This document shows, one piece after another, positions 1 through 60,000 of a stretch of DNA of 60,000 bases; position 1 is the stretch's first letter; each line of letters opens with the position of its first letter. The notes beneath the pieces were generated by a model. It saw only the letters and a program-made list of their open reading frames with translations. It made no database searches and was not told the origin of the DNA. The stretch spans positions 7,544,460-7,604,459 of the forward strand of contig NC_087083.1 in assembly GCF_026151205.1 (NCBI RefSeq), given 5' to 3'. The position numbers and the translations under genes are program-made. The DNA is from Bolinopsis microptera. Its lineage: Eukaryota; Ctenophora; Tentaculata; Lobata; Bolinopsidae.

Positions 1-2541
1 AATCGAATCAGGGAATGTTCTAGATCCCCACCAAATAAACTAAATATTGAAAGGTAAGTTAAGTTAATCAGACAGCTTATACCATCAATTATAATAATTA
101 TTTAATTATTCTCGTGTGAAGTGTAGCTTCAAGTTAGATAAATAGTTTAATAGTTTAAGTTAAACATATATTCCTAAACCCAACCAATTTAAGGATATCA
201 CACGGAAGTAGTATCAGTATCAGAGACTCTTGGGACAGGACAGATGTAGAAATGGTAGATAACAGCAGCAAGTCTGAACAACAGGGATCATCTAGAAACG
301 GCTGGCATCGGGACCGTCTTAATTCTGCGTATAATGTGAGTTGGGATAGGTTACTTGCTTAAGGTTACTTTAGGTAGGTTCGGCAGGGATCGCTTCTGGA
401 CAACAGTATCAAGTGCGTCCTCCAATCATTCCTGGCTTAGATCTTTTTGTAGGAATCAACTTTAAACATTCCTACGTCACGTATCAAAAATAAACAAAAG
501 ACACGACTTCAAATGTCCTTGTCAGCAACCAAATAAACAATCCCTTGATTAAACTATTTTGTTTGATACTAAAGATTTTTCGATTAACACTAACTACTTC
601 AGAACGACTTAAAGAGAAAGTACAGTGTGGTCCCAGTAGACGAGGAGGTGAGGAGTCTCTGTGCTACTAATTCCAGCTCAAACTTTAAAGCTTTCATCCT
701 CTCCACCAACACTTCCCAGTGTGAGTAATAACTACATGTCTTGTGTGATTTGAAACACAAGGAAAAGTTTTGATTTAATTAATAATAATGATGTGGGACC
801 CAAAATGTTTTATGTTTGGTTCATAATGGCAGAGTATTAAAATACCCGAAACAACTCAATTAATTAATCAGTTAAATCAACAGAATAATTTGAATAACTT
901 TGCAGTAGGCTCTAATCTAAATAACTTTGCAGCGGGTTCACATCACCGGACAATAGATATCAGTGTGATGCAGCCAAACAAGAGAGTGTGTTGCACAGAC
1001 TCCCCGCCTAGTCTGAGGAGACCAAGCATCAATGTGGAGAAAATGGCTCAGGTACTTGTATATACTAAAGAGGGTTATCGTGGGTTTTAGTTCTACGAAT
1101 CATGGATTATTCATTATATAAGTCGTTTTTTGCAATGATGCTACACTAAAAAAAATGTTTTCACATGTCCTTTCATTCCGAAAATGATAATCTCAACTTT
1201 TATTGTACTTCATTCAATATGTTTGTATTCTTCAGACTGTTCTGATACGAAGACCTGTTGTAAGAAAGGCTGGTGCCTCAAATCGTGTCTGGGTATGTTC
1301 TCACTAAAATTTAAATGATAGTTTATCAGAATTAAAAATTCATCTTTAGTATGTGCTAGCTATTCCGTTATTTTGATTTATAAGAATCTACATTAACTTT
1401 AATACGAGCATGTCTGCTGTCCACACGTTTCTACTAAACTACTAAACTATCCACCGCGTATTTTTGTGTTTCTTCCACCTTATTTCTGCAGAAATGAACA
1501 CTTTATGAAACTCCATTTTATGACGGCTATAAAACCAATTAAAACAATTTCTGCCACATAAAAAATCGGATTATTCGCGACTCATGACTCCCAATCTGAC
1601 CTAGTTCTCTCAACATAACAGAGAACATTTGTGCATGTTGCCCGTAGAAACGAGCTTCTATTCGATTAGGCTAATCTAGAAGCGTATTCATCTAATTGTG
1701 AGAAATACAACATTTACCCGTCACCTGGGCCGGCTACAAATCGGATAGATCTGAACTTTAAAACCTTTGTTAAGACAGATTATAATAAATTGTAAGCAAT
1801 ATGGATCTACTTATGCTTCTACTTAGCCTTAAATTCCCATAGTAAGTATTTGTGACAGTTACAAATAAGATTAAATCAAGCAGTGCTCTGGTGTGAAATA
1901 CAGTGATCAACAAACTTACAGAGTCACAGAGAGCTATTAATACACACTGTTAATAAGTGCGAAGAACGGTTGCCACGGTAACAGCTGATATTCCAGCTTT
2001 GGGGAATTCTTGGAATATTTGACATTCGCGGTAAAAGCCACATTTACCTGGATTCTGATATTTTCAGAGGCGATTTAATGTTTTTTAGTCATTATTTTAT
2101 CTGCAATTGGAGTTATCATAAGTAAACATTAGTGAATTTGGTGTACTGGAAGTTTTGAGGTGGTTCCAAGTTGAGTAAAGTAAGCTAAGAAAAGTATTAG
2201 TATTATCAATCCGTGCGTCATATAACACTCATTGAGATGGTGTGTTTGCAATATTGGTTAATAGATTAAATTATAAAGGATCTCTACTTATAATACTGGT
2301 GTGCGCCATGGTAGGCAGTATGATCACCCTGTGCGAGATTTAGACACAATCACAAAAAATAACTGAATCTTACAACGTTGTATTTAGATCCAGTAAAATA
2401 CTTAACCATTAACATTTTAATACATCACATCATGGTAAACTGACACTAAACTTCCAACAGTCAACGAAAGAAGACAACATGATAAGAAGACCGATTCCAA
2501 CGAAACAGCCCTCCAACCTCATCCCAACCTCCACTACTTGA
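1..2541 (+). CDS. Hypothetical protein, 3' part of a multi-exon gene (partial at window start)
   Basis: Exon model: 1-53 (partial), 224-335, 884-1051, 1236-1292 and 2461-2541 (stop 2539-2541). Every join keeps frame: only one frame of 1-53 is open, it ends at a GTAAGT donor, and the next exon ends at GTGAGT. The second exon has in-frame tandem acceptors at 217 and 223. The encoded stretch is polar and looks disordered, rich in Ser, Asn and Arg, with a short internal repeat NLNNFA in exon 3 and a basic tail with two RRP motifs. I recognise no domain and no function. The last exon is the least certain: it is short, its acceptor is ordinary, and the gene could instead continue downstream. The 5' end lies outside the window. 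Confidence 0.5.
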
Positions 2542-4317
2542 AGACACTAGCTCCCCCCATCTAGTCTACTCCCTGGATTTAGGTAGCAGCTTCTGACCTC
2601 ATCAGACGATCACGTGACACATGATGTAGATTGGTCACGTGTCAAGAAAACATTGATTTCATCAAACTTGTCACCTAGGTCACAATCGACATTCCACCAG
2701 TTCCAGAGAATTTTAATTAGAGTTTACGCAATTGAGCCGCGCATCAATTAGAATGCTGGAAAGCCTTACTTTGATTGAGCCGCGCATCAATTAGAATGCT
2801 GGAACACAGTACTTTAATTGACTTAGTAGCTGTTGTGACGTTTATATATTTTTTACTGCACTTCAATTAGGATTGAACTGGTAGGTCAAGTCCTGGAGGT
2901 TGGTTGAAAGTGATAGTTGAGATTTACAAGATTTGTCGCATTAAGTCTAAGATTTAAGATCTATCGATTCCGATAGTGATTTAAAATATTTAACAGTAAG
3001 TCTGTTTCTATAAAGATGCAATAGTGCATGCATGCAATGGAATTTTAGATGTGGTAAGAACCAGATTATTTAATATGCTAACATTTTGTGAGAGTAGGTA
3101 TGGTTATCGGAAGCACCATTAAACTGCAGCAGTTGCACTCATAGTGCCATATTTGCTGAATATTTCTAAAAGACAACAAGGGTGTCAGCATGGGATCGTT
3201 CAATTTTTAATTTAGTAATCTCCGCCCTCTTTATTGGTGCCTCTGATGTGTCTTACATGGTGCATGACTGATCTTGCAATATTCCGATGCATTATACCAT
3301 TGCATTGGGATATTTGTAACTAACGGTAGGTAATCAAGTTTAATGACTTGAAAGAATTGTTTGATCGATTCTGTTTCGGTTCCAAATACGTTAAGGGATG
3401 AATATTGAATATTGGAGAAAGAGCCCATGGGTAAATGGTAATTCATGATGTAATCATTTATTGGTTCAAGATACTATTTGCTTTTTGGGTACCATTAGAA
3501 CCCAATGCATGTACCATTATATTTTCCACTCCTAATTGTTCTAGCATGACGATTTTTAAATGCACCATGAATTTTGTTCTCTTTTTCAATGATTTAGTTG
3601 TCTAAGAAAGGCAATAATGGATGAATCTAGAAATTGGAAATACTTCTCAATTGTGTGGCAGTTGATTATTCAATAGATTTTTAAGTAGTGTCAAGATTGA
3701 ATTTAAAATGGAGTCAATTATGAGTCATTAAGTTTTTTAACTAGTCTCAAAATTGTTTTAAATTGCATTTGCATAACAAAGGGTGTCCCCGATTTAAATC
3801 TTTAAAATCCTCTCTTTAGATAAAGCTTTCCATTCTGAGGTTGTGAAGTTTTTAAAACATTTCCTTGTGTTTCACCAGAATGAAAATCAGTTATCATTGT
3901 GCGATTAACGATGATTTTGAATAAAATTGTTTATACGAATAGCTGTACACTATAGAAGCTAGAAGCATGTTACAAACGTATGTACAAATGTACAGGCAAA
4001 ACTGCATGATGGATTTTCTGTTAATTGCTTTAATAATGATATACAAATTATATACAATATACATAGTGTATAAAATTACTTGTACATAGTTTATGATCCG
4101 ATTTTATAGAAAAACAGCAGTTTTATTCGCAACACAATTCTGTACTACCTTACGAGACATATTTATGTTCGACATAATTCCGGTGATCTAAATGATTTGG
4201 GAATGAATATATGGAAATTTTTTCCGAAAACCGCCACATTTCGTACTCCAAATTAAATCATGGTATTTGGGGATTTTTTCATCTCCTTTAATTTTACATA
4301 AATGAAACCCAATATTT
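2542..4317. other. Intergenic AT-rich stretch
   Basis: No exon with credible frame and splice sites was found. The only structure noted is a 43-bp direct duplication near 2731-2803, listed separately. Confidence 0.5.
2731..2803 (+). repeat. Two-copy 43-bp tandem duplication
   Basis: A unit starting ATTGAGCCGCGCATC is repeated after 43 bp with near identity (starts 2731 and 2774). Its GC-rich core stands out from the AT-rich surroundings. Confidence 0.85.
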
Positions 4318-7305
4318 GACGAAACGAAACGAAACGAAACGAAACACTGTATTTACTACCCCGCTACTATGCGACAAAGATATTGTATAAAGTTAACTAA
4401 ATAATTTACACAATACGGTGCCCATGTCTGAGCGGCTCTCCTCAAATAACTTTCTCTCCTCCTCGGAGCAGAAAGTTAAAAACAAAACACGGGTCTCATA
4501 AATCAAAGAATACTAAATAATGTTAAAGAGATAATATCAGATTAACTGTCGCAAAAAATGGTTAAAGTATACATATTACATAATTGATTTTATTGACACA
4601 CCGATAAAAACCAGAAAAACAAGAAGTGGATACTCGGAAAACAAAAAATAACACAAAAAAAGACTAGAAGCCACAAAAAATAGCTTAACCAGGCTATAGT
4701 TGATCATACAAATAGTTCTTTAACTTACCCTTAAAAGAGACAATATTGTCGATGTTACGGACATTAAGAGGGAGAGAATTCCATGATTCAGGTGCATAGT
4801 TGCTGAACCGCCTGCTAGTTGCCTTCAATTTAGAGAACTTAGGTGTCTTCATAAGAAGGTTGCATGCTGTTTTTGTTCTGGTTTCTTTGACAGCCTTATC
4901 ATCTCTGTTCATTTGAACCAACTCTTGGAGGTACATTGGTGCCAATCCATGGGTCACTTTGAAACAGATGAGACACACTTTGAAAAATATCCTCTTTTCA
5001 ACAGGGAGAATATGAGCTTTCTTGTAGAAAGGAGACAAGTCAGTATTTCTGTCATATATGTCGTAAATGAAACGTATCCCTGCATTTAGAACAGATTGCA
5101 GCTTCTTCACTCTAGTCTTTGAAAGATTCATGTAAAGGGCATTACAATAGTCCAGCTTTGATATGATCAGTTGTTTGACCAGCATGAGCTTAACTCTCTC
5201 ATCTAGATACTTTCTGATAGTTCTAAGATTGTTCATTGTCCAGGAACAGTTCTTCCTAACGTTGTTAATCTGTCTTTCCATGTTGAGAGATTCATCTAGT
5301 AACACTCCAAGACTCTTCCAGGTATCATTTTTACATACAGTTGGTGTAATAATGGTGTCACCAAACTTTATTGTTATTTCAAGGTCAAACTTCTTCAGTA
5401 CCAAAGGCTTTCCGATGACTAACAATTCTGTCTTGCTCTCATTCAGTTTCATGAAATTATTAACCATCCATACTTTGATTTCAGACAGACAGTCATTGAT
5501 CCTACTAGTGACATTCTGCAGCTCCATGGGTCTCATCGGGTGGAAAGCTATATAAAGTTGTGAGTCATCTGCATAAAGCTGAATATCGAGACCATACTTT
5601 CTAGCTATTTCCTGGAGCAGCTTAATGTATAAGATGAACAGGATCGGTCCCAATAGAGAGCCCTGGGGTACCCCAAACAACAGACACAGGAAGTCAGATA
5701 ATGAGTCATCTACCTTAACCTTGAAAAACCTGCCTGAGAGGTATGAACTAAACCATTTCAATGCAGAGTCCTTAATACCAAAATCTTTTGCCAGCTTCTT
5801 AAGAAGGATTGTATGATCAATCGTGTCGAAAGCAGCAGAGAGATCAAGTAGGACTACAATCACAATGTTGTTCTTCTGCACTTCCTTAAGAATATCGTCT
5901 GCCATCCTGACCATCAGGGTTTCACAACTGTGGTTCGCTCTGTATCCAGACTGAACTGGGCAATGCAGACTGTTTAAATGTAAGTGATTGTTTAACTGCT
6001 CAAGTACAATCTTTTCAATCAGTTTAGACATAACTGCAAGATTTGAGACTGGTCTGTAATTCTTCAGAATATCTGGATCAGCATTCTTCTTCTTGATAGT
6101 GGGCTTGACCAGTGCGGTCTTCATCTCGGCTGGAAACACACCTTGTAACATAGAACCGTTTATTATGTGCAGGAGGATCGGTGCCAACTCCTGAGAGCAT
6201 TTCTTCAACATGAAAGTCGGAATAGGGTCAAGACTACAAAACTTGTTAGACATCTTAGAAATGGTGTGTAACAGGTGCTGCCTAGTGATGGAGTGAAATT
6301 TATCAAATGATGGCCCTGAATAGGTGCTTTCAAGATTCTCTGACGATGACAAGTTCCCTCCGATATGACTTCCTTCTTCTTCTATCCCAAGTCTGATATC
6401 ATTCACTTTATCCGCAAAGAAAACTTTAAAACTTTCTGCCAGTTTTTTAGTGTCATTACCATGTGGCCTTTCTTGGGTAGTTTCACCCGTGAGTCTATAA
6501 ACTTTCTTGTACAGAGCCTTCGTATCTCCCGCAGAGGCTAAGAGGGCTTTTCTATTGTAAGTAATCCTCTTCTGTCGCTCAATGACAATAAATTTGTTCC
6601 TAAGGTTGACAAAAATATCCTTCTGTCCGTTGCCTTTCCTCCAGGCTCTCTCAGCTGCTCTCCTCTGCCTCTGTAAAGCTTTCAGATCCTGATCCATCCA
6701 AGGTTTACCTTTGTCTTCACTCTTCATCTCCTTACTGATCACAGGACAGTGCTTGTACATAAGTTCCAATAGAATACTATTGTACATCTTAACTGACTCA
6801 TCAAGACTCTCAGAGCACCAAGCATCTCTTTTACAGAGATCAGAAACCAAAATATCTGCTTTGAAATCCTCAACCACAATACTTTTAAAATCACGGTAGT
6901 TCATCACCCTAGTATCATTCAAAGAGGTCTTCAGGCTCACAGACACTACAAATTTAACAAGAAAATGATCTGATCTAGTCCCAGATTCCACAATGTTAAT
7001 AGAAGTTATAGAGTCTTTAAAGACTTTGGTCGTTATCACGAGGTCAAGAGTTCCTCCTTGATTGTGAGTTCTTTCTAGTGGTACACATTGGATGAAACCA
7101 AGCTGATCAAGAAGGGAAAGAAACTTTGCGGGGTAAAGATCTTTAGGTCTTTCAACATGTAAATTAAAATCCCCTGCAATCACCGGGGTTCCTGGCTTAC
7201 CGGACAAATCAATTTGAGAAAATTTAAAACACAAATTTTCTCTGATCAGCTGTTTCATCTTGTAAACAATTTCTCCAGAGCCTTCGAAAGTTAGCCTCAA
7301 CTTAA
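4318..7305 (-). mobile_element. CR1/L2-like non-LTR retrotransposon, 5'-truncated
   Basis: A minus-strand LINE carrying one long intact frame (4694-7300). The 3' end is marked by a short tandem tail on the element's strand, about five TTTCG units (plus-strand 4320-4345), as is usual for CR1/L2-type elements, which end in short repeats rather than poly(A). The 5' end stops inside the endonuclease domain, which fits incomplete reverse transcription. No clear target duplication was found. It lies between the gene at 1-2541 and the orphan exon at 8685, antisense to both. Confidence 0.85.
4694..7300 (-). CDS. LINE ORF2 fragment: partial AP endonuclease plus reverse transcriptase
   Basis: 868 residues uninterrupted. 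Residues 41-120 are the C-terminal part of an exonuclease-endonuclease-phosphatase domain: GDFN at 43-46, a TLDLVIT block near 84-90 and SDHF near 110-113. The N-terminal catalytic part of that domain is missing. The reverse transcriptase spans about 395-640, with LDLSAAFDTIDH near 485-496, GVPQGSLLGP near 543-552 and the catalytic YADD at 576-579. The C-terminal helical region is typical of the CR1/L2 group. The catalytic motifs are intact and there are no stops, so the insertion is fairly young, but without a full endonuclease it should not mobilise itself. The start is simply the first Met of the open frame, not a biological start. Confidence 0.93.
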   Translation of the reverse strand: MRLTFEGSGEIVYKMKQLIRENLCFKFSQIDLSGKPGTPVIAGDFNLHVERPKDLYPAKFLSLLDQLGFIQCVPLERTHNQGGTLDLVITTKVFKDSITSINIVESGTRSDHFLVKFVVSVSLKTSLNDTRVMNYRDFKSIVVEDFKADILVSDLCKRDAWCSESLDESVKMYNSILLELMYKHCPVISKEMKSEDKGKPWMDQDLKALQRQRRAAERAWRKGNGQKDIFVNLRNKFIVIERQKRITYNRKALLASAGDTKALYKKVYRLTGETTQERPHGNDTKKLAESFKVFFADKVNDIRLGIEEEGSHIGGNLSSSENLESTYSGPSFDKFHSITRQHLLHTISKMSNKFCSLDPIPTFMLKKCSQELAPILLHIINGSMLQGVFPAEMKTALVKPTIKKKNADPDILKNYRPVSNLAVMSKLIEKIVLEQLNNHLHLNSLHCPVQSGYRANHSCETLMVRMADDILKEVQKNNIVIVVLLDLSAAFDTIDHTILLKKLAKDFGIKDSALKWFSSYLSGRFFKVKVDDSLSDFLCLLFGVPQGSLLGPILFILYIKLLQEIARKYGLDIQLYADDSQLYIAFHPMRPMELQNVTSRINDCLSEIKVWMVNNFMKLNESKTELLVIGKPLVLKKFDLEITIKFGDTIITPTVCKNDTWKSLGVLLDESLNMERQINNVRKNCSWTMNNLRTIRKYLDERVKLMLVKQLIISKLDYCNALYMNLSKTRVKKLQSVLNAGIRFIYDIYDRNTDLSPFYKKAHILPVEKRIFFKVCLICFKVTHGLAPMYLQELVQMNRDDKAVKETRTKTACNLLMKTPKFSKLKATSRRFSNYAPESWNSLPLNVRNIDNIVSFKGKLKNYLYDQL

Positions 7306-8684
7306 CTTATAATCCTCCAGAGGGTATAGGAGACCAACAGTGTTTTTTATCTTCCACTACTCCCAAAATTTCACTGCCGTGGCCTAGAGCTTGCTTAGTT
7401 TTAATGGAACGTGTCCAAAATCATTTTTAAAGCAATTAATGATCGAGTATGTGGTGTTTTTGTCTCGTATAATTACGCGGCCGGGTGTACTTTTTCGGCT
7501 TTATAATTTGAGGAATGAGGGGATCAAGATGTGATCAACCTTGAACGGTCCTTATTATAAGCATTAAAGATGAAACGATATAAATAAAGGCCATTCAATT
7601 TCAAATGAGGGCAGATGAGGTATGCCGAAATATGGGTGACTGACAACTGAAACCAATTGAACCTAGTTCCCACGCAGTTAACAGCTGCACCCAATCAGCT
7701 TAATTAGGTGACCAATCAGCTTAAATCCCAAAACATTGGCAACCAAGGCTAGTAAGAAGGCTTATTTGCAAATTTATACTCTAGGAATGTACAAGAGAAC
7801 TGTTTAAAAGGATGGCCACCACGCTTATTTAATATTTAGTTATTTGCTTCAGGCTGATTACTGTACCATTTCATCTTTTAAGGTAATGGTTCCAAAGATA
7901 TGGATCATCTTACACCAAATATACTTTACTGTTAGTGTTACAGTTTACGCTTTATTTATGAGTCGTAATGAAAATTACCAGACAAAGAATGAATGAAAAT
8001 ATTTGCCGGCATATGTTTTGATAATGAGCGTATTTCCATTATGAGAAAAAAAAGATAAAAATAAATGGAACGATTTTTTTTCATGATAAATATGCTATAT
8101 GGATTCAAAAGTATCATATTATAATTATAAAAAGGATATAATATAATAAAGCGACTGCACTACGTCCATAATAAGATGTCTTCTCCATTTGTCTCAGGGC
8201 CATTATACGTAAGTTAATATTACTATAGCAGGATGAGGATGGTCGATAATTGTTCGTGCTCCTAAATTAATACTATTCGACTGTTGTTCATGTTGCCTTC
8301 AGCAAATTAAATTTCTATTTATCTGTTCACCTAAACAATAAAGTTTCGCAATAATTGAGTTGATGGTAGCCGATGGGGGCACAGTCCACTCCAAGCTTAC
8401 TAGTACATTATACTTCTTATGGGTTGTTGTTTCTTTCTTATAATACTACTAGTTCGTATTTGCAGTACACTTTCTTTCATTTCCTACATGCTTTAGATAA
8501 CATTCTTCTAAATTACACCCCTTCACTTCATTCATTTTATTTCAAATCCTGACCTCCGCGTACAATTAAATCATATGAGGACTCTCGCCATGCGAGTTAA
8601 ACGATTCCGTCGGGCACCGTTGGTTTTGAGAGGTATTGCACCATTTATTTTTTAAACAATTTATTTTATAACGGGCGTCTCCAG
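7306..8684. other. Intergenic stretch
   Basis: AT-rich sequence without a supported gene. A short open run near 8573-8630 ends at a GT but is in the wrong phase to join the exon at 8685. Confidence 0.4.
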
Positions 8685-8874
8685 ACAACATCTGGACAGC
8701 AACACTCCGGCTCCAGTGAATACAGATATCAAGTTCTTAGAGGCAATCCATGGCCCTTCTTCCTTATCTTATCAGTTCAAGGAGAAACTGGATTTATCAT
8801 CTCTTTTGAAGCCCGTTGAGAAAGCAAACAGTTGGACACAAGACTTGGACAAGACGCCACTGATTGAAGATTAA
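8685..8874 (+). CDS. Orphan terminal exon candidate, unknown protein
   Basis: After a CTCCAG acceptor (8681-8684) the sequence is open for 63 codons in phase 2 and stops with TAA at 8872-8874. The peptide looks like ordinary soluble protein (short motifs such as DIKFLEAIHGPSS and LSSLLKPVEKA) and is more GC-rich than its flanks. An AATAAA-type signal follows within about 60 bp. No upstream exon with matching phase was found; the model at 1-1292 ends in phase 0 and cannot join directly. It may belong to that gene through a missed exon, with the LINE sitting in an intron, or be a gene remnant. I do not recognise the family. Confidence 0.4.
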
Positions 8875-9557
8875 ACTCTGTTTGATTGTCTATAAAATTA
8901 TCCCAGACGTCCAATAATTAACCAGTAAATAAATAATTTAAATATTGTAAACGATTCCTTGCTATGCTATTTTACCGAAAGAAGCGTTAACTTCACGTTT
9001 GCAATGTCTAGTATGCTAAACAAGTGGTGCTCCCATTAAACGGCTAGTCTACATATAAAGAGTTTTAATAATTGCTCTCTATCCTAGTTATTCTATTTGT
9101 TGCCTTACATAGCTACACAAACAAATCTTGGCAGTGCCCATTACATCAGCTCCCTCAAGGAAATCAATGGTGGACAAGTAGAACCTGTTAAGAGTTAAAT
9201 ACCATTCTTTAAGTACCATTCTGGGAATTTGGTAATCTAGCTAGGCACACTTAAGTGTTAAGTACTATTCTTCTTTAACAGACATGAGTATATAATGCCT
9301 GTTAAATACTGTTCACGACAATACTATTGTCTTAATGGACCTGCACCGAGAGATGATGCATAGAAAGAGCTGATGGTTTGTTACAAGACTTTAGAGTGAG
9401 CTTATAATGTGTTTATAGTGAGCATTGTTTTCCAGGAGGGTATTTGTTATGTAACGTTAGATTCTATATCTACTTTGGTTAGTAGTAGCATTACTAAGTG
9501 ATCGGAGCTCTCCATATATTATCTCTGTCCGCATCAGGGTTCGCAGTTCCTCTTTAT

Positions 9558-9845
9558 AGTTTGCAATACGATCTTATAATGATAGCTTTTAGTTTGTATT
9601 AATATTGTATGTTGAAGTGGTAGCGGAGTAGCTGACTCAGACGATTTCTGACAACTAAAAATATTCGGGGATAAAAAGTGCAACTACAACCTACTCCAAT
9701 TATAATCGTATAAAGTTTGTAATACTAATACAATAATCAGTAATACAATCTTACGATGATAGCTTTAAGTTTGTATGTGACATGTGGTAGTGGTAGCGGA
9801 GCAACTGCCCGGCAACGTCTGACAACTAAAAATATTCAGGGGTAA
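9558..9845 (+). repeat. Diverged two-copy segmental duplication
   Basis: About 9558-9665 and 9735-9845 align with scattered differences, sharing blocks such as TCTGACAACTAAAAATATTC. The period is about 180 bp. Confidence 0.7.
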
Positions 9846-10358
9846 AATATGCTCCCAAGGGGCGACAAGAAACTTTAGGGACCCCAAAAACTAAAGTCTG
9901 ACCTTTTAAAAAATTAAGCAGGGGCGGTACGTAGGTACTTTTCGCCACCGCGTAGCCCGATCGGCGGAGGGGATGCATGCGGAGGGGATGCATGCGAACC
10001 CGTCTCCTGTATTGACGTCATCTAATATCAATATTATCCTAATATATTAGGTATCCCACTATGTTCTTTAACGATAGCTTATTATGTCAATTAGATTATT
10101 GAACCGCAATCGGTAGAGATTTTTTTTGTGGACAGACTTTGCTACTGATGTGGAGTTTGTTTTTGTGGACCAATTAAGCTTATATGTTTTCGCTTTTATT
10201 TGCGATGTATACTTTTGCGGTATTCAGAACGGGTTGGACGAACGTTCTAACCCAGTTTTACAACATTAATTCATACATTTTTTGTTACCGTTTTGATTTT
10301 TTGGTACCTTTAGTGTCCTTAAATAACTCAAGGATTCGTGAAACTCAGCCATTGATAA

Positions 10359-10457
10359 TGATAAGGACCTGTGGCTGGAGAATATGACAATACAATCAAG
10401 TCGTATGTGACCAAGACTTAATTTGTATTGTGTCATATTCTCCACAGTTCCTTATCA
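10359..10457. repeat. Long imperfect hairpin (pre-miRNA or MITE-like)
   Basis: The arms ATAAGGA...GAGAATATGACAATACAA and TTGTATTG...CATATTCTCCACAG...CCTTAT are reverse complements with small bulges, around a loop of roughly 25 nt. The size suits a metazoan pre-miRNA, but a tiny foldback element is equally possible. Confidence 0.6.
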
Positions 10458-11823
10458 TATGTACTCAAAATCAAGTCTTATTTATATTTTAATTTTCAGT
10501 GGTAGCAGTAGCACTGCTAGTAGTTCTGCTACTGCCGCAGCTATAACCTACTCCAATTAATCGTAAAAACAGGCCAAGTTTAACTTTACGTGTTATGTAA
10601 ATGTTAACAATGTTAAACTTAACAATGTCATGTCACAATCAGTCAATACGCCACATAACATATGCTTTCATAGTTGTAAGTTTCATGTTCCTTCAAAACC
10701 GATTTTCTAATTATTTACTTATTACACCTTCTATCTGCACTGAATAAGCTTGAAACTGGCTGGAAGAGGTTAGTAAGCCCCATCATAGCGAATCTGTGTT
10801 TGATTATTTAATGTTCTAAGAAAAGTTTTTAATTCAGTAGCCTTTTATTTTGTATACTATCGATATTTAATGAAAAACAAAAGAGGGTGAATTTCGGCAA
10901 ATGAATAACTTGTCAAGCTGGATCACAATCCCTCAACAGATTGAAATTGAGTAATTTTAGTCACGTCAGTCGCTTATACACACAATGTGTTGGAATCTTA
11001 TTTTATAGCTCGCCTAGTCCAGCCATTATCCTGTCCATCTAATTGTAAAACCTTCAATAAGAGTATAAGGATAATTCTATGTTTATACATCTCGTATTGT
11101 CAGGAAACTCAGCGTAATAAATTACGTGAGTTAATTATCGTTATAACACAACAATCGTGTAAAGATGTAAGGTAACGTTGTATTAATATACTACGCCATT
11201 TGATAGCTTAACCTGAGAACGTGCCAAAACGCTGCAAATTTGGTGAATTGTTCAGCTTAACTAATATTTAATGCGGTGTTTTTTGTGTCCAAATTTATCA
11301 CCCTAACATTAGAAAGTTAGAAATTCATTTTGGCCCTGCCTACAGAATTGTATCTTATGTGTGTTATTGCTGAGCTTGAGATTACATTTTGGGGCATGCC
11401 CACTATTAAATCTAGAATTGCTACGGAATAGGAGCTTAGGAGAATGGTTTCAATTTCAAATATCATGGAACAGCTCTAGTTCTACAGAAGCAAGAGGAAT
11501 CTATTTATAGTCGGTCTATGGTCGAATTTTTATTTGATTTTCCTATTTTCAATAATAATTTCTCCATTTGATTATACTCTACAAACTACCGCTCAGCCTT
11601 AAAGTTTATTTTCAATCCATTGGAACTATAGTATGTGATTTGATTAATTTTGTGCTGTTTTTTAACCTTATTAAATGATTCTTTCAAGAAAATGTTTGAT
11701 TTTTTTCTGAATTGTCTTAGCAAAATTACCCCCATCTATTCAGAAACATTAGAAATTTACACAATATAAATACAAATACTTGGAAAAAGAATGAGAAACT
11801 ATTTAACTTTCTTCCACATACGA

Positions 11824-11987
11824 TCTGGAGAACAGCCCTCTGGAATCTGGATACGTATCTAGTTGACTGGATACGTATCTAGTTGATAGAATCTGGAGAA
11901 CAGCCTTCTGGATACGTATCTAGTTGACTGGATACGTATCTAGTTGATAGAATCTGGAGAACAGCCTTCTGGATACGTATCTAGTTG
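11824..11987 (+). repeat. Nested tandem repeat
   Basis: About 2.5 copies of a roughly 60-bp unit containing GAATCTGGAGAACAGCC, in which GGATACGTATCTAGTTGA is itself duplicated. Confidence 0.85.
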
Positions 11988-12527
11988 AGTGATTAATCAA
12001 CCCCCGCTTAACAGCTCAGAGACTGCCGCCAGTACTAGGCCAAAGTCCGTTATACCACCCGTGCTCTAATTTGAAGGTTACTTATTACCCCAGTCAAGTT
12101 GTCATAACAACTGGATAAATAAGTTATAACGCATCATGATAATATTATCCGGTCTTCCTTGGCCTGGGTAGCCTGGGTCGTTAGCAAGTGGACTGGAGGG
12201 CATATTTGTAAATGTAAATACTTTGATTCGCTGATTGGGCAATACGGATCCATTTTAGGAAGTTCGGAGTTGCAGTGCAACATTAACAATGTTGTCCAAC
12301 AATATGGCAACGAAAACATGTAACAAAGCAACGTTCTGAAGTAGCTATTGAACAGTTTATACAAAAGTTCAAAAGTTTAATCTGATCGGCATGATTTAAA
12401 ATTATCTACTTCATTTATAATGATTTAGTTCAGGTAGCGTACTCTTCTTCGACAAATATTTTCCCTACATTTTTATTGCTGGTGATCCGATGGCTCACGT
12501 ACTCATGAACAAATCATCAGCAATTTA

Positions 12528-12576
12528 TGGAGCCAGGACCCAGGTGTTACCTGTCCACACCCTGGCTCCATAATAT
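12528..12576. repeat. Short perfect hairpin
   Basis: TTATGGAGCCAGG and its reverse complement flank a 23-nt loop. The function is unknown. Confidence 0.7.
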
Positions 12577-14454
12577 GAAGGCTTCGTTTTAATTCGTTAT
12601 GAAAAGCTATAATATACTAACGATCAGCCGGTATAATCGATGCCAATGCCATGAAAATACCAACCATCGATGCTTTGTATTGATTCATGGTTTTATTCAC
12701 ATTTTCCACTATTCCACTGTTCCATAGTAGTAGTAGTTTCGAAAGTTTCGCTGGTTCGATATAAATATTTCTACTTGTCAGTTGAGAAAGCAAATAACTT
12801 ATTAGTATTTATCTTTACATAATATCATTATGATTATACATAAAAATTGTACGACGTATCACTATCAATTGCACATTTAAACCAAAGATTGATAAGATTT
12901 CAGTTTTTCGTGTCGAACTAGATTCTAGGAAGCGTACAGTCAAAGTTCTCTTGTCGAACTAGAGTACGTGTACCACTTGTTTAATAGTCGTTATTTGTGA
13001 AAAGGGTCACTGACCTTACAAATACTAAGGCTGCATGATAGACGCGTGACCTGTAATAGCCACATGAAATTCTTTAGGAAGAAATTTGCAACTGTAGAAG
13101 CCAATTTCTACTTCTGTCTGAATTCTTCTTGGCAGTTTCACATATTTGTACTTACGAAGTAACTGTTCGTAGAAGACCCCCCTGGCCATACTTTCTCGCT
13201 AGCCATATGTTCATTATAACGTCTAGAACGTGCACATATGTTTGGTAATATTCTTTAATATGATCAAAATTGGGGATGTTACATAATTGTTACCAAATAG
13301 CAGTCTCATACATCACTTTTGTACTGTTAACATTCAGCTTATGTTTTGGATCCTACCCACCAACTTGCACAAAAGCTAAAACGTTAAAACAGAGCATTAC
13401 ATGATTTCGGATATTCAGTTTTTAGAATGAATTTTAAAATTCTCTTAATCGATACAATACTAGAGTTGAGCTTTGAGGCAAAGATGCAGTTCCCAACTTT
13501 GATGTTCGTCTGTTATCACCCCAGGAAACTTTGTACATTGGACTTTATTTTTTACCATTTATTAGGTTGTCAGGTTTCTGTGTTCAAGCACAAGTCTGTT
13601 GCTCTTGAAAAACCAGGTTGTACCTTATTGGACGTTATTTGACCGGACATTGCGTGAACGGACATAATTTTTTATGCCTTCGAAACGAACGCTCGAAGGC
13701 ATAATTCATTTAACGTATTTAATTTAACTACTTTGTCGGACTTTATTTGAACAGAAATTAAAACAAACACTAGGGCCTCATATCAAGCGTCCAATTAATG
13801 TTTGTTCAAATAAAGTCATATAAGCAACTTGTTTTTGCATTAATATGCAGGTTATTGGGTTCTTTTGCGATAGTCAAAACGCGACAACTAGCGCTGGATG
13901 GCGACAACTAGCGCTATCCAGCGCTAGTTGTCGCCATCCAGCGCTAGTTGTCGCTATCCAGCGCTGGATAACGCTGGCCAGCGCTAAATATATTTGTTCG
14001 ATAATTGTCGCTATCCAGCGCTAGTTGTCGCCATCCAGCGCTAGTTGTCGCCATCCAGCGCTGGTTGTCGCTATCCAGCGCTAGTTGTCGCTGGCTATGC
14101 GACACTGTCGCACGCGATAGTTTGCGATGGCCAGCGCAACTGGCCATCGCAGAAAACAGTTCGATAACTAGCGCGCTGGCCAGCGCTGGCTAGCGCTGGA
14201 TAGCGACAACTAGCGCTGGATGGCGACAACTAGCGCTGGCCAGCGCTAGTTGTCGCTATCCAGCGCTATCCAGCGCTCACCAGCGCACAGATCAATTTTT
14301 GATAAATTTTCGATAAATTTTCGATAATTGTCGCGACAAATAGCGCTGGATAGCGACAACTAGCGCTGGCCAGCGCTGGCCAGCGCTAAGCGATAGCCAG
14401 CGCTGGCCATCGATAGCCAGCGCAACATTTTTGCGATATTACTCGTCAGCTAGC

Positions 14455-15040
14455 GCTGGCCAGCGCTGGCCAGCGCTAGCCATCGCTAGCCAGCGCTGGC
14501 CATCGCTGGCCAGCGCAATGTATCAAAATCATATAATTATAATTATAATTGCGATATTACTCGTCAGCCAGCGCTAGCCAGCGCTGGTCTTGATACATGT
14601 TTCGTATCCAAATATCAGAGATATGGCCTTCGGCTTCGCGCGCGAAAAGTGGCATGCAACGTATGTCAACGCTGGTCAGCGCAATGTATCAAAATCATAT
14701 ACTTGCGATCGATATTACTCGTCAGCCAGCGCTGGCCAGCGCTGGCCAGCGCTTACCAGCGCTAACCAGCGCTAACCAGCGCTATCCAGCGCTAGCCAGC
14801 GCTGGCCAGCGCTAGCCAGCGCTAGCCAGCGCTAGCCAGCGCTAGCCAGCGCTAGCCAGCGCTAGCCAGCGCTAGCCAGCGCTAGCCAGCGCTGGCCATC
14901 GCTGGCCAGCGCAATGTATCAAATCATAAACTTGCGATATTACTCGTCAGCCAGCGCTGGCCAGCACTAACCAGCGCTGGCCAGCGCTAGCCAGCGCTAA
15001 CCAGCGCTAGCCAACGCTAGCCAGCACTGGCCAGAAACTC
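14455..15040. repeat. Decamer array CAGCGCTAGC and variants
   Basis: Runs of CAGCGCTAGC, CAGCGCTGGC and CAGCGCTAAC are interrupted by a recurring block GCGATATTACTCGTCAGC. The purest stretch is 14760-14900. The unit is built of palindromic hexamers and is CpG-rich in an AT-rich genome. Confidence 0.95.
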
Positions 15041-15265
15041 CCTCCCCCTCAGCTGATTACGTAATATGTGATCGATCCCCATCCCAAAGTATCGGTTTTA
15101 AATATTTGCGATATCACTCGTCGGCGCGGCGCGCAGTTCACAGTTATTTCACATAGCCATGTGCCTACGCGTACTGCGTGACGCGCTTGTTACTGCAAGC
15201 GAGAGGGCTCTGGTTAGAGCAACACAGTTATTGTTAGCGCTAGCTAGGATCAATTACAAATTAGC

Positions 15266-15367
15266 TTACCTGGGGACCTCAGAATATTATGTTCATATTA
15301 ATCATAAACATATCCCGAATAGAGATTAGGCGAAATGACAGCAGACCGGCTGAGCATGGCCCAGTAA
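15266..15367 (+). repeat. Dispersed repeat starting TTACCTGGGGACCTCAG
   Basis: One of several copies in the window (also 27963-28112, 28276-28347, 39267-39340, and short inverted forms at 38794 and 39561). It opens with a self-complementary CTGRGGACCYCAG core, followed by a weakly conserved body containing GGCGRAATGACAG and GGCTGAGC. Confidence 0.7.
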
Positions 15368-15376
15368 AATTAGTAT

Positions 15377-16000
15377 AAAGGGTCGTTCACATATTACGTA
15401 ATCAGATAGCTGAGGGGGTTTCCAAATGATGACCCTAATCTCTACTATAATTCAAAAAATTATTTATGTAGAATGTAAAATGTATGTACGACCGCCCACG
15501 TGCAAATTAGATGAGAAATAGGAATTTTCATTGTAACCGTAGTAACTGGGGTTGTTTTACGCACGTGCACTTGTAGGTTAACAACCTACCAGGCCGGACG
15601 CGCGCCGAGTTGGAACAGATATTTTATTTATTCGGCGGCGCGCGCTTCGCGCGCGAAACGTGGCATGCAACGTATGTCAAATATTTTACGAGTACCACCC
15701 TTTAAACGTGCACGTGCAATGATTGTTTGTAATTTTAATCGGTTTTGTCAATTTTAAGTTGTGTTAAGTGCGAGCAACATTTTAATCGGCTGTATCTTTG
15801 GTTGTGACGGATATTTGCGGGATATTTTTTGACGCGATTTAAACTTACTAACAAAAAATACTGTTAGCTTCCTCCCTATGACCACGGGTTTTCTAGTATT
15901 TTCCTAGTAGTAATATAATTTGATATTACGGAGTGGCCGTAAAAACGTTCCAAAAAATATTACTTAACAATAATGTGTGAAGTGAACGAACGACCCCTTA
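15377..16000. mobile_element. Inner MITE-like element, TIR AAGGGTCGTTCAC
   Basis: The left end AAGGGTCGTTCAC and the right end GTGAACGAACGACCCCTT are inverted with one indel, about 620 bp apart and flanked by TA. The first 30 bp match the MITE at 25739-25889. No coding capacity is visible. Confidence 0.6.
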
Positions 16001-16240
16001 CGCTAACTGGCGCAATTATATATATAATTATATCCTGCGCAGCTGTATCGTGGGTTTCGCCACAACACTTAAGGTGAAACGACAAAAGGGGTCATGACGT
16101 GATCAGTGCTACAAACCAATTTTATATATCACATTGGTTTTTTACTGTTGTTTCAGGTTTGTATTATTATTACGTGTAATTACGCGACGCACTTATTGCA
16201 TTTGTTTCATTTTCAAAAAGATAATCGACGGTCGCAAGCT

Positions 16241-16317
16241 CGACACAGGGGTGCCATAGTTGATAGTGCAAAGAAACTGTTGCTAACTTTGCACTATTAT
16301 ATGGCACCACTGTGTCG
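16241..16317. repeat. 77-bp perfect-ended hairpin
   Basis: CGACACAG...GTGCCATA and ATAGTGCAAAG pair with their complements. The motif ATAGTGCAAAGAAACTG is shared with the larger foldback at 19059-19290, so both belong to one family. Confidence 0.75.
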
Positions 16318-18554
16318 ATCGATCGTCATCGATCGGCACTGCCGCTAGCTACTTCAACTTCAAGTTCAAGCGTGATTCGTGAAAAAGCCCTCACCTGGAA
16401 GTAAGTAATATATAAAGTGGTTACTGCAGTAATTTTTTTACTTATAAAACTGGGCGGCGCTCATGTCATTCCGCTGCAATATTTTTATTCAATAAACTCT
16501 TCATCAATGTTTATGAATATAAACACTCGGCATTATTTTAGCCTGGATCGGTCAAGGTATTGTTTTTTACATATAAACTTAAAACGATTCGTATGCCCTC
16601 CTATTAGTATTTGACATTTTGAGTGTTTTGAAATATTTGATTCGCGTGTTACAATACTGAGCAGCGTATATAACATTTGACAGCATTACATTTTCCAACA
16701 ACTTCCATATAAATTTTATTTATGGTAACAAATAAAACAGTGTGTCCTTGATCAAGTAAGAAAATAAAGTACCATTTCTGTTGCCGAATGCCGCTCTAAA
16801 AATCAAATCACAAGTTGAAAATTTGATCAAATACGTCAATTAATCTCAGTAAAAATCAAAGCAATAAATATAATTATAAGATTAGGACAGCTGTTCTAGA
16901 TCAGTTAATTCACCAGTTAGCATAAAATTGTGCTAAGGAGTGGACGACGTAGGGTCTGGCGTAGTTCGATTTCTGATCTTTTGAGTTATTATAGTGACGG
17001 AATTCATAGTTTTTATATAATAGTGACGGAATTCATAAATATCTCAGGCTAGTCGTGTCCATCTACTTCTAGGTAGTGCGCCATCGACAGTGAGCCGCGC
17101 GTGCCGACTGTTGGATGGTTTTTTAGCGTTAATTTCGGCCAGCGCAATTTTCTTCAAACAAATAGATATTAAGTATCCTTCCCGACCTCCGATTGCAACA
17201 AAAATTGGTAAGCTTACTCATAGACTTACAAGGAAAGTGTCCGAAAAGTTTAAAGCATATCCAATCATCAGACATTATGTTACAGCTAAAAGCAGCGTAT
17301 TTTGCCCCATTTTGATCACTATATCAACTCCGATATACACCAAATTTTTCGGACAGTTGTGAAAGCCCTATTGGAAAGTCGTCGCCAATTTTCAGAATGA
17401 TCTCATTCAAGGAACTGAAGATATATCCAAATAATACGACAAAAATCAACGAATTTGGTCAAATTTGGTCAAATTACGCGAGTTTTACAGCTAATTTTGC
17501 TCCAAAAGCCGCGCACCATTAAATATGGCACCTAGGCGAAACTCACTGATCTTTCCAAAAAGGTATAACAAATTTGGTATTGTGAAAATTCTCACAGTCT
17601 CTAGAAAACAATGGTACAAAAATTTTAAAAATCCGAGCAGGTTTATTTTTATGGTGCACCCTCTAGTCCATCTTATTCGCTTCTTTATGTAGTTCAGGAT
17701 TAAATTGTAAGATCGTTCTCATCAGATTGTTCATTCACGCGTGAAAACCCAAAAGATGGTTTGTAGCATGGCTGCCATCTGGTTACAAAAATAGAAACGT
17801 TTTTTCTTCTGGAGGAGAATTAAGGACATTGTTGTCATACGCGACGCGTTGTATGATCTTACCCGCCGCGCACGACACAGGAGAACCATAGTGTTGTAGG
17901 TTTATAACCTTCCAGGACGCGCGCCGAGTTGGAACAAATATTTTACGAGTATGGCCAGCGCTAGCTGACGAGTAATATCGCAAAAATTTTGCGCTGGCTA
18001 TCGCTTAGTGCTGGCCAGCGCTGGCCAGCGCTGGCCAGTGCTAGTTGTCGCTATCCAGCGCTATTTGTCGCGACAATTATCGAAAATTTATCGAAAATTT
18101 ATCAAAAATTGATCTGTGCGCTGGTTAGCGCTGGATAGCGCTGGCCAGCGCTGGCTAGCGCTGGATAGCGACAACTAGCGCTGGCCAGCGCTAGTTGTCG
18201 CCATCCAGCGCTAGTTGTCGCTATCCAGCGCTAGCCAGCGCTGGCCAGCGCGCTAGTTATCGAACTGTTTTCTGCGATGGCCAGTTGCGCTGGCCATCGC
18301 AAACTATCGCGTGCGACAGTGTCGCATAGCCAGCGACAACTAGCGCTGGATGGCGACAACCAGCGCTGGATGGCGACAACTAGCGCTGGATAGCGACAAT
18401 TATCGAACAAATATATTTAGCGCTGGCCAGCGTTATCCAGCGCTGGATAGCGACAACTAGCGCTGGATGGCGACAACTAGCGCTGGATAGCGCTAGTTGT
18501 CGCCATCCAGCGCTAGTTGTCGCGTTTTGACTATCGCAAAAGAACCGGTTATTG

Positions 18555-20527
18555 GACTCCATATATACAGTATAAGTTGCTGACTTTTTTCATTGCATTA
18601 TTAGCTTTTTTGTGTTCTCTGCTGAACGACATATTATCACAAGCCGATGAAAATTTTGTTGTCGTACTTTTCAGTTAATATACGTAAAAATACGTACTTC
18701 ACAATTTACATTCAGACATATATTTAACTTAATTTATATAATTACTTAATTAACATAAATACTTCATTTAATACGGAAATTATGATATCGCTAAATACGA
18801 GCGTGCTAAATCACTTTAGTAAGGGATCAGGTTATTAAGGGTTAGGATTTAAGTGTCAGAGTTTATTTAGAGTTAGAGTTTTGAATTGTCCATCAGGGCC
18901 ATCTAGAGAACGTGCTAAAGTAAGTCACGTACGTGATAGTAGAGTGTAGAGTGATTAATCATCATCCCGAGCTAAACGCATTTCTCGAGCATAACCAATT
19001 TTGATGAGTGAGCCACAGCGGTCAAATTATTTAACACTAACAGAAACGTGCACCACCCACAGGAGGACTATAGTGCAAAGAAACTGCTGCTAACTGCTGC
19101 TCACTGCTGCTCACTGCTGCTCACTGCTGCTCACTGCTGTGAGCAGCATGGTTAGCAGCAGTTAGCAGCAGTGAGCAGCAGTTAGCAGCAGTTAGCAGCA
19201 GTTAGCAGCAGTGAGCAGCAGTGAGCAGCAGTTAGCAGCATGCAGTGAGCAGCAGTTAGCAGTAGTTTCTTTGCACTATAGTCCTCCTGTGCACCTCCGC
19301 CGCGAAATTTTGACCCCGACTGCTGCCGCGAAATTTTGACCCAGACCGCGGTTTTTGAGGTATTGGCCGTCAGTTCAACAAATACAGCTGTTAACGATAA
19401 ATTATTTCTTCAACGTAGAGTGATATAATTAAGAAATCGATTCAAATACATCAGTTGCACAACGAAATTACCATCATGTACACAATACACTGCGGCGGTT
19501 TGGATATATTTAGTCAGACCAGTGTCAGACTGTCGCTACTCGCTGCCGACCAATTTTGGCGTCCAGACCGCCGCCGCCTAAAGTAACACGGTTATACTGC
19601 ACATCTCTGTAATTTAAACACTCGTTATTGCATTAAGTATAGGATTTCCCAAGAGACGTCTAGTCAGCCGTTTCAAATATGTGTAAAATTAGATAATTAT
19701 TTCCCACTCCCATTAATTATATAATTAGATCAATTAGTACTTCTAAAATTAATCATAACTATTAACCTCGAATCTCATATATGAGAGAAACGCCATCTTA
19801 GAACGCGAGGAGGATTAGGACTCCTGATCGGACTTCATTAAATCAATTCTTTTTGTCTCATCCTCAATAAATGTAATAATGAATTTGTTGTGTTGTAAGT
19901 TGTAACTAGTTTAACGTTTAAAGTATACAATCTTTTGAAGATAATATAACACTTGTTATTGTTATTGTTATCCGGAAGCACCATTGCACTTTTGCACAAA
20001 AGAATTACAATTCTACACTACTTCACTGTATTATTTTGCTTTAGTTTATTCAGTTTTCCTAATAAAGTAAAACAATGGTTTGTGAGAACATGTTGTTTTT
20101 CTTTTACATGTCTGCTGTACTATAATTGAGGTTATGTATGTTGGAACATGAATAGCAGGTTTTGATGACGAATATGTTGTTATTTTCGTCAGTGTTTTTT
20201 TCATGATCCAAATCATACAATTAACACATAATTAACATGATTAATGATTATGACTTAATTGACGCATAATTAACGTGATTATGATTTATTTTGAGCCGGT
20301 GTTGGCGCGTACTAGGTTATTCATACTGAGCCTCGTGACTATTTGAAGCAAATTTGTGAATGTTTCTGGATGCTAAGAAACAATCGGAAATTTGCTACAA
20401 ACGAAGTCAGAACACCTGCTTAACCTGCTCTAGAACAATCTTATTAATGAGTTAATTAGTTCGTTTGAACATCTAAACATTGAAATTTATGAGGTTATTT
20501 GTACTGTTCGGGTGTAAGGATATTAAG
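18555..20527. other. Intergenic stretch
   Basis: Apart from the foldback at 19059-19290 I see no gene or clear element here; the sequence is AT-rich with a few short GC-rich patches. Confidence 0.5.
19059..19290. mobile_element. Foldback element with trinucleotide-like arms
   Basis: ACAGGAGGACTATAGTGC at the left is mirrored by its complement at the right, and the arms continue as repeats of CTGCTGCTAA and CTGCTGCTCA against GCAGCAGTTA and GCAGCAGTGA. Nearly the whole 232 bp can fold on itself. The flanks GCACCACC and GCACCTCC could be an imperfect 8-bp target duplication. Confidence 0.85.
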
Positions 20528-20620
20528 ATATGCGAATATGCGAATATGCGAATATGCGAATATGCGAATATGCGAATATGCGAATATGCGAATATGCGAA
20601 TATGCGAATATGCGAATATG
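20528..20620 (+). repeat. Octamer array ATATGCGA, about 11.5 copies
   Basis: Perfect head-to-tail ATATGCGA units. Confidence 0.97.
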
Positions 20621-20680
20621 GTATAGGGTTATTAGGGATATGTTAGGATATATATATTTGGGATGTATTATAACAATATC

Positions 20681-20797
20681 GGTTCTTTTGCGATAGTGTA
20701 AACGCGATATCTATAAGTATAAGCGCCATCAGCACTAATTAGCGCTGGATAGCGCTGGATGGCTCCATCCAACGCTTTAAACTATCGCAAAAGGACC
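20681..20797. mobile_element. 117-bp MITE, TIR GGTTCTTTTGCGATAGT
   Basis: Inverted ends GGTTCTTTTGCGATAGT and ACTATCGCAAAAGGACC (one mismatch) are flanked by a perfect 8-bp duplication ACAATATC (20673-20680 and 20798-20805). The interior has the AGCGCTGGAT motifs of the 4.7 kb element. Confidence 0.93.
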
Positions 20798-21514
20798 ACA
20801 ATATCATTATCATATAAATTAATATCATTATTAGACCATTATCATATTATAATAAAAGGAGAGTGTGGCCTTTTTAAGGATGGTATACTGGTTTTAAATG
20901 ATATAATAGTGATGTCCATTGTACCATAGGATGGACTCAACTTTGCCAGCTTTTTAGTTTCAAAAATTCGAGACAATTGTGTTTTTAGGTATTATTGATC
21001 CTGATTGATTCACCTATATCAACTTATAACCAGATAGAGTTCATACATTTCAGGACAAATGCCTGGACAAATGCCTTGACAAATGCCTTGATTAAAATAA
21101 TTTTTAAGCCAAACCATGTTCTCCAGAAACATATCAATTATTAGAACTTTGATTCTTCGGAAATAGAGTGCCCAGCTTGATTGACGAGTACCAACTTAGA
21201 AACTTGATTTATAAATCCTGTATGAAAATGATAAAATAGCTCTTTCGTCACGTGCTCATATGCTTTTAAAGATAATGGTATTCATTGCCACCACCAATAT
21301 TGACTGGTAGATCAAACAGAACCAATCAAGGAACATTTAGTGGCCACAATTTAGCCATAATAGTATGAGTAATCATACCTTAAATCATACCGCACAAGAC
21401 TTGATCACAGCTCTTACCACATATATTATCAATACGGTTATGTTAATAACTCCGATATTTCTTATCTAAGTTTTGGGCGTTTTGGGACATTTTCATAATT
21501 TTCGTTGCATTAAA

Positions 21515-22095
21515 GTTTTCTCTGGAGGCAGAAAAGCCTTTTTTCCAAAATCTTCCAAAATCTCTTTTTATATTTTGATCATTTTCCGTTTATCACGCTT
21601 TCTTTGGGAATAAAACTTTGGATACCACAATCGTGTTTTGCGCCATCCTCAGTGATCTTGTAAAATGGTCATTGAATAAAAATTTAATGAAAACAGTGAA
21701 ATATGGGACGCGGAAAGCTAAAATTCGAAAATGTCCTACCGGTAGAACGTATTATTATTAAAAATGTTCATTGCATCAAAGTTTTCTCCGGATATACTGC
21801 TTCCAGTACCTTTATGGTGACTTGTGTCACTCTCACCGACCTCACTGATTAGTCACTGGTAAAAATCTCAGTCAAGGGGACTACAGAAAAGCTTCTCTTT
21901 AAAAATCTTTCGAAACCTCTTTTATTCTTATGATTTACCGTTTATCAAAGCTTTCTTTTGGAATAGAACTTTTGTCACTCTCACCGACCTCACTGATTGG
22001 TCACTGGTAAATATTTCAGTCAAAACCGTGAAATTTTGGCCAAGAAGACATTAGAAAAGTGTCTCTTCAAATATCTTCTAAAATCCCTCTTTCTG
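21515..22095 (+). repeat. Degenerate tandem repeat, about 2.5 copies
   Basis: Recurring diverged blocks: GTTTTCTC with CAGAAAAGC, then CTTTCTTT(T)GG(G)AATA, then CACTCTCACCGACCTCACTG (near 21828 and 21976). No coding frame is preserved. The stretch from 20798 to 23038 otherwise shows no supported gene. Confidence 0.6.
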
Positions 22096-23038
22096 GCCCT
22101 ACACAAAATTAAGCTGTCGTAGACGTAAGGCGATCTATACCTTTCGAATGTTCGGTCTCTTACGACAGGTAGATACAAAAGTTTTATTGAGATACCTGTC
22201 ATTTTTATGACAGTTAACTTTTAACTTTCGCTATTAAAGTACAAAGATAAAGGACTAACAGATTGAAATTGTTCGTTAATAACATTTTAAGGCATTTGTT
22301 ACCTCATAAATTGTTGACGAGTATTGGTCGCTAATGATTAGTAGTGCAATTCCCGTGATTCTCAAGCTTCTTTTTTCACCGATGAGGTATGTAATAATGA
22401 TGAGGTATGTAATGATCAATTACAAGCCAATCAGAGACATGAAGTTATGGAAATTCGACCAATCCTAGGAGCCGCTATTCAGCTCACATTGCAAGAACAA
22501 GTCAAGAAGTGCAAAAAGTGTAATTTAGTATGGTTGCAAGAGTGGAACATGCAACTATTCGAATATTGAACATTGACATATTAATTTATCATTTATGTCT
22601 CACACAATCCGACAGTCTTGTTTCTATGATTTTCGTGTGATTTTTACTTTTTATTACTTGAGTAAAATTCGCGGGTCCATCAACTCATTAACATTAGCTA
22701 ACACAGCTCAACCACGGAACTCTTATACATGTATGGAATCAACGACATCCTGCTTATAAAGCTATAAAGTTGCTTTTTACGGCCACACGTTCGCAAGCTG
22801 TATAAAAGTATAAACGTAAAAGTATAAACTTTATAATCCTGCTTTGGAACAGCAAACCGTGTGCCCTTTTCTAATAATTTTTATTTCTTTTTTTACGTTG
22901 GACTGTTTTTTACAATTACATGATTGGTAGGTAGAAAACTGAGATAATCACAATCATAAGTGGAAATATATATTCGAACTATTTATACTACTACTTATGA
23001 AATTTAATTTTCAATGGTAAATGAATGGTAGACAACCC

Positions 23039-23128
23039 GGTTATTTTGCGATAGTTAAATGGCGCTAGTTAGCGATAACTAGCGCTGGATGGCGCTAGCT
23101 ATCGCGTTTACACTATCGCAAAAGAACC
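23039..23128. mobile_element. 90-bp MITE just upstream of the GPCR gene
   Basis: Ends GGTTATTTTGCGATAGT and ACTATCGCAAAAGAACC are inverted, flanked by a perfect 8-bp duplication GACAACCC (23031-23038 and 23129-23136). It belongs to the same family as 13858-18546 and 20681-20797. Its right end lies only about 50 bp before the ATG at 23181, so it probably sits in the promoter or 5' UTR. Confidence 0.93.
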
Positions 23129-23180
23129 GACAACCCTTAAAACCAGTCTACATAAACTGATAAATCCCAGCATTTGCAAC

Positions 23181-25197
23181 ATGAACTCCAGCGAAGACGA
23201 AACTTCAATAGATAAAGGTGGCCTCTCCCTCCGTCCTGGTATCCTGCTCCCTCGCCATGAGTACATTCTTGCAGTTTCAGCTATTGTTATCGCTATTATC
23301 GCTATCTTTGGCAGGTGGGATAATGTCCTTTTAATATACCTTTTTTGTTGAATAAATAATACGTTCAGATTCGCATCTGCCAATTTTATCAGAGAGAAAA
23401 CTATAAATCATTAAACTGCTACAATAACCTGTGGATTGGTAAGAGGGCAGATATTTAGATTTCCTTAACACCATAACAGATCAACCCTTTTCAGTTTGCA
23501 AATGATCCGTAAGTTGGCTCGGAAGAAGAAGCAATGTGGAATACAGTTTGTAATCTACATGTCCATACTTGCTGGGAATGCTCTGATGGCGGTGGTGACC
23601 ATGCCAATGTCAATATACCTCATCTTGGTAATGCGGGAGAGTTAACTTGCTGTTGTTATACTTGTTTTGTGTTTATTTTATATGATAGGCGTCTGTATTT
23701 AGGATATTTCATTGTTTAGTGTTACCTGGAAATTTACCTTGATACGTCATCTAAAATATAGTATATTGATTTACATATTATAACCGTATGTGCTATCTTG
23801 TGACCTTACTTTAAACATGAAGATTATTCTCATCCTTTATCACAGGCTTACCGAGTTCCCCTCTCTAAAGACACAACTGCATTTGCTGGCAGAAGCGCTG
23901 AAGAATCCAGCTTAACAGAGTCAATACTGTGTAGTATTAGCGGATATGTGTACAACGTAACAAGGTCAACTACCCTGTGGTCCGTTTGCTTCTTTACTTT
24001 TGACAGGTTAATTATTTTTTACCTAAAACTATTAATTACCTTAATTAAATTATTAATTACCTTAATTAAATTTTTAATAACATTAATCAAATTCTTGATT
24101 ACATTAGTTAAGTTCTTTATGTGCTTTGGTATGAGCTGGATTTATAATATCAACTACTGTGCACAGTGCACACTGCACACTTCACAAGTTGTATTTGTGA
24201 CATCTATATTACTTATTGTTATATAAGATGGTACATTTAAAAATGATAATAATACTTTTTTAGATTTTCTCACAGTCCACTTTGTAACAGGTTCCTTTTT
24301 GTGTGCTTTCCGTTCAAAGCAAAGACTCGGATCCGACACTGGCACTACACACTAGCTATTGGGCTCATCTGGTTTTACTTTATTTCTATGTCAGGTAAGG
24401 TTACCATTGAATGGGTCCGGCTGATTGTGATTGGAAATTTTCAAAAAAATCATACTGCCCTTATGCCAGACATGATCATAAAACGTCTCTACCATTTTAA
24501 TTTTTCAGCTAGTCCATTCCTGTTTGGCAAATCATACCGTCGCTTGGATTTCGACGGTCTGACCTGCTCCTTCATAATCCAAGATGTCATACCTGATTCT
24601 TTATCTGACTCAACGGGAGGTTTCCCCTTCCACATTATCGCCGCATACCTGGTGACACTAGTGTACATCCCACAACTTCTACCACTGATTTTAATAACTT
24701 GCTTTGCCATAGGAGTTACAATAGAGCTGCTTAAAATCAACAGGAAAGGAACTAAATCCCAGAGAGTCCAGGTAAAACAGAAGGTGACAGTAAATGTGCA
24801 GCGCAGGAAATGGCACGAAACAGCTCTGGTATACCTGGACAGGAACATAGAGATTAAACTCAGTCTCATAATGCTACTATCAACCTGCGGGTTCCTCGTT
24901 TGTTACGGACTATGGATATTCTTCATGCTGCTCCATCTCTTCATGTTAATGAAAGTAGTGAAGATATCAGTGCTCTACTCGGAGGATCCGCAGAGTAACT
25001 TGTACTCTAAACTATTCCAGATACACGAAATGGTAGGGTTTGCACACGCGGCAATCCAGCCCATGATCCTATTTATTATCCTGGTCAGACCATCTTCTTT
25101 TGCGCATGATAAGTGTACTATGATTATTAATCGTAATCACTTGCAGAACTTGAAGTTGAAATGTGGGCATTCTACACTTGTTACAGCTAGTCACTAG
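23181..25197 (+). CDS. Class A (rhodopsin-like) G-protein-coupled receptor, divergent
   Basis: Exons 23181-23314, 23495-23627, 23846-24006, 24264-24394 and 24509-25197 join in frame to 415 residues with seven hydrophobic segments. Family hallmarks: an NSS glycosylation site at residue 2; Cys118 at the top of TM3 and Cys206 in extracellular loop 2, the usual disulfide pair; and D142-R143-F144 at the end of TM3 in place of D/E-R-Y, split by an intron inside the Arg codon. TM7 reads AIQPMILF where NPxxY is expected. Loop 3 is long and basic (about residues 260-285). It should be a plasma-membrane receptor coupling to G proteins; the ligand cannot be told. The last few codons run into the satellite at 25187, so the native C-terminus may have been replaced. 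Intron 3 has AT-rich 21-bp repeats soon after the donor. Confidence 0.9.
24027..24115 (+). repeat. AT-rich repeat in GPCR intron 3
   Basis: Four to five diverging copies of a 21-bp unit containing TTAATTACCTTAATTAAAT, starting about 20 nt after the donor. Confidence 0.8.
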
Positions 25198-25421
25198 TCA
25201 CTAGTCACTGGTCACTGGTCACTGGTCACTGGTCACTGGTCACTGGTCACTGGTCACTGGTCACTGGTCACTGGTCACTGGTCACTGGTCACTGGTCACT
25301 GGTCACTGGTCACTGGTCACTGGTCACTGGTCACTGGTCACTAGTCATAATCACTAGTCACTAGTCACTAGTCACTAGTCACTAGTCACTAGTCACTAGT
25401 CACTAGTCACTAGTCACTAGT
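25187..25421 (+). repeat. Heptamer satellite GGTCACT/AGTCACT overlapping the GPCR stop
   Basis: About 33 head-to-tail 7-mers, first AGTCACT, then a long GGTCACT run, then AGTCACT again. The receptor stop codon (25195-25197) lies inside it. A block beginning GTGGGCATTCTACACTTGT occurs just before the array (about 25163) and again just after it (about 25434), so array and flank arose by a local duplication. Confidence 0.96.
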
Positions 25422-25738
25422 TGAAGTGTTCTGGTGGGCATTCTACACTTGTCGGTCAGGCATAATCATTTTAGTTTATTAAACGTTTTCCCAAACCTGG
25501 AGGGGGTTTAATGTTATTTAAAATTAAGTGATACGAAAAGTTTGTTTAACAAGAGCTTTCAAAATACATGTGTAAATCGTCTTCAGCTTTACCAAATGTT
25601 GTACACACTAAGCAAAAACGTTTACTTAGACAAGCTCATTATACTATTATACTATTATATGCATGATATAATGAAAAACTCATTCCGTTATATTAGTGGA
25701 CGAAATTTGATAAAGTAAGATAGTATTAGTAATGATTA

Positions 25739-25889
25739 GGGGTCGTTCACATATTACGTAATCACTAAATGATTACGCTAGTGTACTCCTATAAACACCA
25801 TAGTGAATAGCAAAACTCATTACGGGGAGGGGGGAGGTTGGTGTTTAAAATTGGCCAAAAAGTGATTACGTAATACGTGATCCGACCCC
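25739..25889. mobile_element. 151-bp MITE, TA target site
   Basis: The ends GGGGTCGTTCACATATTACG and CGTAATACGTGATCCGACCCC-type are inverted repeats, flanked by TA on both sides (25737-25738 and 25890-25891), as for Tc1/mariner-like elements. Its ends match pieces at 15045-15085 and 15377-15410. Confidence 0.8.
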
Positions 25890-26495
25890 TAGCAATCTTT
25901 ATTTATCTTTATTTTGTCTTATCGAACAAATGTATATGGTTTATGCAGATGCACTTTGTGGATTATTGTAGCACCTGCGTAAATAAAGTACATTACGCTG
26001 CAGAAGTATACAACATTTCTTTCATCAAACTTTGTGATAAATACACTATATGGGATTAAAAACTAATAAATTTAACCTTGCAGTTATTTTTATAGCTGAT
26101 ATGTGATGTTTTATCAGGTTTTAATGAAAGTTCGTTATTTTATTGATTAATCACGTCTAGTACTATTTACATTATACTAATTAGTCTTATTGTCAAAATG
26201 CATTGCATTGTGTATCTGGATGCTGTGGTTATCAATTGTTTATTGACGTTGATCGAAATTAGAAATTGATTCAGAAATTTCGATATGTTTTTGTTGCATG
26301 ACCATTACCTTTGAATGTATATGATTGTCCAATGCTTTTATAGTCATTCTTTCCTTCGATAGATGTTTTACTTTCATAGATTCTTAAACAAAAATTGTCC
26401 CGCCTCGGGATGCCGCCACCATTAAAGTCAAAGCATTTCACATAAAGGGGGGTAACAAAATGGAGTTACAACCGTTACAAGCGTTCCATAATACA

Positions 26496-26625
26496 AAATG
26501 TGCATCACATCTTTCCTCTGCTGAGCGGGTACTTACCCTTAAAAGTAAACAAATGTGCATTACCTCTCTCCTCTGCTGAACAGGTACTTACTATTAAAGT
26601 AAACAAATGTACCTCACTTCCCCAC
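26496..26625 (+). repeat. 57-bp imperfect tandem repeat, about 2.3 copies
   Basis: Repeats of ACAAATGTGCAT followed by CCTCTGCTGA and GGTACTTAC with minor changes. Confidence 0.85.
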
Positions 26626-27036
26626 GAGAATCCACATCTATTATATCTACAGTCACATTTAATATTCATCGCTATATAAGATGATAAATTAATCATTAAT
26701 GAATGGTTCATACATGACATATGAGTTTGATAAATACGTTTCGTTTGCTTTGTACAAAATTATAATATTAATAGCTCCTAAGTCCTATTAAGCTATTAAT
26801 ACATTGAATACTTTGCAACATTGGAAACACTCACATTCGTACGCGTAGTCATACTTTTTGTGACGACACGTGACCTAGCGGCGCCAATATTTCACATTTA
26901 ATATTCGTTACTTTGTAAGTAGAGCTGCTACAGATCGCCTCCATTTTGCTCCGAGCTAATTTACTTAAATTATGAGTTGAAATGTGTACTTTTTACTGTT
27001 ATGTTCAAAGCTCCCTGCAGAGTTTCCCTTTTAGAC

Positions 27037-27716
27037 GTGATTTGACCGGGCATTGTGAACGGGCATAATTTAGAACAGGCATTGTGAAATAATTATTTTT
27101 TATTTATTTTGTTTATAAAAATAATTATTACAAAAAATAATGTCCTTTCAAATTAAATCCGATATATGTCATACATGCGTGCTAATTCACTTTAGTTGTA
27201 CACTCGAACCGTTTTTCAAAAGGTATAATGGGCATGGCAAATTTTGAATGTTGAAGCACCAGGACTTTGAGTCCTAAGATTTCGGGGTACTGGAGGAATA
27301 TGATATTGGGACGAGGTCACAAAGGCTGAGGTCACTGCATGACTGGGCCGCGCCCAATGCTTTGGTGTATCGAGTGATAAGGTCAATAGGCCTTCAGAGT
27401 CGATTTTTCACCAAAAATAGCTATTGTATGGCCACTCAATATTTGGAATTTTTAATGTTCCGGTCAATGGTTTATGTGTCCCTGTCAGTGTACTGTATTT
27501 GAACAGACATAAATTGGATGCTGGAAGTGGAGGCTCTAGCGTTCGATGTTTATTTTAATGTCCGTTTAAATAAAGTCCGACAAGTTAGATAAATTAAATA
27601 TATTAAATGAATGCCTTTGAGTGTTCATTTAAAATGTGCGTTTATAATTATGTCCGTTCGCGCAATGTCCGGTCAAATAACATTTAACATTAACGCCCGT
27701 CGCCCAATAAGGTAGC
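27037..27716. mobile_element. Non-autonomous inverted-repeat element
   Basis: The left block ATTTGACCGGGCATTGTGAA is mirrored at the right by GCAATGTCCGGTCAAAT, with matching ATAATT and AATTAT continuations. The same blocks occur inverted near 13616-13700 (ending with TACCTTATTGG). No coding sequence is visible; the boundaries are approximate. Confidence 0.55.
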
Positions 27717-27962
27717 GTAGTACTACTAGTACTACTAGTATGTTTTAAAGCATTAAATGACACGTTATAAGAAGCTTATACTTATAAAGGTCGTTTTTAA
27801 TTGTTTTTCCAAACCTATAAGGATCGCCTCATCGCCTGCAAGATTTAAACCATACGCACTTTAAGTTTAACGCACGAAAAAAATATATAACACACTTTAC
27901 GTAATTTTCCCGAAACATTGACGCATTTATAACTTTATAATTATAATAACCAGTAACCAATA

Positions 27963-28112
27963 GTTTACCTGAGGACCCCAGGCTATTATGTTCATAAACA
28001 TAAAGATATCCGGCGGAATGACAGGCTGAGCGCCGAATCTCTATTCAAATTTTCCATATTCTATGTTTTTAAACATAGTCTACTAAGACATAAGGGGTCC
28101 CCAAGTAAATTT
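27963..28112. mobile_element. MITE-like copy of the TTACCTGAGGACC family
   Basis: AGTTTACCTGAGGACCCC at the left faces GGGGTCCCCAAGTAAAT at the right, giving a 150-bp inverted-repeat element. A one-sided copy lies at 28276-28347. Confidence 0.6.
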
Positions 28113-29337
28113 ATCCAAATTAAAATTAAAATTAATTACTGGCGCCAAGTTTCTGGGCACACCAATTTTCTTTTGTAAAAATTCTTTTCATTAAATCAAT
28201 TGTAGTCTTACCTGGAGAGTTTGACTAAATGAGTGCAGTCTAGTGTAACCCATGGTAGGCTGTGCCTCTCAAAGTTTACTTGGGGACCCAGGCTATACTA
28301 TTATGTTCATTGCCGCGGAATTTCGGAATGACAGGCCGAGCGTCGCCTGCAGTATTAGTAAAGGCATGGCCATGAATATATTTTGGAGCACACTGCATAA
28401 CCCTATAATTATAAAGTCTCATAATTACACGTTTACAATCAACCACTTACCCAACCTCCCAACGACTGAGAATGAGATATTTTTGACGCCCCATATTACC
28501 CAAATTTTAAGTTAAACTCCTTCCCATGACTCCTCTAATCGCGGCTCTCACGTATTTTGAGAGACAGGGCTACCATGAGGACAGAATGTTGTGCTGCTTG
28601 GCATACCGCCCAGAGTGCATGAATATTGAATAATTTTGGTAAACTAGCTAGGTGGACATCCACAATCCACTTAGAAGTATAGCAGGATCTTGTGGTTTGT
28701 AGTATATGCTGTCATGAGACAAGATTTATCACGTGTCGCAGAAACTTTCAGGAATACTTGAAAACGGCCGTCTAACACTTAACTTTGCTTTAACGGGCTT
28801 ATTTCAGTCACGTGATCTTTTTGAGAACAAATACAAAAGACATAGCGAGCAGGATGATGGCATTAGGATGATGAAATTTGTTTCGTGATAGAAAGTTTTA
28901 GAAGCTTTTCAATTACCGCTCATTGAGTATGGTCTTCATGGGCTCTTAGCTTTCAACTCTTTAGCAAGCAATTATACAATTGAACACCTTACAGTTACTA
29001 TATATATATATTACAATTTTAATGACAACGCCATCTCGACTTATATTTGCTTTAGAGCTGAATCATTTTCTGAATCTGAGTGCAACTTGTTTGCCTTAAT
29101 TTGGGTCAAAACTGTTTTAGTTCGTGTGACAGGCTAGTAAAACACGAATTATGGTTCTGGTTAGTCTCGGGGTTATGGTTTGTAAATCCATTTCGTTCGG
29201 CTGCAAAGCCATAAAAACCTTAGTCACGTGATAACAAGTTGGAGAGTCAATTTGTAAAAGCCTATCATATTGATGTCGACTTTTCAGTTGTGGAAATTTC
29301 ATTTGACCATCAACAATCAATTCATCTAGCATTGTAG

Positions 29338-32300
29338 ATGGAAGACATGTGGAATCTTGATACGAAGTTAAAATCTCAGTTGTTTTTTCTACAAATCCTC
29401 ACGTTATCTCTTTGTGGTAAGTTGCATGACAAATTAGCTGATATTGTACTTATCATAATTGATCAAAAATAAATAAATAATTAATTATGATAGAAACTGG
29501 AAATATTGTACCACTCGTAAAAGGGCTTGCAATGAAAAAAAGAAGTTTAAAACTTGAACATTTCATTAAGATATTGCTTTTAAAATACCTCACGATCAGC
29601 AAGATATCCAATCTTTCCATTTCAGCGACCACTGCTAGGAAGATGCTGACTGATGAAGTAACACCAGATAGCTCTGTACACTCGGCAACCCACTCAACCG
29701 GGCACACTGCTGACAAGGCTACCGACAGAGACTGGGTGACCTTCTCCAGCATGAGCCAGGATTCTTACGGTAATTGTCTATATTTTCATTAATTAAAAGT
29801 TCTAAATAACAACGCCAAAGTTTAATCTTTCCCTAAAACAAATAACTAAATTTCAAAACTTCACTGCAGGTGAAACATGGATAAAGCTCATCCTTAACCA
29901 AGAACACTGTGTTAAACGCTTGGTGTGGTACTATGGTGCTCACAACATTTCTCACACCTGGACATGCTCTGCGACAGACTGCGGTCTCTGTGGGGGTGGC
30001 AAATGTGGCGACTACACTCTCCTAGTGTACACAGAGGGGCTGTCTTCTAACCTGCCACCGCTAACTGGATGTAAATATGGAAACAGAGTGAAGCTTGTAC
30101 GAAAGAGTTCTGGGTTTGACAATTATGCTGAGATAGCGATAATAGAAAAACTAGGTGACTATCAGAGTTCTCCATTATTTTACTGTTATTCCTCTTTAAC
30201 TCTTACGTACCTAAAATTCAGACTCCAAAACTTTGGACGCAATATATTTGAACACGAAATTTGGACACACTTTTGTCGATAAAATATATTTTGACACAAA
30301 CATTACAATCTTACTATAAGTATAATCTATAAAGCGAGACGATATACATATACATATATAATATGTATGTTTATATATCCGTACCATTTTACGGACACCA
30401 CGGCATCAACTTTAACACGACTTTCCGCAAAAACCGTAAAGATATAAAACTGAAACTTTAATAATATATTGTAGCTTGGGGTAATTGATTTTTACACGAA
30501 ATTTTTGTCGAGAGTGCAGCCCAATGTTACGACGCTCAAAATTTTTGGACGTAAAGTGTAACCTAATTTTCAAATTATTTTGACTGCGATACATTATTTA
30601 TTTCAGAACCGTGTACAGCAGGGAGTTACAGGTCAGTTAACATGACCAAATGTGAAAGTTGCACCGGAAATTACATCAGTTCACCAGATGCTACTTCATG
30701 CATTTGTGAAGCTGGAAAAGAAGCGAACACCAATAAAACTGAATGTGGTACGTACTCAAATTTTCTTATATAAGCAGATTTTGAACGTAAATCATACCTG
30801 AAGTTTTCAAATCAATCATTTGACCGATACATAATAATTTCAGGACCATGTGAAGCTGGTAGTTACAGGTCAGCTGGAATAGACATGACCCATTGTGAAA
30901 AGTGCACCGGAGAGTACATCAGCTCGGCGGGTGCTAGTTCCTGCAGCTCTTGTGGATATGGAACAAAAACGGACATCCATAAAACTGAATGTGGTAATTT
31001 ATTTTATTATTATTTTTTGAATGTGGTATGTCTCAGACCATTCAACTTGTTATACTTGTATATTGCATTTGGAAACGAGGGGAAACACACAAGGTTAGGC
31101 TTGAATCCTTCGTAAATAAACTACATCTTTGGAGCCTCAATAATTAATGTAATTGATTTGTAGTGTTGTAATTAGTTGAATTAGTAATTAGTTGAATTAG
31201 TAATTAGTTTACAAGATATACTTGTATCTCTATATTATCATTAGACAGACGAAGTTTCAATTTTAGACGTACAAGGTACAGGGTGGCCCAAAAGTGACTA
31301 CCCACACGCAACCTTTTAATAACTCACGTAATTCGTATAACTTAAGTTTTACTAATCGTTTGTAGCTAGATAAGTAATGCTTATAACTTCAACAATAATT
31401 TCTGCACTTCGCAGTACATTTTTATAGGTTTCATTTAGATAAACGGATAATCTTTTGAACGAATTATTGGAGATATTAAATCATGCGATTTTGGAATTTG
31501 AGAGACCATCGCTACACACAAGTAATTTATGTAATTTCAGCTATAAGAGAAAGAATTGATGGTGAGATAACCACAATTACAGCTGAAAACTCTCTCGACA
31601 ATGGGTTGTATGGTGCCGACCTCGCTCTAGACATGGACATGAGGACCCGTTCTATGACACAACCGCAAGGTTATTATATGGTGCTATTATATGGTGATTT
31701 GTGCTGCCTGGTTAAAGTTAACCCCTGGACTAAGACTCGTTTACTGATTTCTCTAACTCCAACTCTAACTCTAACTCTAACTCTAACTCTAACTCTAACT
31801 CTAACTCTAACTCTAACTCTAACTCTAACTCTAACTCTAACTCTAACTCTAACTCTAACTCTAACTCTAACTCTAACTCTAACTCTAACTCTAACTCTAA
31901 CTCTAACTCTAACTCTAACTCTAACTCTAACTCTAACTCTAACTCTAACTCTAACTCTAACTCTAACTCTAACTCTAACTCTAACTCTAACTCTAACTCT
32001 AACTCTAACTCTAACTCTAACTCTAACTCTAACTCTAACTCTAACTCTAACTCTAACTCTAACTCTAACTCTAACTCTAACTCTAACTCTAACTCTAACT
32101 CTAACTCTAACTCTAACTCTAACTCTAACTCTAACTCTAACTCTAACTCTAACTCTAACTCTAACTCTAACTCTAACTCTAACTCTAACTCTAACTCTAA
32201 CTCTAACTCTAACTCTAACTCTAACTCTAACTCTAACTCTAACTCTAACTCTAACTCTAACTCTAACTCTAACTCTAACTCTAACTCTAACTCTAACTCT

Positions 32301-34310
32301 AACTCTAACTCTAACTCTAACTCTAACTCTAACTCTAACTCTAACTCTAACTCTAACTCTAACTCTAACTCTAACTCTAACTCTAACTCTAACTCTAACT
32401 CTAACTCTAACTCTAACTCTAACTCTAACTCTAACTCTAACTCTAACTCTAACTCTAACTCTAACTCTAACTCTAACTCTAACTCTAACTCTAACTCTAA
32501 CTCTAACTCTAACTCTAACTCTAACTCTAACTCTAACTCTAACTCTAACTCTAACTCTAACTCTAACTCTAACTCTAACTCTAACTCTAACTCTAACTCT
32601 AACTCTAACTCTAACTCTAACTCTAACTCTAACTCTAACTCTAACTCTAACTCTAACTCTAACTCTAACTCTAACTCTAACTCTAACTCTAACTCTAACT
32701 CTAACTCTAACTCTTCCCTGTACCCCAGGTGCTGCCTGGTTAAAGTTAACCTTTGACCGGGTGTATTGTGTTGCTTGGGTCGCGTGGTACCCGGAAAATA
32801 GTCTGGATCCTCAAGCTAACTGAGGCCCCTTCCAGCCATTGCCACCTGCCACCTAATTTGGCAGGTTTTACATTTAGACTGATAATCAATTTGAAGTCTT
32901 AAAATGATTCCTGCAAAATTAACCGAAAACCTGCCTATTTATCGTATTCGTGCAGAGATTTATCTCACATAATTATTTAATCGAGTTGTTGATTTATAGA
33001 AAAGCCTGCAAAATTAACACAAAACCTGCCTCACCTTTCACCTACTCTCGGCAGGTTTGCTCTATTTTGGCAGGTTTTCCGTTAAATATAAAGTCGAATG
33101 CTGCAGATTTAACGCAAATCCTGCGTAAGTTGAGATAATTTGAATCAACTTGTGGCGTGATTAAACCTATATTGGCAGGGGTTTTGGATAATTTGAGTGT
33201 ACAATGTGGAATACTGTAATGATCGTATAACCTTATTACTAGGTAGGGTGTAGGACTGAGACTTGGTTTGTGCAAAGCTACAGAAGTACAGAATGCTTCA
33301 TGCCTACATGGCTCTATAGTTTATACTTTTATACATGCAGTCACTAGTCAGTGGCGAAACGACCGCCCGACACTCCGGCAACCCCTGCTATGCGGAAGGG
33401 GATGGGGGGGGGGGGTGCAGCTGCGGCCTCTTAGGTACGTTACGCCACTGCATATTATCCACTGTTACCAACACGGGGTCTATGATAAGTTTGAGTATAA
33501 AAGTACATATAAAAACCGATTATTGGAAAATAACTGTTTGCTTAACTTCAGTTCTTAGGTTGCCATTTTTAGATTAGATTGCTATGTTCTTAAGTAGTGA
33601 GGACAGCACTTTTTCAGTTGCAGTGCCTCTACCTGTTCATTGTTCACATTGTAAGATTTAGTGAATGAAGTGATTCTGAAAGAATCTTCAATTACAATTA
33701 ATATAATAGTTCTAAATATGCAGTTATTTTCAGATTATGAGATATTTGATCGGAAATTTGTCACACGTTAAAGTGACACTTAATAAGTTGGACCTTAATC
33801 GAAACTCGTATTCACGAATTGGAAATAGCTCGTACTATAATTTATAGGTTGACCTCCCACATATGCTCTAAGTGGGAGGTCAACCTATAACTCAAATTAT
33901 TGCTATTTACCAATATTAATTGATCACTGATGTGGCACTTTCAGCGGAAAATTAGTAATAGAAAGCGGACAAACCAGTTTTGGTGAAGGATGTATATCTT
34001 ATACTCTTATAGTAGTTGTACACTGTACAGCAATGCTAAGGTAATGAGGTAATGCTGTAATGGGACTACTGCGGACCCTCTACCGGCCAAACATATTATC
34101 TCATTATTGAAGGGTGTAGACTGTAATATAGATGTAAGAACTTGCTAAATTGGGAGGTGACTGTTTTAAAATGATCAGATGCTTGCTTACTAACTTATTA
34201 AGAATGAGAGGTGATAGTGATTTACTTTATCTTGACAGGACAGTTAAGTATTTAAGCTTAAGAAACCACGTGGAGCTAAACGGTGCAAGTGATATAATAC
34301 TTGAAAATTG

Positions 34311-34343
<33 letters not shown>

Positions 34344-37300
34344 ACAATTGACCAAACAAATATATTTATTATACTAACCCTAACAGTAACCCGATTGGGC
34401 GACATCTGTCCGACAGCGACATCTGTCCGACAGCCGAATCGGGGATTTCGGACAGATTTCGCTGTCGGACAGGAGTAGTTTTTGGCGACATCTGTCCGAA
34501 TTTCGGATCATATTGTAATTTCGGTTCACATTCGTATTTCACAAACTCACGGGTAATTTCGTGACGTTGCTCCCATTGTTCGAATGCTGATTTGATCCAT
34601 TGAGATCTGATCCATCGATACGTGATTGACTATTTAAGGACAGGATTGTGCTAGCCGTACACTAACAAGCTGTCGATCACATCACAGGACACAGCCTACA
34701 TGAGTACATATAGGATAGCAGCCGTATGGAGATCAGTTATCGCAATCCACAATGGCAACCAATCTTCAGTAAACAGACCCAGATCTGCAGCAAACAGACC
34801 CGAGAGATCTGGAAACGCTATCCATTCCTGCAAACTAAATCCTCTCTACCGACAACAGTCCAATGATGCTCTGGGACTCTGGATGGGACGAACAGACTCG
34901 TCGATCATTCCTTTGGGGGACTCCTAAGAACGCAGATCATATGGTGGACGCGGAGCATTGCGTAGTCAACGCCCAACGGTACCTTCAAATCCGCACCTAA
35001 TCTCTTCCATCAGCTCTTCACAGTCCACGGACTCTTCCCTGACGGCTGGCACCTCCCCCTCTTCTAAGGACTCATTCCTGGAAAATCGACGACCCTCTAC
35101 CGCAACATGTTCGAGGAGATAGACACCTGGGCTTCTGAGGCCTTGGGGCTACCAACCACAATACATTCTCATGGACTACGAGCTCGCCATTCACAACGCA
35201 GTTGCTTCATGCCTGCCTGCCTAGGTCGAAAATAAACTAGTAGTACACTATGGCTCAGATCATATCTCAAATTGGCAATGTTACGTATGCAAATTAACAG
35301 TTCAGATCACGTCTCTAATTGGAAATGTATTGTATTGAAATCATATCACAATTTCGGACAAATGTCGTTTTTTCTGGTACCCTGAGTCGGACAGATGTCG
35401 CTGTCGGACAGATGTCGCTGACAGGAGTCGTGTTACCCAGTAACCCTAACCCTGACCCTAACCCTGACCCTAACCCTGACCCTGACCCTAACCCTAACCC
35501 TAACCCTAACCCTAACCCTAACCCTAACCCTAACCCTAACCCTAACCCTAACCCTAACCCTAACCCTAACCCTAACCCTAACCCTAACCCTAACCCTAAC
35601 CCTAACCCTAACCCTAACCCTGACCCTGACCCTGACCCTGACCCTGACCCTAACCCTGACCCTAACCCTGACCCTAACCCTGACCCTAACCCTGACCCTA
35701 ACCCTGACCCTAACCCTGACCCTAACCCTGACCCTAACCCTGACCCTAACCCTGACCCTAACCCTGACCCTAACCCTTACCCTAACCCTTACCCTAACCA
35801 TGAATTGACCCCAGTGTAATTACATGGGGGGGTCAATTGTCGGGGGTAGATTGCATCAGGGGGTCATTTGTCGGAGGGGGGGGGGGGGGGAGGGGGTCAA
35901 TTGTTGCGGTACCATACTATATAAGTATATAGCGTACCATACCTCTCATTTGGAGATTCAGTGCCATGGTTGTCAGCTTTTTATCAACTCCGGCCAATTT
36001 CTTGACTGCGCTAATCAACTCGGTTTTATTGACTTTTAGTTTTGGTGCCAAATAAGCAAAATTCCAAATAACTTAAGAACTTAAAAGAAAGATAAAAGAA
36101 ACCTGCCAATTTATAAATTTAACGCTGCCATAATAAGATTATAGCATTATAATCTATTTGGCATGGATTGATAATTTTATAACAAATCCTGCAAAGTTAA
36201 TGGAAAACCTGCCGATTTAACTTTATCACTGCCGTAATCTATCCGGCAAGGATTGATAATTTTATAAAAAATCCTGCCAAGTTAATGGAAAACCTGCCGA
36301 TTTAACTTTATCACTGCCATAATCCATCCGGAAAGGATTGATAATTTTATAGCAAATCCTGCCAAGTTAATAGAAAACCTGCCAAATAACAAATACCTGC
36401 GCTGTTGATGCAGGATCACTAGTTAATTAGGCAGGTTTTGACATAAAAAATTAAGAGAAAACCTGCGGATTTAGTGTAATATACTGCTGATCTGGACAGG
36501 GTAAATTAGATTACTAGGCAGGAGTGGTAATTTCGCAGTCTTCGCTATTAACTGGGCAGGTTTTAGGTTAAATTCGCAGTGGCAATGGCTGGAAGGGGCC
36601 TTAACTGGCGTTGCGCTCAGACTGACTGCTTATCCTGTGAGGGTCACATGTGTAGTGGCTACTCTGTGACGGTCTATAACGTCAGGTATGCAACAATTAT
36701 CAAAACATTGTTTTTCTTTGTAGAGATTTTCATTATTATTGCATAAAATGTATAGCTTTTTCTTCTTTTTTTTTTTCTTTTTTTAATAACTTTGTTTTAC
36801 TGATAACTTTATTTTACTGTTAGTGCACTGCCGGAGGGTCTACCGGAACCCACTGACTGCAAGTACGGTAACACGGTAAAGCTGCAGTCGGGTGATGCTA
36901 GTAGTTTCTCTGTGTACGAGATAGCGGTGGCAAAGAAAGATGGTGAGATTACAAACTGGCTAATAGTGAAATAGTGAAATAGTGAAACATGTGTGTCATA
37001 GGTGTACAGTGTCCGTTGAAATATCTCACACACCATTTGCTCAACAAATAGTCGGACAAAATTTTTGGAAACTCTCTCGAGTTGTCTAATTTGCAGTTAC
37101 ACTGATCGCTCATTAACTCATTAAAACTTAAAAATGAAACATGTAATAATGTATACAAATGTCAGGATGCTCCAGTGATCACAGCTGGAGTCATTTAACA
37201 GTAGACCCTGATATACCAGTTCTACACGGACAGGAGATGACCCTGACTTGCCTAGCTGACTATCTCGACAAGGGAGGCAACAAGGCAACTTGTAAGAATG

Positions 37301-37523
37301 GTGTACTAATCCCAACTGACGAACCTCCACTGTGCCTTTCTCTCGGAATGTGTAAGTTAACAGAATGTAGTATATGTCAAACTCCTTTGGATCCCCCACC
37401 TCCCCCACCTCAACCTCCTACATCATACCATTCCAAAAAAGCAGTCATCTAAGTTTTAGTTTCCTTACCTCAGATATCTCTATTACCTACGCTGCTACTA
37501 TACTGCAGGACATTGAATGCTGA
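29338..37523 (+). CDS. Secreted modular protein: lectin-like x2, ephrin-receptor-like Cys-rich x2, sushi-like; interrupted by a transposon
   Basis: Exons 29338-29416, 29626-29769, 29870-30154, 30607-30747, 30844-30993, 31541-31669, 32729-32822 joined to 36608-36685, 36824-36942, 37166-37351, 37474-37523. All phases agree, giving 484 residues without the insertion; read-through past 37351 to 37452 would give a 501-residue form with a proline-rich tail. Exon 1 encodes a signal peptide (FFLQILTLSLC). Exons 2-3 form a galactose-binding-like (F5/8C or fucolectin-type) module; exons 6-8 form a second one aligning to the first (WIKL/WLKL, TDC..C, CKYGN.VKL, EIA). Exons 4 and 5 are GCC2/GCC3-type ephrin-receptor-like repeats; exon 9 is sushi-like (GQEMTLTC, ATCKNG). 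Probably extracellular recognition or adhesion. The 32823-36601 element breaks exon 7 just after codon AAC; as assembled, translation stops at its first bases, removing most of module 2 and the sushi module. Confidence 0.85.
31274..31310 (+). mobile_element. Mariner-like end remnant
   Basis: CAGGGTGGCCCAAAAGTGAC resembles the typical mariner terminal repeat. No partner end or transposase is seen nearby. It lies in intron 5 of the secreted-protein gene. Confidence 0.4.
31736..32728 (+). repeat. Hexamer array CTAACT, about 160 copies, ending at a splice acceptor
   Basis: Almost perfect CTAACT units run from about 31755 to 32713 and end in CTCTTCCCTGTACCCCAG, the acceptor of exon 7. CTAAC is the consensus branch-point sequence, so the array is a string of potential branch points directly before the 3' splice site. 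The leading flank (31736-31760) is the same as that of SLC7 intron 3 (41766-41790). The first 22 bp of exon 7 are duplicated upstream of the array at 31701-31722. Confidence 0.97.
33349..33450. mobile_element. Nested 102-bp MITE with CAGTGGCG ends
   Basis: CAGTGGCG at the left and CGCCACTG at the right, GC-rich inside with a 12-G run. The termini resemble hAT-type MITEs; no target duplication was seen. Confidence 0.55.
33844..33888. repeat. Perfect 17-bp-stem hairpin
   Basis: ATAGGTTGACCTCCCAC pairs with GTGGGAGGTCAACCTAT across an 11-nt loop. It lies inside the 3.8 kb element. Confidence 0.85.
34393..35437 (+). mobile_element. MULE (Mutator-like) element remnant with 9-bp target duplication
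   Basis: CAGTAACCC occurs at 34384-34392 and 35438-35446, the 9-bp duplication expected of Mutator-like transposases. Both ends hold repeated inverted GCGACATCTGTCCGACA motifs. Inside is a broken transposase (34975-35218). It sits within the telomere-like repeat. Confidence 0.75.
34975..35218 (+). pseudogene. Broken MULE transposase fragment
   Basis: Conceptual translation gives NGTFKSAPNLFHQLFTVHG, then an in-frame TAA after HLPLF, then GLIPGKSTTLYRNMFEEI; after a +1 frameshift it gives YILMDYELAIHNAV. These are the ordered motifs of the MULE transposase catalytic core (DGTFK, LLPGK, tDfE.A...A). The first catalytic Asp has become Asn. With a stop, a frameshift and a lost catalytic residue it is inactive. 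Confidence 0.75.
35441..35801 (+). repeat. Interstitial telomere-like array CCCTAA/CCCTGA
   Basis: About 60 hexamers. A central CCCTAA run is followed by CCCTGA units and then a regular 12-bp higher-order alternation CCCTAACCCTGA. CCCTAA is the complement of the animal telomere repeat TTAGGG. The array is internal and bounded by transposon ends, not at a chromosome end. Confidence 0.95.
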
Positions 37524-37624
37524 ATGTAGGATTACAATCATGATTATTAAATTCAATATTAAAATTTATGAGGACTTAGGCGCCATGGTAGCAGCTCTCT
37601 CGGCATTATTTTCAATTGTGATGC

Positions 37625-37630
37625 AATAAA
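37625..37630 (+). promoter_or_regulatory. Candidate polyadenylation signal AATAAA
   Basis: The first AATAAA after either predicted stop of the secreted-protein gene (37452 or 37523). Confidence 0.45.
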
Positions 37631-37836
37631 GTCTAAGGTCAGCTCTGGTACCGCAAGTACACTCCCTCATTTAAGATACTGACTCATAAATCATGAAATA
37701 ATTCCTCACAAAATAATAAATAATGAAATGATTTTTTTACGCTTTAAACAAGTGTGGTGTAAACTGTAACGTGAAATCAGTTAAGGAAATATTTGCTACC
37801 CAGCTGATATTGACCAACATACAATAAAATCACAGC

Positions 37837-37865
37837 AACAGCTGGGACAAAGATTACACTTTTCA
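37837..37865 (+). repeat. Duplicate of the SLC7 promoter block
   Basis: Matches 40523-40551 at 27 of 29 positions (AACAGCTG, GACAAAGAT, ACACTTTTCA). The copy upstream of it has AATAAAAT where the other has a TATA box. The two copies flank the GC-rich inverted repeat. Confidence 0.8.
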
Positions 37866-37997
37866 TACTGTTACTAATCATTCGGGGAATTCGTCGCCCG
37901 CGCCAAAATTTTAAAATTCAACTGTGGGAGTCCACCCAAAAATCCAGCTTAATAAATAAGGTCCTGACTCCTGTGGCGAATTTTAACCTATCGGCCT

Positions 37998-40462
37998 GAA
38001 AATTTCGGCACTATCCGTCGCGGAGTAGAGTCCGCGGCGGAGCCGCCGGACTCCGAGCGGACTCCGGCGGTGCTCCGCCAAAATGTATTTACACTGGACT
38101 CGAGTACATTTTGGCGGACTCCGAGCGGAGCCGAGCGGACTCCGAGCGGACTTTAAAGTCCGCCGCGGACTCCGAGCGGCTCCGCGGCGGCTCGGCGGAG
38201 TGTCCGCCGCGGACTAAGCCACTAGGCGGACTCCGGTCCGCCGCGGACTCCGGCGGAGTGCTTGGCGGACTCCGCCGGACCTCTCCGCCAGACTTGAATC
38301 CGGCGGAGCTTGGCGGACTCCGCCAGCTCGGTGGACTCCGCTCGGAGTCCGCCGGACTCCAACAGAGTCCACTGACTTCCGACCCTCGGCTAAATTTGTC
38401 ACGTGACATACAACATAGCATTTTGCAATATTGTGGTCAGATGAAAAGGTCGCTAGTGATAAACCTTAACCATTACGGTCACAATGTCAATAGTGTACAA
38501 CTCTAGTCCTAACTTTGACCCTATAATGTATAAACGTTGACCCTAACCCTCCACCAAACCGTCCGCAGCGAAATATCAATGTCATTGACTGGTCACGTGA
38601 CCAAAACAATTTTTGTCATATTATAATTAGGGTTAGGGTTAGCGTTTTTAGTTTTACCCTACACGTTGCATGCATGTGGCGTCATTCGGCCGGATCCCAG
38701 CAAGCAAAAATACGTCGACCATCACAGGACGACGCCAGCCAGCACTCTCTACGCTCTTCGAGCTCCAATCGTCCTGTGACGAAGTAAGGACGAAGCCTGA
38801 GGTCCTCAGGTAACATCGACCACCGATTGAAAATTCAAAAATTTTTTGACATAAAGGTCAAATGTAAAACTAAAATCTTGATGTTGATTGATCGACGACG
38901 TCAATTTTAAAAAAGAAACCTAGCCAGAGTGGAAGTCGGCGCCCTCATTAAATTTTTGGAGAAAATCGCTCGCCAAAATTTGTTGGACCAGGACGATGTC
39001 CTAGCCTGGCAGCTCATTGCGCGTCGCAACGAGCTTCGTTGTTCGTCGACGTGCGACGAGCAACGAGAAAAATTGTGTGGCACGTCGGGTGGCACATCTT
39101 AACGGGTGATACGCGTATAAATTTCGATCGCTGACGTACAGCGAGCAGCACAGCTGCGAGTGGCGTCAGCTAGTAGGATTTCATCCTACAAGGCACATCG
39201 CGTTTACCTAGCTAACCAGGTCATTTCCGCCTCCGGCGGTCGCGCGCTATATATACTACTGCAAGCTTACCTGAGGACCCCAGGCTTTAATGTTGTTAAT
39301 AGAGATTAGGCGGAATGACAGGCTGAGCGCGGCCCAGTAACTGCAAGCGAGAGGGCTATATAGTTAGACTTAGAGCAACACATCGCGCCACAAGCCAAAT
39401 ATTTATCAACATCTTGACTAGCTACGCGGTCCTTTTCCGCATGCGCTCGCGCTGTGCTCAAAAATTGACGTCGCGTCGTCAATCAATTAACATCAAGATT
39501 TTAGTTTTACATTTGACCTTTATGTCAAAAAATCTCTGAATTTTCAATCGGTGGTCGATGTTACCTGAGGACCTCAGGCTTCGTCCTTACTTCGTCACAG
39601 GACGATCGGAGCTCGACGAGCGGAGAGAGTGCTGGCGTCGTCCTGTGATGGTCGACGTATTTTTGCTTGCTGGGATCCGGCCGAATGACGCCACATGCAA
39701 CGTGTAGGGTAAAACTAAAAACGCTTCCCTATATGAGATAATATGACACAAATTGTTTTGGTCACGTGACCAGTCAATGACATTGATATTTCGCTGCTGG
39801 CGGTTTGGTGGAGGGTTAGGGTCAACGTTTATACATTATAGGGTCAAAGTTAGGACTAGAGTTGTACACTATTGACATTGTGAGGGTAATGGTTAAGGTT
39901 TATCACTAGCGACCTTTTCATCTGACCACAATATCGCAAAATGCTATTGGCTATGTTGTATGTCACGTGACAAATTTAGCCGAGAGTCGGAAGTCGGAAG
40001 TCGGAAGTCAGTGGACTCTGTTGGAGTCCGGCGGACTCCGAGCGGAGTCCAAGCTCCGCCGGACTCCGCCGGATTCAAGTCTGGCGGAGAGGTCCGGCGG
40101 AGTCCGCCAAGCACTCCGCCGGAGTCCGCGGCGGACCGGAGTCCGCCTAGTGGCTTAGTCCGCGGCGGACACTCCGCCGAGCCGCCGCCGAGCCGCTCGG
40201 AGTCCGCGGCGGACTTTAAAGTCCGCTCGGAGTCCGCTCGGCTCCGCTCGGAGTCCGCCAAAATGTACTCGAGTCCAGTGTAAATACATTTTGGCGGAGC
40301 ACCGCCGAAGTCCGCTCGGAGTCCGGCGGCTCCGCCGGAGTCCGCTCGGAGTCCGCTCGGAGTCCGGCGGCTCCGCCGGAGTCCGCTCGGAGTCCGCTCG
40401 GAGTCCGCTCGGAGTCCGGCGGCTCCGCCGCTCTACTCCGCGACGGATAGTGCCAAAATTTC
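37998..40462. mobile_element. 2.5 kb GC-rich inverted repeat (foldback)
   Basis: Arms of about 900-1000 bp (37998-38910 and 39462-40462) are near-perfect reverse complements, from the outer CACTATCCGTCGCGGAGTAG to the inner ACATCAAGATTTTAGTTTTA-type sequence. The outer 400-450 bp of each arm are built from GGCGGACTCCG and CGGAGTCCGCTC words. The centre (38911-39461) holds an open frame and a copy of the TTACCTGAGGACC repeat. Length differences between arms come mostly from the CGGAGTCCG tracts. It lies directly upstream of the SLC7 promoter. Confidence 0.88.
38911..39102 (+). CDS. 63-codon open frame in the centre of the inverted repeat
   Basis: The frame opens after a TAA at 38908-38910 and stops at 39100-39102. 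It reads as plausible protein (GALIKFLEKIARQN, DDVLAWQLIARRNELR), unlike the low-complexity arms. There is no Met near the start and no splice site is certain. It may be a transposase piece or a captured host exon; I do not recognise it. Confidence 0.25.
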   Translation, partial: KRNLARVEVGALIKFLEKIARQNLLDQDDVLAWQLIARRNELRCSSTCDEQREKLCGTSGGTS

Positions 40463-40508
40463 AGTTGAGGACATGACCATTGACTAACCACCTGATCGAT
40501 CAATAGAG

Positions 40509-40515
40509 TATAAAA
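40509..40515 (+). promoter_or_regulatory. Candidate TATA box of the SLC7 gene
   Basis: TATAAAA, with an initiator-like TCAGTG about 40 bp and a TCACAC about 30 bp downstream, and the start codon at 41018 following an ATG-poor leader of about 470 nt. Confidence 0.5.
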
Positions 40516-41017
40516 ACAGAGTAACAGCTGCGACAAAGATCACACTTTTCAGTGAATTGAACTACGCCTTACTGCTCATTGTCTGTGAAATCTTGAGAAA
40601 GGGAAACAAAGATGAGACGTTTATTCAAAACATCAACTATTAAAACATCTACTGTTAAGTAAGTTACCATAGCAAGTTAAGTAAGTTATCACTTAAGTTA
40701 TCATTTAATAAACCAATATCATAACCGGAGATCCAGGTCCAGATCCCGTTTTAGATATAGTCAGCTCCAAGCCTCTTTCTTTGCAGTTTACAGACAAAAA
40801 GTTGTTATTTCAAGCCTACGTTCTTCTGGAAACTTTCCCGTGAAACAGTAGCTGCAGTTAACAAAATTTCTTGACCAAACTCCAGCTTCATTTGATTCTA
40901 TAAGCTTCACTAAAGCACCACTGCTACTTTGCTTTTCGATTGCTTGGAAATCTGCCAATTAAAAAGTAGCATCTGGACATCTGAAGAAACTGGTTATTTG
41001 TTCTGGTCGACGTAGGA

Positions 41018-44000
41018 ATGGGAAACCAAATGTTCCCTCAAACGGAGCCAACTGAGAGAACGGAACTTATACCCATTCTGGACAGGTATTATTATTACTA
41101 ATATTAGTAATAATATTATTAATAATATTATTACTAAATACTTATACTGTTACTAATATTATCTTGTTGATACTTGACACTTGTTCTGGATAGGTTCTGC
41201 CCTTATAAGATAATTACTTAGTATGAGAACAATACCCATTCTAATTGACATTTGTCAACTCTCACGCATTTTCATGCTCTCAAACACACGATTGACTTGA
41301 ATAAATCGTTCCTGTTAGCGTAATCGGTTTCTGTTTGCGTATTTTGTTTCTGTTTCTGTTTACGTATTTTGGTTTTCCCTCCACAGAGACAATGAATGTT
41401 GTGATCGCCGGCTGAGTGAAATCGAAATGGGGGTTGATAAAGGTTTGTCTTAATTTCATCATTTTACAAAACTTTAAATTTTGAAATCCGTCGGTGGTCG
41501 CTTAATGGCGTGCCTTATAAATGACCCATAGGCATAACTAAAATTACCCTGTAGGTTTGCAAAAATAAATGACTTAATATCCCCCAGATCTCCCCACTGA
41601 ACTAGAACCACACTTTACCCTACTTTCCACCGTTCTGTTCGCTGTCGGGCAAACAATCGGCTCAGGTTTGTTACTTTAACAATTATCATTGTGCATAATT
41701 AAATCTGAGCATATTATATAACCCTACATTAAGTTGGTAAATACAAAGGTAGACGCTAGCTTTCCCTCGTTTACTGATTTCTCTAACTCTAACTCTTACT
41801 CTTACTCTAACACTCTAACTCTGCCCGGTACCCCAGGTATATTCGTGTCTCCTAACGAGGTTGTGAAACAGGTGGGATCCCCGGGTATGGCGCTTGTAAT
41901 CTGGGTTGTTTCCGGTCTTATCTCTCTCACTGGTTAGTATTGCTTACTGGTGGGGTGAACCATGTAGGCACGTGACAGTGAATAACCAATGAGCTTCCAG
42001 TGTTGATCCGACCAACAAAATCTCAGAATCACTGTCACCTCCCCATAAGTGTCCAGATATGTTATTTTTTATTTTAGTTCTAGTTTCATTTTTATTATTC
42101 ACTTTGGGAGATCGAGCCTTGAAGTTAAAAATACCTGGATACCTTTTCTATTGTAAAATTTCTCTCCCTTTTTTATTCCACTGATCAAGCCTGGAACATG
42201 CAGTGATCGTTTTCAAAAAAGATTCAGTTCTTTGTTTTCTAATTCAACTCACTGACTGCACCTGTTCATCATGTTTTATCATTATTCATTTATAACGCTA
42301 TGATAGTATTAAAAGCCGGTGGCAGACTCCATGATCTTAAGTCCACCATATAACATATTCATGAATATTCTTTACGAGGGAGGGGGTGGTAACTTTAGGC
42401 TAAGACCTGATCATGTTGGTTATTCGACTTAATCAATTGATTGATTAATTAATTAATTAATTATTCATGTTACATCGGTTTTACTTCAGGAGCGTTGTCG
42501 TTTGCAGAGCTCGGTACGATGATCAAAAGATCTGGAGGAGAATTCCAATATATCAAAGCAGCGTAAGTCAGCACAAATACCCCAAATACCTCAAATATCT
42601 TTCATTATAAATGCTATACTAGTCCAGGAAGATACTGCCGAAATAATATTTTGTGCCTACAAAGTACAATAAAAGATTAATATAAAACTAAAACTAGATA
42701 CGGTAAACTCCCCTCGTTCGTGTACCTCTGGATGTGCGGTGTTATCAGAAACTCTATGGGTTGTGCAGTGATCGCCCTTACTTTCTCCAGCTATCTCATC
42801 TCTATCTTTATGAGTCACGAGCATCCGCATTTCTTGCTTGCTAAGAAAACTGGTGCGGCAACTGCCATTGGTGGGTGTTTTTTGGTTGATGATCCGTGAT
42901 AATATTGATGAACAGTGTTTTACGGATACACTTTAGAACTAATTCTTGGTTAAAATCTTTAGAAAATTGACATTAATTCAGCCAATGAAATTCACAAAAA
43001 CCAACTTCAGTGCTCATAATCGTGGTAAACTCGATCAGCACAAAGTGTGGGGTGAGAATGGCCAATACTTTCTGTGTTCTAAAACTGCTGGCTCTGTTCG
43101 TACTGATAGTGCTGGGTGCCTGGAAACTAGGTGAAGGTAGGTGCCGACAGTTATTAGTTAATTAATTAATTCGTTAATTCGTTAATTGCAATCTATAATA
43201 GGTTAATTTATGAAAGTAGAGTGGAAATAAAAAAGTATTTTGTACTTTTCAGGGGGAACTGAGAACATCAAAGTTGGGTTTAAGGACACAAACATGAATC
43301 CAGGAACTTGGACAACTGCATTTTTTGCTGCTCTTTGGTCTTACAGTGGCTGGTTTGAAATTAGTTTATTGATCATCATTTCAGTCGAATATTTTCAAAG
43401 TTGTCGTTGATCATGCGATCTTAAATTTAGAATTATAAGTTATCAAGAATTATAAGGAAGAACGTTGGTATTTTAAAATGATACAAAAGGAGCAAATATC
43501 CTCCATTCCCTACCACCAGGAATTGTATAAACATGATGGCGGGAGAAATAAAAAACGCCTCAAAGAATGTTCCCAGAGCCCTTGTAATCTCCCAGATAAC
43601 ACTGATAACAGTTTACTTGCTAGCTAACATAGCTTACTGTTCTATCCTCACTCTCGAGGAACTGTACAATGTGGATGCTATTGCGCTGGTGAGTATTAGA
43701 GTTCATTTGTTTTTTTGTAGTTTTTATTTTCCTGCGTCGGATTGGACAAATAAATACTTGATAAAAAAACTTGTAAAAGTTATAAAAGTTATAAAACTTG
43801 ATATATTACTGAAAATAAAAAGTAGTTCCATCGATAAGAGGATATAATATTAGGCTAAAACCATTTTTAATTGATGCCAAATGATTGATGTGTCAATAAC
43901 GGGTGTCCGTTGTGACGCGTGTTGCAGTCGTAACGCGTGAGTCGTAACGCGTGAGTCGTAACGCGTGTCAGTTAACGCGTGTCTTTCTACAGTTTGTAGG

Positions 44001-47000
44001 GAAGAAGATGTTGATAAGATACGGAGATTACTGGGGACGTTTTGGAGAGATCTTCTTTGGTATAAGTGTAGTGATCTCAACATACGGTTCTCTGTCATCA
44101 AGTCTAATGGGCTCGTCAAGGTACCGTGTTGCATTTTAACTCATTACCATAAGTGTCTCAGTGGTTCGTAGAAAAATGGAAATATTCGTGCCAAGAAAAT
44201 ATCAGTAACTGTAACCTGTTGCTGTGAATTTGAAGAGACCATCTCGGCGGTGCATCTCGCCAAGGTTTATACCTTAATTATTTAATTCTTCAATCGTTTA
44301 ATTCCTTAAATTATATTATTTAATACTTTAATTTTCTCAGATTACCATTCATAGCAGCCCAGGAGGGTATGTTTCCGAAATGTGTGGGTCTTATACAGAC
44401 AAGGACTGGAACCCCGATAGTTGGGGTCCTTTACATTGTAAGTTAACATGTGTTATCCAATTATGAGTGGTGATAGTTTCCAAATACAAGCCATCATCTT
44501 AATGACGTATTTCCAATCTGGTTCATAGATAATTTTTAAGTTCTGATGTATGTGATATGTCTAACGGACTTCAGCTTAATATATGATTTCGAATATTCGT
44601 CAATCCATTGGCCTCATTTCCTAGCTTTGCCTTTATCAATTATTATATGCGATATGTCACCATATGCAATAAAATATTGCAATAAAAACATTGCATTGCC
44701 ATAGAAAATGATGCGCTGAAAATATTGCAATAAATTCAAGTGATGAAGCAAATCTTGGTTCAATCCCAATTCTACCTGAGACTAACCCCCAGGGTTTCAC
44801 AGCATTCCTGTTTGTCTGGCCGAGCAACATTACAAACCTGATAGCGTACGTGGGTTTCCTGTCCTGGTTCTGGTGGGGACTGTGTTTCCTTGCTGTTCCT
44901 GTTCTCAGGTGGAAGATGCCATGCTGCCCTCGCCAATTCAAGGTAACTTAGTAACTTAGTAACTTAGTAACGTAGTAACTTAGTAACTTAGTAACTTAGT
45001 GACTTAATAACTTAGTAACTTAGTAACTTAGTAACTTAGTAACTTAGTAACTTAGTAACTTAGTAACTTAGTAACTTAGTAACTTAGTAACTTAGTAACT
45101 TAGTAACTTGGTAACTTAGTAACTTAGTAACTTGGTAACTTAGTAACTTAGTAACTTAGTAACTTAGTAACTTAGTAACTTAGTAACTTAGTAACTTAGT
45201 AACTTAGTAACTTAGTAACTTAGTAACTCAGTAACTTAGTAACTTAGTAACTTAGTAACTTAGTAACTTAGTAACTTAGTAACTTAGTAACTTAATAACT
45301 TAGTAACTTAGCCCTGGTTCTGGTGGGGACTGTGTTTCCTTGCTGTTCCTGTTTTCAGGTGGAAGATGCCATGCTGCCCTAGCCAATTCAAGGTAACTTA
45401 GTAACTTAGTAGAGTTGAGACACAGTTAATAAACTGCGGAGTGACTAAAATGCTATACAGCAAAAACAGAACGCTCCAACCAAACACTCCACCTACTGAT
45501 CCTAACCACCCTAACAACTCTCTAGCTCTCTCTCTTCAACCCTCATTCCCTCACTCCTCTTGGTGCACAAAACCATTCTAACCTATGTATGTCCCCCCTA
45601 CGGGTTCCACAAGCCCAACGGTACATAGTTAGACGAAAAACAGAGAAGCCTTGATTGCCAGATCAAGGACTGCATCAGTAGCAGCGAAATACGGATATAC
45701 CTTCTCCCTTACAGTCAGCGAGCTGACAACTATCTGACTGTGTCTTTTAGGCCTTGCCACACCACCTTCGCTATTGCATCCGCTCGCCCGTATTCACTGA
45801 CACATGCCACACCTGGGTTTAGTATGAAGATGTACGCATATTCACCCAAGATGCGGAGATGCCTCAGTTTAGCGAGTTGAGATACAACAGCAAACTCACA
45901 GGAGCATGGATCAGAATCATCAGTTACCAACCTGACACCGTTTCGGGGCTTTAATCGCAATACGGTTTCCTGTCAGGCGCCCCAGCAGTCCACCCTTGAA
46001 CCACCATCTGATCCGAGAGTCACTTGAGGAGACCCGTTAGAGCTCGCAATTGGCGACGAGATAACGTTTATGGTACCTCTAGATGTTAAGTGAACTCTCA
46101 AGTTCCAACCTTCCTGAACTCCCACTCCCTCTTTCTCGATAACAAATAAATCCATCTGGAACAGTGGGCTGCCTCTTTCCCGCTGTCCCGTACCAGCTTC
46201 TTCAGCTCTCTTCCCCTAAAACCAATCCTCCTCGCAGCTCTCTCCAAACTCTGCGCAACCACTCCCCTAGCTCCAACTTCGACTGCGGCATTATAACAGC
46301 ACCAACCTTTCGCCTGAATCTCAGCCTGCAGACCGCTGTATCGGTCGAGCTTGTACTCGTGCGATTCAGCGATCCGCTCTTCAGATGGTACTGTTAGCTC
46401 CCACCAAATAACTGTCTTTGCCGACCTTGAGAATATCACAAGGTCCGGCCTCAGCCGTGTTTCCACAATCTCACTGGGAAACTTAAGCTGCCCCTCAAGG
46501 TCTGACAGCACTATCCAATCCCGATACCCACTCAGGATCCCAAAACCACGACTCTCCTTCCGGTCGTCTGTACCCGCTTTTCTTTTCCCAGCAGGAACAA
46601 AATCAATGAACTGCCTTCCATCGCCGGCCTTGTTCTTATAAGTGTTCACTCGGCGATCACAATGGAAGACAACCTGTTCAGAGATCTGCTTCAGAACCTT
46701 GTCGTGCCGCCATCTATACCTTCCTTGACTAAGGGCCACCTTACACCCAGCCAAAATGTGCTGAATGGTGCCCATCCTCTCCTCACATAACTTGCACTTC
46801 CCATCCTCATCTTCACTCCACTTGGAAACCATAGAGGGGGTTAAGAGGGTGCCGTACACAGCACTTAGCATGAACCCAATAAGTGAGTCACCATACTTAA
46901 AAAGTGTATGCCAGCTCAAATCCGTCTTCATTACGAGCTCTCTCCACTCACCCCATCTGCTCTGCATCTCCAGAGAACCTACTTGCACCTCCCTCTCTCT

Positions 47001-50000
47001 TTCAATGTTCTCCTTCACTCTCAGCATAACCTCCCTCTCTCTTTCCCGCTCATCCATCCTCTCCCAAGGTTTTTTCCAGTCACCAAAACCGATGCCAACT
47101 CTTTTTTGAGGTTGCACCATCCCTCGCACCGATTCACAGACCAAATCTCTTCTGGCCTCTTCCAGTTCTGTCTCAGGCCTCCAAACTCTGCCAGAACGAA
47201 CTTGGGGCTGGACTGAGAGAGATAAGGAGAGTTAGAGGGGATTTTAGTAACTTAGTAACGTAGTAACTTAGTAACTTAGCCCTGGTTCTGGTGGGTACTG
47301 TGTTTCCTTGCTGTTCCTGTTTTCAGGTGGAAGATGCCATGCTGCCCTAGCCAATTCAAGGTAACTTAGTAACTTAGTAACTTAGTAACGTAGTAACTTA
47401 GTAACTTAGCCCTGGTTCTGGTGGGTACTGTGTTTCCTTGCTGTTCCTGTTTTCAGGTGGAAGATGCCATGCTGCCCTAGCCAATTCAAGGTAACTTAGT
47501 AACTTAGTAACTTAGTAACGTAGTAACTTAGTAACTTAGCCCTGGTTCTGGTGGGGACTGTGTTTCCTTGCTGTTCCTGTTTTCAGGTGGAAGATGCCAT
47601 GCTGCCCTAGCCAATTCAAGGTAACTTAGTAACTTAGTAACTTAGTAACGTAGTAACTTAGTAACTTAGCCCTGGTTCTGGTGGGTACTGTGTTTCCTTG
47701 CTGTTCCTGTTTTCAGGTGGAAGATGCCATGCTGCCCTAGCCAATTCAAGGTAACTTAGTAACTTAGTAACTTAGTAACGTAGTAACTTAGTAACTTAGC
47801 CCTGGTTCTGGTGGGTACTGTGTTTCCTTGCTGTTCCTGTTTTCAGGTGGAAGATGCCATGCTGCCCTAGCCAATTCAAGGTAACTTAGTAACTTAGTAA
47901 CTTAGTAACGTAGTAACTTAGTAACTTAGCCCTGGTTCTGGTGGGGACTGTGTTTCCTTGCTGTTCCTGTTTTCAGGTGGAAGATGCCATGCTGCCCTAG
48001 CCAATTCAAGGTAACTTAGTAACTTAGTAACTTAGTAACGTAGTAACTTAGTAACTTAGCCCTGGTTCTGGTGGGTACTGTGTTTCCTTGCTGTTCCTGT
48101 TTTCAGGTGGAAGATGCCATGCTGCCCTAGCCAATTCAAGGTAACTTAGTAACTTAGTAACTTAGTAACGTAGTAACTTAGTAACTTAGCCCTGGTTCTG
48201 GTGGGTACTGTGTTTCCTTGCTGTTCCTGTTTTCAGGTGGAAGATGCCATGCTGCCCTAGCCAATTCAAGGTAACTTAGTAACTTAGTAACTTAGTAACG
48301 TAGTAACTTAGTAACTTAGCCCTGGTTCTGGTGGGTACTGTGTTTCCTTGCTGTTCCTGTTTTCAGGTGGAAGATGCCATGCTGCCCTAGCCAATTCAAG
48401 GTAACTTAGTAACTTAGTAACTTAGTAACGTAGTAACTTAGTAACTTAGCCCTGGTTCTGGTGGGGACTGTGTTTCCTTGCTGTTCCTGTTTTCAGGTGG
48501 AAGATGCCATGCTGCCCTAGCCAATTCAAGGTAACTTAGTAACTTAGTAACTTAGTAACGTAGTAACTTAGTAACTTAGCCCTGGTTCTGGTGGGGACTG
48601 TGTTTCCTTGCTGTTCCTGTTTTCAGGTGGAAGATGCCATGCTGCCCTAGCCAATTCAAGGTAACTTAGTAACTTAGTAACTTAGTAACGTAGTAACTTA
48701 GTAACTTAGCCCTGGTTCTGGTGGGGACTGTGTTTCCTTGCTGTTCCTGTTTTCAGGTGGAAGATGCCATGCTGCCCTAGCCAATTCAAGGTAACTTAGT
48801 AACTTAGTAACTTAGTAACGTAGTAACTTAGTAACTTAGCCCTGGTTCTGGTGGGTACTGTGTTTCCTTGCTGTTCCTGTTTTCAGGTGGAAGATGCCAT
48901 GCTGCCCTAGCCAATTCAAGGTAACTTAGTAACTTAGTAACTTAGTAACGTAGTAACTTAGTAACTTAGCCCTGGTTCTGGTGGGGACTGTGTTTCCTTG
49001 CTGTTCCTGTTTTCAGGTGGAAGATGCCATGCTGCCCTAGCCAATTCAAGGTAACTTAGTAACTTAGTAACTTAGTAACGTAGTAACTTAGTAACTTAGC
49101 CCTGGTTCTGGTGGGGACTGTGTTTCCTTGCTGTTCCTGTTTTCAGGTGGAAGATGCCATGCTGCCCTAGCCAATTCAAGGTAACTTAGTAACTTAGTAA
49201 CTTAGTAACGTAGTAACTTAGTAACTTAGCCCTGGTTCTGGTGGGTACTGTGTTTCCTTGCTGTTCCTGTTTTCAGGTGGAAGATGCCATGCTGCCCTAG
49301 CCAATTCAAGGTAACTTAGTAACTTAGTAACTTAGTAACGTAGTAACTTAGTAACTTAGCCCTGGTTCTGGTGGGTACTGTGTTTCCTTGCTGTTCCTGT
49401 TTTCAGGTGGAAGATGCCATGCTGCCCTAGCCAATTCAAGGTAACTTAGTAACTTAGTAACTTAGTAACGTAGTAACTTAGTAACTTAGCCCTGGTTCTG
49501 GTGGGTACTGTGTTTCCTTGCTGTTCCTGTTTTCAGGTGGAAGATGCCATGCTGCCCTAGCCAATTCAAGGTAACTTAGTAACTTAGTAACTTAGTAACG
49601 TAGTAACTTAGTAACTTAGCCCTGGTTCTGGTGGGGACTGTGTTTCCTTGCTGTTCCTGTTCTCAGGTGGAAGATGCCATGCTGCCCTAGCCAATTCAAG
49701 GTAACTTAGTAACTTAGTAACTTAGTAACGTAGTAACTTAGTAACTTAGCCCTGGTTCTGGTGGGGACTGTGTTTCCTTGCTGTTCCTGTTTTCAGGTGG
49801 AAGATGCCATGCTGCCCTAGCCAATTCAAGGTAACATTAATCAACCAATTTATCCAAGTGGTTGTATATAAAACTGCCCCACTTAAGAGCCTACCAAGGA
49901 AATATATGGTGTATAAGATATTTTTCGCAGCCTAGATCCACCTTTACATACTCACTCTGGTGATTTAAAGAATTCACCGAAGATTTGGATCCCAAGAGAG

Positions 50001-50572
50001 TTTGTATTTCAGTGAGGCAGTAGGTACTTGGTAACATAACCCTCTCTTTTCAGGTGAGTTTGATAATCCCGGCTGTAGCAGTGCTCTCCACAGTGTACTT
50101 GGTGGTGGGGCCCTTCTTTGTGAATCCCATACCTTGTCTGCTCTGGATTGGTATCACTCTTCTCGGTGAGTCTATCACAACTGGTTTTTGAGATTAAATC
50201 AATAAAACTTGTGATTGAATGAAACAAATCAAGTTCGAGGTGGAGCATAGTTTTCCTTGTTTATACGGCTTTTTGTCATCTTTCAATCCGGATGGAGCAC
50301 TTTCCTACTATCACAGAATTTTTGTCTTAAAAGTAGCCGTTATAATTTACATGTACATTGCTGGAAAAATCAGCAAATAGTGGAATTCGACGGAATTCAA
50401 CGGAATTCCACAGAAATTATATTATAACAGCAAATTAGCGCCTATAAATCTAAAATTTATAAATCACCCATGGACTCGTTAACTAGTATTCAATTAAAAT
50501 CAATTAACAGGGGTGCCAATATACTACGGTTACGTTGACGGAGACAAATCCTGTTCCAGATGGATGGGTTAG
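41018..50572 (+). CDS. SLC7 (LAT-family) amino-acid transporter, complete
   Basis: Fourteen exons join in perfect phase to 495 residues: 41018-41085, 41387-41442, 41588-41665, 41837-41932, 42490-42562, 42698-42870, 43011-43136, 43253-43352, 43520-43688, 43993-44120, 44341-44437, 44793-44942, 50054-50165, 50511-50572. The length suits heterodimeric-transporter light chains (about 490-535), with 12 hydrophobic segments. Signatures: GSGIF at 66-70 in TM1, the substrate carboxylate/amine-binding loop; FAELGTMIKRSGGEFQY after TM2; YSGWN near 254-258 in TM6; EIKNASKNVPRA after it. These fit Na-independent exchange of neutral or cationic amino acids at the plasma membrane. The extracellular loop after TM3 (FMSHEHPHFLLAKK) lacks the Cys that links light chains to the SLC3 heavy chain. 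Intron 12 is inflated to 5.1 kb by satellites and a LINE; other introns are 0.1-0.6 kb. Confidence 0.95.
43905..43986 (+). repeat. 14-bp repeats just before the exon 10 acceptor
   Basis: Four to five units of GAGTCGTAACGCGT and variants end a few bases before TTTCTACAG. Each carries TAAC, a possible branch-point core, and CpGs. Confidence 0.85.
44943..45312 (+). repeat. Octamer array GTAACTTA beginning exactly at the exon 12 donor
   Basis: About 46 units with rare variants (GTAACGTA, GTAACTTG, GTGACTTA). The first unit is the 5' splice site of exon 12 itself. Confidence 0.97.
45313..45392 (+). repeat. First displaced copy of the exon 12 3' end
   Basis: An 80-bp copy of 44863-44942 with the same changes as the main array (TTTCAG for TCTCAG, CCTAGC for CCTCGC), followed by GTAACTTA units and then the LINE insertion. 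Confidence 0.95.
45412..47243 (-). mobile_element. 5'-truncated non-LTR retrotransposon with restriction-like endonuclease
   Basis: A minus-strand element inserted in the GTAACTTA spacer, with TTAGTA on both sides (45406-45411 and 47244-47249) as likely target duplication, though the repeat context makes this ambiguous. The coding part (46098-47144, frame open to about 47230) is the C-terminal end of the polyprotein; the reverse transcriptase is missing, as in 5' truncation. About 690 bp of 3' UTR follow. It lies antisense in SLC7 intron 12. Confidence 0.82.
46098..47144 (-). CDS. C-terminal LINE fragment: zinc knuckle and restriction-like endonuclease
   Basis: 348 residues, with the frame open about 30 codons farther upstream, so the Met is not a real start. 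A CCHC-like knuckle lies at C117, C120, H129, C134, followed by a GRYRWRHD block (141-148). A PD-(D/E)xK-type endonuclease follows: RPD at 232-234, WELTVP near 248-253, and EYKLDRY near 263-269. This knuckle plus endonuclease order at the C-terminus is that of site-selective R2/NeSL-type LINEs. The frame is intact, so the insertion is fairly recent. Assigning it to a particular clade would need the missing reverse transcriptase. Confidence 0.8.
   Translation of the reverse strand: MVCESVRGMVQPQKRVGIGFGDWKKPWERMDEREREREVMLRVKENIEREREVQVGSLEMQSRWGEWRELVMKTDLSWHTLFKYGDSLIGFMLSAVYGTLLTPSMVSKWSEDEDGKCKLCEERMGTIQHILAGCKVALSQGRYRWRHDKVLKQISEQVVFHCDRRVNTYKNKAGDGRQFIDFVPAGKRKAGTDDRKESRGFGILSGYRDWIVLSDLEGQLKFPSEIVETRLRPDLVIFSRSAKTVIWWELTVPSEERIAESHEYKLDRYSGLQAEIQAKGWCCYNAAVEVGARGVVAQSLERAARRIGFRGRELKKLVRDSGKEAAHCSRWIYLLSRKREWEFRKVGT
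47244..49830 (+). repeat. 130-bp minisatellite, 20 copies, made of exon 12 end plus splice donor
   Basis: Units start at 47281 and then every 130 bp to 49751. Each has an 80-bp copy of the last 80 bases of SLC7 exon 12 and a 50-bp spacer of six GTAAC-starting words. Nearly all copies carry TTTCAG where exon 12 has TCTCAG, and all carry CCTAGC for CCTCGC; the copy at 49621 keeps TCTCAG. A G/T variant in TGGTGGGKACTG alternates along the array. Every copy therefore holds a pyrimidine tract plus CAG and, 34 nt later, CAAG|GTAAC. The array lies in intron 12. Confidence 0.98.
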
Positions 50573-51865
50573 AACTTGTTAATCAATTAATTAATTTAAT
50601 TAATTAATTAATTCAGTTACCATTTTCCATCACTATCTTCACATTAAATTTCGATCAACCAACAGATTCTATTCATTTTAGGAAATCATCGATAGCTCAT
50701 TAAATTAACTTGATCTAATTTTCGGTGGATTGGTGCTTAAATTTTTTTTTAAATAATTGGTTACTGTTGCCGTTAACATTGCTAGTAAAAAGCGATGCTG
50801 TGGATACCAAACTTTAGTAACAGCTATCGCCTATCATAGATTAGGATCTATAATGCTTGGTTTAAATTTTAATACCCTAATTTAATAGGGTATTGTTCAA
50901 TCCTGAAACTACAATTGATTTTCAGATAAGCTCAATGACATTTTGGCAAAGGTTCTTCGCGCTGAACTGTAGCATCTTCTACACGGAGAGAACGGTCATT
51001 AAAGTATATCCAAAGACTTTTGAGACTTATGGATATCTGAAAACTTTTAAACTCTTTAAATATTTTGTTTTATGAGACTAAGAGTATTTTAAAGATTTTA
51101 TGAAAATATCCAGGATCAGATAACTACTGTTTTGTCTACAAGAGGTAAATAAACAATATATTTTCTCGGTTTAATTTGTGGGCGCCATTTCAAATGGCAA
51201 AAAATAAAAATCAGTTCTGTAGTATTGTTGATAAAATTTGCCATACATATTGAAACATATCATACTAATAGTCATTGCAAACCGCATAAAATTTTAACCT
51301 CATGCAACGCGTGTTTACAGATATTAACCATCATCATCAGTGGAACTGGAATAGACAACTTATTATTAAAACGTGACAATGCTTACCAAGTTCATTTTCA
51401 AATTTCAAACTCGTAAGAATTACTGAGACATCCAAAAATTCCACTCCAGTAATTATACTGCCATATTTTAACATATCTCACCTTAATATTTTAGCTTGGA
51501 ATGTTCAATATAAATATGCACTGCAACTTATACAATATTGCAATGTACAATTACAAATGTTACAAAAGAATGCAACCAGTATATGAGCAATATTTTGGGT
51601 CATCAAATTAAATTAATTAATTAATTAATTATTTGACCTTTATGTAACCTTCCCATCTTATATACTGTAACAAGCGAAAGAGTGTAACAACTGCAAAGAT
51701 AAAACGTTCAAGGGAGTCTAATGGTTTATCTCCCGTACTTCTCGTGCAAGCTGAAAACTCGGATATACGATCTTTGGTGACGCAACTTTAGACTTTTGGT
51801 GACGTCACGCTACATTTTGGTGACGTCACGTTAGATTTTGGTGACGTAACGAGAGGATTGCGTGT
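50573..51865. other. Convergent intergenic stretch between SLC7 and calmodulin genes
   Basis: AT-rich with TTAATT microsatellites near 50580-50610 and 51605-51630, and an AATAAA near 51148 that may serve SLC7. Near 51780-51850 TTTTGGTGACGTCAC-like words recur three to four times, including CRE-like TGACGTCA. No further gene is seen. Confidence 0.5.
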
Positions 51866-52660
51866 TTAAACTTTACTGCACATAATGTCCTTAAACTCCT
51901 CAAAACTGACGAGTCCGTCTCCGTCTTTGTCTGCTTGTCGCATCATTTCTTTCACCTGAACAAGGGATTGGTGTGTTAACAATAACACAAACATAACGCA
52001 AATAGCTGTTGTAAAAACATTGGTTATTACAACTAAAGCAGTCAAAATACTTACTCGAATCAGTTAAAATCAGTAACCATACTAACTAAAAACAGTTACC
52101 ACACCAACTACAAACAGTCACCACACCAACTAAAAACAGTTACCACACCAACTACAAACAGTCACCACACCAACTAAAAACAGTCACCACACCAACTAAA
52201 AACAGTTACCTGCTCTTCGTCCAATTCTTCTCCCAGGCTTGCTAGAACGTTCGTCAGTTCATCTTGGTCTATAAATCCGTTACCTGAAAAGGTTAAAATG
52301 TTAAGAACCACCAAGTTATAGACCAATATACCAGTGCAGTTAACCGGGCGAACTAAAATTAAACCAGGCGAACTAAAAACCCAGTTAATATGGTTTAATT
52401 TAAACGTGCTGAATAAATCTCGCTCGCAAAAATAACTATTGGTTGTCATCTCAATAATACTTTTAATGTAACTTTCTTATAATTAGTTTCACAATCAATC
52501 TGTAATTCTGGACTCTAAAATTTGGACAGATATCATTACAATTGAATCAGAACTCCTACGATCATATTGTAAATATTCATTTTAACCCACCATCCTTATC
52601 AAACATATGAAATATCTGTTTCAGCTCGTCGTCCGAGTGGTTCTGATTTGGTTTTGACAT
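51866..52660 (-). CDS. Alternative short form: two-EF-hand protein from an internal first exon
   Basis: An exon at 52591-52660 opens with ATG and encodes [20 protein letters not shown] then DKD, ending in phase 1 at a GTGGGT donor. It joins in frame to 52210-52283 and 51866-51955, giving 77 residues with two canonical EF hands. It replaces the 53901-54005 exon, whose end ([14 protein letters not shown]) is homologous and in the same phase. The two are therefore alternative ways to enter EF3, and an internal promoter upstream of 52660 is implied; CACGTG at about 52860 and ACGTG words lie there. If both forms are made, one locus yields a full sensor and a C-lobe-like half. Confidence 0.75.
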
Positions 52661-55600
52661 TTTTAAACGCGCATCAAACTTGTTAAAACTTTCGATTTGG
52701 ACAAACAAACGCAAAGGATAGCTATGAGAAATAAAATTCTACCCGCGGATAGCCGAAATTTAGACAACCCAACGATCATGTGGTTCGCTTGAGCAGTATA
52801 ATTGCACGTTTAATCCACCAAGTTTATAAATTGCACGCGACGGAAGTCACCCTCTGAGGTCACGTGGGGGAACAATTTGCACGTGTATTTACGTGTTTGC
52901 ACGTTATCAGCTGCTCACTCTCCCGGAACCTTCTTATTTACGTGTCTCTTGTAAGCAATATCATCAGAGATCTGGTGGATTCATGTCAGGAGTGCTAGTG
53001 TGAGATGGGCTGACAATGCTTGATGGAGCCGATAATGCAGGCTAGGGGGGTGAGTTCATTATGGATTGCTATTGACTCCAGCGGAGATGCTTGTTATTGA
53101 TCAGGTGCACTTTTACATCGTTCTTTTATAGTCTTAATTGTACGACATACGGTATGTGTTTTTCTAACAATTGTTAAGTTGTTAGCAGGGAAGTGCAAGT
53201 ATCATACTCAGAAAACCTAATGAGAGTTGGAAAATAATGTTTGTAATTAATATCGACCATGATAGATGTGTTGCCAATTGTAGAATGTAAAACGCGTATT
53301 TACGGAGCCAGCGGTTACTATCAGTTTGATTACACATTTGCTTGTGTTTCACATGTCATAGGAGAAACGAGTACCAACAACGAAACGCATATGTATGATT
53401 TTATATTCTATATTTTAGCTAAAGTTTCAGGGATTTATAATGATATAAATAGCAATACATTTTTGTTGCTGAAATTTTAATTATGAGTTTTTTTTGTTTG
53501 AAAACCAGTTTTTGCTGGTACCCATAAGGGCTTTGGAACCAATATATAATAAATTGTATGAATAAATTAAATCCCCGTGGGGCACGCGACATTCAAGATC
53601 TAGTTGCAAGCACATGTTATAAAACATTGTAAAATAGCCTCAAGACCAGAACTGCATATTGCTTGGGCTTCCAGCCCAAGCGAGTGAGTAAAAAAATGAA
53701 GATTCGGAATTTCACAATTTCACAATTTCCGGAAATGTGCCACAAGCATTTTCGTCTAATTTTGGAATCTACAAATAGTTTGAGGTACATCTGTACTGAC
53801 GATTAAAAATGAAACAGAGCGCCAAATTAATCAATTAAGATTTCTTAAATTACGCTTTGGTTGTCAAATTGTGGTTGGTAAAAATGATTATCAAACTTAC
53901 CGTCTTTGTCGAACACACTGAAGGCCTCCAATAACTCCTGATCGATATCCAACATTGACATCTTTTTGCTCATCAACAGTAGGAACTCTTCAAAATCTAC
54001 TGACCCTAAAGATATATCACTGAATTAGTCATATGTCCAGAATTAATGAAAATAAATCATAAAGATAAAACGAAACAAAGGTTGTAAGAGTCATCCCTTC
54101 ATACTTTTATACATAATCAGAAATTTTTCAGTAAATCACTTTTAACATTTCTACGTCACGGTTGGGTTCAATCTTAACCTCCCACGACCCACACCCCTTT
54201 TTAAAGACCTAGCTATCGTCATAAACTACATTCAGAAACATTACGAGTTCAACGTATAGTATAATTACAAGGCACTACCATTCTACCAAGTAGAACCTGA
54301 TAGATTCGTCTTTACGTTTGAACAATTAATTTTTATTAAAGCGATAACCAGCAACAATTTACATTGTTGCAGTAAATCCTTGATTTCCTTAAGTAAATCA
54401 ATTTTGCCTGCACAATGTGATACATAACCTATAACAGAGCAAAATGGTCGATAATTGAATGAAGCAGCAGAAAAATCCACGAAGAATAACAGGATTAAAG
54501 CAACATTTAGTTCTCCAATCAATCTGCTCGCAGATTCCGAGAAATCAGGCGTCGGTAAGTTACTCAGTTTGATCACGTGACCCTCTTTTTGATGGCTCTG
54601 ACGCAGGGTATTTTCCTGCTACTTAAAATACAAAGTATCTGGTTACTTGTCCATTGGATAGGCACTTCCTCTGAATGGCGCTGTTTATAGCAATACGGGT
54701 GAAATGATTTAGCAGAACTGCAATGATGGGTATCAACTTATCAAGGAGGGGCATGTCTCAGAGCCGATGCATATGCAGATTGCAGAGATACCTACTAAGC
54801 GAGCACTTATTGACTACTAGTTGATAACACCATTGCCGTTATTGTAATGCATTAAGATAATTAAAAATCATACTTATTTACAATTACTATTATGTAATGT
54901 AAGATGGTAGATGAGGAATGGGACCCAGACAAGAGTTGGTAGCCATAACAATGGTTCACAACGTCCTAGACAACGAGCAGAGCCAATATGTCTGGCGACG
55001 AGTATAAGACGTAGACAGTTATTAGTAATTCCAGACAATTTATACAGCACACCTAGGTTGCAACAATCATGCAGCGAAAGATCATAGCAGCTGTCGAGTT
55101 ATGGCTAAAGAAGTTTTGTAAATGCTTATATACCTATCAGACAAGTAAGGGAATATTAACCCATTATTGTATCAAATGAAAATGAGTTTCTGATCAACCC
55201 TTTAAAGCTAACTTTGTACTTCTTATTGCAAATTTTTTGCCGGTTCGTCAATTACATTTTTTTAATTTCCTTTATCAAACCCTTCATCCCAAAATAGGTA
55301 TTTAATTACACGTGTATTTCTCTGTCTTCCTCGAATTTAGATAAATAAAAACCGTGCTAGGTCATTAATCACATATTCTAGACACGGACTAAAGATTTAT
55401 AAAACTTAATCAGCGGATCATCGTAGCGATTAAATGAGAATTCATTTGAACTACTCTGGACAAACTGTTTACAGTTGTGATTACAATAAAGAGTCAGAGA
55501 GCTAAAGAGAGAGATAAAGACTGAAAGTTACCGTTGTCGTCGTCGTCCGCCTCTCTGATCATTTCCGTTAACTCGTGGTCGGTGGGGTTCTGACCAAGCG

Positions 55601-57172
55601 ATCTCATCACGTGACCTAGAAGGGTTGTTAACTAATTAGTTTGTTAATTAATTAAGTGATTAACTAATTACATTGTCGTTTTATCAGTAATAAGGTTAGT
55701 TTCTTATCAGGCTATGATTGAGAAGACATCTTATTTATCATATTATATTCTTATCATTTCTAACCATCGCTTATGTAAATTTTTCGTGTAACCCGGTAAC
55801 CGTAAGCTCGTGATAAACGATATGCCAAAGTTAACAAAGCACTACTAATCTTCTCGTGCAAGAATAATCAATTTTACAGTGAGGTATGAGTCAACTAACT
55901 ATTTAAATAAATGTAGGAAGGAAGCTTTGAACTTTTAAGCAACTGACGGCATCGTTATTATTATCAAATTTACAGTCTTTAGTGAACCACAAATCCGAAA
56001 TTTGGTGGAATATCTCTCAGTCACGTTTGTACTGCGTTAAAATCACGTAAAGTAAATATAATATTTTTATCAAAACAATTTCTTGGGGAAATTACACATC
56101 ACTTTTGTTTATGGTAAGATTTGCATTTGTTTCTTTCATTTTCATAATGAAAGATCATTGTAGATATTTTGGTTTCGTGTAATTGTAATTGTCATACATT
56201 GATGTAAAATTTGTTTGAATTTTAAAATAAATTGATCACTCACCAAGTTCTGCTACTGATATGCTGCCATCACCATCCTTGTCGAACATAGCAAATGCCT
56301 CTCTGAATTCAGTGACCTGTGCCTCTGAGGAATATGAGGTGTTACTGATGGATGATGAATTTGTAAGGTTGGTATTATAGCGCACCGATTTACCGCGGAG
56401 TTTGGGGGAAAGGAAACATCCGCGGTAAATCGGGGTTTGCGGTAAATCGGGGCGCGGTATATCGGGGTTTTACTGTATACCGCACCGATTAACAATTGGC
56501 GGTCTATAAAAGACTTATTTGCAAAACAGTTTGCTTTACCCAAAGTTAAATCCGTTACAAAGTGTTCAACCTTTCTTTTGGTTGCAACACCTCGATGGAG
56601 TTAGATCCACAATGAATCTAGTGACTTGGATTCCTCACAAGCGCAACAACCTATCCCACAAATCATACGAGAATATACCGACAACAAGAAGTCATCACAG
56701 CATGAGAAAACGATGGTGAGCAATGCTCACAATCCACATAAAACGAGATAAGTACACGAAACTTGGGGGAAAGGATTGAAGGGAGTTTCTGACTATCATG
56801 CAGAAAACAAGCCTACAAAATATCATGAAAAGACAACGGACCACCGCATTACATAGCACCCAAGTAGTCGCTTCATCGAGGGGGTAAACTTGACTCCTTC
56901 TCCCTTAGAAAGACAGATGCAGTGGACCAATTCTCACTTCCCTACATAAATGACAAACAAATTTCGATTACTACCGTGGTTAACACAAAAACATTCTTAC
57001 TAATCCACGTATCAGTCGCATGAAATTTTACCGGGATACGCACATAGCTCCTTATAATAGTCCTCGTAAGTTGCAACCACAGCACCCTACGAAAAGTTAG
57101 AAAATACAACCTCTCCGCCAGGTCCCTAAAACAAGTAAACTGACCTTTGAGTTTAGTTTGACCCTGATCCAT
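51866..57172 (-). CDS. Calmodulin-like protein, four EF hands, complete
   Basis: Minus-strand exons 57145-57172, 56244-56324, 55532-55615, 53901-54005, 52210-52283 and 51866-51955 join in frame to 153 residues (calmodulin is usually 148-149). All four loops are canonical: [48 protein letters not shown], each with acidic positions 1, 3, 5, Gly 6 and Glu 12. The N-terminus ([20 protein letters not shown]) resembles calmodulin; the central linker and C-terminus diverge ([12 protein letters not shown], end MCSKV), so this is a calmodulin-like paralogue rather than the near-invariant calmodulin. It should be a cytosolic Ca2+ sensor binding target peptides. The intron in EF3 splits the loop after its third residue and is where the alternative first exon joins. 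Confidence 0.94.
52078..52209 (-). repeat. 22-bp array beginning exactly at the calmodulin exon 5 donor
   Basis: On the coding strand six 22-bp units start GTAACTGTTTTTAGTTGG or GTGACTG..., the first being the splice donor itself. Each repeats a G|GTRACT-type donor. Confidence 0.93.
54006..55531. other. Calmodulin intron 3
   Basis: About 1.5 kb of intron. One short plus-strand open run near 54950-55010 ([18 protein letters not shown]) looks protein-like but has no support. Nothing else is recognised. Confidence 0.5.
56354..56490. mobile_element. Pogo/Tc1-like end remnant with repeated GGTAAATCGGGG
   Basis: CGGTATATCGGGGTTTTACT next to GTATACC resembles the complement of pogo-type ends (CAGTAAAACC). 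The motif CGGTAAATCGGGG is repeated three times. It lies in calmodulin intron 1, next to exon 2. Confidence 0.45.
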
Positions 57173-59398
57173 AACAACACAAATTAAGCAGAGACGAACT
57201 GTCTGACTGAATAAGTAGTGACCGGACTGTCAGCTATATTTGCAGACAGTCAGAGTTAATTTTCTTAAACTATTTAGAGTAGTCAGAGAGGATGAGTGAA
57301 CATGTTGCAGCTATCGCGAGATGAGGATCATAGGCCGGCCACCAACGATGAGTTATGGGTAATTGCTGGAAATTCGTGTTGGAAATTGCGCTCTCGTCTC
57401 GAGATAGCAGGATAATTTCAGGGGAAAGGTATAAGTGGATTCGGAAAATTAGGTAATTCATCTACACATGCAATGGTGAAGTGATGTTATAATTGAGTGG
57501 AGTGACAAGAAGTGAGTTTTACAGCGATTACTCTCTAGCGAATCTCGTGAAACAAGGAGGTCGGAGATCCGTACCAAACGGTTGACTTGCCTAATAGTAA
57601 ACTATTTAGAGAATTAAACACGTCTTGTTATAATTATATGGAAAATGATGACATTTTTATTTAGGTAGATGATGTGGGATTATTAAGATATGGTTGAAAC
57701 GAATTATTTATTACTTTACTTTATAAACTGTACTAAGTACTTACCATTTATGAAATTATGTCCCATCATCATCTTTGAGCGATTTTTGAGAAATGTTTGA
57801 TAATACAATCTGGTAGTGATAGCAACAAGAGCAAATATGAAAAATTGAAAATATAGGAAATTTATGTGACCAAAATGTAATACGTAGTAGGACAATAGCT
57901 CTCGGCCTATAATATGATAGTATGCATGTACATTTCTCCCAATGTGTTCAATTTTCAATGTGTTAACTTTTGCTACTATTATTATTTGTTTATATTCTTT
58001 TATCAAATATACACTATGTATTTGTAGTGTAACATTTCATAATAGTAGTAACATTGGTAAATTGTAATTGAAATAAATTAGGTGGTTGAAAATTATAATT
58101 GGCAAAAAATCAGTGAACATTTAATTGGCTAAAAGGGGCCTTTTTGGTATGAATTTGAGTAATAGATTATGTATCATACAATGGGTTGCACAAAATGTGG
58201 TATTTATTTCCATGAGGGGTTGGTCATGTCGACAATAAAGTTAGTAAAATTAACAACTCTATCTAGAGAGATTTTCTAAGTCTGCCATATAATAACAAGA
58301 CCACACACACTCACACTCATGGTGATGAGTGGGAACTGGTGGAGTTGGGTTTTTCAAGACCCGAATATGACCTTATTTGGGTATCACGTGAGTAACGGTT
58401 ATTACCTTATTTGGGCATTGCACGTGTTACGGTTATTAACTGCTGTTCCAGACCCGTAGATTGTAAATATCTCTCGGTCTCGACCACCACAAATAGTTTA
58501 ATGTCGCAGGTTGGTTTATAAGTATTCATAAATATATAAATATATATAAATATATAAATATATATATAAATATATATAAATATTATAAATATATAGAAAT
58601 ATATAGAAATATAGAAATATAGAAATGGCAAGCTGCGGGAAATGTTCGCGGGATCATATTAGACCTTTACCGGGAAGCCCAGACATGGTATTAAAAGGTG
58701 TTTTTATTTTTGACGGTCCGGTGAAGTCCGGTGATTAAAGCAAATTCAGTGAAATTTAACAAAGCTGTCTACAGGTAATCTTCAGCCAATTCTCTTGCGT
58801 TGGTAATTCTATTTGAAGTTTTGGAACATGCCCTGAACAAATTTCAGGTAAGAGTTCGAATGATATTTGACGTTATACAGATGCCTTCTTCATAACATGT
58901 TCCTTTACGTGTTACTAAGGGATTCATAAAGTTTATGATCCCCCGTGCACTAAATGCACTAAATGTGTCTGAAATAATAAACCCATGCGTTTCGACTGAA
59001 GCACTAAAATGCTGAAAGGGAATCAGGGAATGTTTCCATGTGTAATTTTAGAAACAATGTTTCTGTTTTCAACTAGAGCTAAAATCTGAACATCAGTATA
59101 AGAATGAAAAGAAAAATGAGCTATTTTAGTATTCTCAGAAATCACAGAGAGAATTATCACAAGCCGTAAAAACTATGAAAATATCTTTGGCTTTAGAGTT
59201 TACTTAAAAGATGAAGCTGCAGAAATAAATTTTATATGTGAGGCAAAAAATATCAATCAAACACAAAGACAGAAAGTTCAAATTCAATCAATCAAACATT
59301 TTCAATTTCATGCCATTTATCATTGTCAAAACTGGAGGAAAAAAATGTAATTCGTTATTTAAAGGAAGCCCATGCGTAGAATGGCTGTCTTAGTCTAC
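57173..59398. other. Region upstream of calmodulin; no further gene seen
   Basis: The first 70 bp upstream contain TTCAGTCAG (initiator-like, minus strand, near 57205) with an AATATAG about 27 bp farther out. The rest is AT-rich, with a TA-rich microsatellite at 58520-58625. Confidence 0.45.
58520..58625. repeat. TA-rich microsatellite (ATATATAA and ATATAGAA words)
   Basis: Simple sequence, slightly imperfect. Confidence 0.9.
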
Positions 59399-59476
59399 CT
59401 GAAAGGTGAGGCGCATCTGTCATTTCGAAAGCCCGCGGCTTGCCAGCACGAACCGCTTGTGAAACTGACTTCGAAT
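59399..59476 (-). CDS. Single candidate internal exon, unknown protein
   Basis: On the minus strand TTATTTCAG precedes 78 bp open in phase 2 (FEVSFTSGSCWQAAGF, RNDRCASPF) that end at AG|GTAGAC. The length is a multiple of three and GC content is well above the flanks. The donor is weak. It would belong to a gene reading leftwards; no neighbouring exon was found. Confidence 0.35.
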
Positions 59477-60000
59477 CTGAAATAATAATTAATTAGTCAT
59501 CAATGATGACTCATCATTGATTAATAATTAGTTGTAATCGGGGTTAGTTTTGGTTGTGAAATCTTCGTGTTCGTTGGGATTGTATTTTGAGAGACTTTTC
59601 CCCGTGTACTTAACCTAATGAATTGGTAAAAGGAATGATATTGAGTCCACTCAAGTTTGCTCTACAGTTAAATGAACAATGCTTTAAGGGACCTGGCGAA
59701 GCCCCTTATGAAGATATTTTACGGTTTTGAGGGTTTTTATTATTTGGGGTAAACCAGCTCATACTAAAACGGCCTTTTTAGTGTAGAGAAGAAAATTAGA
59801 CGGTATTTTCTGTGTTAGTGGTACCATCTTTAAAGTGAACCGTTGACGGATCTGGAAAAGATAATGGCCGTCGCTACAAATAGGAAACCAGTTAGTTATA
59901 TCCAAAGGAGGTTTCTGGAAACATATTAGTGATACGACAAATTGAAAATTGTTTCGGGAACTTTCAAATAACTAAGTACCTTATCGGACATAATTGTCAC
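59477..60000. other. End of window, nothing recognised
   Basis: AT-rich, with a short palindrome around 59489-59532. No exon is supported. Confidence 0.5.

Follow-up and report, generated by a model that had tools for sequence, protein, structure and literature searches.

Tandem arrays at 5' splice sites in Bolinopsis microptera: boundary-spanning repeats in an SLC7-like intron and their possible origins

Described systems and the SLC7-like gene

The mirages of amphioxus, which Canestro et al. reportedly were the first to describe, and intron gain by tandem genomic duplication, of which AGGT is a detail, are, together with introner-like elements, the described systems closest to the arrays considered here. 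Mirages occur in Adh3 and the globin genes as minisatellite-like tandem duplications in which the unit spans an exon-intron boundary; units measure 10-160 bp and many retain AG/GT signals (PMC3087553). Splicing that stays normal in spite of cryptic AG/GT in the units, and lengths that vary between alleles or cells, are further marks of the mirage kind. In intron gain by tandem genomic duplication, an exon segment and splice signals are copied in tandem (PMC4974935), and introner-like elements (PMC4457414) are many dispersed copies bounded by splice sites.

The SLC7-like gene lies in the window (the whole stretch of 60,000 nucleotides analysed), and its protein, translated up to exon 12, matched Pfam AA_permease_2 (E=3.1e-48). 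Exon 12 (44793..44942, + strand), the reading frame of which encodes ..WFWWGLCFLAVPVLRWKMPCCPRQFK, ends with CAATTCAAG at 44942. The 5,111-bp intron 12 (44943..50053, + strand; donor AAG/GTAACT, acceptor TTTTCAG/GTGAGT) contains nested arrays. As the preliminary description had it, an array starts at this donor: 46 copies of the 8-mer GTAACTTA (39/46 units exact in a unit census) occupy 44943..45311 (+ strand; TRF score 689), beginning at intron base 1. What that description lacked, and what is the strongest feature of the locus, is that the exon tail was copied along with the donor. A second copy of the final 81 bp of exon 12 (45312..45392, + strand), with three differences from the true tail, is followed by 2.3 GTAACTTA units and then by an inserted block (approximately 45412..47241, - strand) with array units on both sides. 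The block holds a 377-aa ORF (46098-47231, minus strand) that resembles part of a reverse-transcriptase element; its Pfam match to zf-RVT (E=4.6e-5) fell below the curated cut-off. Beyond it, a 130-bp unit is repeated 19.9 times (47244..49835, + strand; TRF score 5114, 99%), each unit joining the 81-bp exon tail to 49 bp made up of GTAACTTA units and so crossing the exon-intron boundary. The boundary is present in 22 copies from 44942 to 49830, 21 of them beyond the true exon end, and the last 130-bp copy reaches GTAACATTAATC, which is probably the old start of the intron. Despite the 21 extra donors, the frame is unbroken across intron 12, continuing as VSLIIPAVAVLSTVYLVVGPFF.. in exon 13 (50054..50165, + strand). 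Four differences separate the exon-tail copies from the true exon, and in our own translation each of them alters an amino acid.

An exon end and an intron start are likewise joined in one unit in two arrays elsewhere in the genome, a C5 38-mer (8 exon bases plus donor; 8+30 bp) and a C5 71-mer (about 36 exon bases plus donor), and a C3 11-mer array of 59 copies begins 2 bases into its intron. The gene models at these arrays rest on our own gene finder; Pfam assigned neither the C5 38-mer gene nor two C3 exon pairs to a family, and for two other exon pairs gave hits only below cut-off. By analogy with amphioxus, the SLC7 130-mer and the C5 38-mer and 71-mer would be mirages (PMC3087553). The SLC7 locus differs in the 22 boundary copies that it combines, in a nested layout, with an array of 8-mers and an insertion. 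Units of the 8-mer array, the calmodulin 22-mer (see below) and the acceptor-side arrays do not combine exon end and intron start. As in intron gain by tandem genomic duplication, exon segment and splice signals are copied in tandem, but here an existing intron was enlarged and no new intron position was found (PMC4974935).

A second array starting at a donor, also claimed earlier, was confirmed on the minus strand in the calmodulin-like gene, the exons of which encode an EF-hand protein of 150 aa by reading frame and Pfam. The first base of intron 5 (51956-52209, minus strand), at 52209, falls within a 22-bp array of 6.6 copies (TRF; 52065..52210, - strand).

Acceptor-side arrays and the CTCTAA module

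Two further arrays had been described as running up to an acceptor. Both arrays exist, but neither reaches the intron end. In SLC7 intron 9, the array of the 14-mer AGTCGTAACGCGTG (TRF; 43926..43981, + strand) is separated from the intron end (43992) by 11 bases. In intron 6 of a secreted gene (31670..32728, + strand; predicted exons 31541-31669 and 32729-32760), a CTCTAA array of 160.7 copies (31751..32714, + strand; 99% identical, 159/160 units exact, TRF score 1921) stops 14 bases, TCCCTGTACCCCAG, short of it.

The CTCTAA array sits within a larger arrangement. Intron 6 opens with GTTATTATATGG.., followed by a 23-bp copy of the head of the next exon (31701-31723), 12 bp, and then a module, CTCGTTTACTG..CCCCAG, that carries the array. 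SLC7 intron 3 closes with a second copy of the module, which ends at the acceptor (41766..41836, + strand); by self-BLAST, 31736-31790 matched 41766-41822 at 91% and 32669-32730 matched 41781-41838 at 87%. Across the whole genome, the 24-base left flank of the module has only two copies with at most two mismatches, and because of this the module appears to have been copied, with no independent nucleation. Among the four cases described earlier, the CTCTAA block looks like a module shared with SLC7 intron 3 and not a separate event. The 3' end of an intron was probably copied between these neighbouring genes, 10 kb apart, and the hexamer later expanded in one of them; the module ends in AG in both introns and is flanked in intron 6 by the direct repeat of the exon head, and the two-copy figure covers matches with up to two mismatches. 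In having its own 3' splice site in two introns, the module is like introner-like elements, but its left flank has only two copies at that mismatch limit where those are many and dispersed (PMC4457414). The module probably did not create its intron, since the intron that it terminates has an equivalent in the same position, a phase-1 intron (29770-29869), in the neighbouring repeat domain of the secreted gene.

Array position relative to splice sites

Arrays with a TRF score of at least 40 cover 15.5% of the window, and 19.3% and 10.7% of two 50-kb blocks. For the sample outside the window, blocks of the same genome were picked by position and predicted introns were taken from our own gene finder; a first version was too lenient, over-predicted exons and was replaced. 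In a footprint test, array position was randomised over the array-free intron length with a one-unit exon overlap allowed; the donor used for the C5 71-mer was a corrected one. Within the window, the data of which had prompted the hypothesis, the donor was covered by 3/15 arrays in known introns (the SLC7 8-mer, the calmodulin 22-mer and a weak 13-mer at 31672), with 0.93 expected (p=0.06), and the acceptor by 0/15. Outside it, 6/50 arrays in predicted introns covered the donor (4.4 expected, p=0.25), or 5/30 among arrays of at least 2.5 copies (2.95 expected, p=0.11). With the window included, these values leaned towards the earlier proposal, at 9/65 (5.3 expected, p=0.05) and 7/43 (3.8 expected, p=0.045). 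So did an earlier permutation of distance to the donor, superseded by the footprint test, which placed 5/37 arrays within 10 bp (2.2 expected, p=0.06) and 2/37 within 5 bp (1.1 expected, p=0.32). Array base coverage at donors was 0.63x that of intron interiors (CI 0.20-1.24, 79 introns; 5/79 donors covered, interior coverage 10.1%), a comparison biased against nucleation, as expanded arrays inflate interior coverage, and not relied on alone.

The frequency of arrays at predicted donors is not clearly above chance; the values are compatible with a modest donor-specific excess. At acceptors, the footprint test on this small outside sample gave 4/50 arrays with 4.4 expected, no positional excess. 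Of the proposal that arrays at splice signals extend beyond the window, the donor side persists in the recurrent C5 and C3 arrays, while acceptors are at chance.

Repeated words and rival readings

Words were searched in 264.65 Mb of genome. Arrays were counted by eye among the matches listed, with same-period clusters within 15 kb taken as one. Among those matches, the donor-context 8-mers AGGTAAGT, AGGTGAGT, AGGTTAGT and AGGTAACT gave 9 arrays in 48.1 Mb, 10 in 25.9 Mb, 9 in 27.2 Mb and 11 in 27.4 Mb, and the shuffled controls TGAGATAG, GATTAGGA and AGTAGATG gave 10 in 148.2 Mb, 7 in 187.8 Mb (with C9 put at 16.7 Mb, its minimum) and 12 in 108.6 Mb. The donor words together had 39 arrays in 128.6 Mb (one array bears two of the words) against 29 in 444.6 Mb, which is 4.6x the controls per Mb and about 2.2x the average word of the sample; this excess is a concrete, testable residue. 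Among the matches listed, TTGTAACT, a GTAAC word that is not a donor, had 12 arrays in 47.3 Mb (3.9x the controls), and the acceptor word TTTTACAG had 15 in 155.4 Mb, just 1.5x. For the average word, an estimate from 180 kb puts 0.53% of loci within arrays of this type, so that about 368 triples and 37 arrays would be expected genome-wide.

These data bear on whether 5' splice sites are favoured starting points of tandem duplication, by way of structures in nascent RNA, fork stalling or exon-edge repair, making donors hotspots of minisatellite birth. The exact donor starts in the SLC7-like and calmodulin-like genes favour such an origin, as do tandem triples, which numbered 958, 812, 2299 and 2055 for AGGTAAGT to AGGTAACT, whereas ten control words, reversed or shuffled, gave 0-557 (reversed words being known by triple totals, without positions). 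The four donor words rank above all ten controls (exact p=0.001), but the rank test was discarded as donor-specific, as TTGTAACT (872 triples) and TTTTACAG (832; their reversed words, 179 and 115) match two of the donor words. By our own arithmetic, arrays make up 0.8-1.2% of donor-word loci; the corresponding share is 0.15-0.3% in three controls, and TTGTAACT stands at 0.3%, with locus numbers estimated from 6-29 sample loci per word or, for AGGTGAGT, from 8,474 occurrences. Against it stand the positional test outside the window, the mere 2.2-fold excess over the average word, below which the chosen controls fall, and the canonical GTAAG and GTGAG, for which no enrichment was found in 163 sampled arrays. 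We regard this origin as doubtful, and the broader proposition, that 5' splice sites are several-fold, donor-specific hotspots throughout the genome and that introns grow by recopying their own start, as unlikely and slightly more so. A sequence preference that owes nothing to splicing is a more serious, if still tentative, possibility; GTAAC/GTTAC, CAAGGT/ACCTTG and CTAAC would be over-represented in minisatellites, and near-donor arrays would only look like repeated donors. With TTGTAACT at 3.9x the controls, splicing need not be the cause of the word excess. Outside the window, GTAAC was found in 20/119 array units (5.2 expected) and CAAGGT in 9 (1.1 expected); in sampled array units, AGGTAAC occurred in 5 arrays (0.53 expected) and CAAGGT in 10 (1.43 expected). 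AGTAAC, GGTAAC and TGTAAC were each raised, and CGTAAC occurred in 2 arrays in all (0.8 expected). Many word-bearing arrays lie outside predicted genes. Of 31 arrays with GTAAC or GGTAA, 24 have no predicted donor within 10 bases. Orientation is balanced in the 18 that lie in predicted introns, with the word in sense in 7, antisense in 9 (among them the SLC7 130-mer, for which the gene model used in scoring was wrong) and both in 2. The preference alone leaves the donor-context words about 3-fold above TTGTAACT per locus, on small locus estimates.

The reading we prefer, at a probability of about 0.58, is frequent birth of minisatellites with selection on exons as a filter. Minisatellites would arise often and in many non-coding places of the genome. 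A gene in which such a duplication includes or abuts a 5' splice site would survive, the first, exon-attached donor remaining usable and the other copies becoming extra intron. Exons would not tolerate array growth, and the visible array would then start at the exon end or repeat the exon tail within the intron, as in the mirage-like units above. In a genome so rich in arrays, those that start at a donor may mostly mark an edge left by survivorship. We infer here splicing from the first donor, the mechanism of duplication and the role of selection. In favour of this reading are the high array coverage, the donor and acceptor footprints outside the window, the unbroken SLC7 frame, the 24/31 word-bearing arrays away from predicted donors and their balanced orientation; the excess of donor words, the raised AGGTAAC and CAAGGT and the position tests that leaned the other way count against it. 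As only 8 occurrences of donor words among 51 sampled loci were at predicted donors, this survivorship account needs an added sequence preference. With its abundant minisatellites and recurring arrays, the genome provides many natural cases in which to examine if tandem duplication is drawn to donors or just tolerated there, and if arrays contribute to the growth of introns or to new exons.

Donor scores, ranked among 184 predicted donors, placed the first SLC7 unit (AAG/GTAACT) at the 89th percentile and the repeated unit (TTA/GTAACT) at the 8th. That repeat-borne donors or branch points were retained as decoys because they tune splicing had also been suggested; such selection is unlikely for the 8-mer since its repeated units are poor donors, and highly improbable in general. 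In the copies sampled, each 130-bp copy does carry a full-strength donor (89th percentile), and its exon tail a cryptic acceptor (73rd percentile), but the junction AG ahead of the exon-tail copy ranks at the 0-1st percentile in the two copies scored, near-identical copies are uninformative on constraint, and the amino-acid-changing differences count against decoys as well. In-frame 27-codon cassettes were ruled out as real exons, the junction AG being too weak. The earlier claim that the words repeated are 5' splice sites in their own right holds in part: the SLC7 repeat unit is a poor fit and the later calmodulin units rank at the 57th-58th percentile, but the first units fit well, that of calmodulin-like intron 5 ranking at the 97th percentile of donors.

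Repeated exon-intron boundaries in the SLC7-like gene

The product of the SLC7-like gene was recognized as an amino-acid permease (AA_permease_2, E = 3.1e-48, residues 51-431; first 438 residues scanned), and its exons remain in frame over 13 introns. Intron 12 (44943-50053) opens with 46 copies of GTAACTTA, base 1 of the intron being base 1 of the array. To the 3' side lie a copy of the terminal 81 bp of exon 12, a further 2.3 units of GTAACTTA, an inserted block and finally a 130-bp unit repeated 19.9 times, in which the 81-bp exon 12 tail is joined to 49 bp made up of GTAACTTA units. The junction CAATTCAAG/GTAAC is found at 22 places in the gene, the true boundary and 21 copies; relative to the true exon tail, two differences are present in all 21 copies, a third in 20 and a fourth in 11. 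These 49 bp are identical to the beginning of the 8-mer array over the same length, down to the odd GTAACGTA in unit 4; hence the 130-bp unit was probably derived from the real boundary once the short repeat existed. The final copy continues into GTAACATTAATC, which is probably the former start of intron 12. Within 47244-49835, the exon-tail copies amount to 27 codons each, in phase 0 and open in the SLC7 frame, and the 49-bp spacers between them begin with GT and finish with AG.

The inserted block (45412-47241), located within the GTAACTTA array, carries a minus-strand ORF with a weak, below cut-off match to zf-RVT (E = 4.6e-5), and looks like a portion of a non-LTR retrotransposon. Some elements favour simple repeats as targets, and the GTAACTTA array may have served as the insertion target of this block. 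Boundary-spanning minisatellites of the same kind are the "mirages" of amphioxus, for which the authors' RT-PCR and Adh3 data suggested that regular splicing is undisturbed by the repeats (PMC3087553); SLC7 intron 12 is a striking further case. No reports of such arrays outside the cephalochordates were found among titles and abstract openings, a body of literature in which subscription journals are mostly uncovered.

Other arrays of the window and their splice signals

In the calmodulin-like gene (minus strand; an EF-hand protein), an array of 22-mers (6.6 copies) extends from the intron 5 donor. Intron 6 of the secreted gene (31670-32728) holds 160 CTCTAA units ending 14 bases short of the intron end, and the 14-mers of SLC7 intron 9 finish 11 bases before theirs. 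Four arrays within 20 kb had been described initially as starting at a donor or ending at an acceptor, an observation confirmed in part: those of SLC7 intron 12 and calmodulin-like intron 5 do lie at donors, whereas the other two stop short. The accompanying proposal that the repeated words are themselves splice signals held in part when donor strength was expressed as a percentile among 184 predicted donors: the first calmodulin-like unit ranked at the 97th percentile and subsequent units at the 57th-58th, but the repeated SLC7 unit, TTA/GTAACT, reached only the 8th, the true SLC7 donor being at the 89th. In the 130-bp copies for which splice-site strength was calculated, the donor is preserved in full and the exon tail contains a cryptic acceptor at the 73rd percentile. 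The spacer AG at the junction 5' of the exon-tail copy falls at the 0-1st percentile, a score too low for its use to be expected.

The CTCTAA array sits within a module, CTCGTTTACTG...CCCCAG, with which SLC7 intron 3 also ends; the 24-base left flank of the module occurs in 2 copies genome-wide at no more than 2 mismatches. In the secreted gene, a 23-bp copy of the head of the following exon stands 5' of this module. The adjacent repeat domain has a predicted phase-1 intron at the corresponding position without the module, which suggests that the intron predates the module there. The coding exon after intron 6 is split by a 3.78-kb element (32823-36601) with inverted ends of ~23 bp (AGGCCCCTTCCAGCCATTGCCAC), a 6-bp target duplication (TAACTG) and, internally, further arrays and a C-run.

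Array positions beyond the window

Outside the window (C12:7544460-7604459), array position was assessed in position-chosen blocks totalling 180 kb (contigs C1, C3 and C5 at 5.00-5.05 Mb, 50 kb each; C7 at 5.00-5.03 Mb, 30 kb) and in 30 kinase loci, the gene finder having been trained on these four blocks, the kinase loci and the window (184 introns). In a predicted gene on C5, ..TTAACAAG/GTAATTAC.. recurs at a 38-bp period, each unit with 8 exon bases, and in another array of a predicted C5 gene a 71-mer unit includes ~36 exon bases, its donor being set by eye ~30 bases from the gene finder's position. On C3, an 11-mer array of 59 copies begins 2 bases inside the intron of a predicted gene. 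A 71-bp exon-boundary unit forms two arrays at 25272-27002 and 28627-29194 of B5 (L043-L047), with 24 and 8 copies, both within one predicted intron.

Under a null model placing arrays at random over the array-free length of predicted introns, donors outside the window were covered by 6 of 50 arrays (4.4 expected, p = 0.25), a low-power result compatible with a 2-fold effect and including one doubtful array whose predicted intron is only 42 bp; acceptors outside the window showed no excess (4 of 50; 4.4 expected). Arrays of at least 2.5 copies gave 5 of 30 at donors (2.95 expected, p = 0.11). With the window added, the values became 9 of 65 (5.3 expected, p = 0.05) and, for at least 2.5 copies, 7 of 43 (3.8 expected, p = 0.045). 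A simpler distance test of 37 arrays in three blocks found five within 10 bp of a donor (2.2 expected, p = 0.06) and two within 5 bp (1.1 expected, p = 0.32). Arrays anchored at donors do genuinely recur on C5 and C3, but the genome-wide nucleation at splice signals envisaged in the preliminary description was not demonstrated by the donor and acceptor counts outside the window.

Donor-like words in arrays

Tandem triples of exact 8-mers (spacing 12-42) were counted throughout the 264.65-Mb genome. Words with donor context gave 958 (AGGTAAGT), 812 (AGGTGAGT), 2299 (AGGTTAGT) and 2055 (AGGTAACT) triples; reversed or shuffled words gave 0, 192, 94, 1, 309, 365, 130, 92, 557 and 342. Among the matches listed, separate arrays, counted by eye, numbered 39 in 128.6 Mb for donor words (one at 849.9 kb of C1 bearing two of them) vs 29 in 444.6 Mb for the three controls with listed places, a ratio of 4.6. 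An average word, judged from the 180 kb, projects to ~368 triples and 37 arrays genome-wide, so that donor words stand at ~2.2 times the average and controls under it. Single occurrences of AGGTGAGT numbered 8,474 vs 7,650 for its reversed word, and thus its triple excess does not stem from word frequency. Two other words further qualify the ratio of 4.6: TTGTAACT, with the GTAAC core outside donor context, gave 872 triples (12 arrays in 47.3 Mb among the matches listed), and the acceptor word TTTTACAG 832 (15 arrays in 155 Mb, likewise among those listed).

In 163 sampled arrays, GTAAC was the most significantly enriched 5-mer; AGTAAC, GGTAAC and TGTAAC were each raised, AGGTAAC strongly so (5 arrays vs 0.53 expected), and GTAAG and GTGAG showed no enrichment. 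Arrays bearing GTAAC or GGTAA in predicted introns occur in both orientations relative to the gene, and the four donor words, at 51 loci, had only 8 occurrences at predicted donors. An excess of donor-like words in arrays exists, therefore, but splicing is not assignable as its cause. Most likely, tandem duplications arise at many non-coding sites; one lying over a donor would survive because the exon-attached copy stays usable, and the visible array edge would then be set by selection on the exon. We infer tolerance of the boundary copies and use of the first donor.

Elsewhere in the window, a long inverted repeat (38035-38908 vs 39461-40337, 92%) spans 38035-40337, the outer end of each arm bearing GC-rich repeats of the CCGCCGGACTC type, and a second inverted pair (13858-14462 vs 17952-18546, 91%) consists of AGCGCT-type repeats, with ~3.5 kb between its arms.
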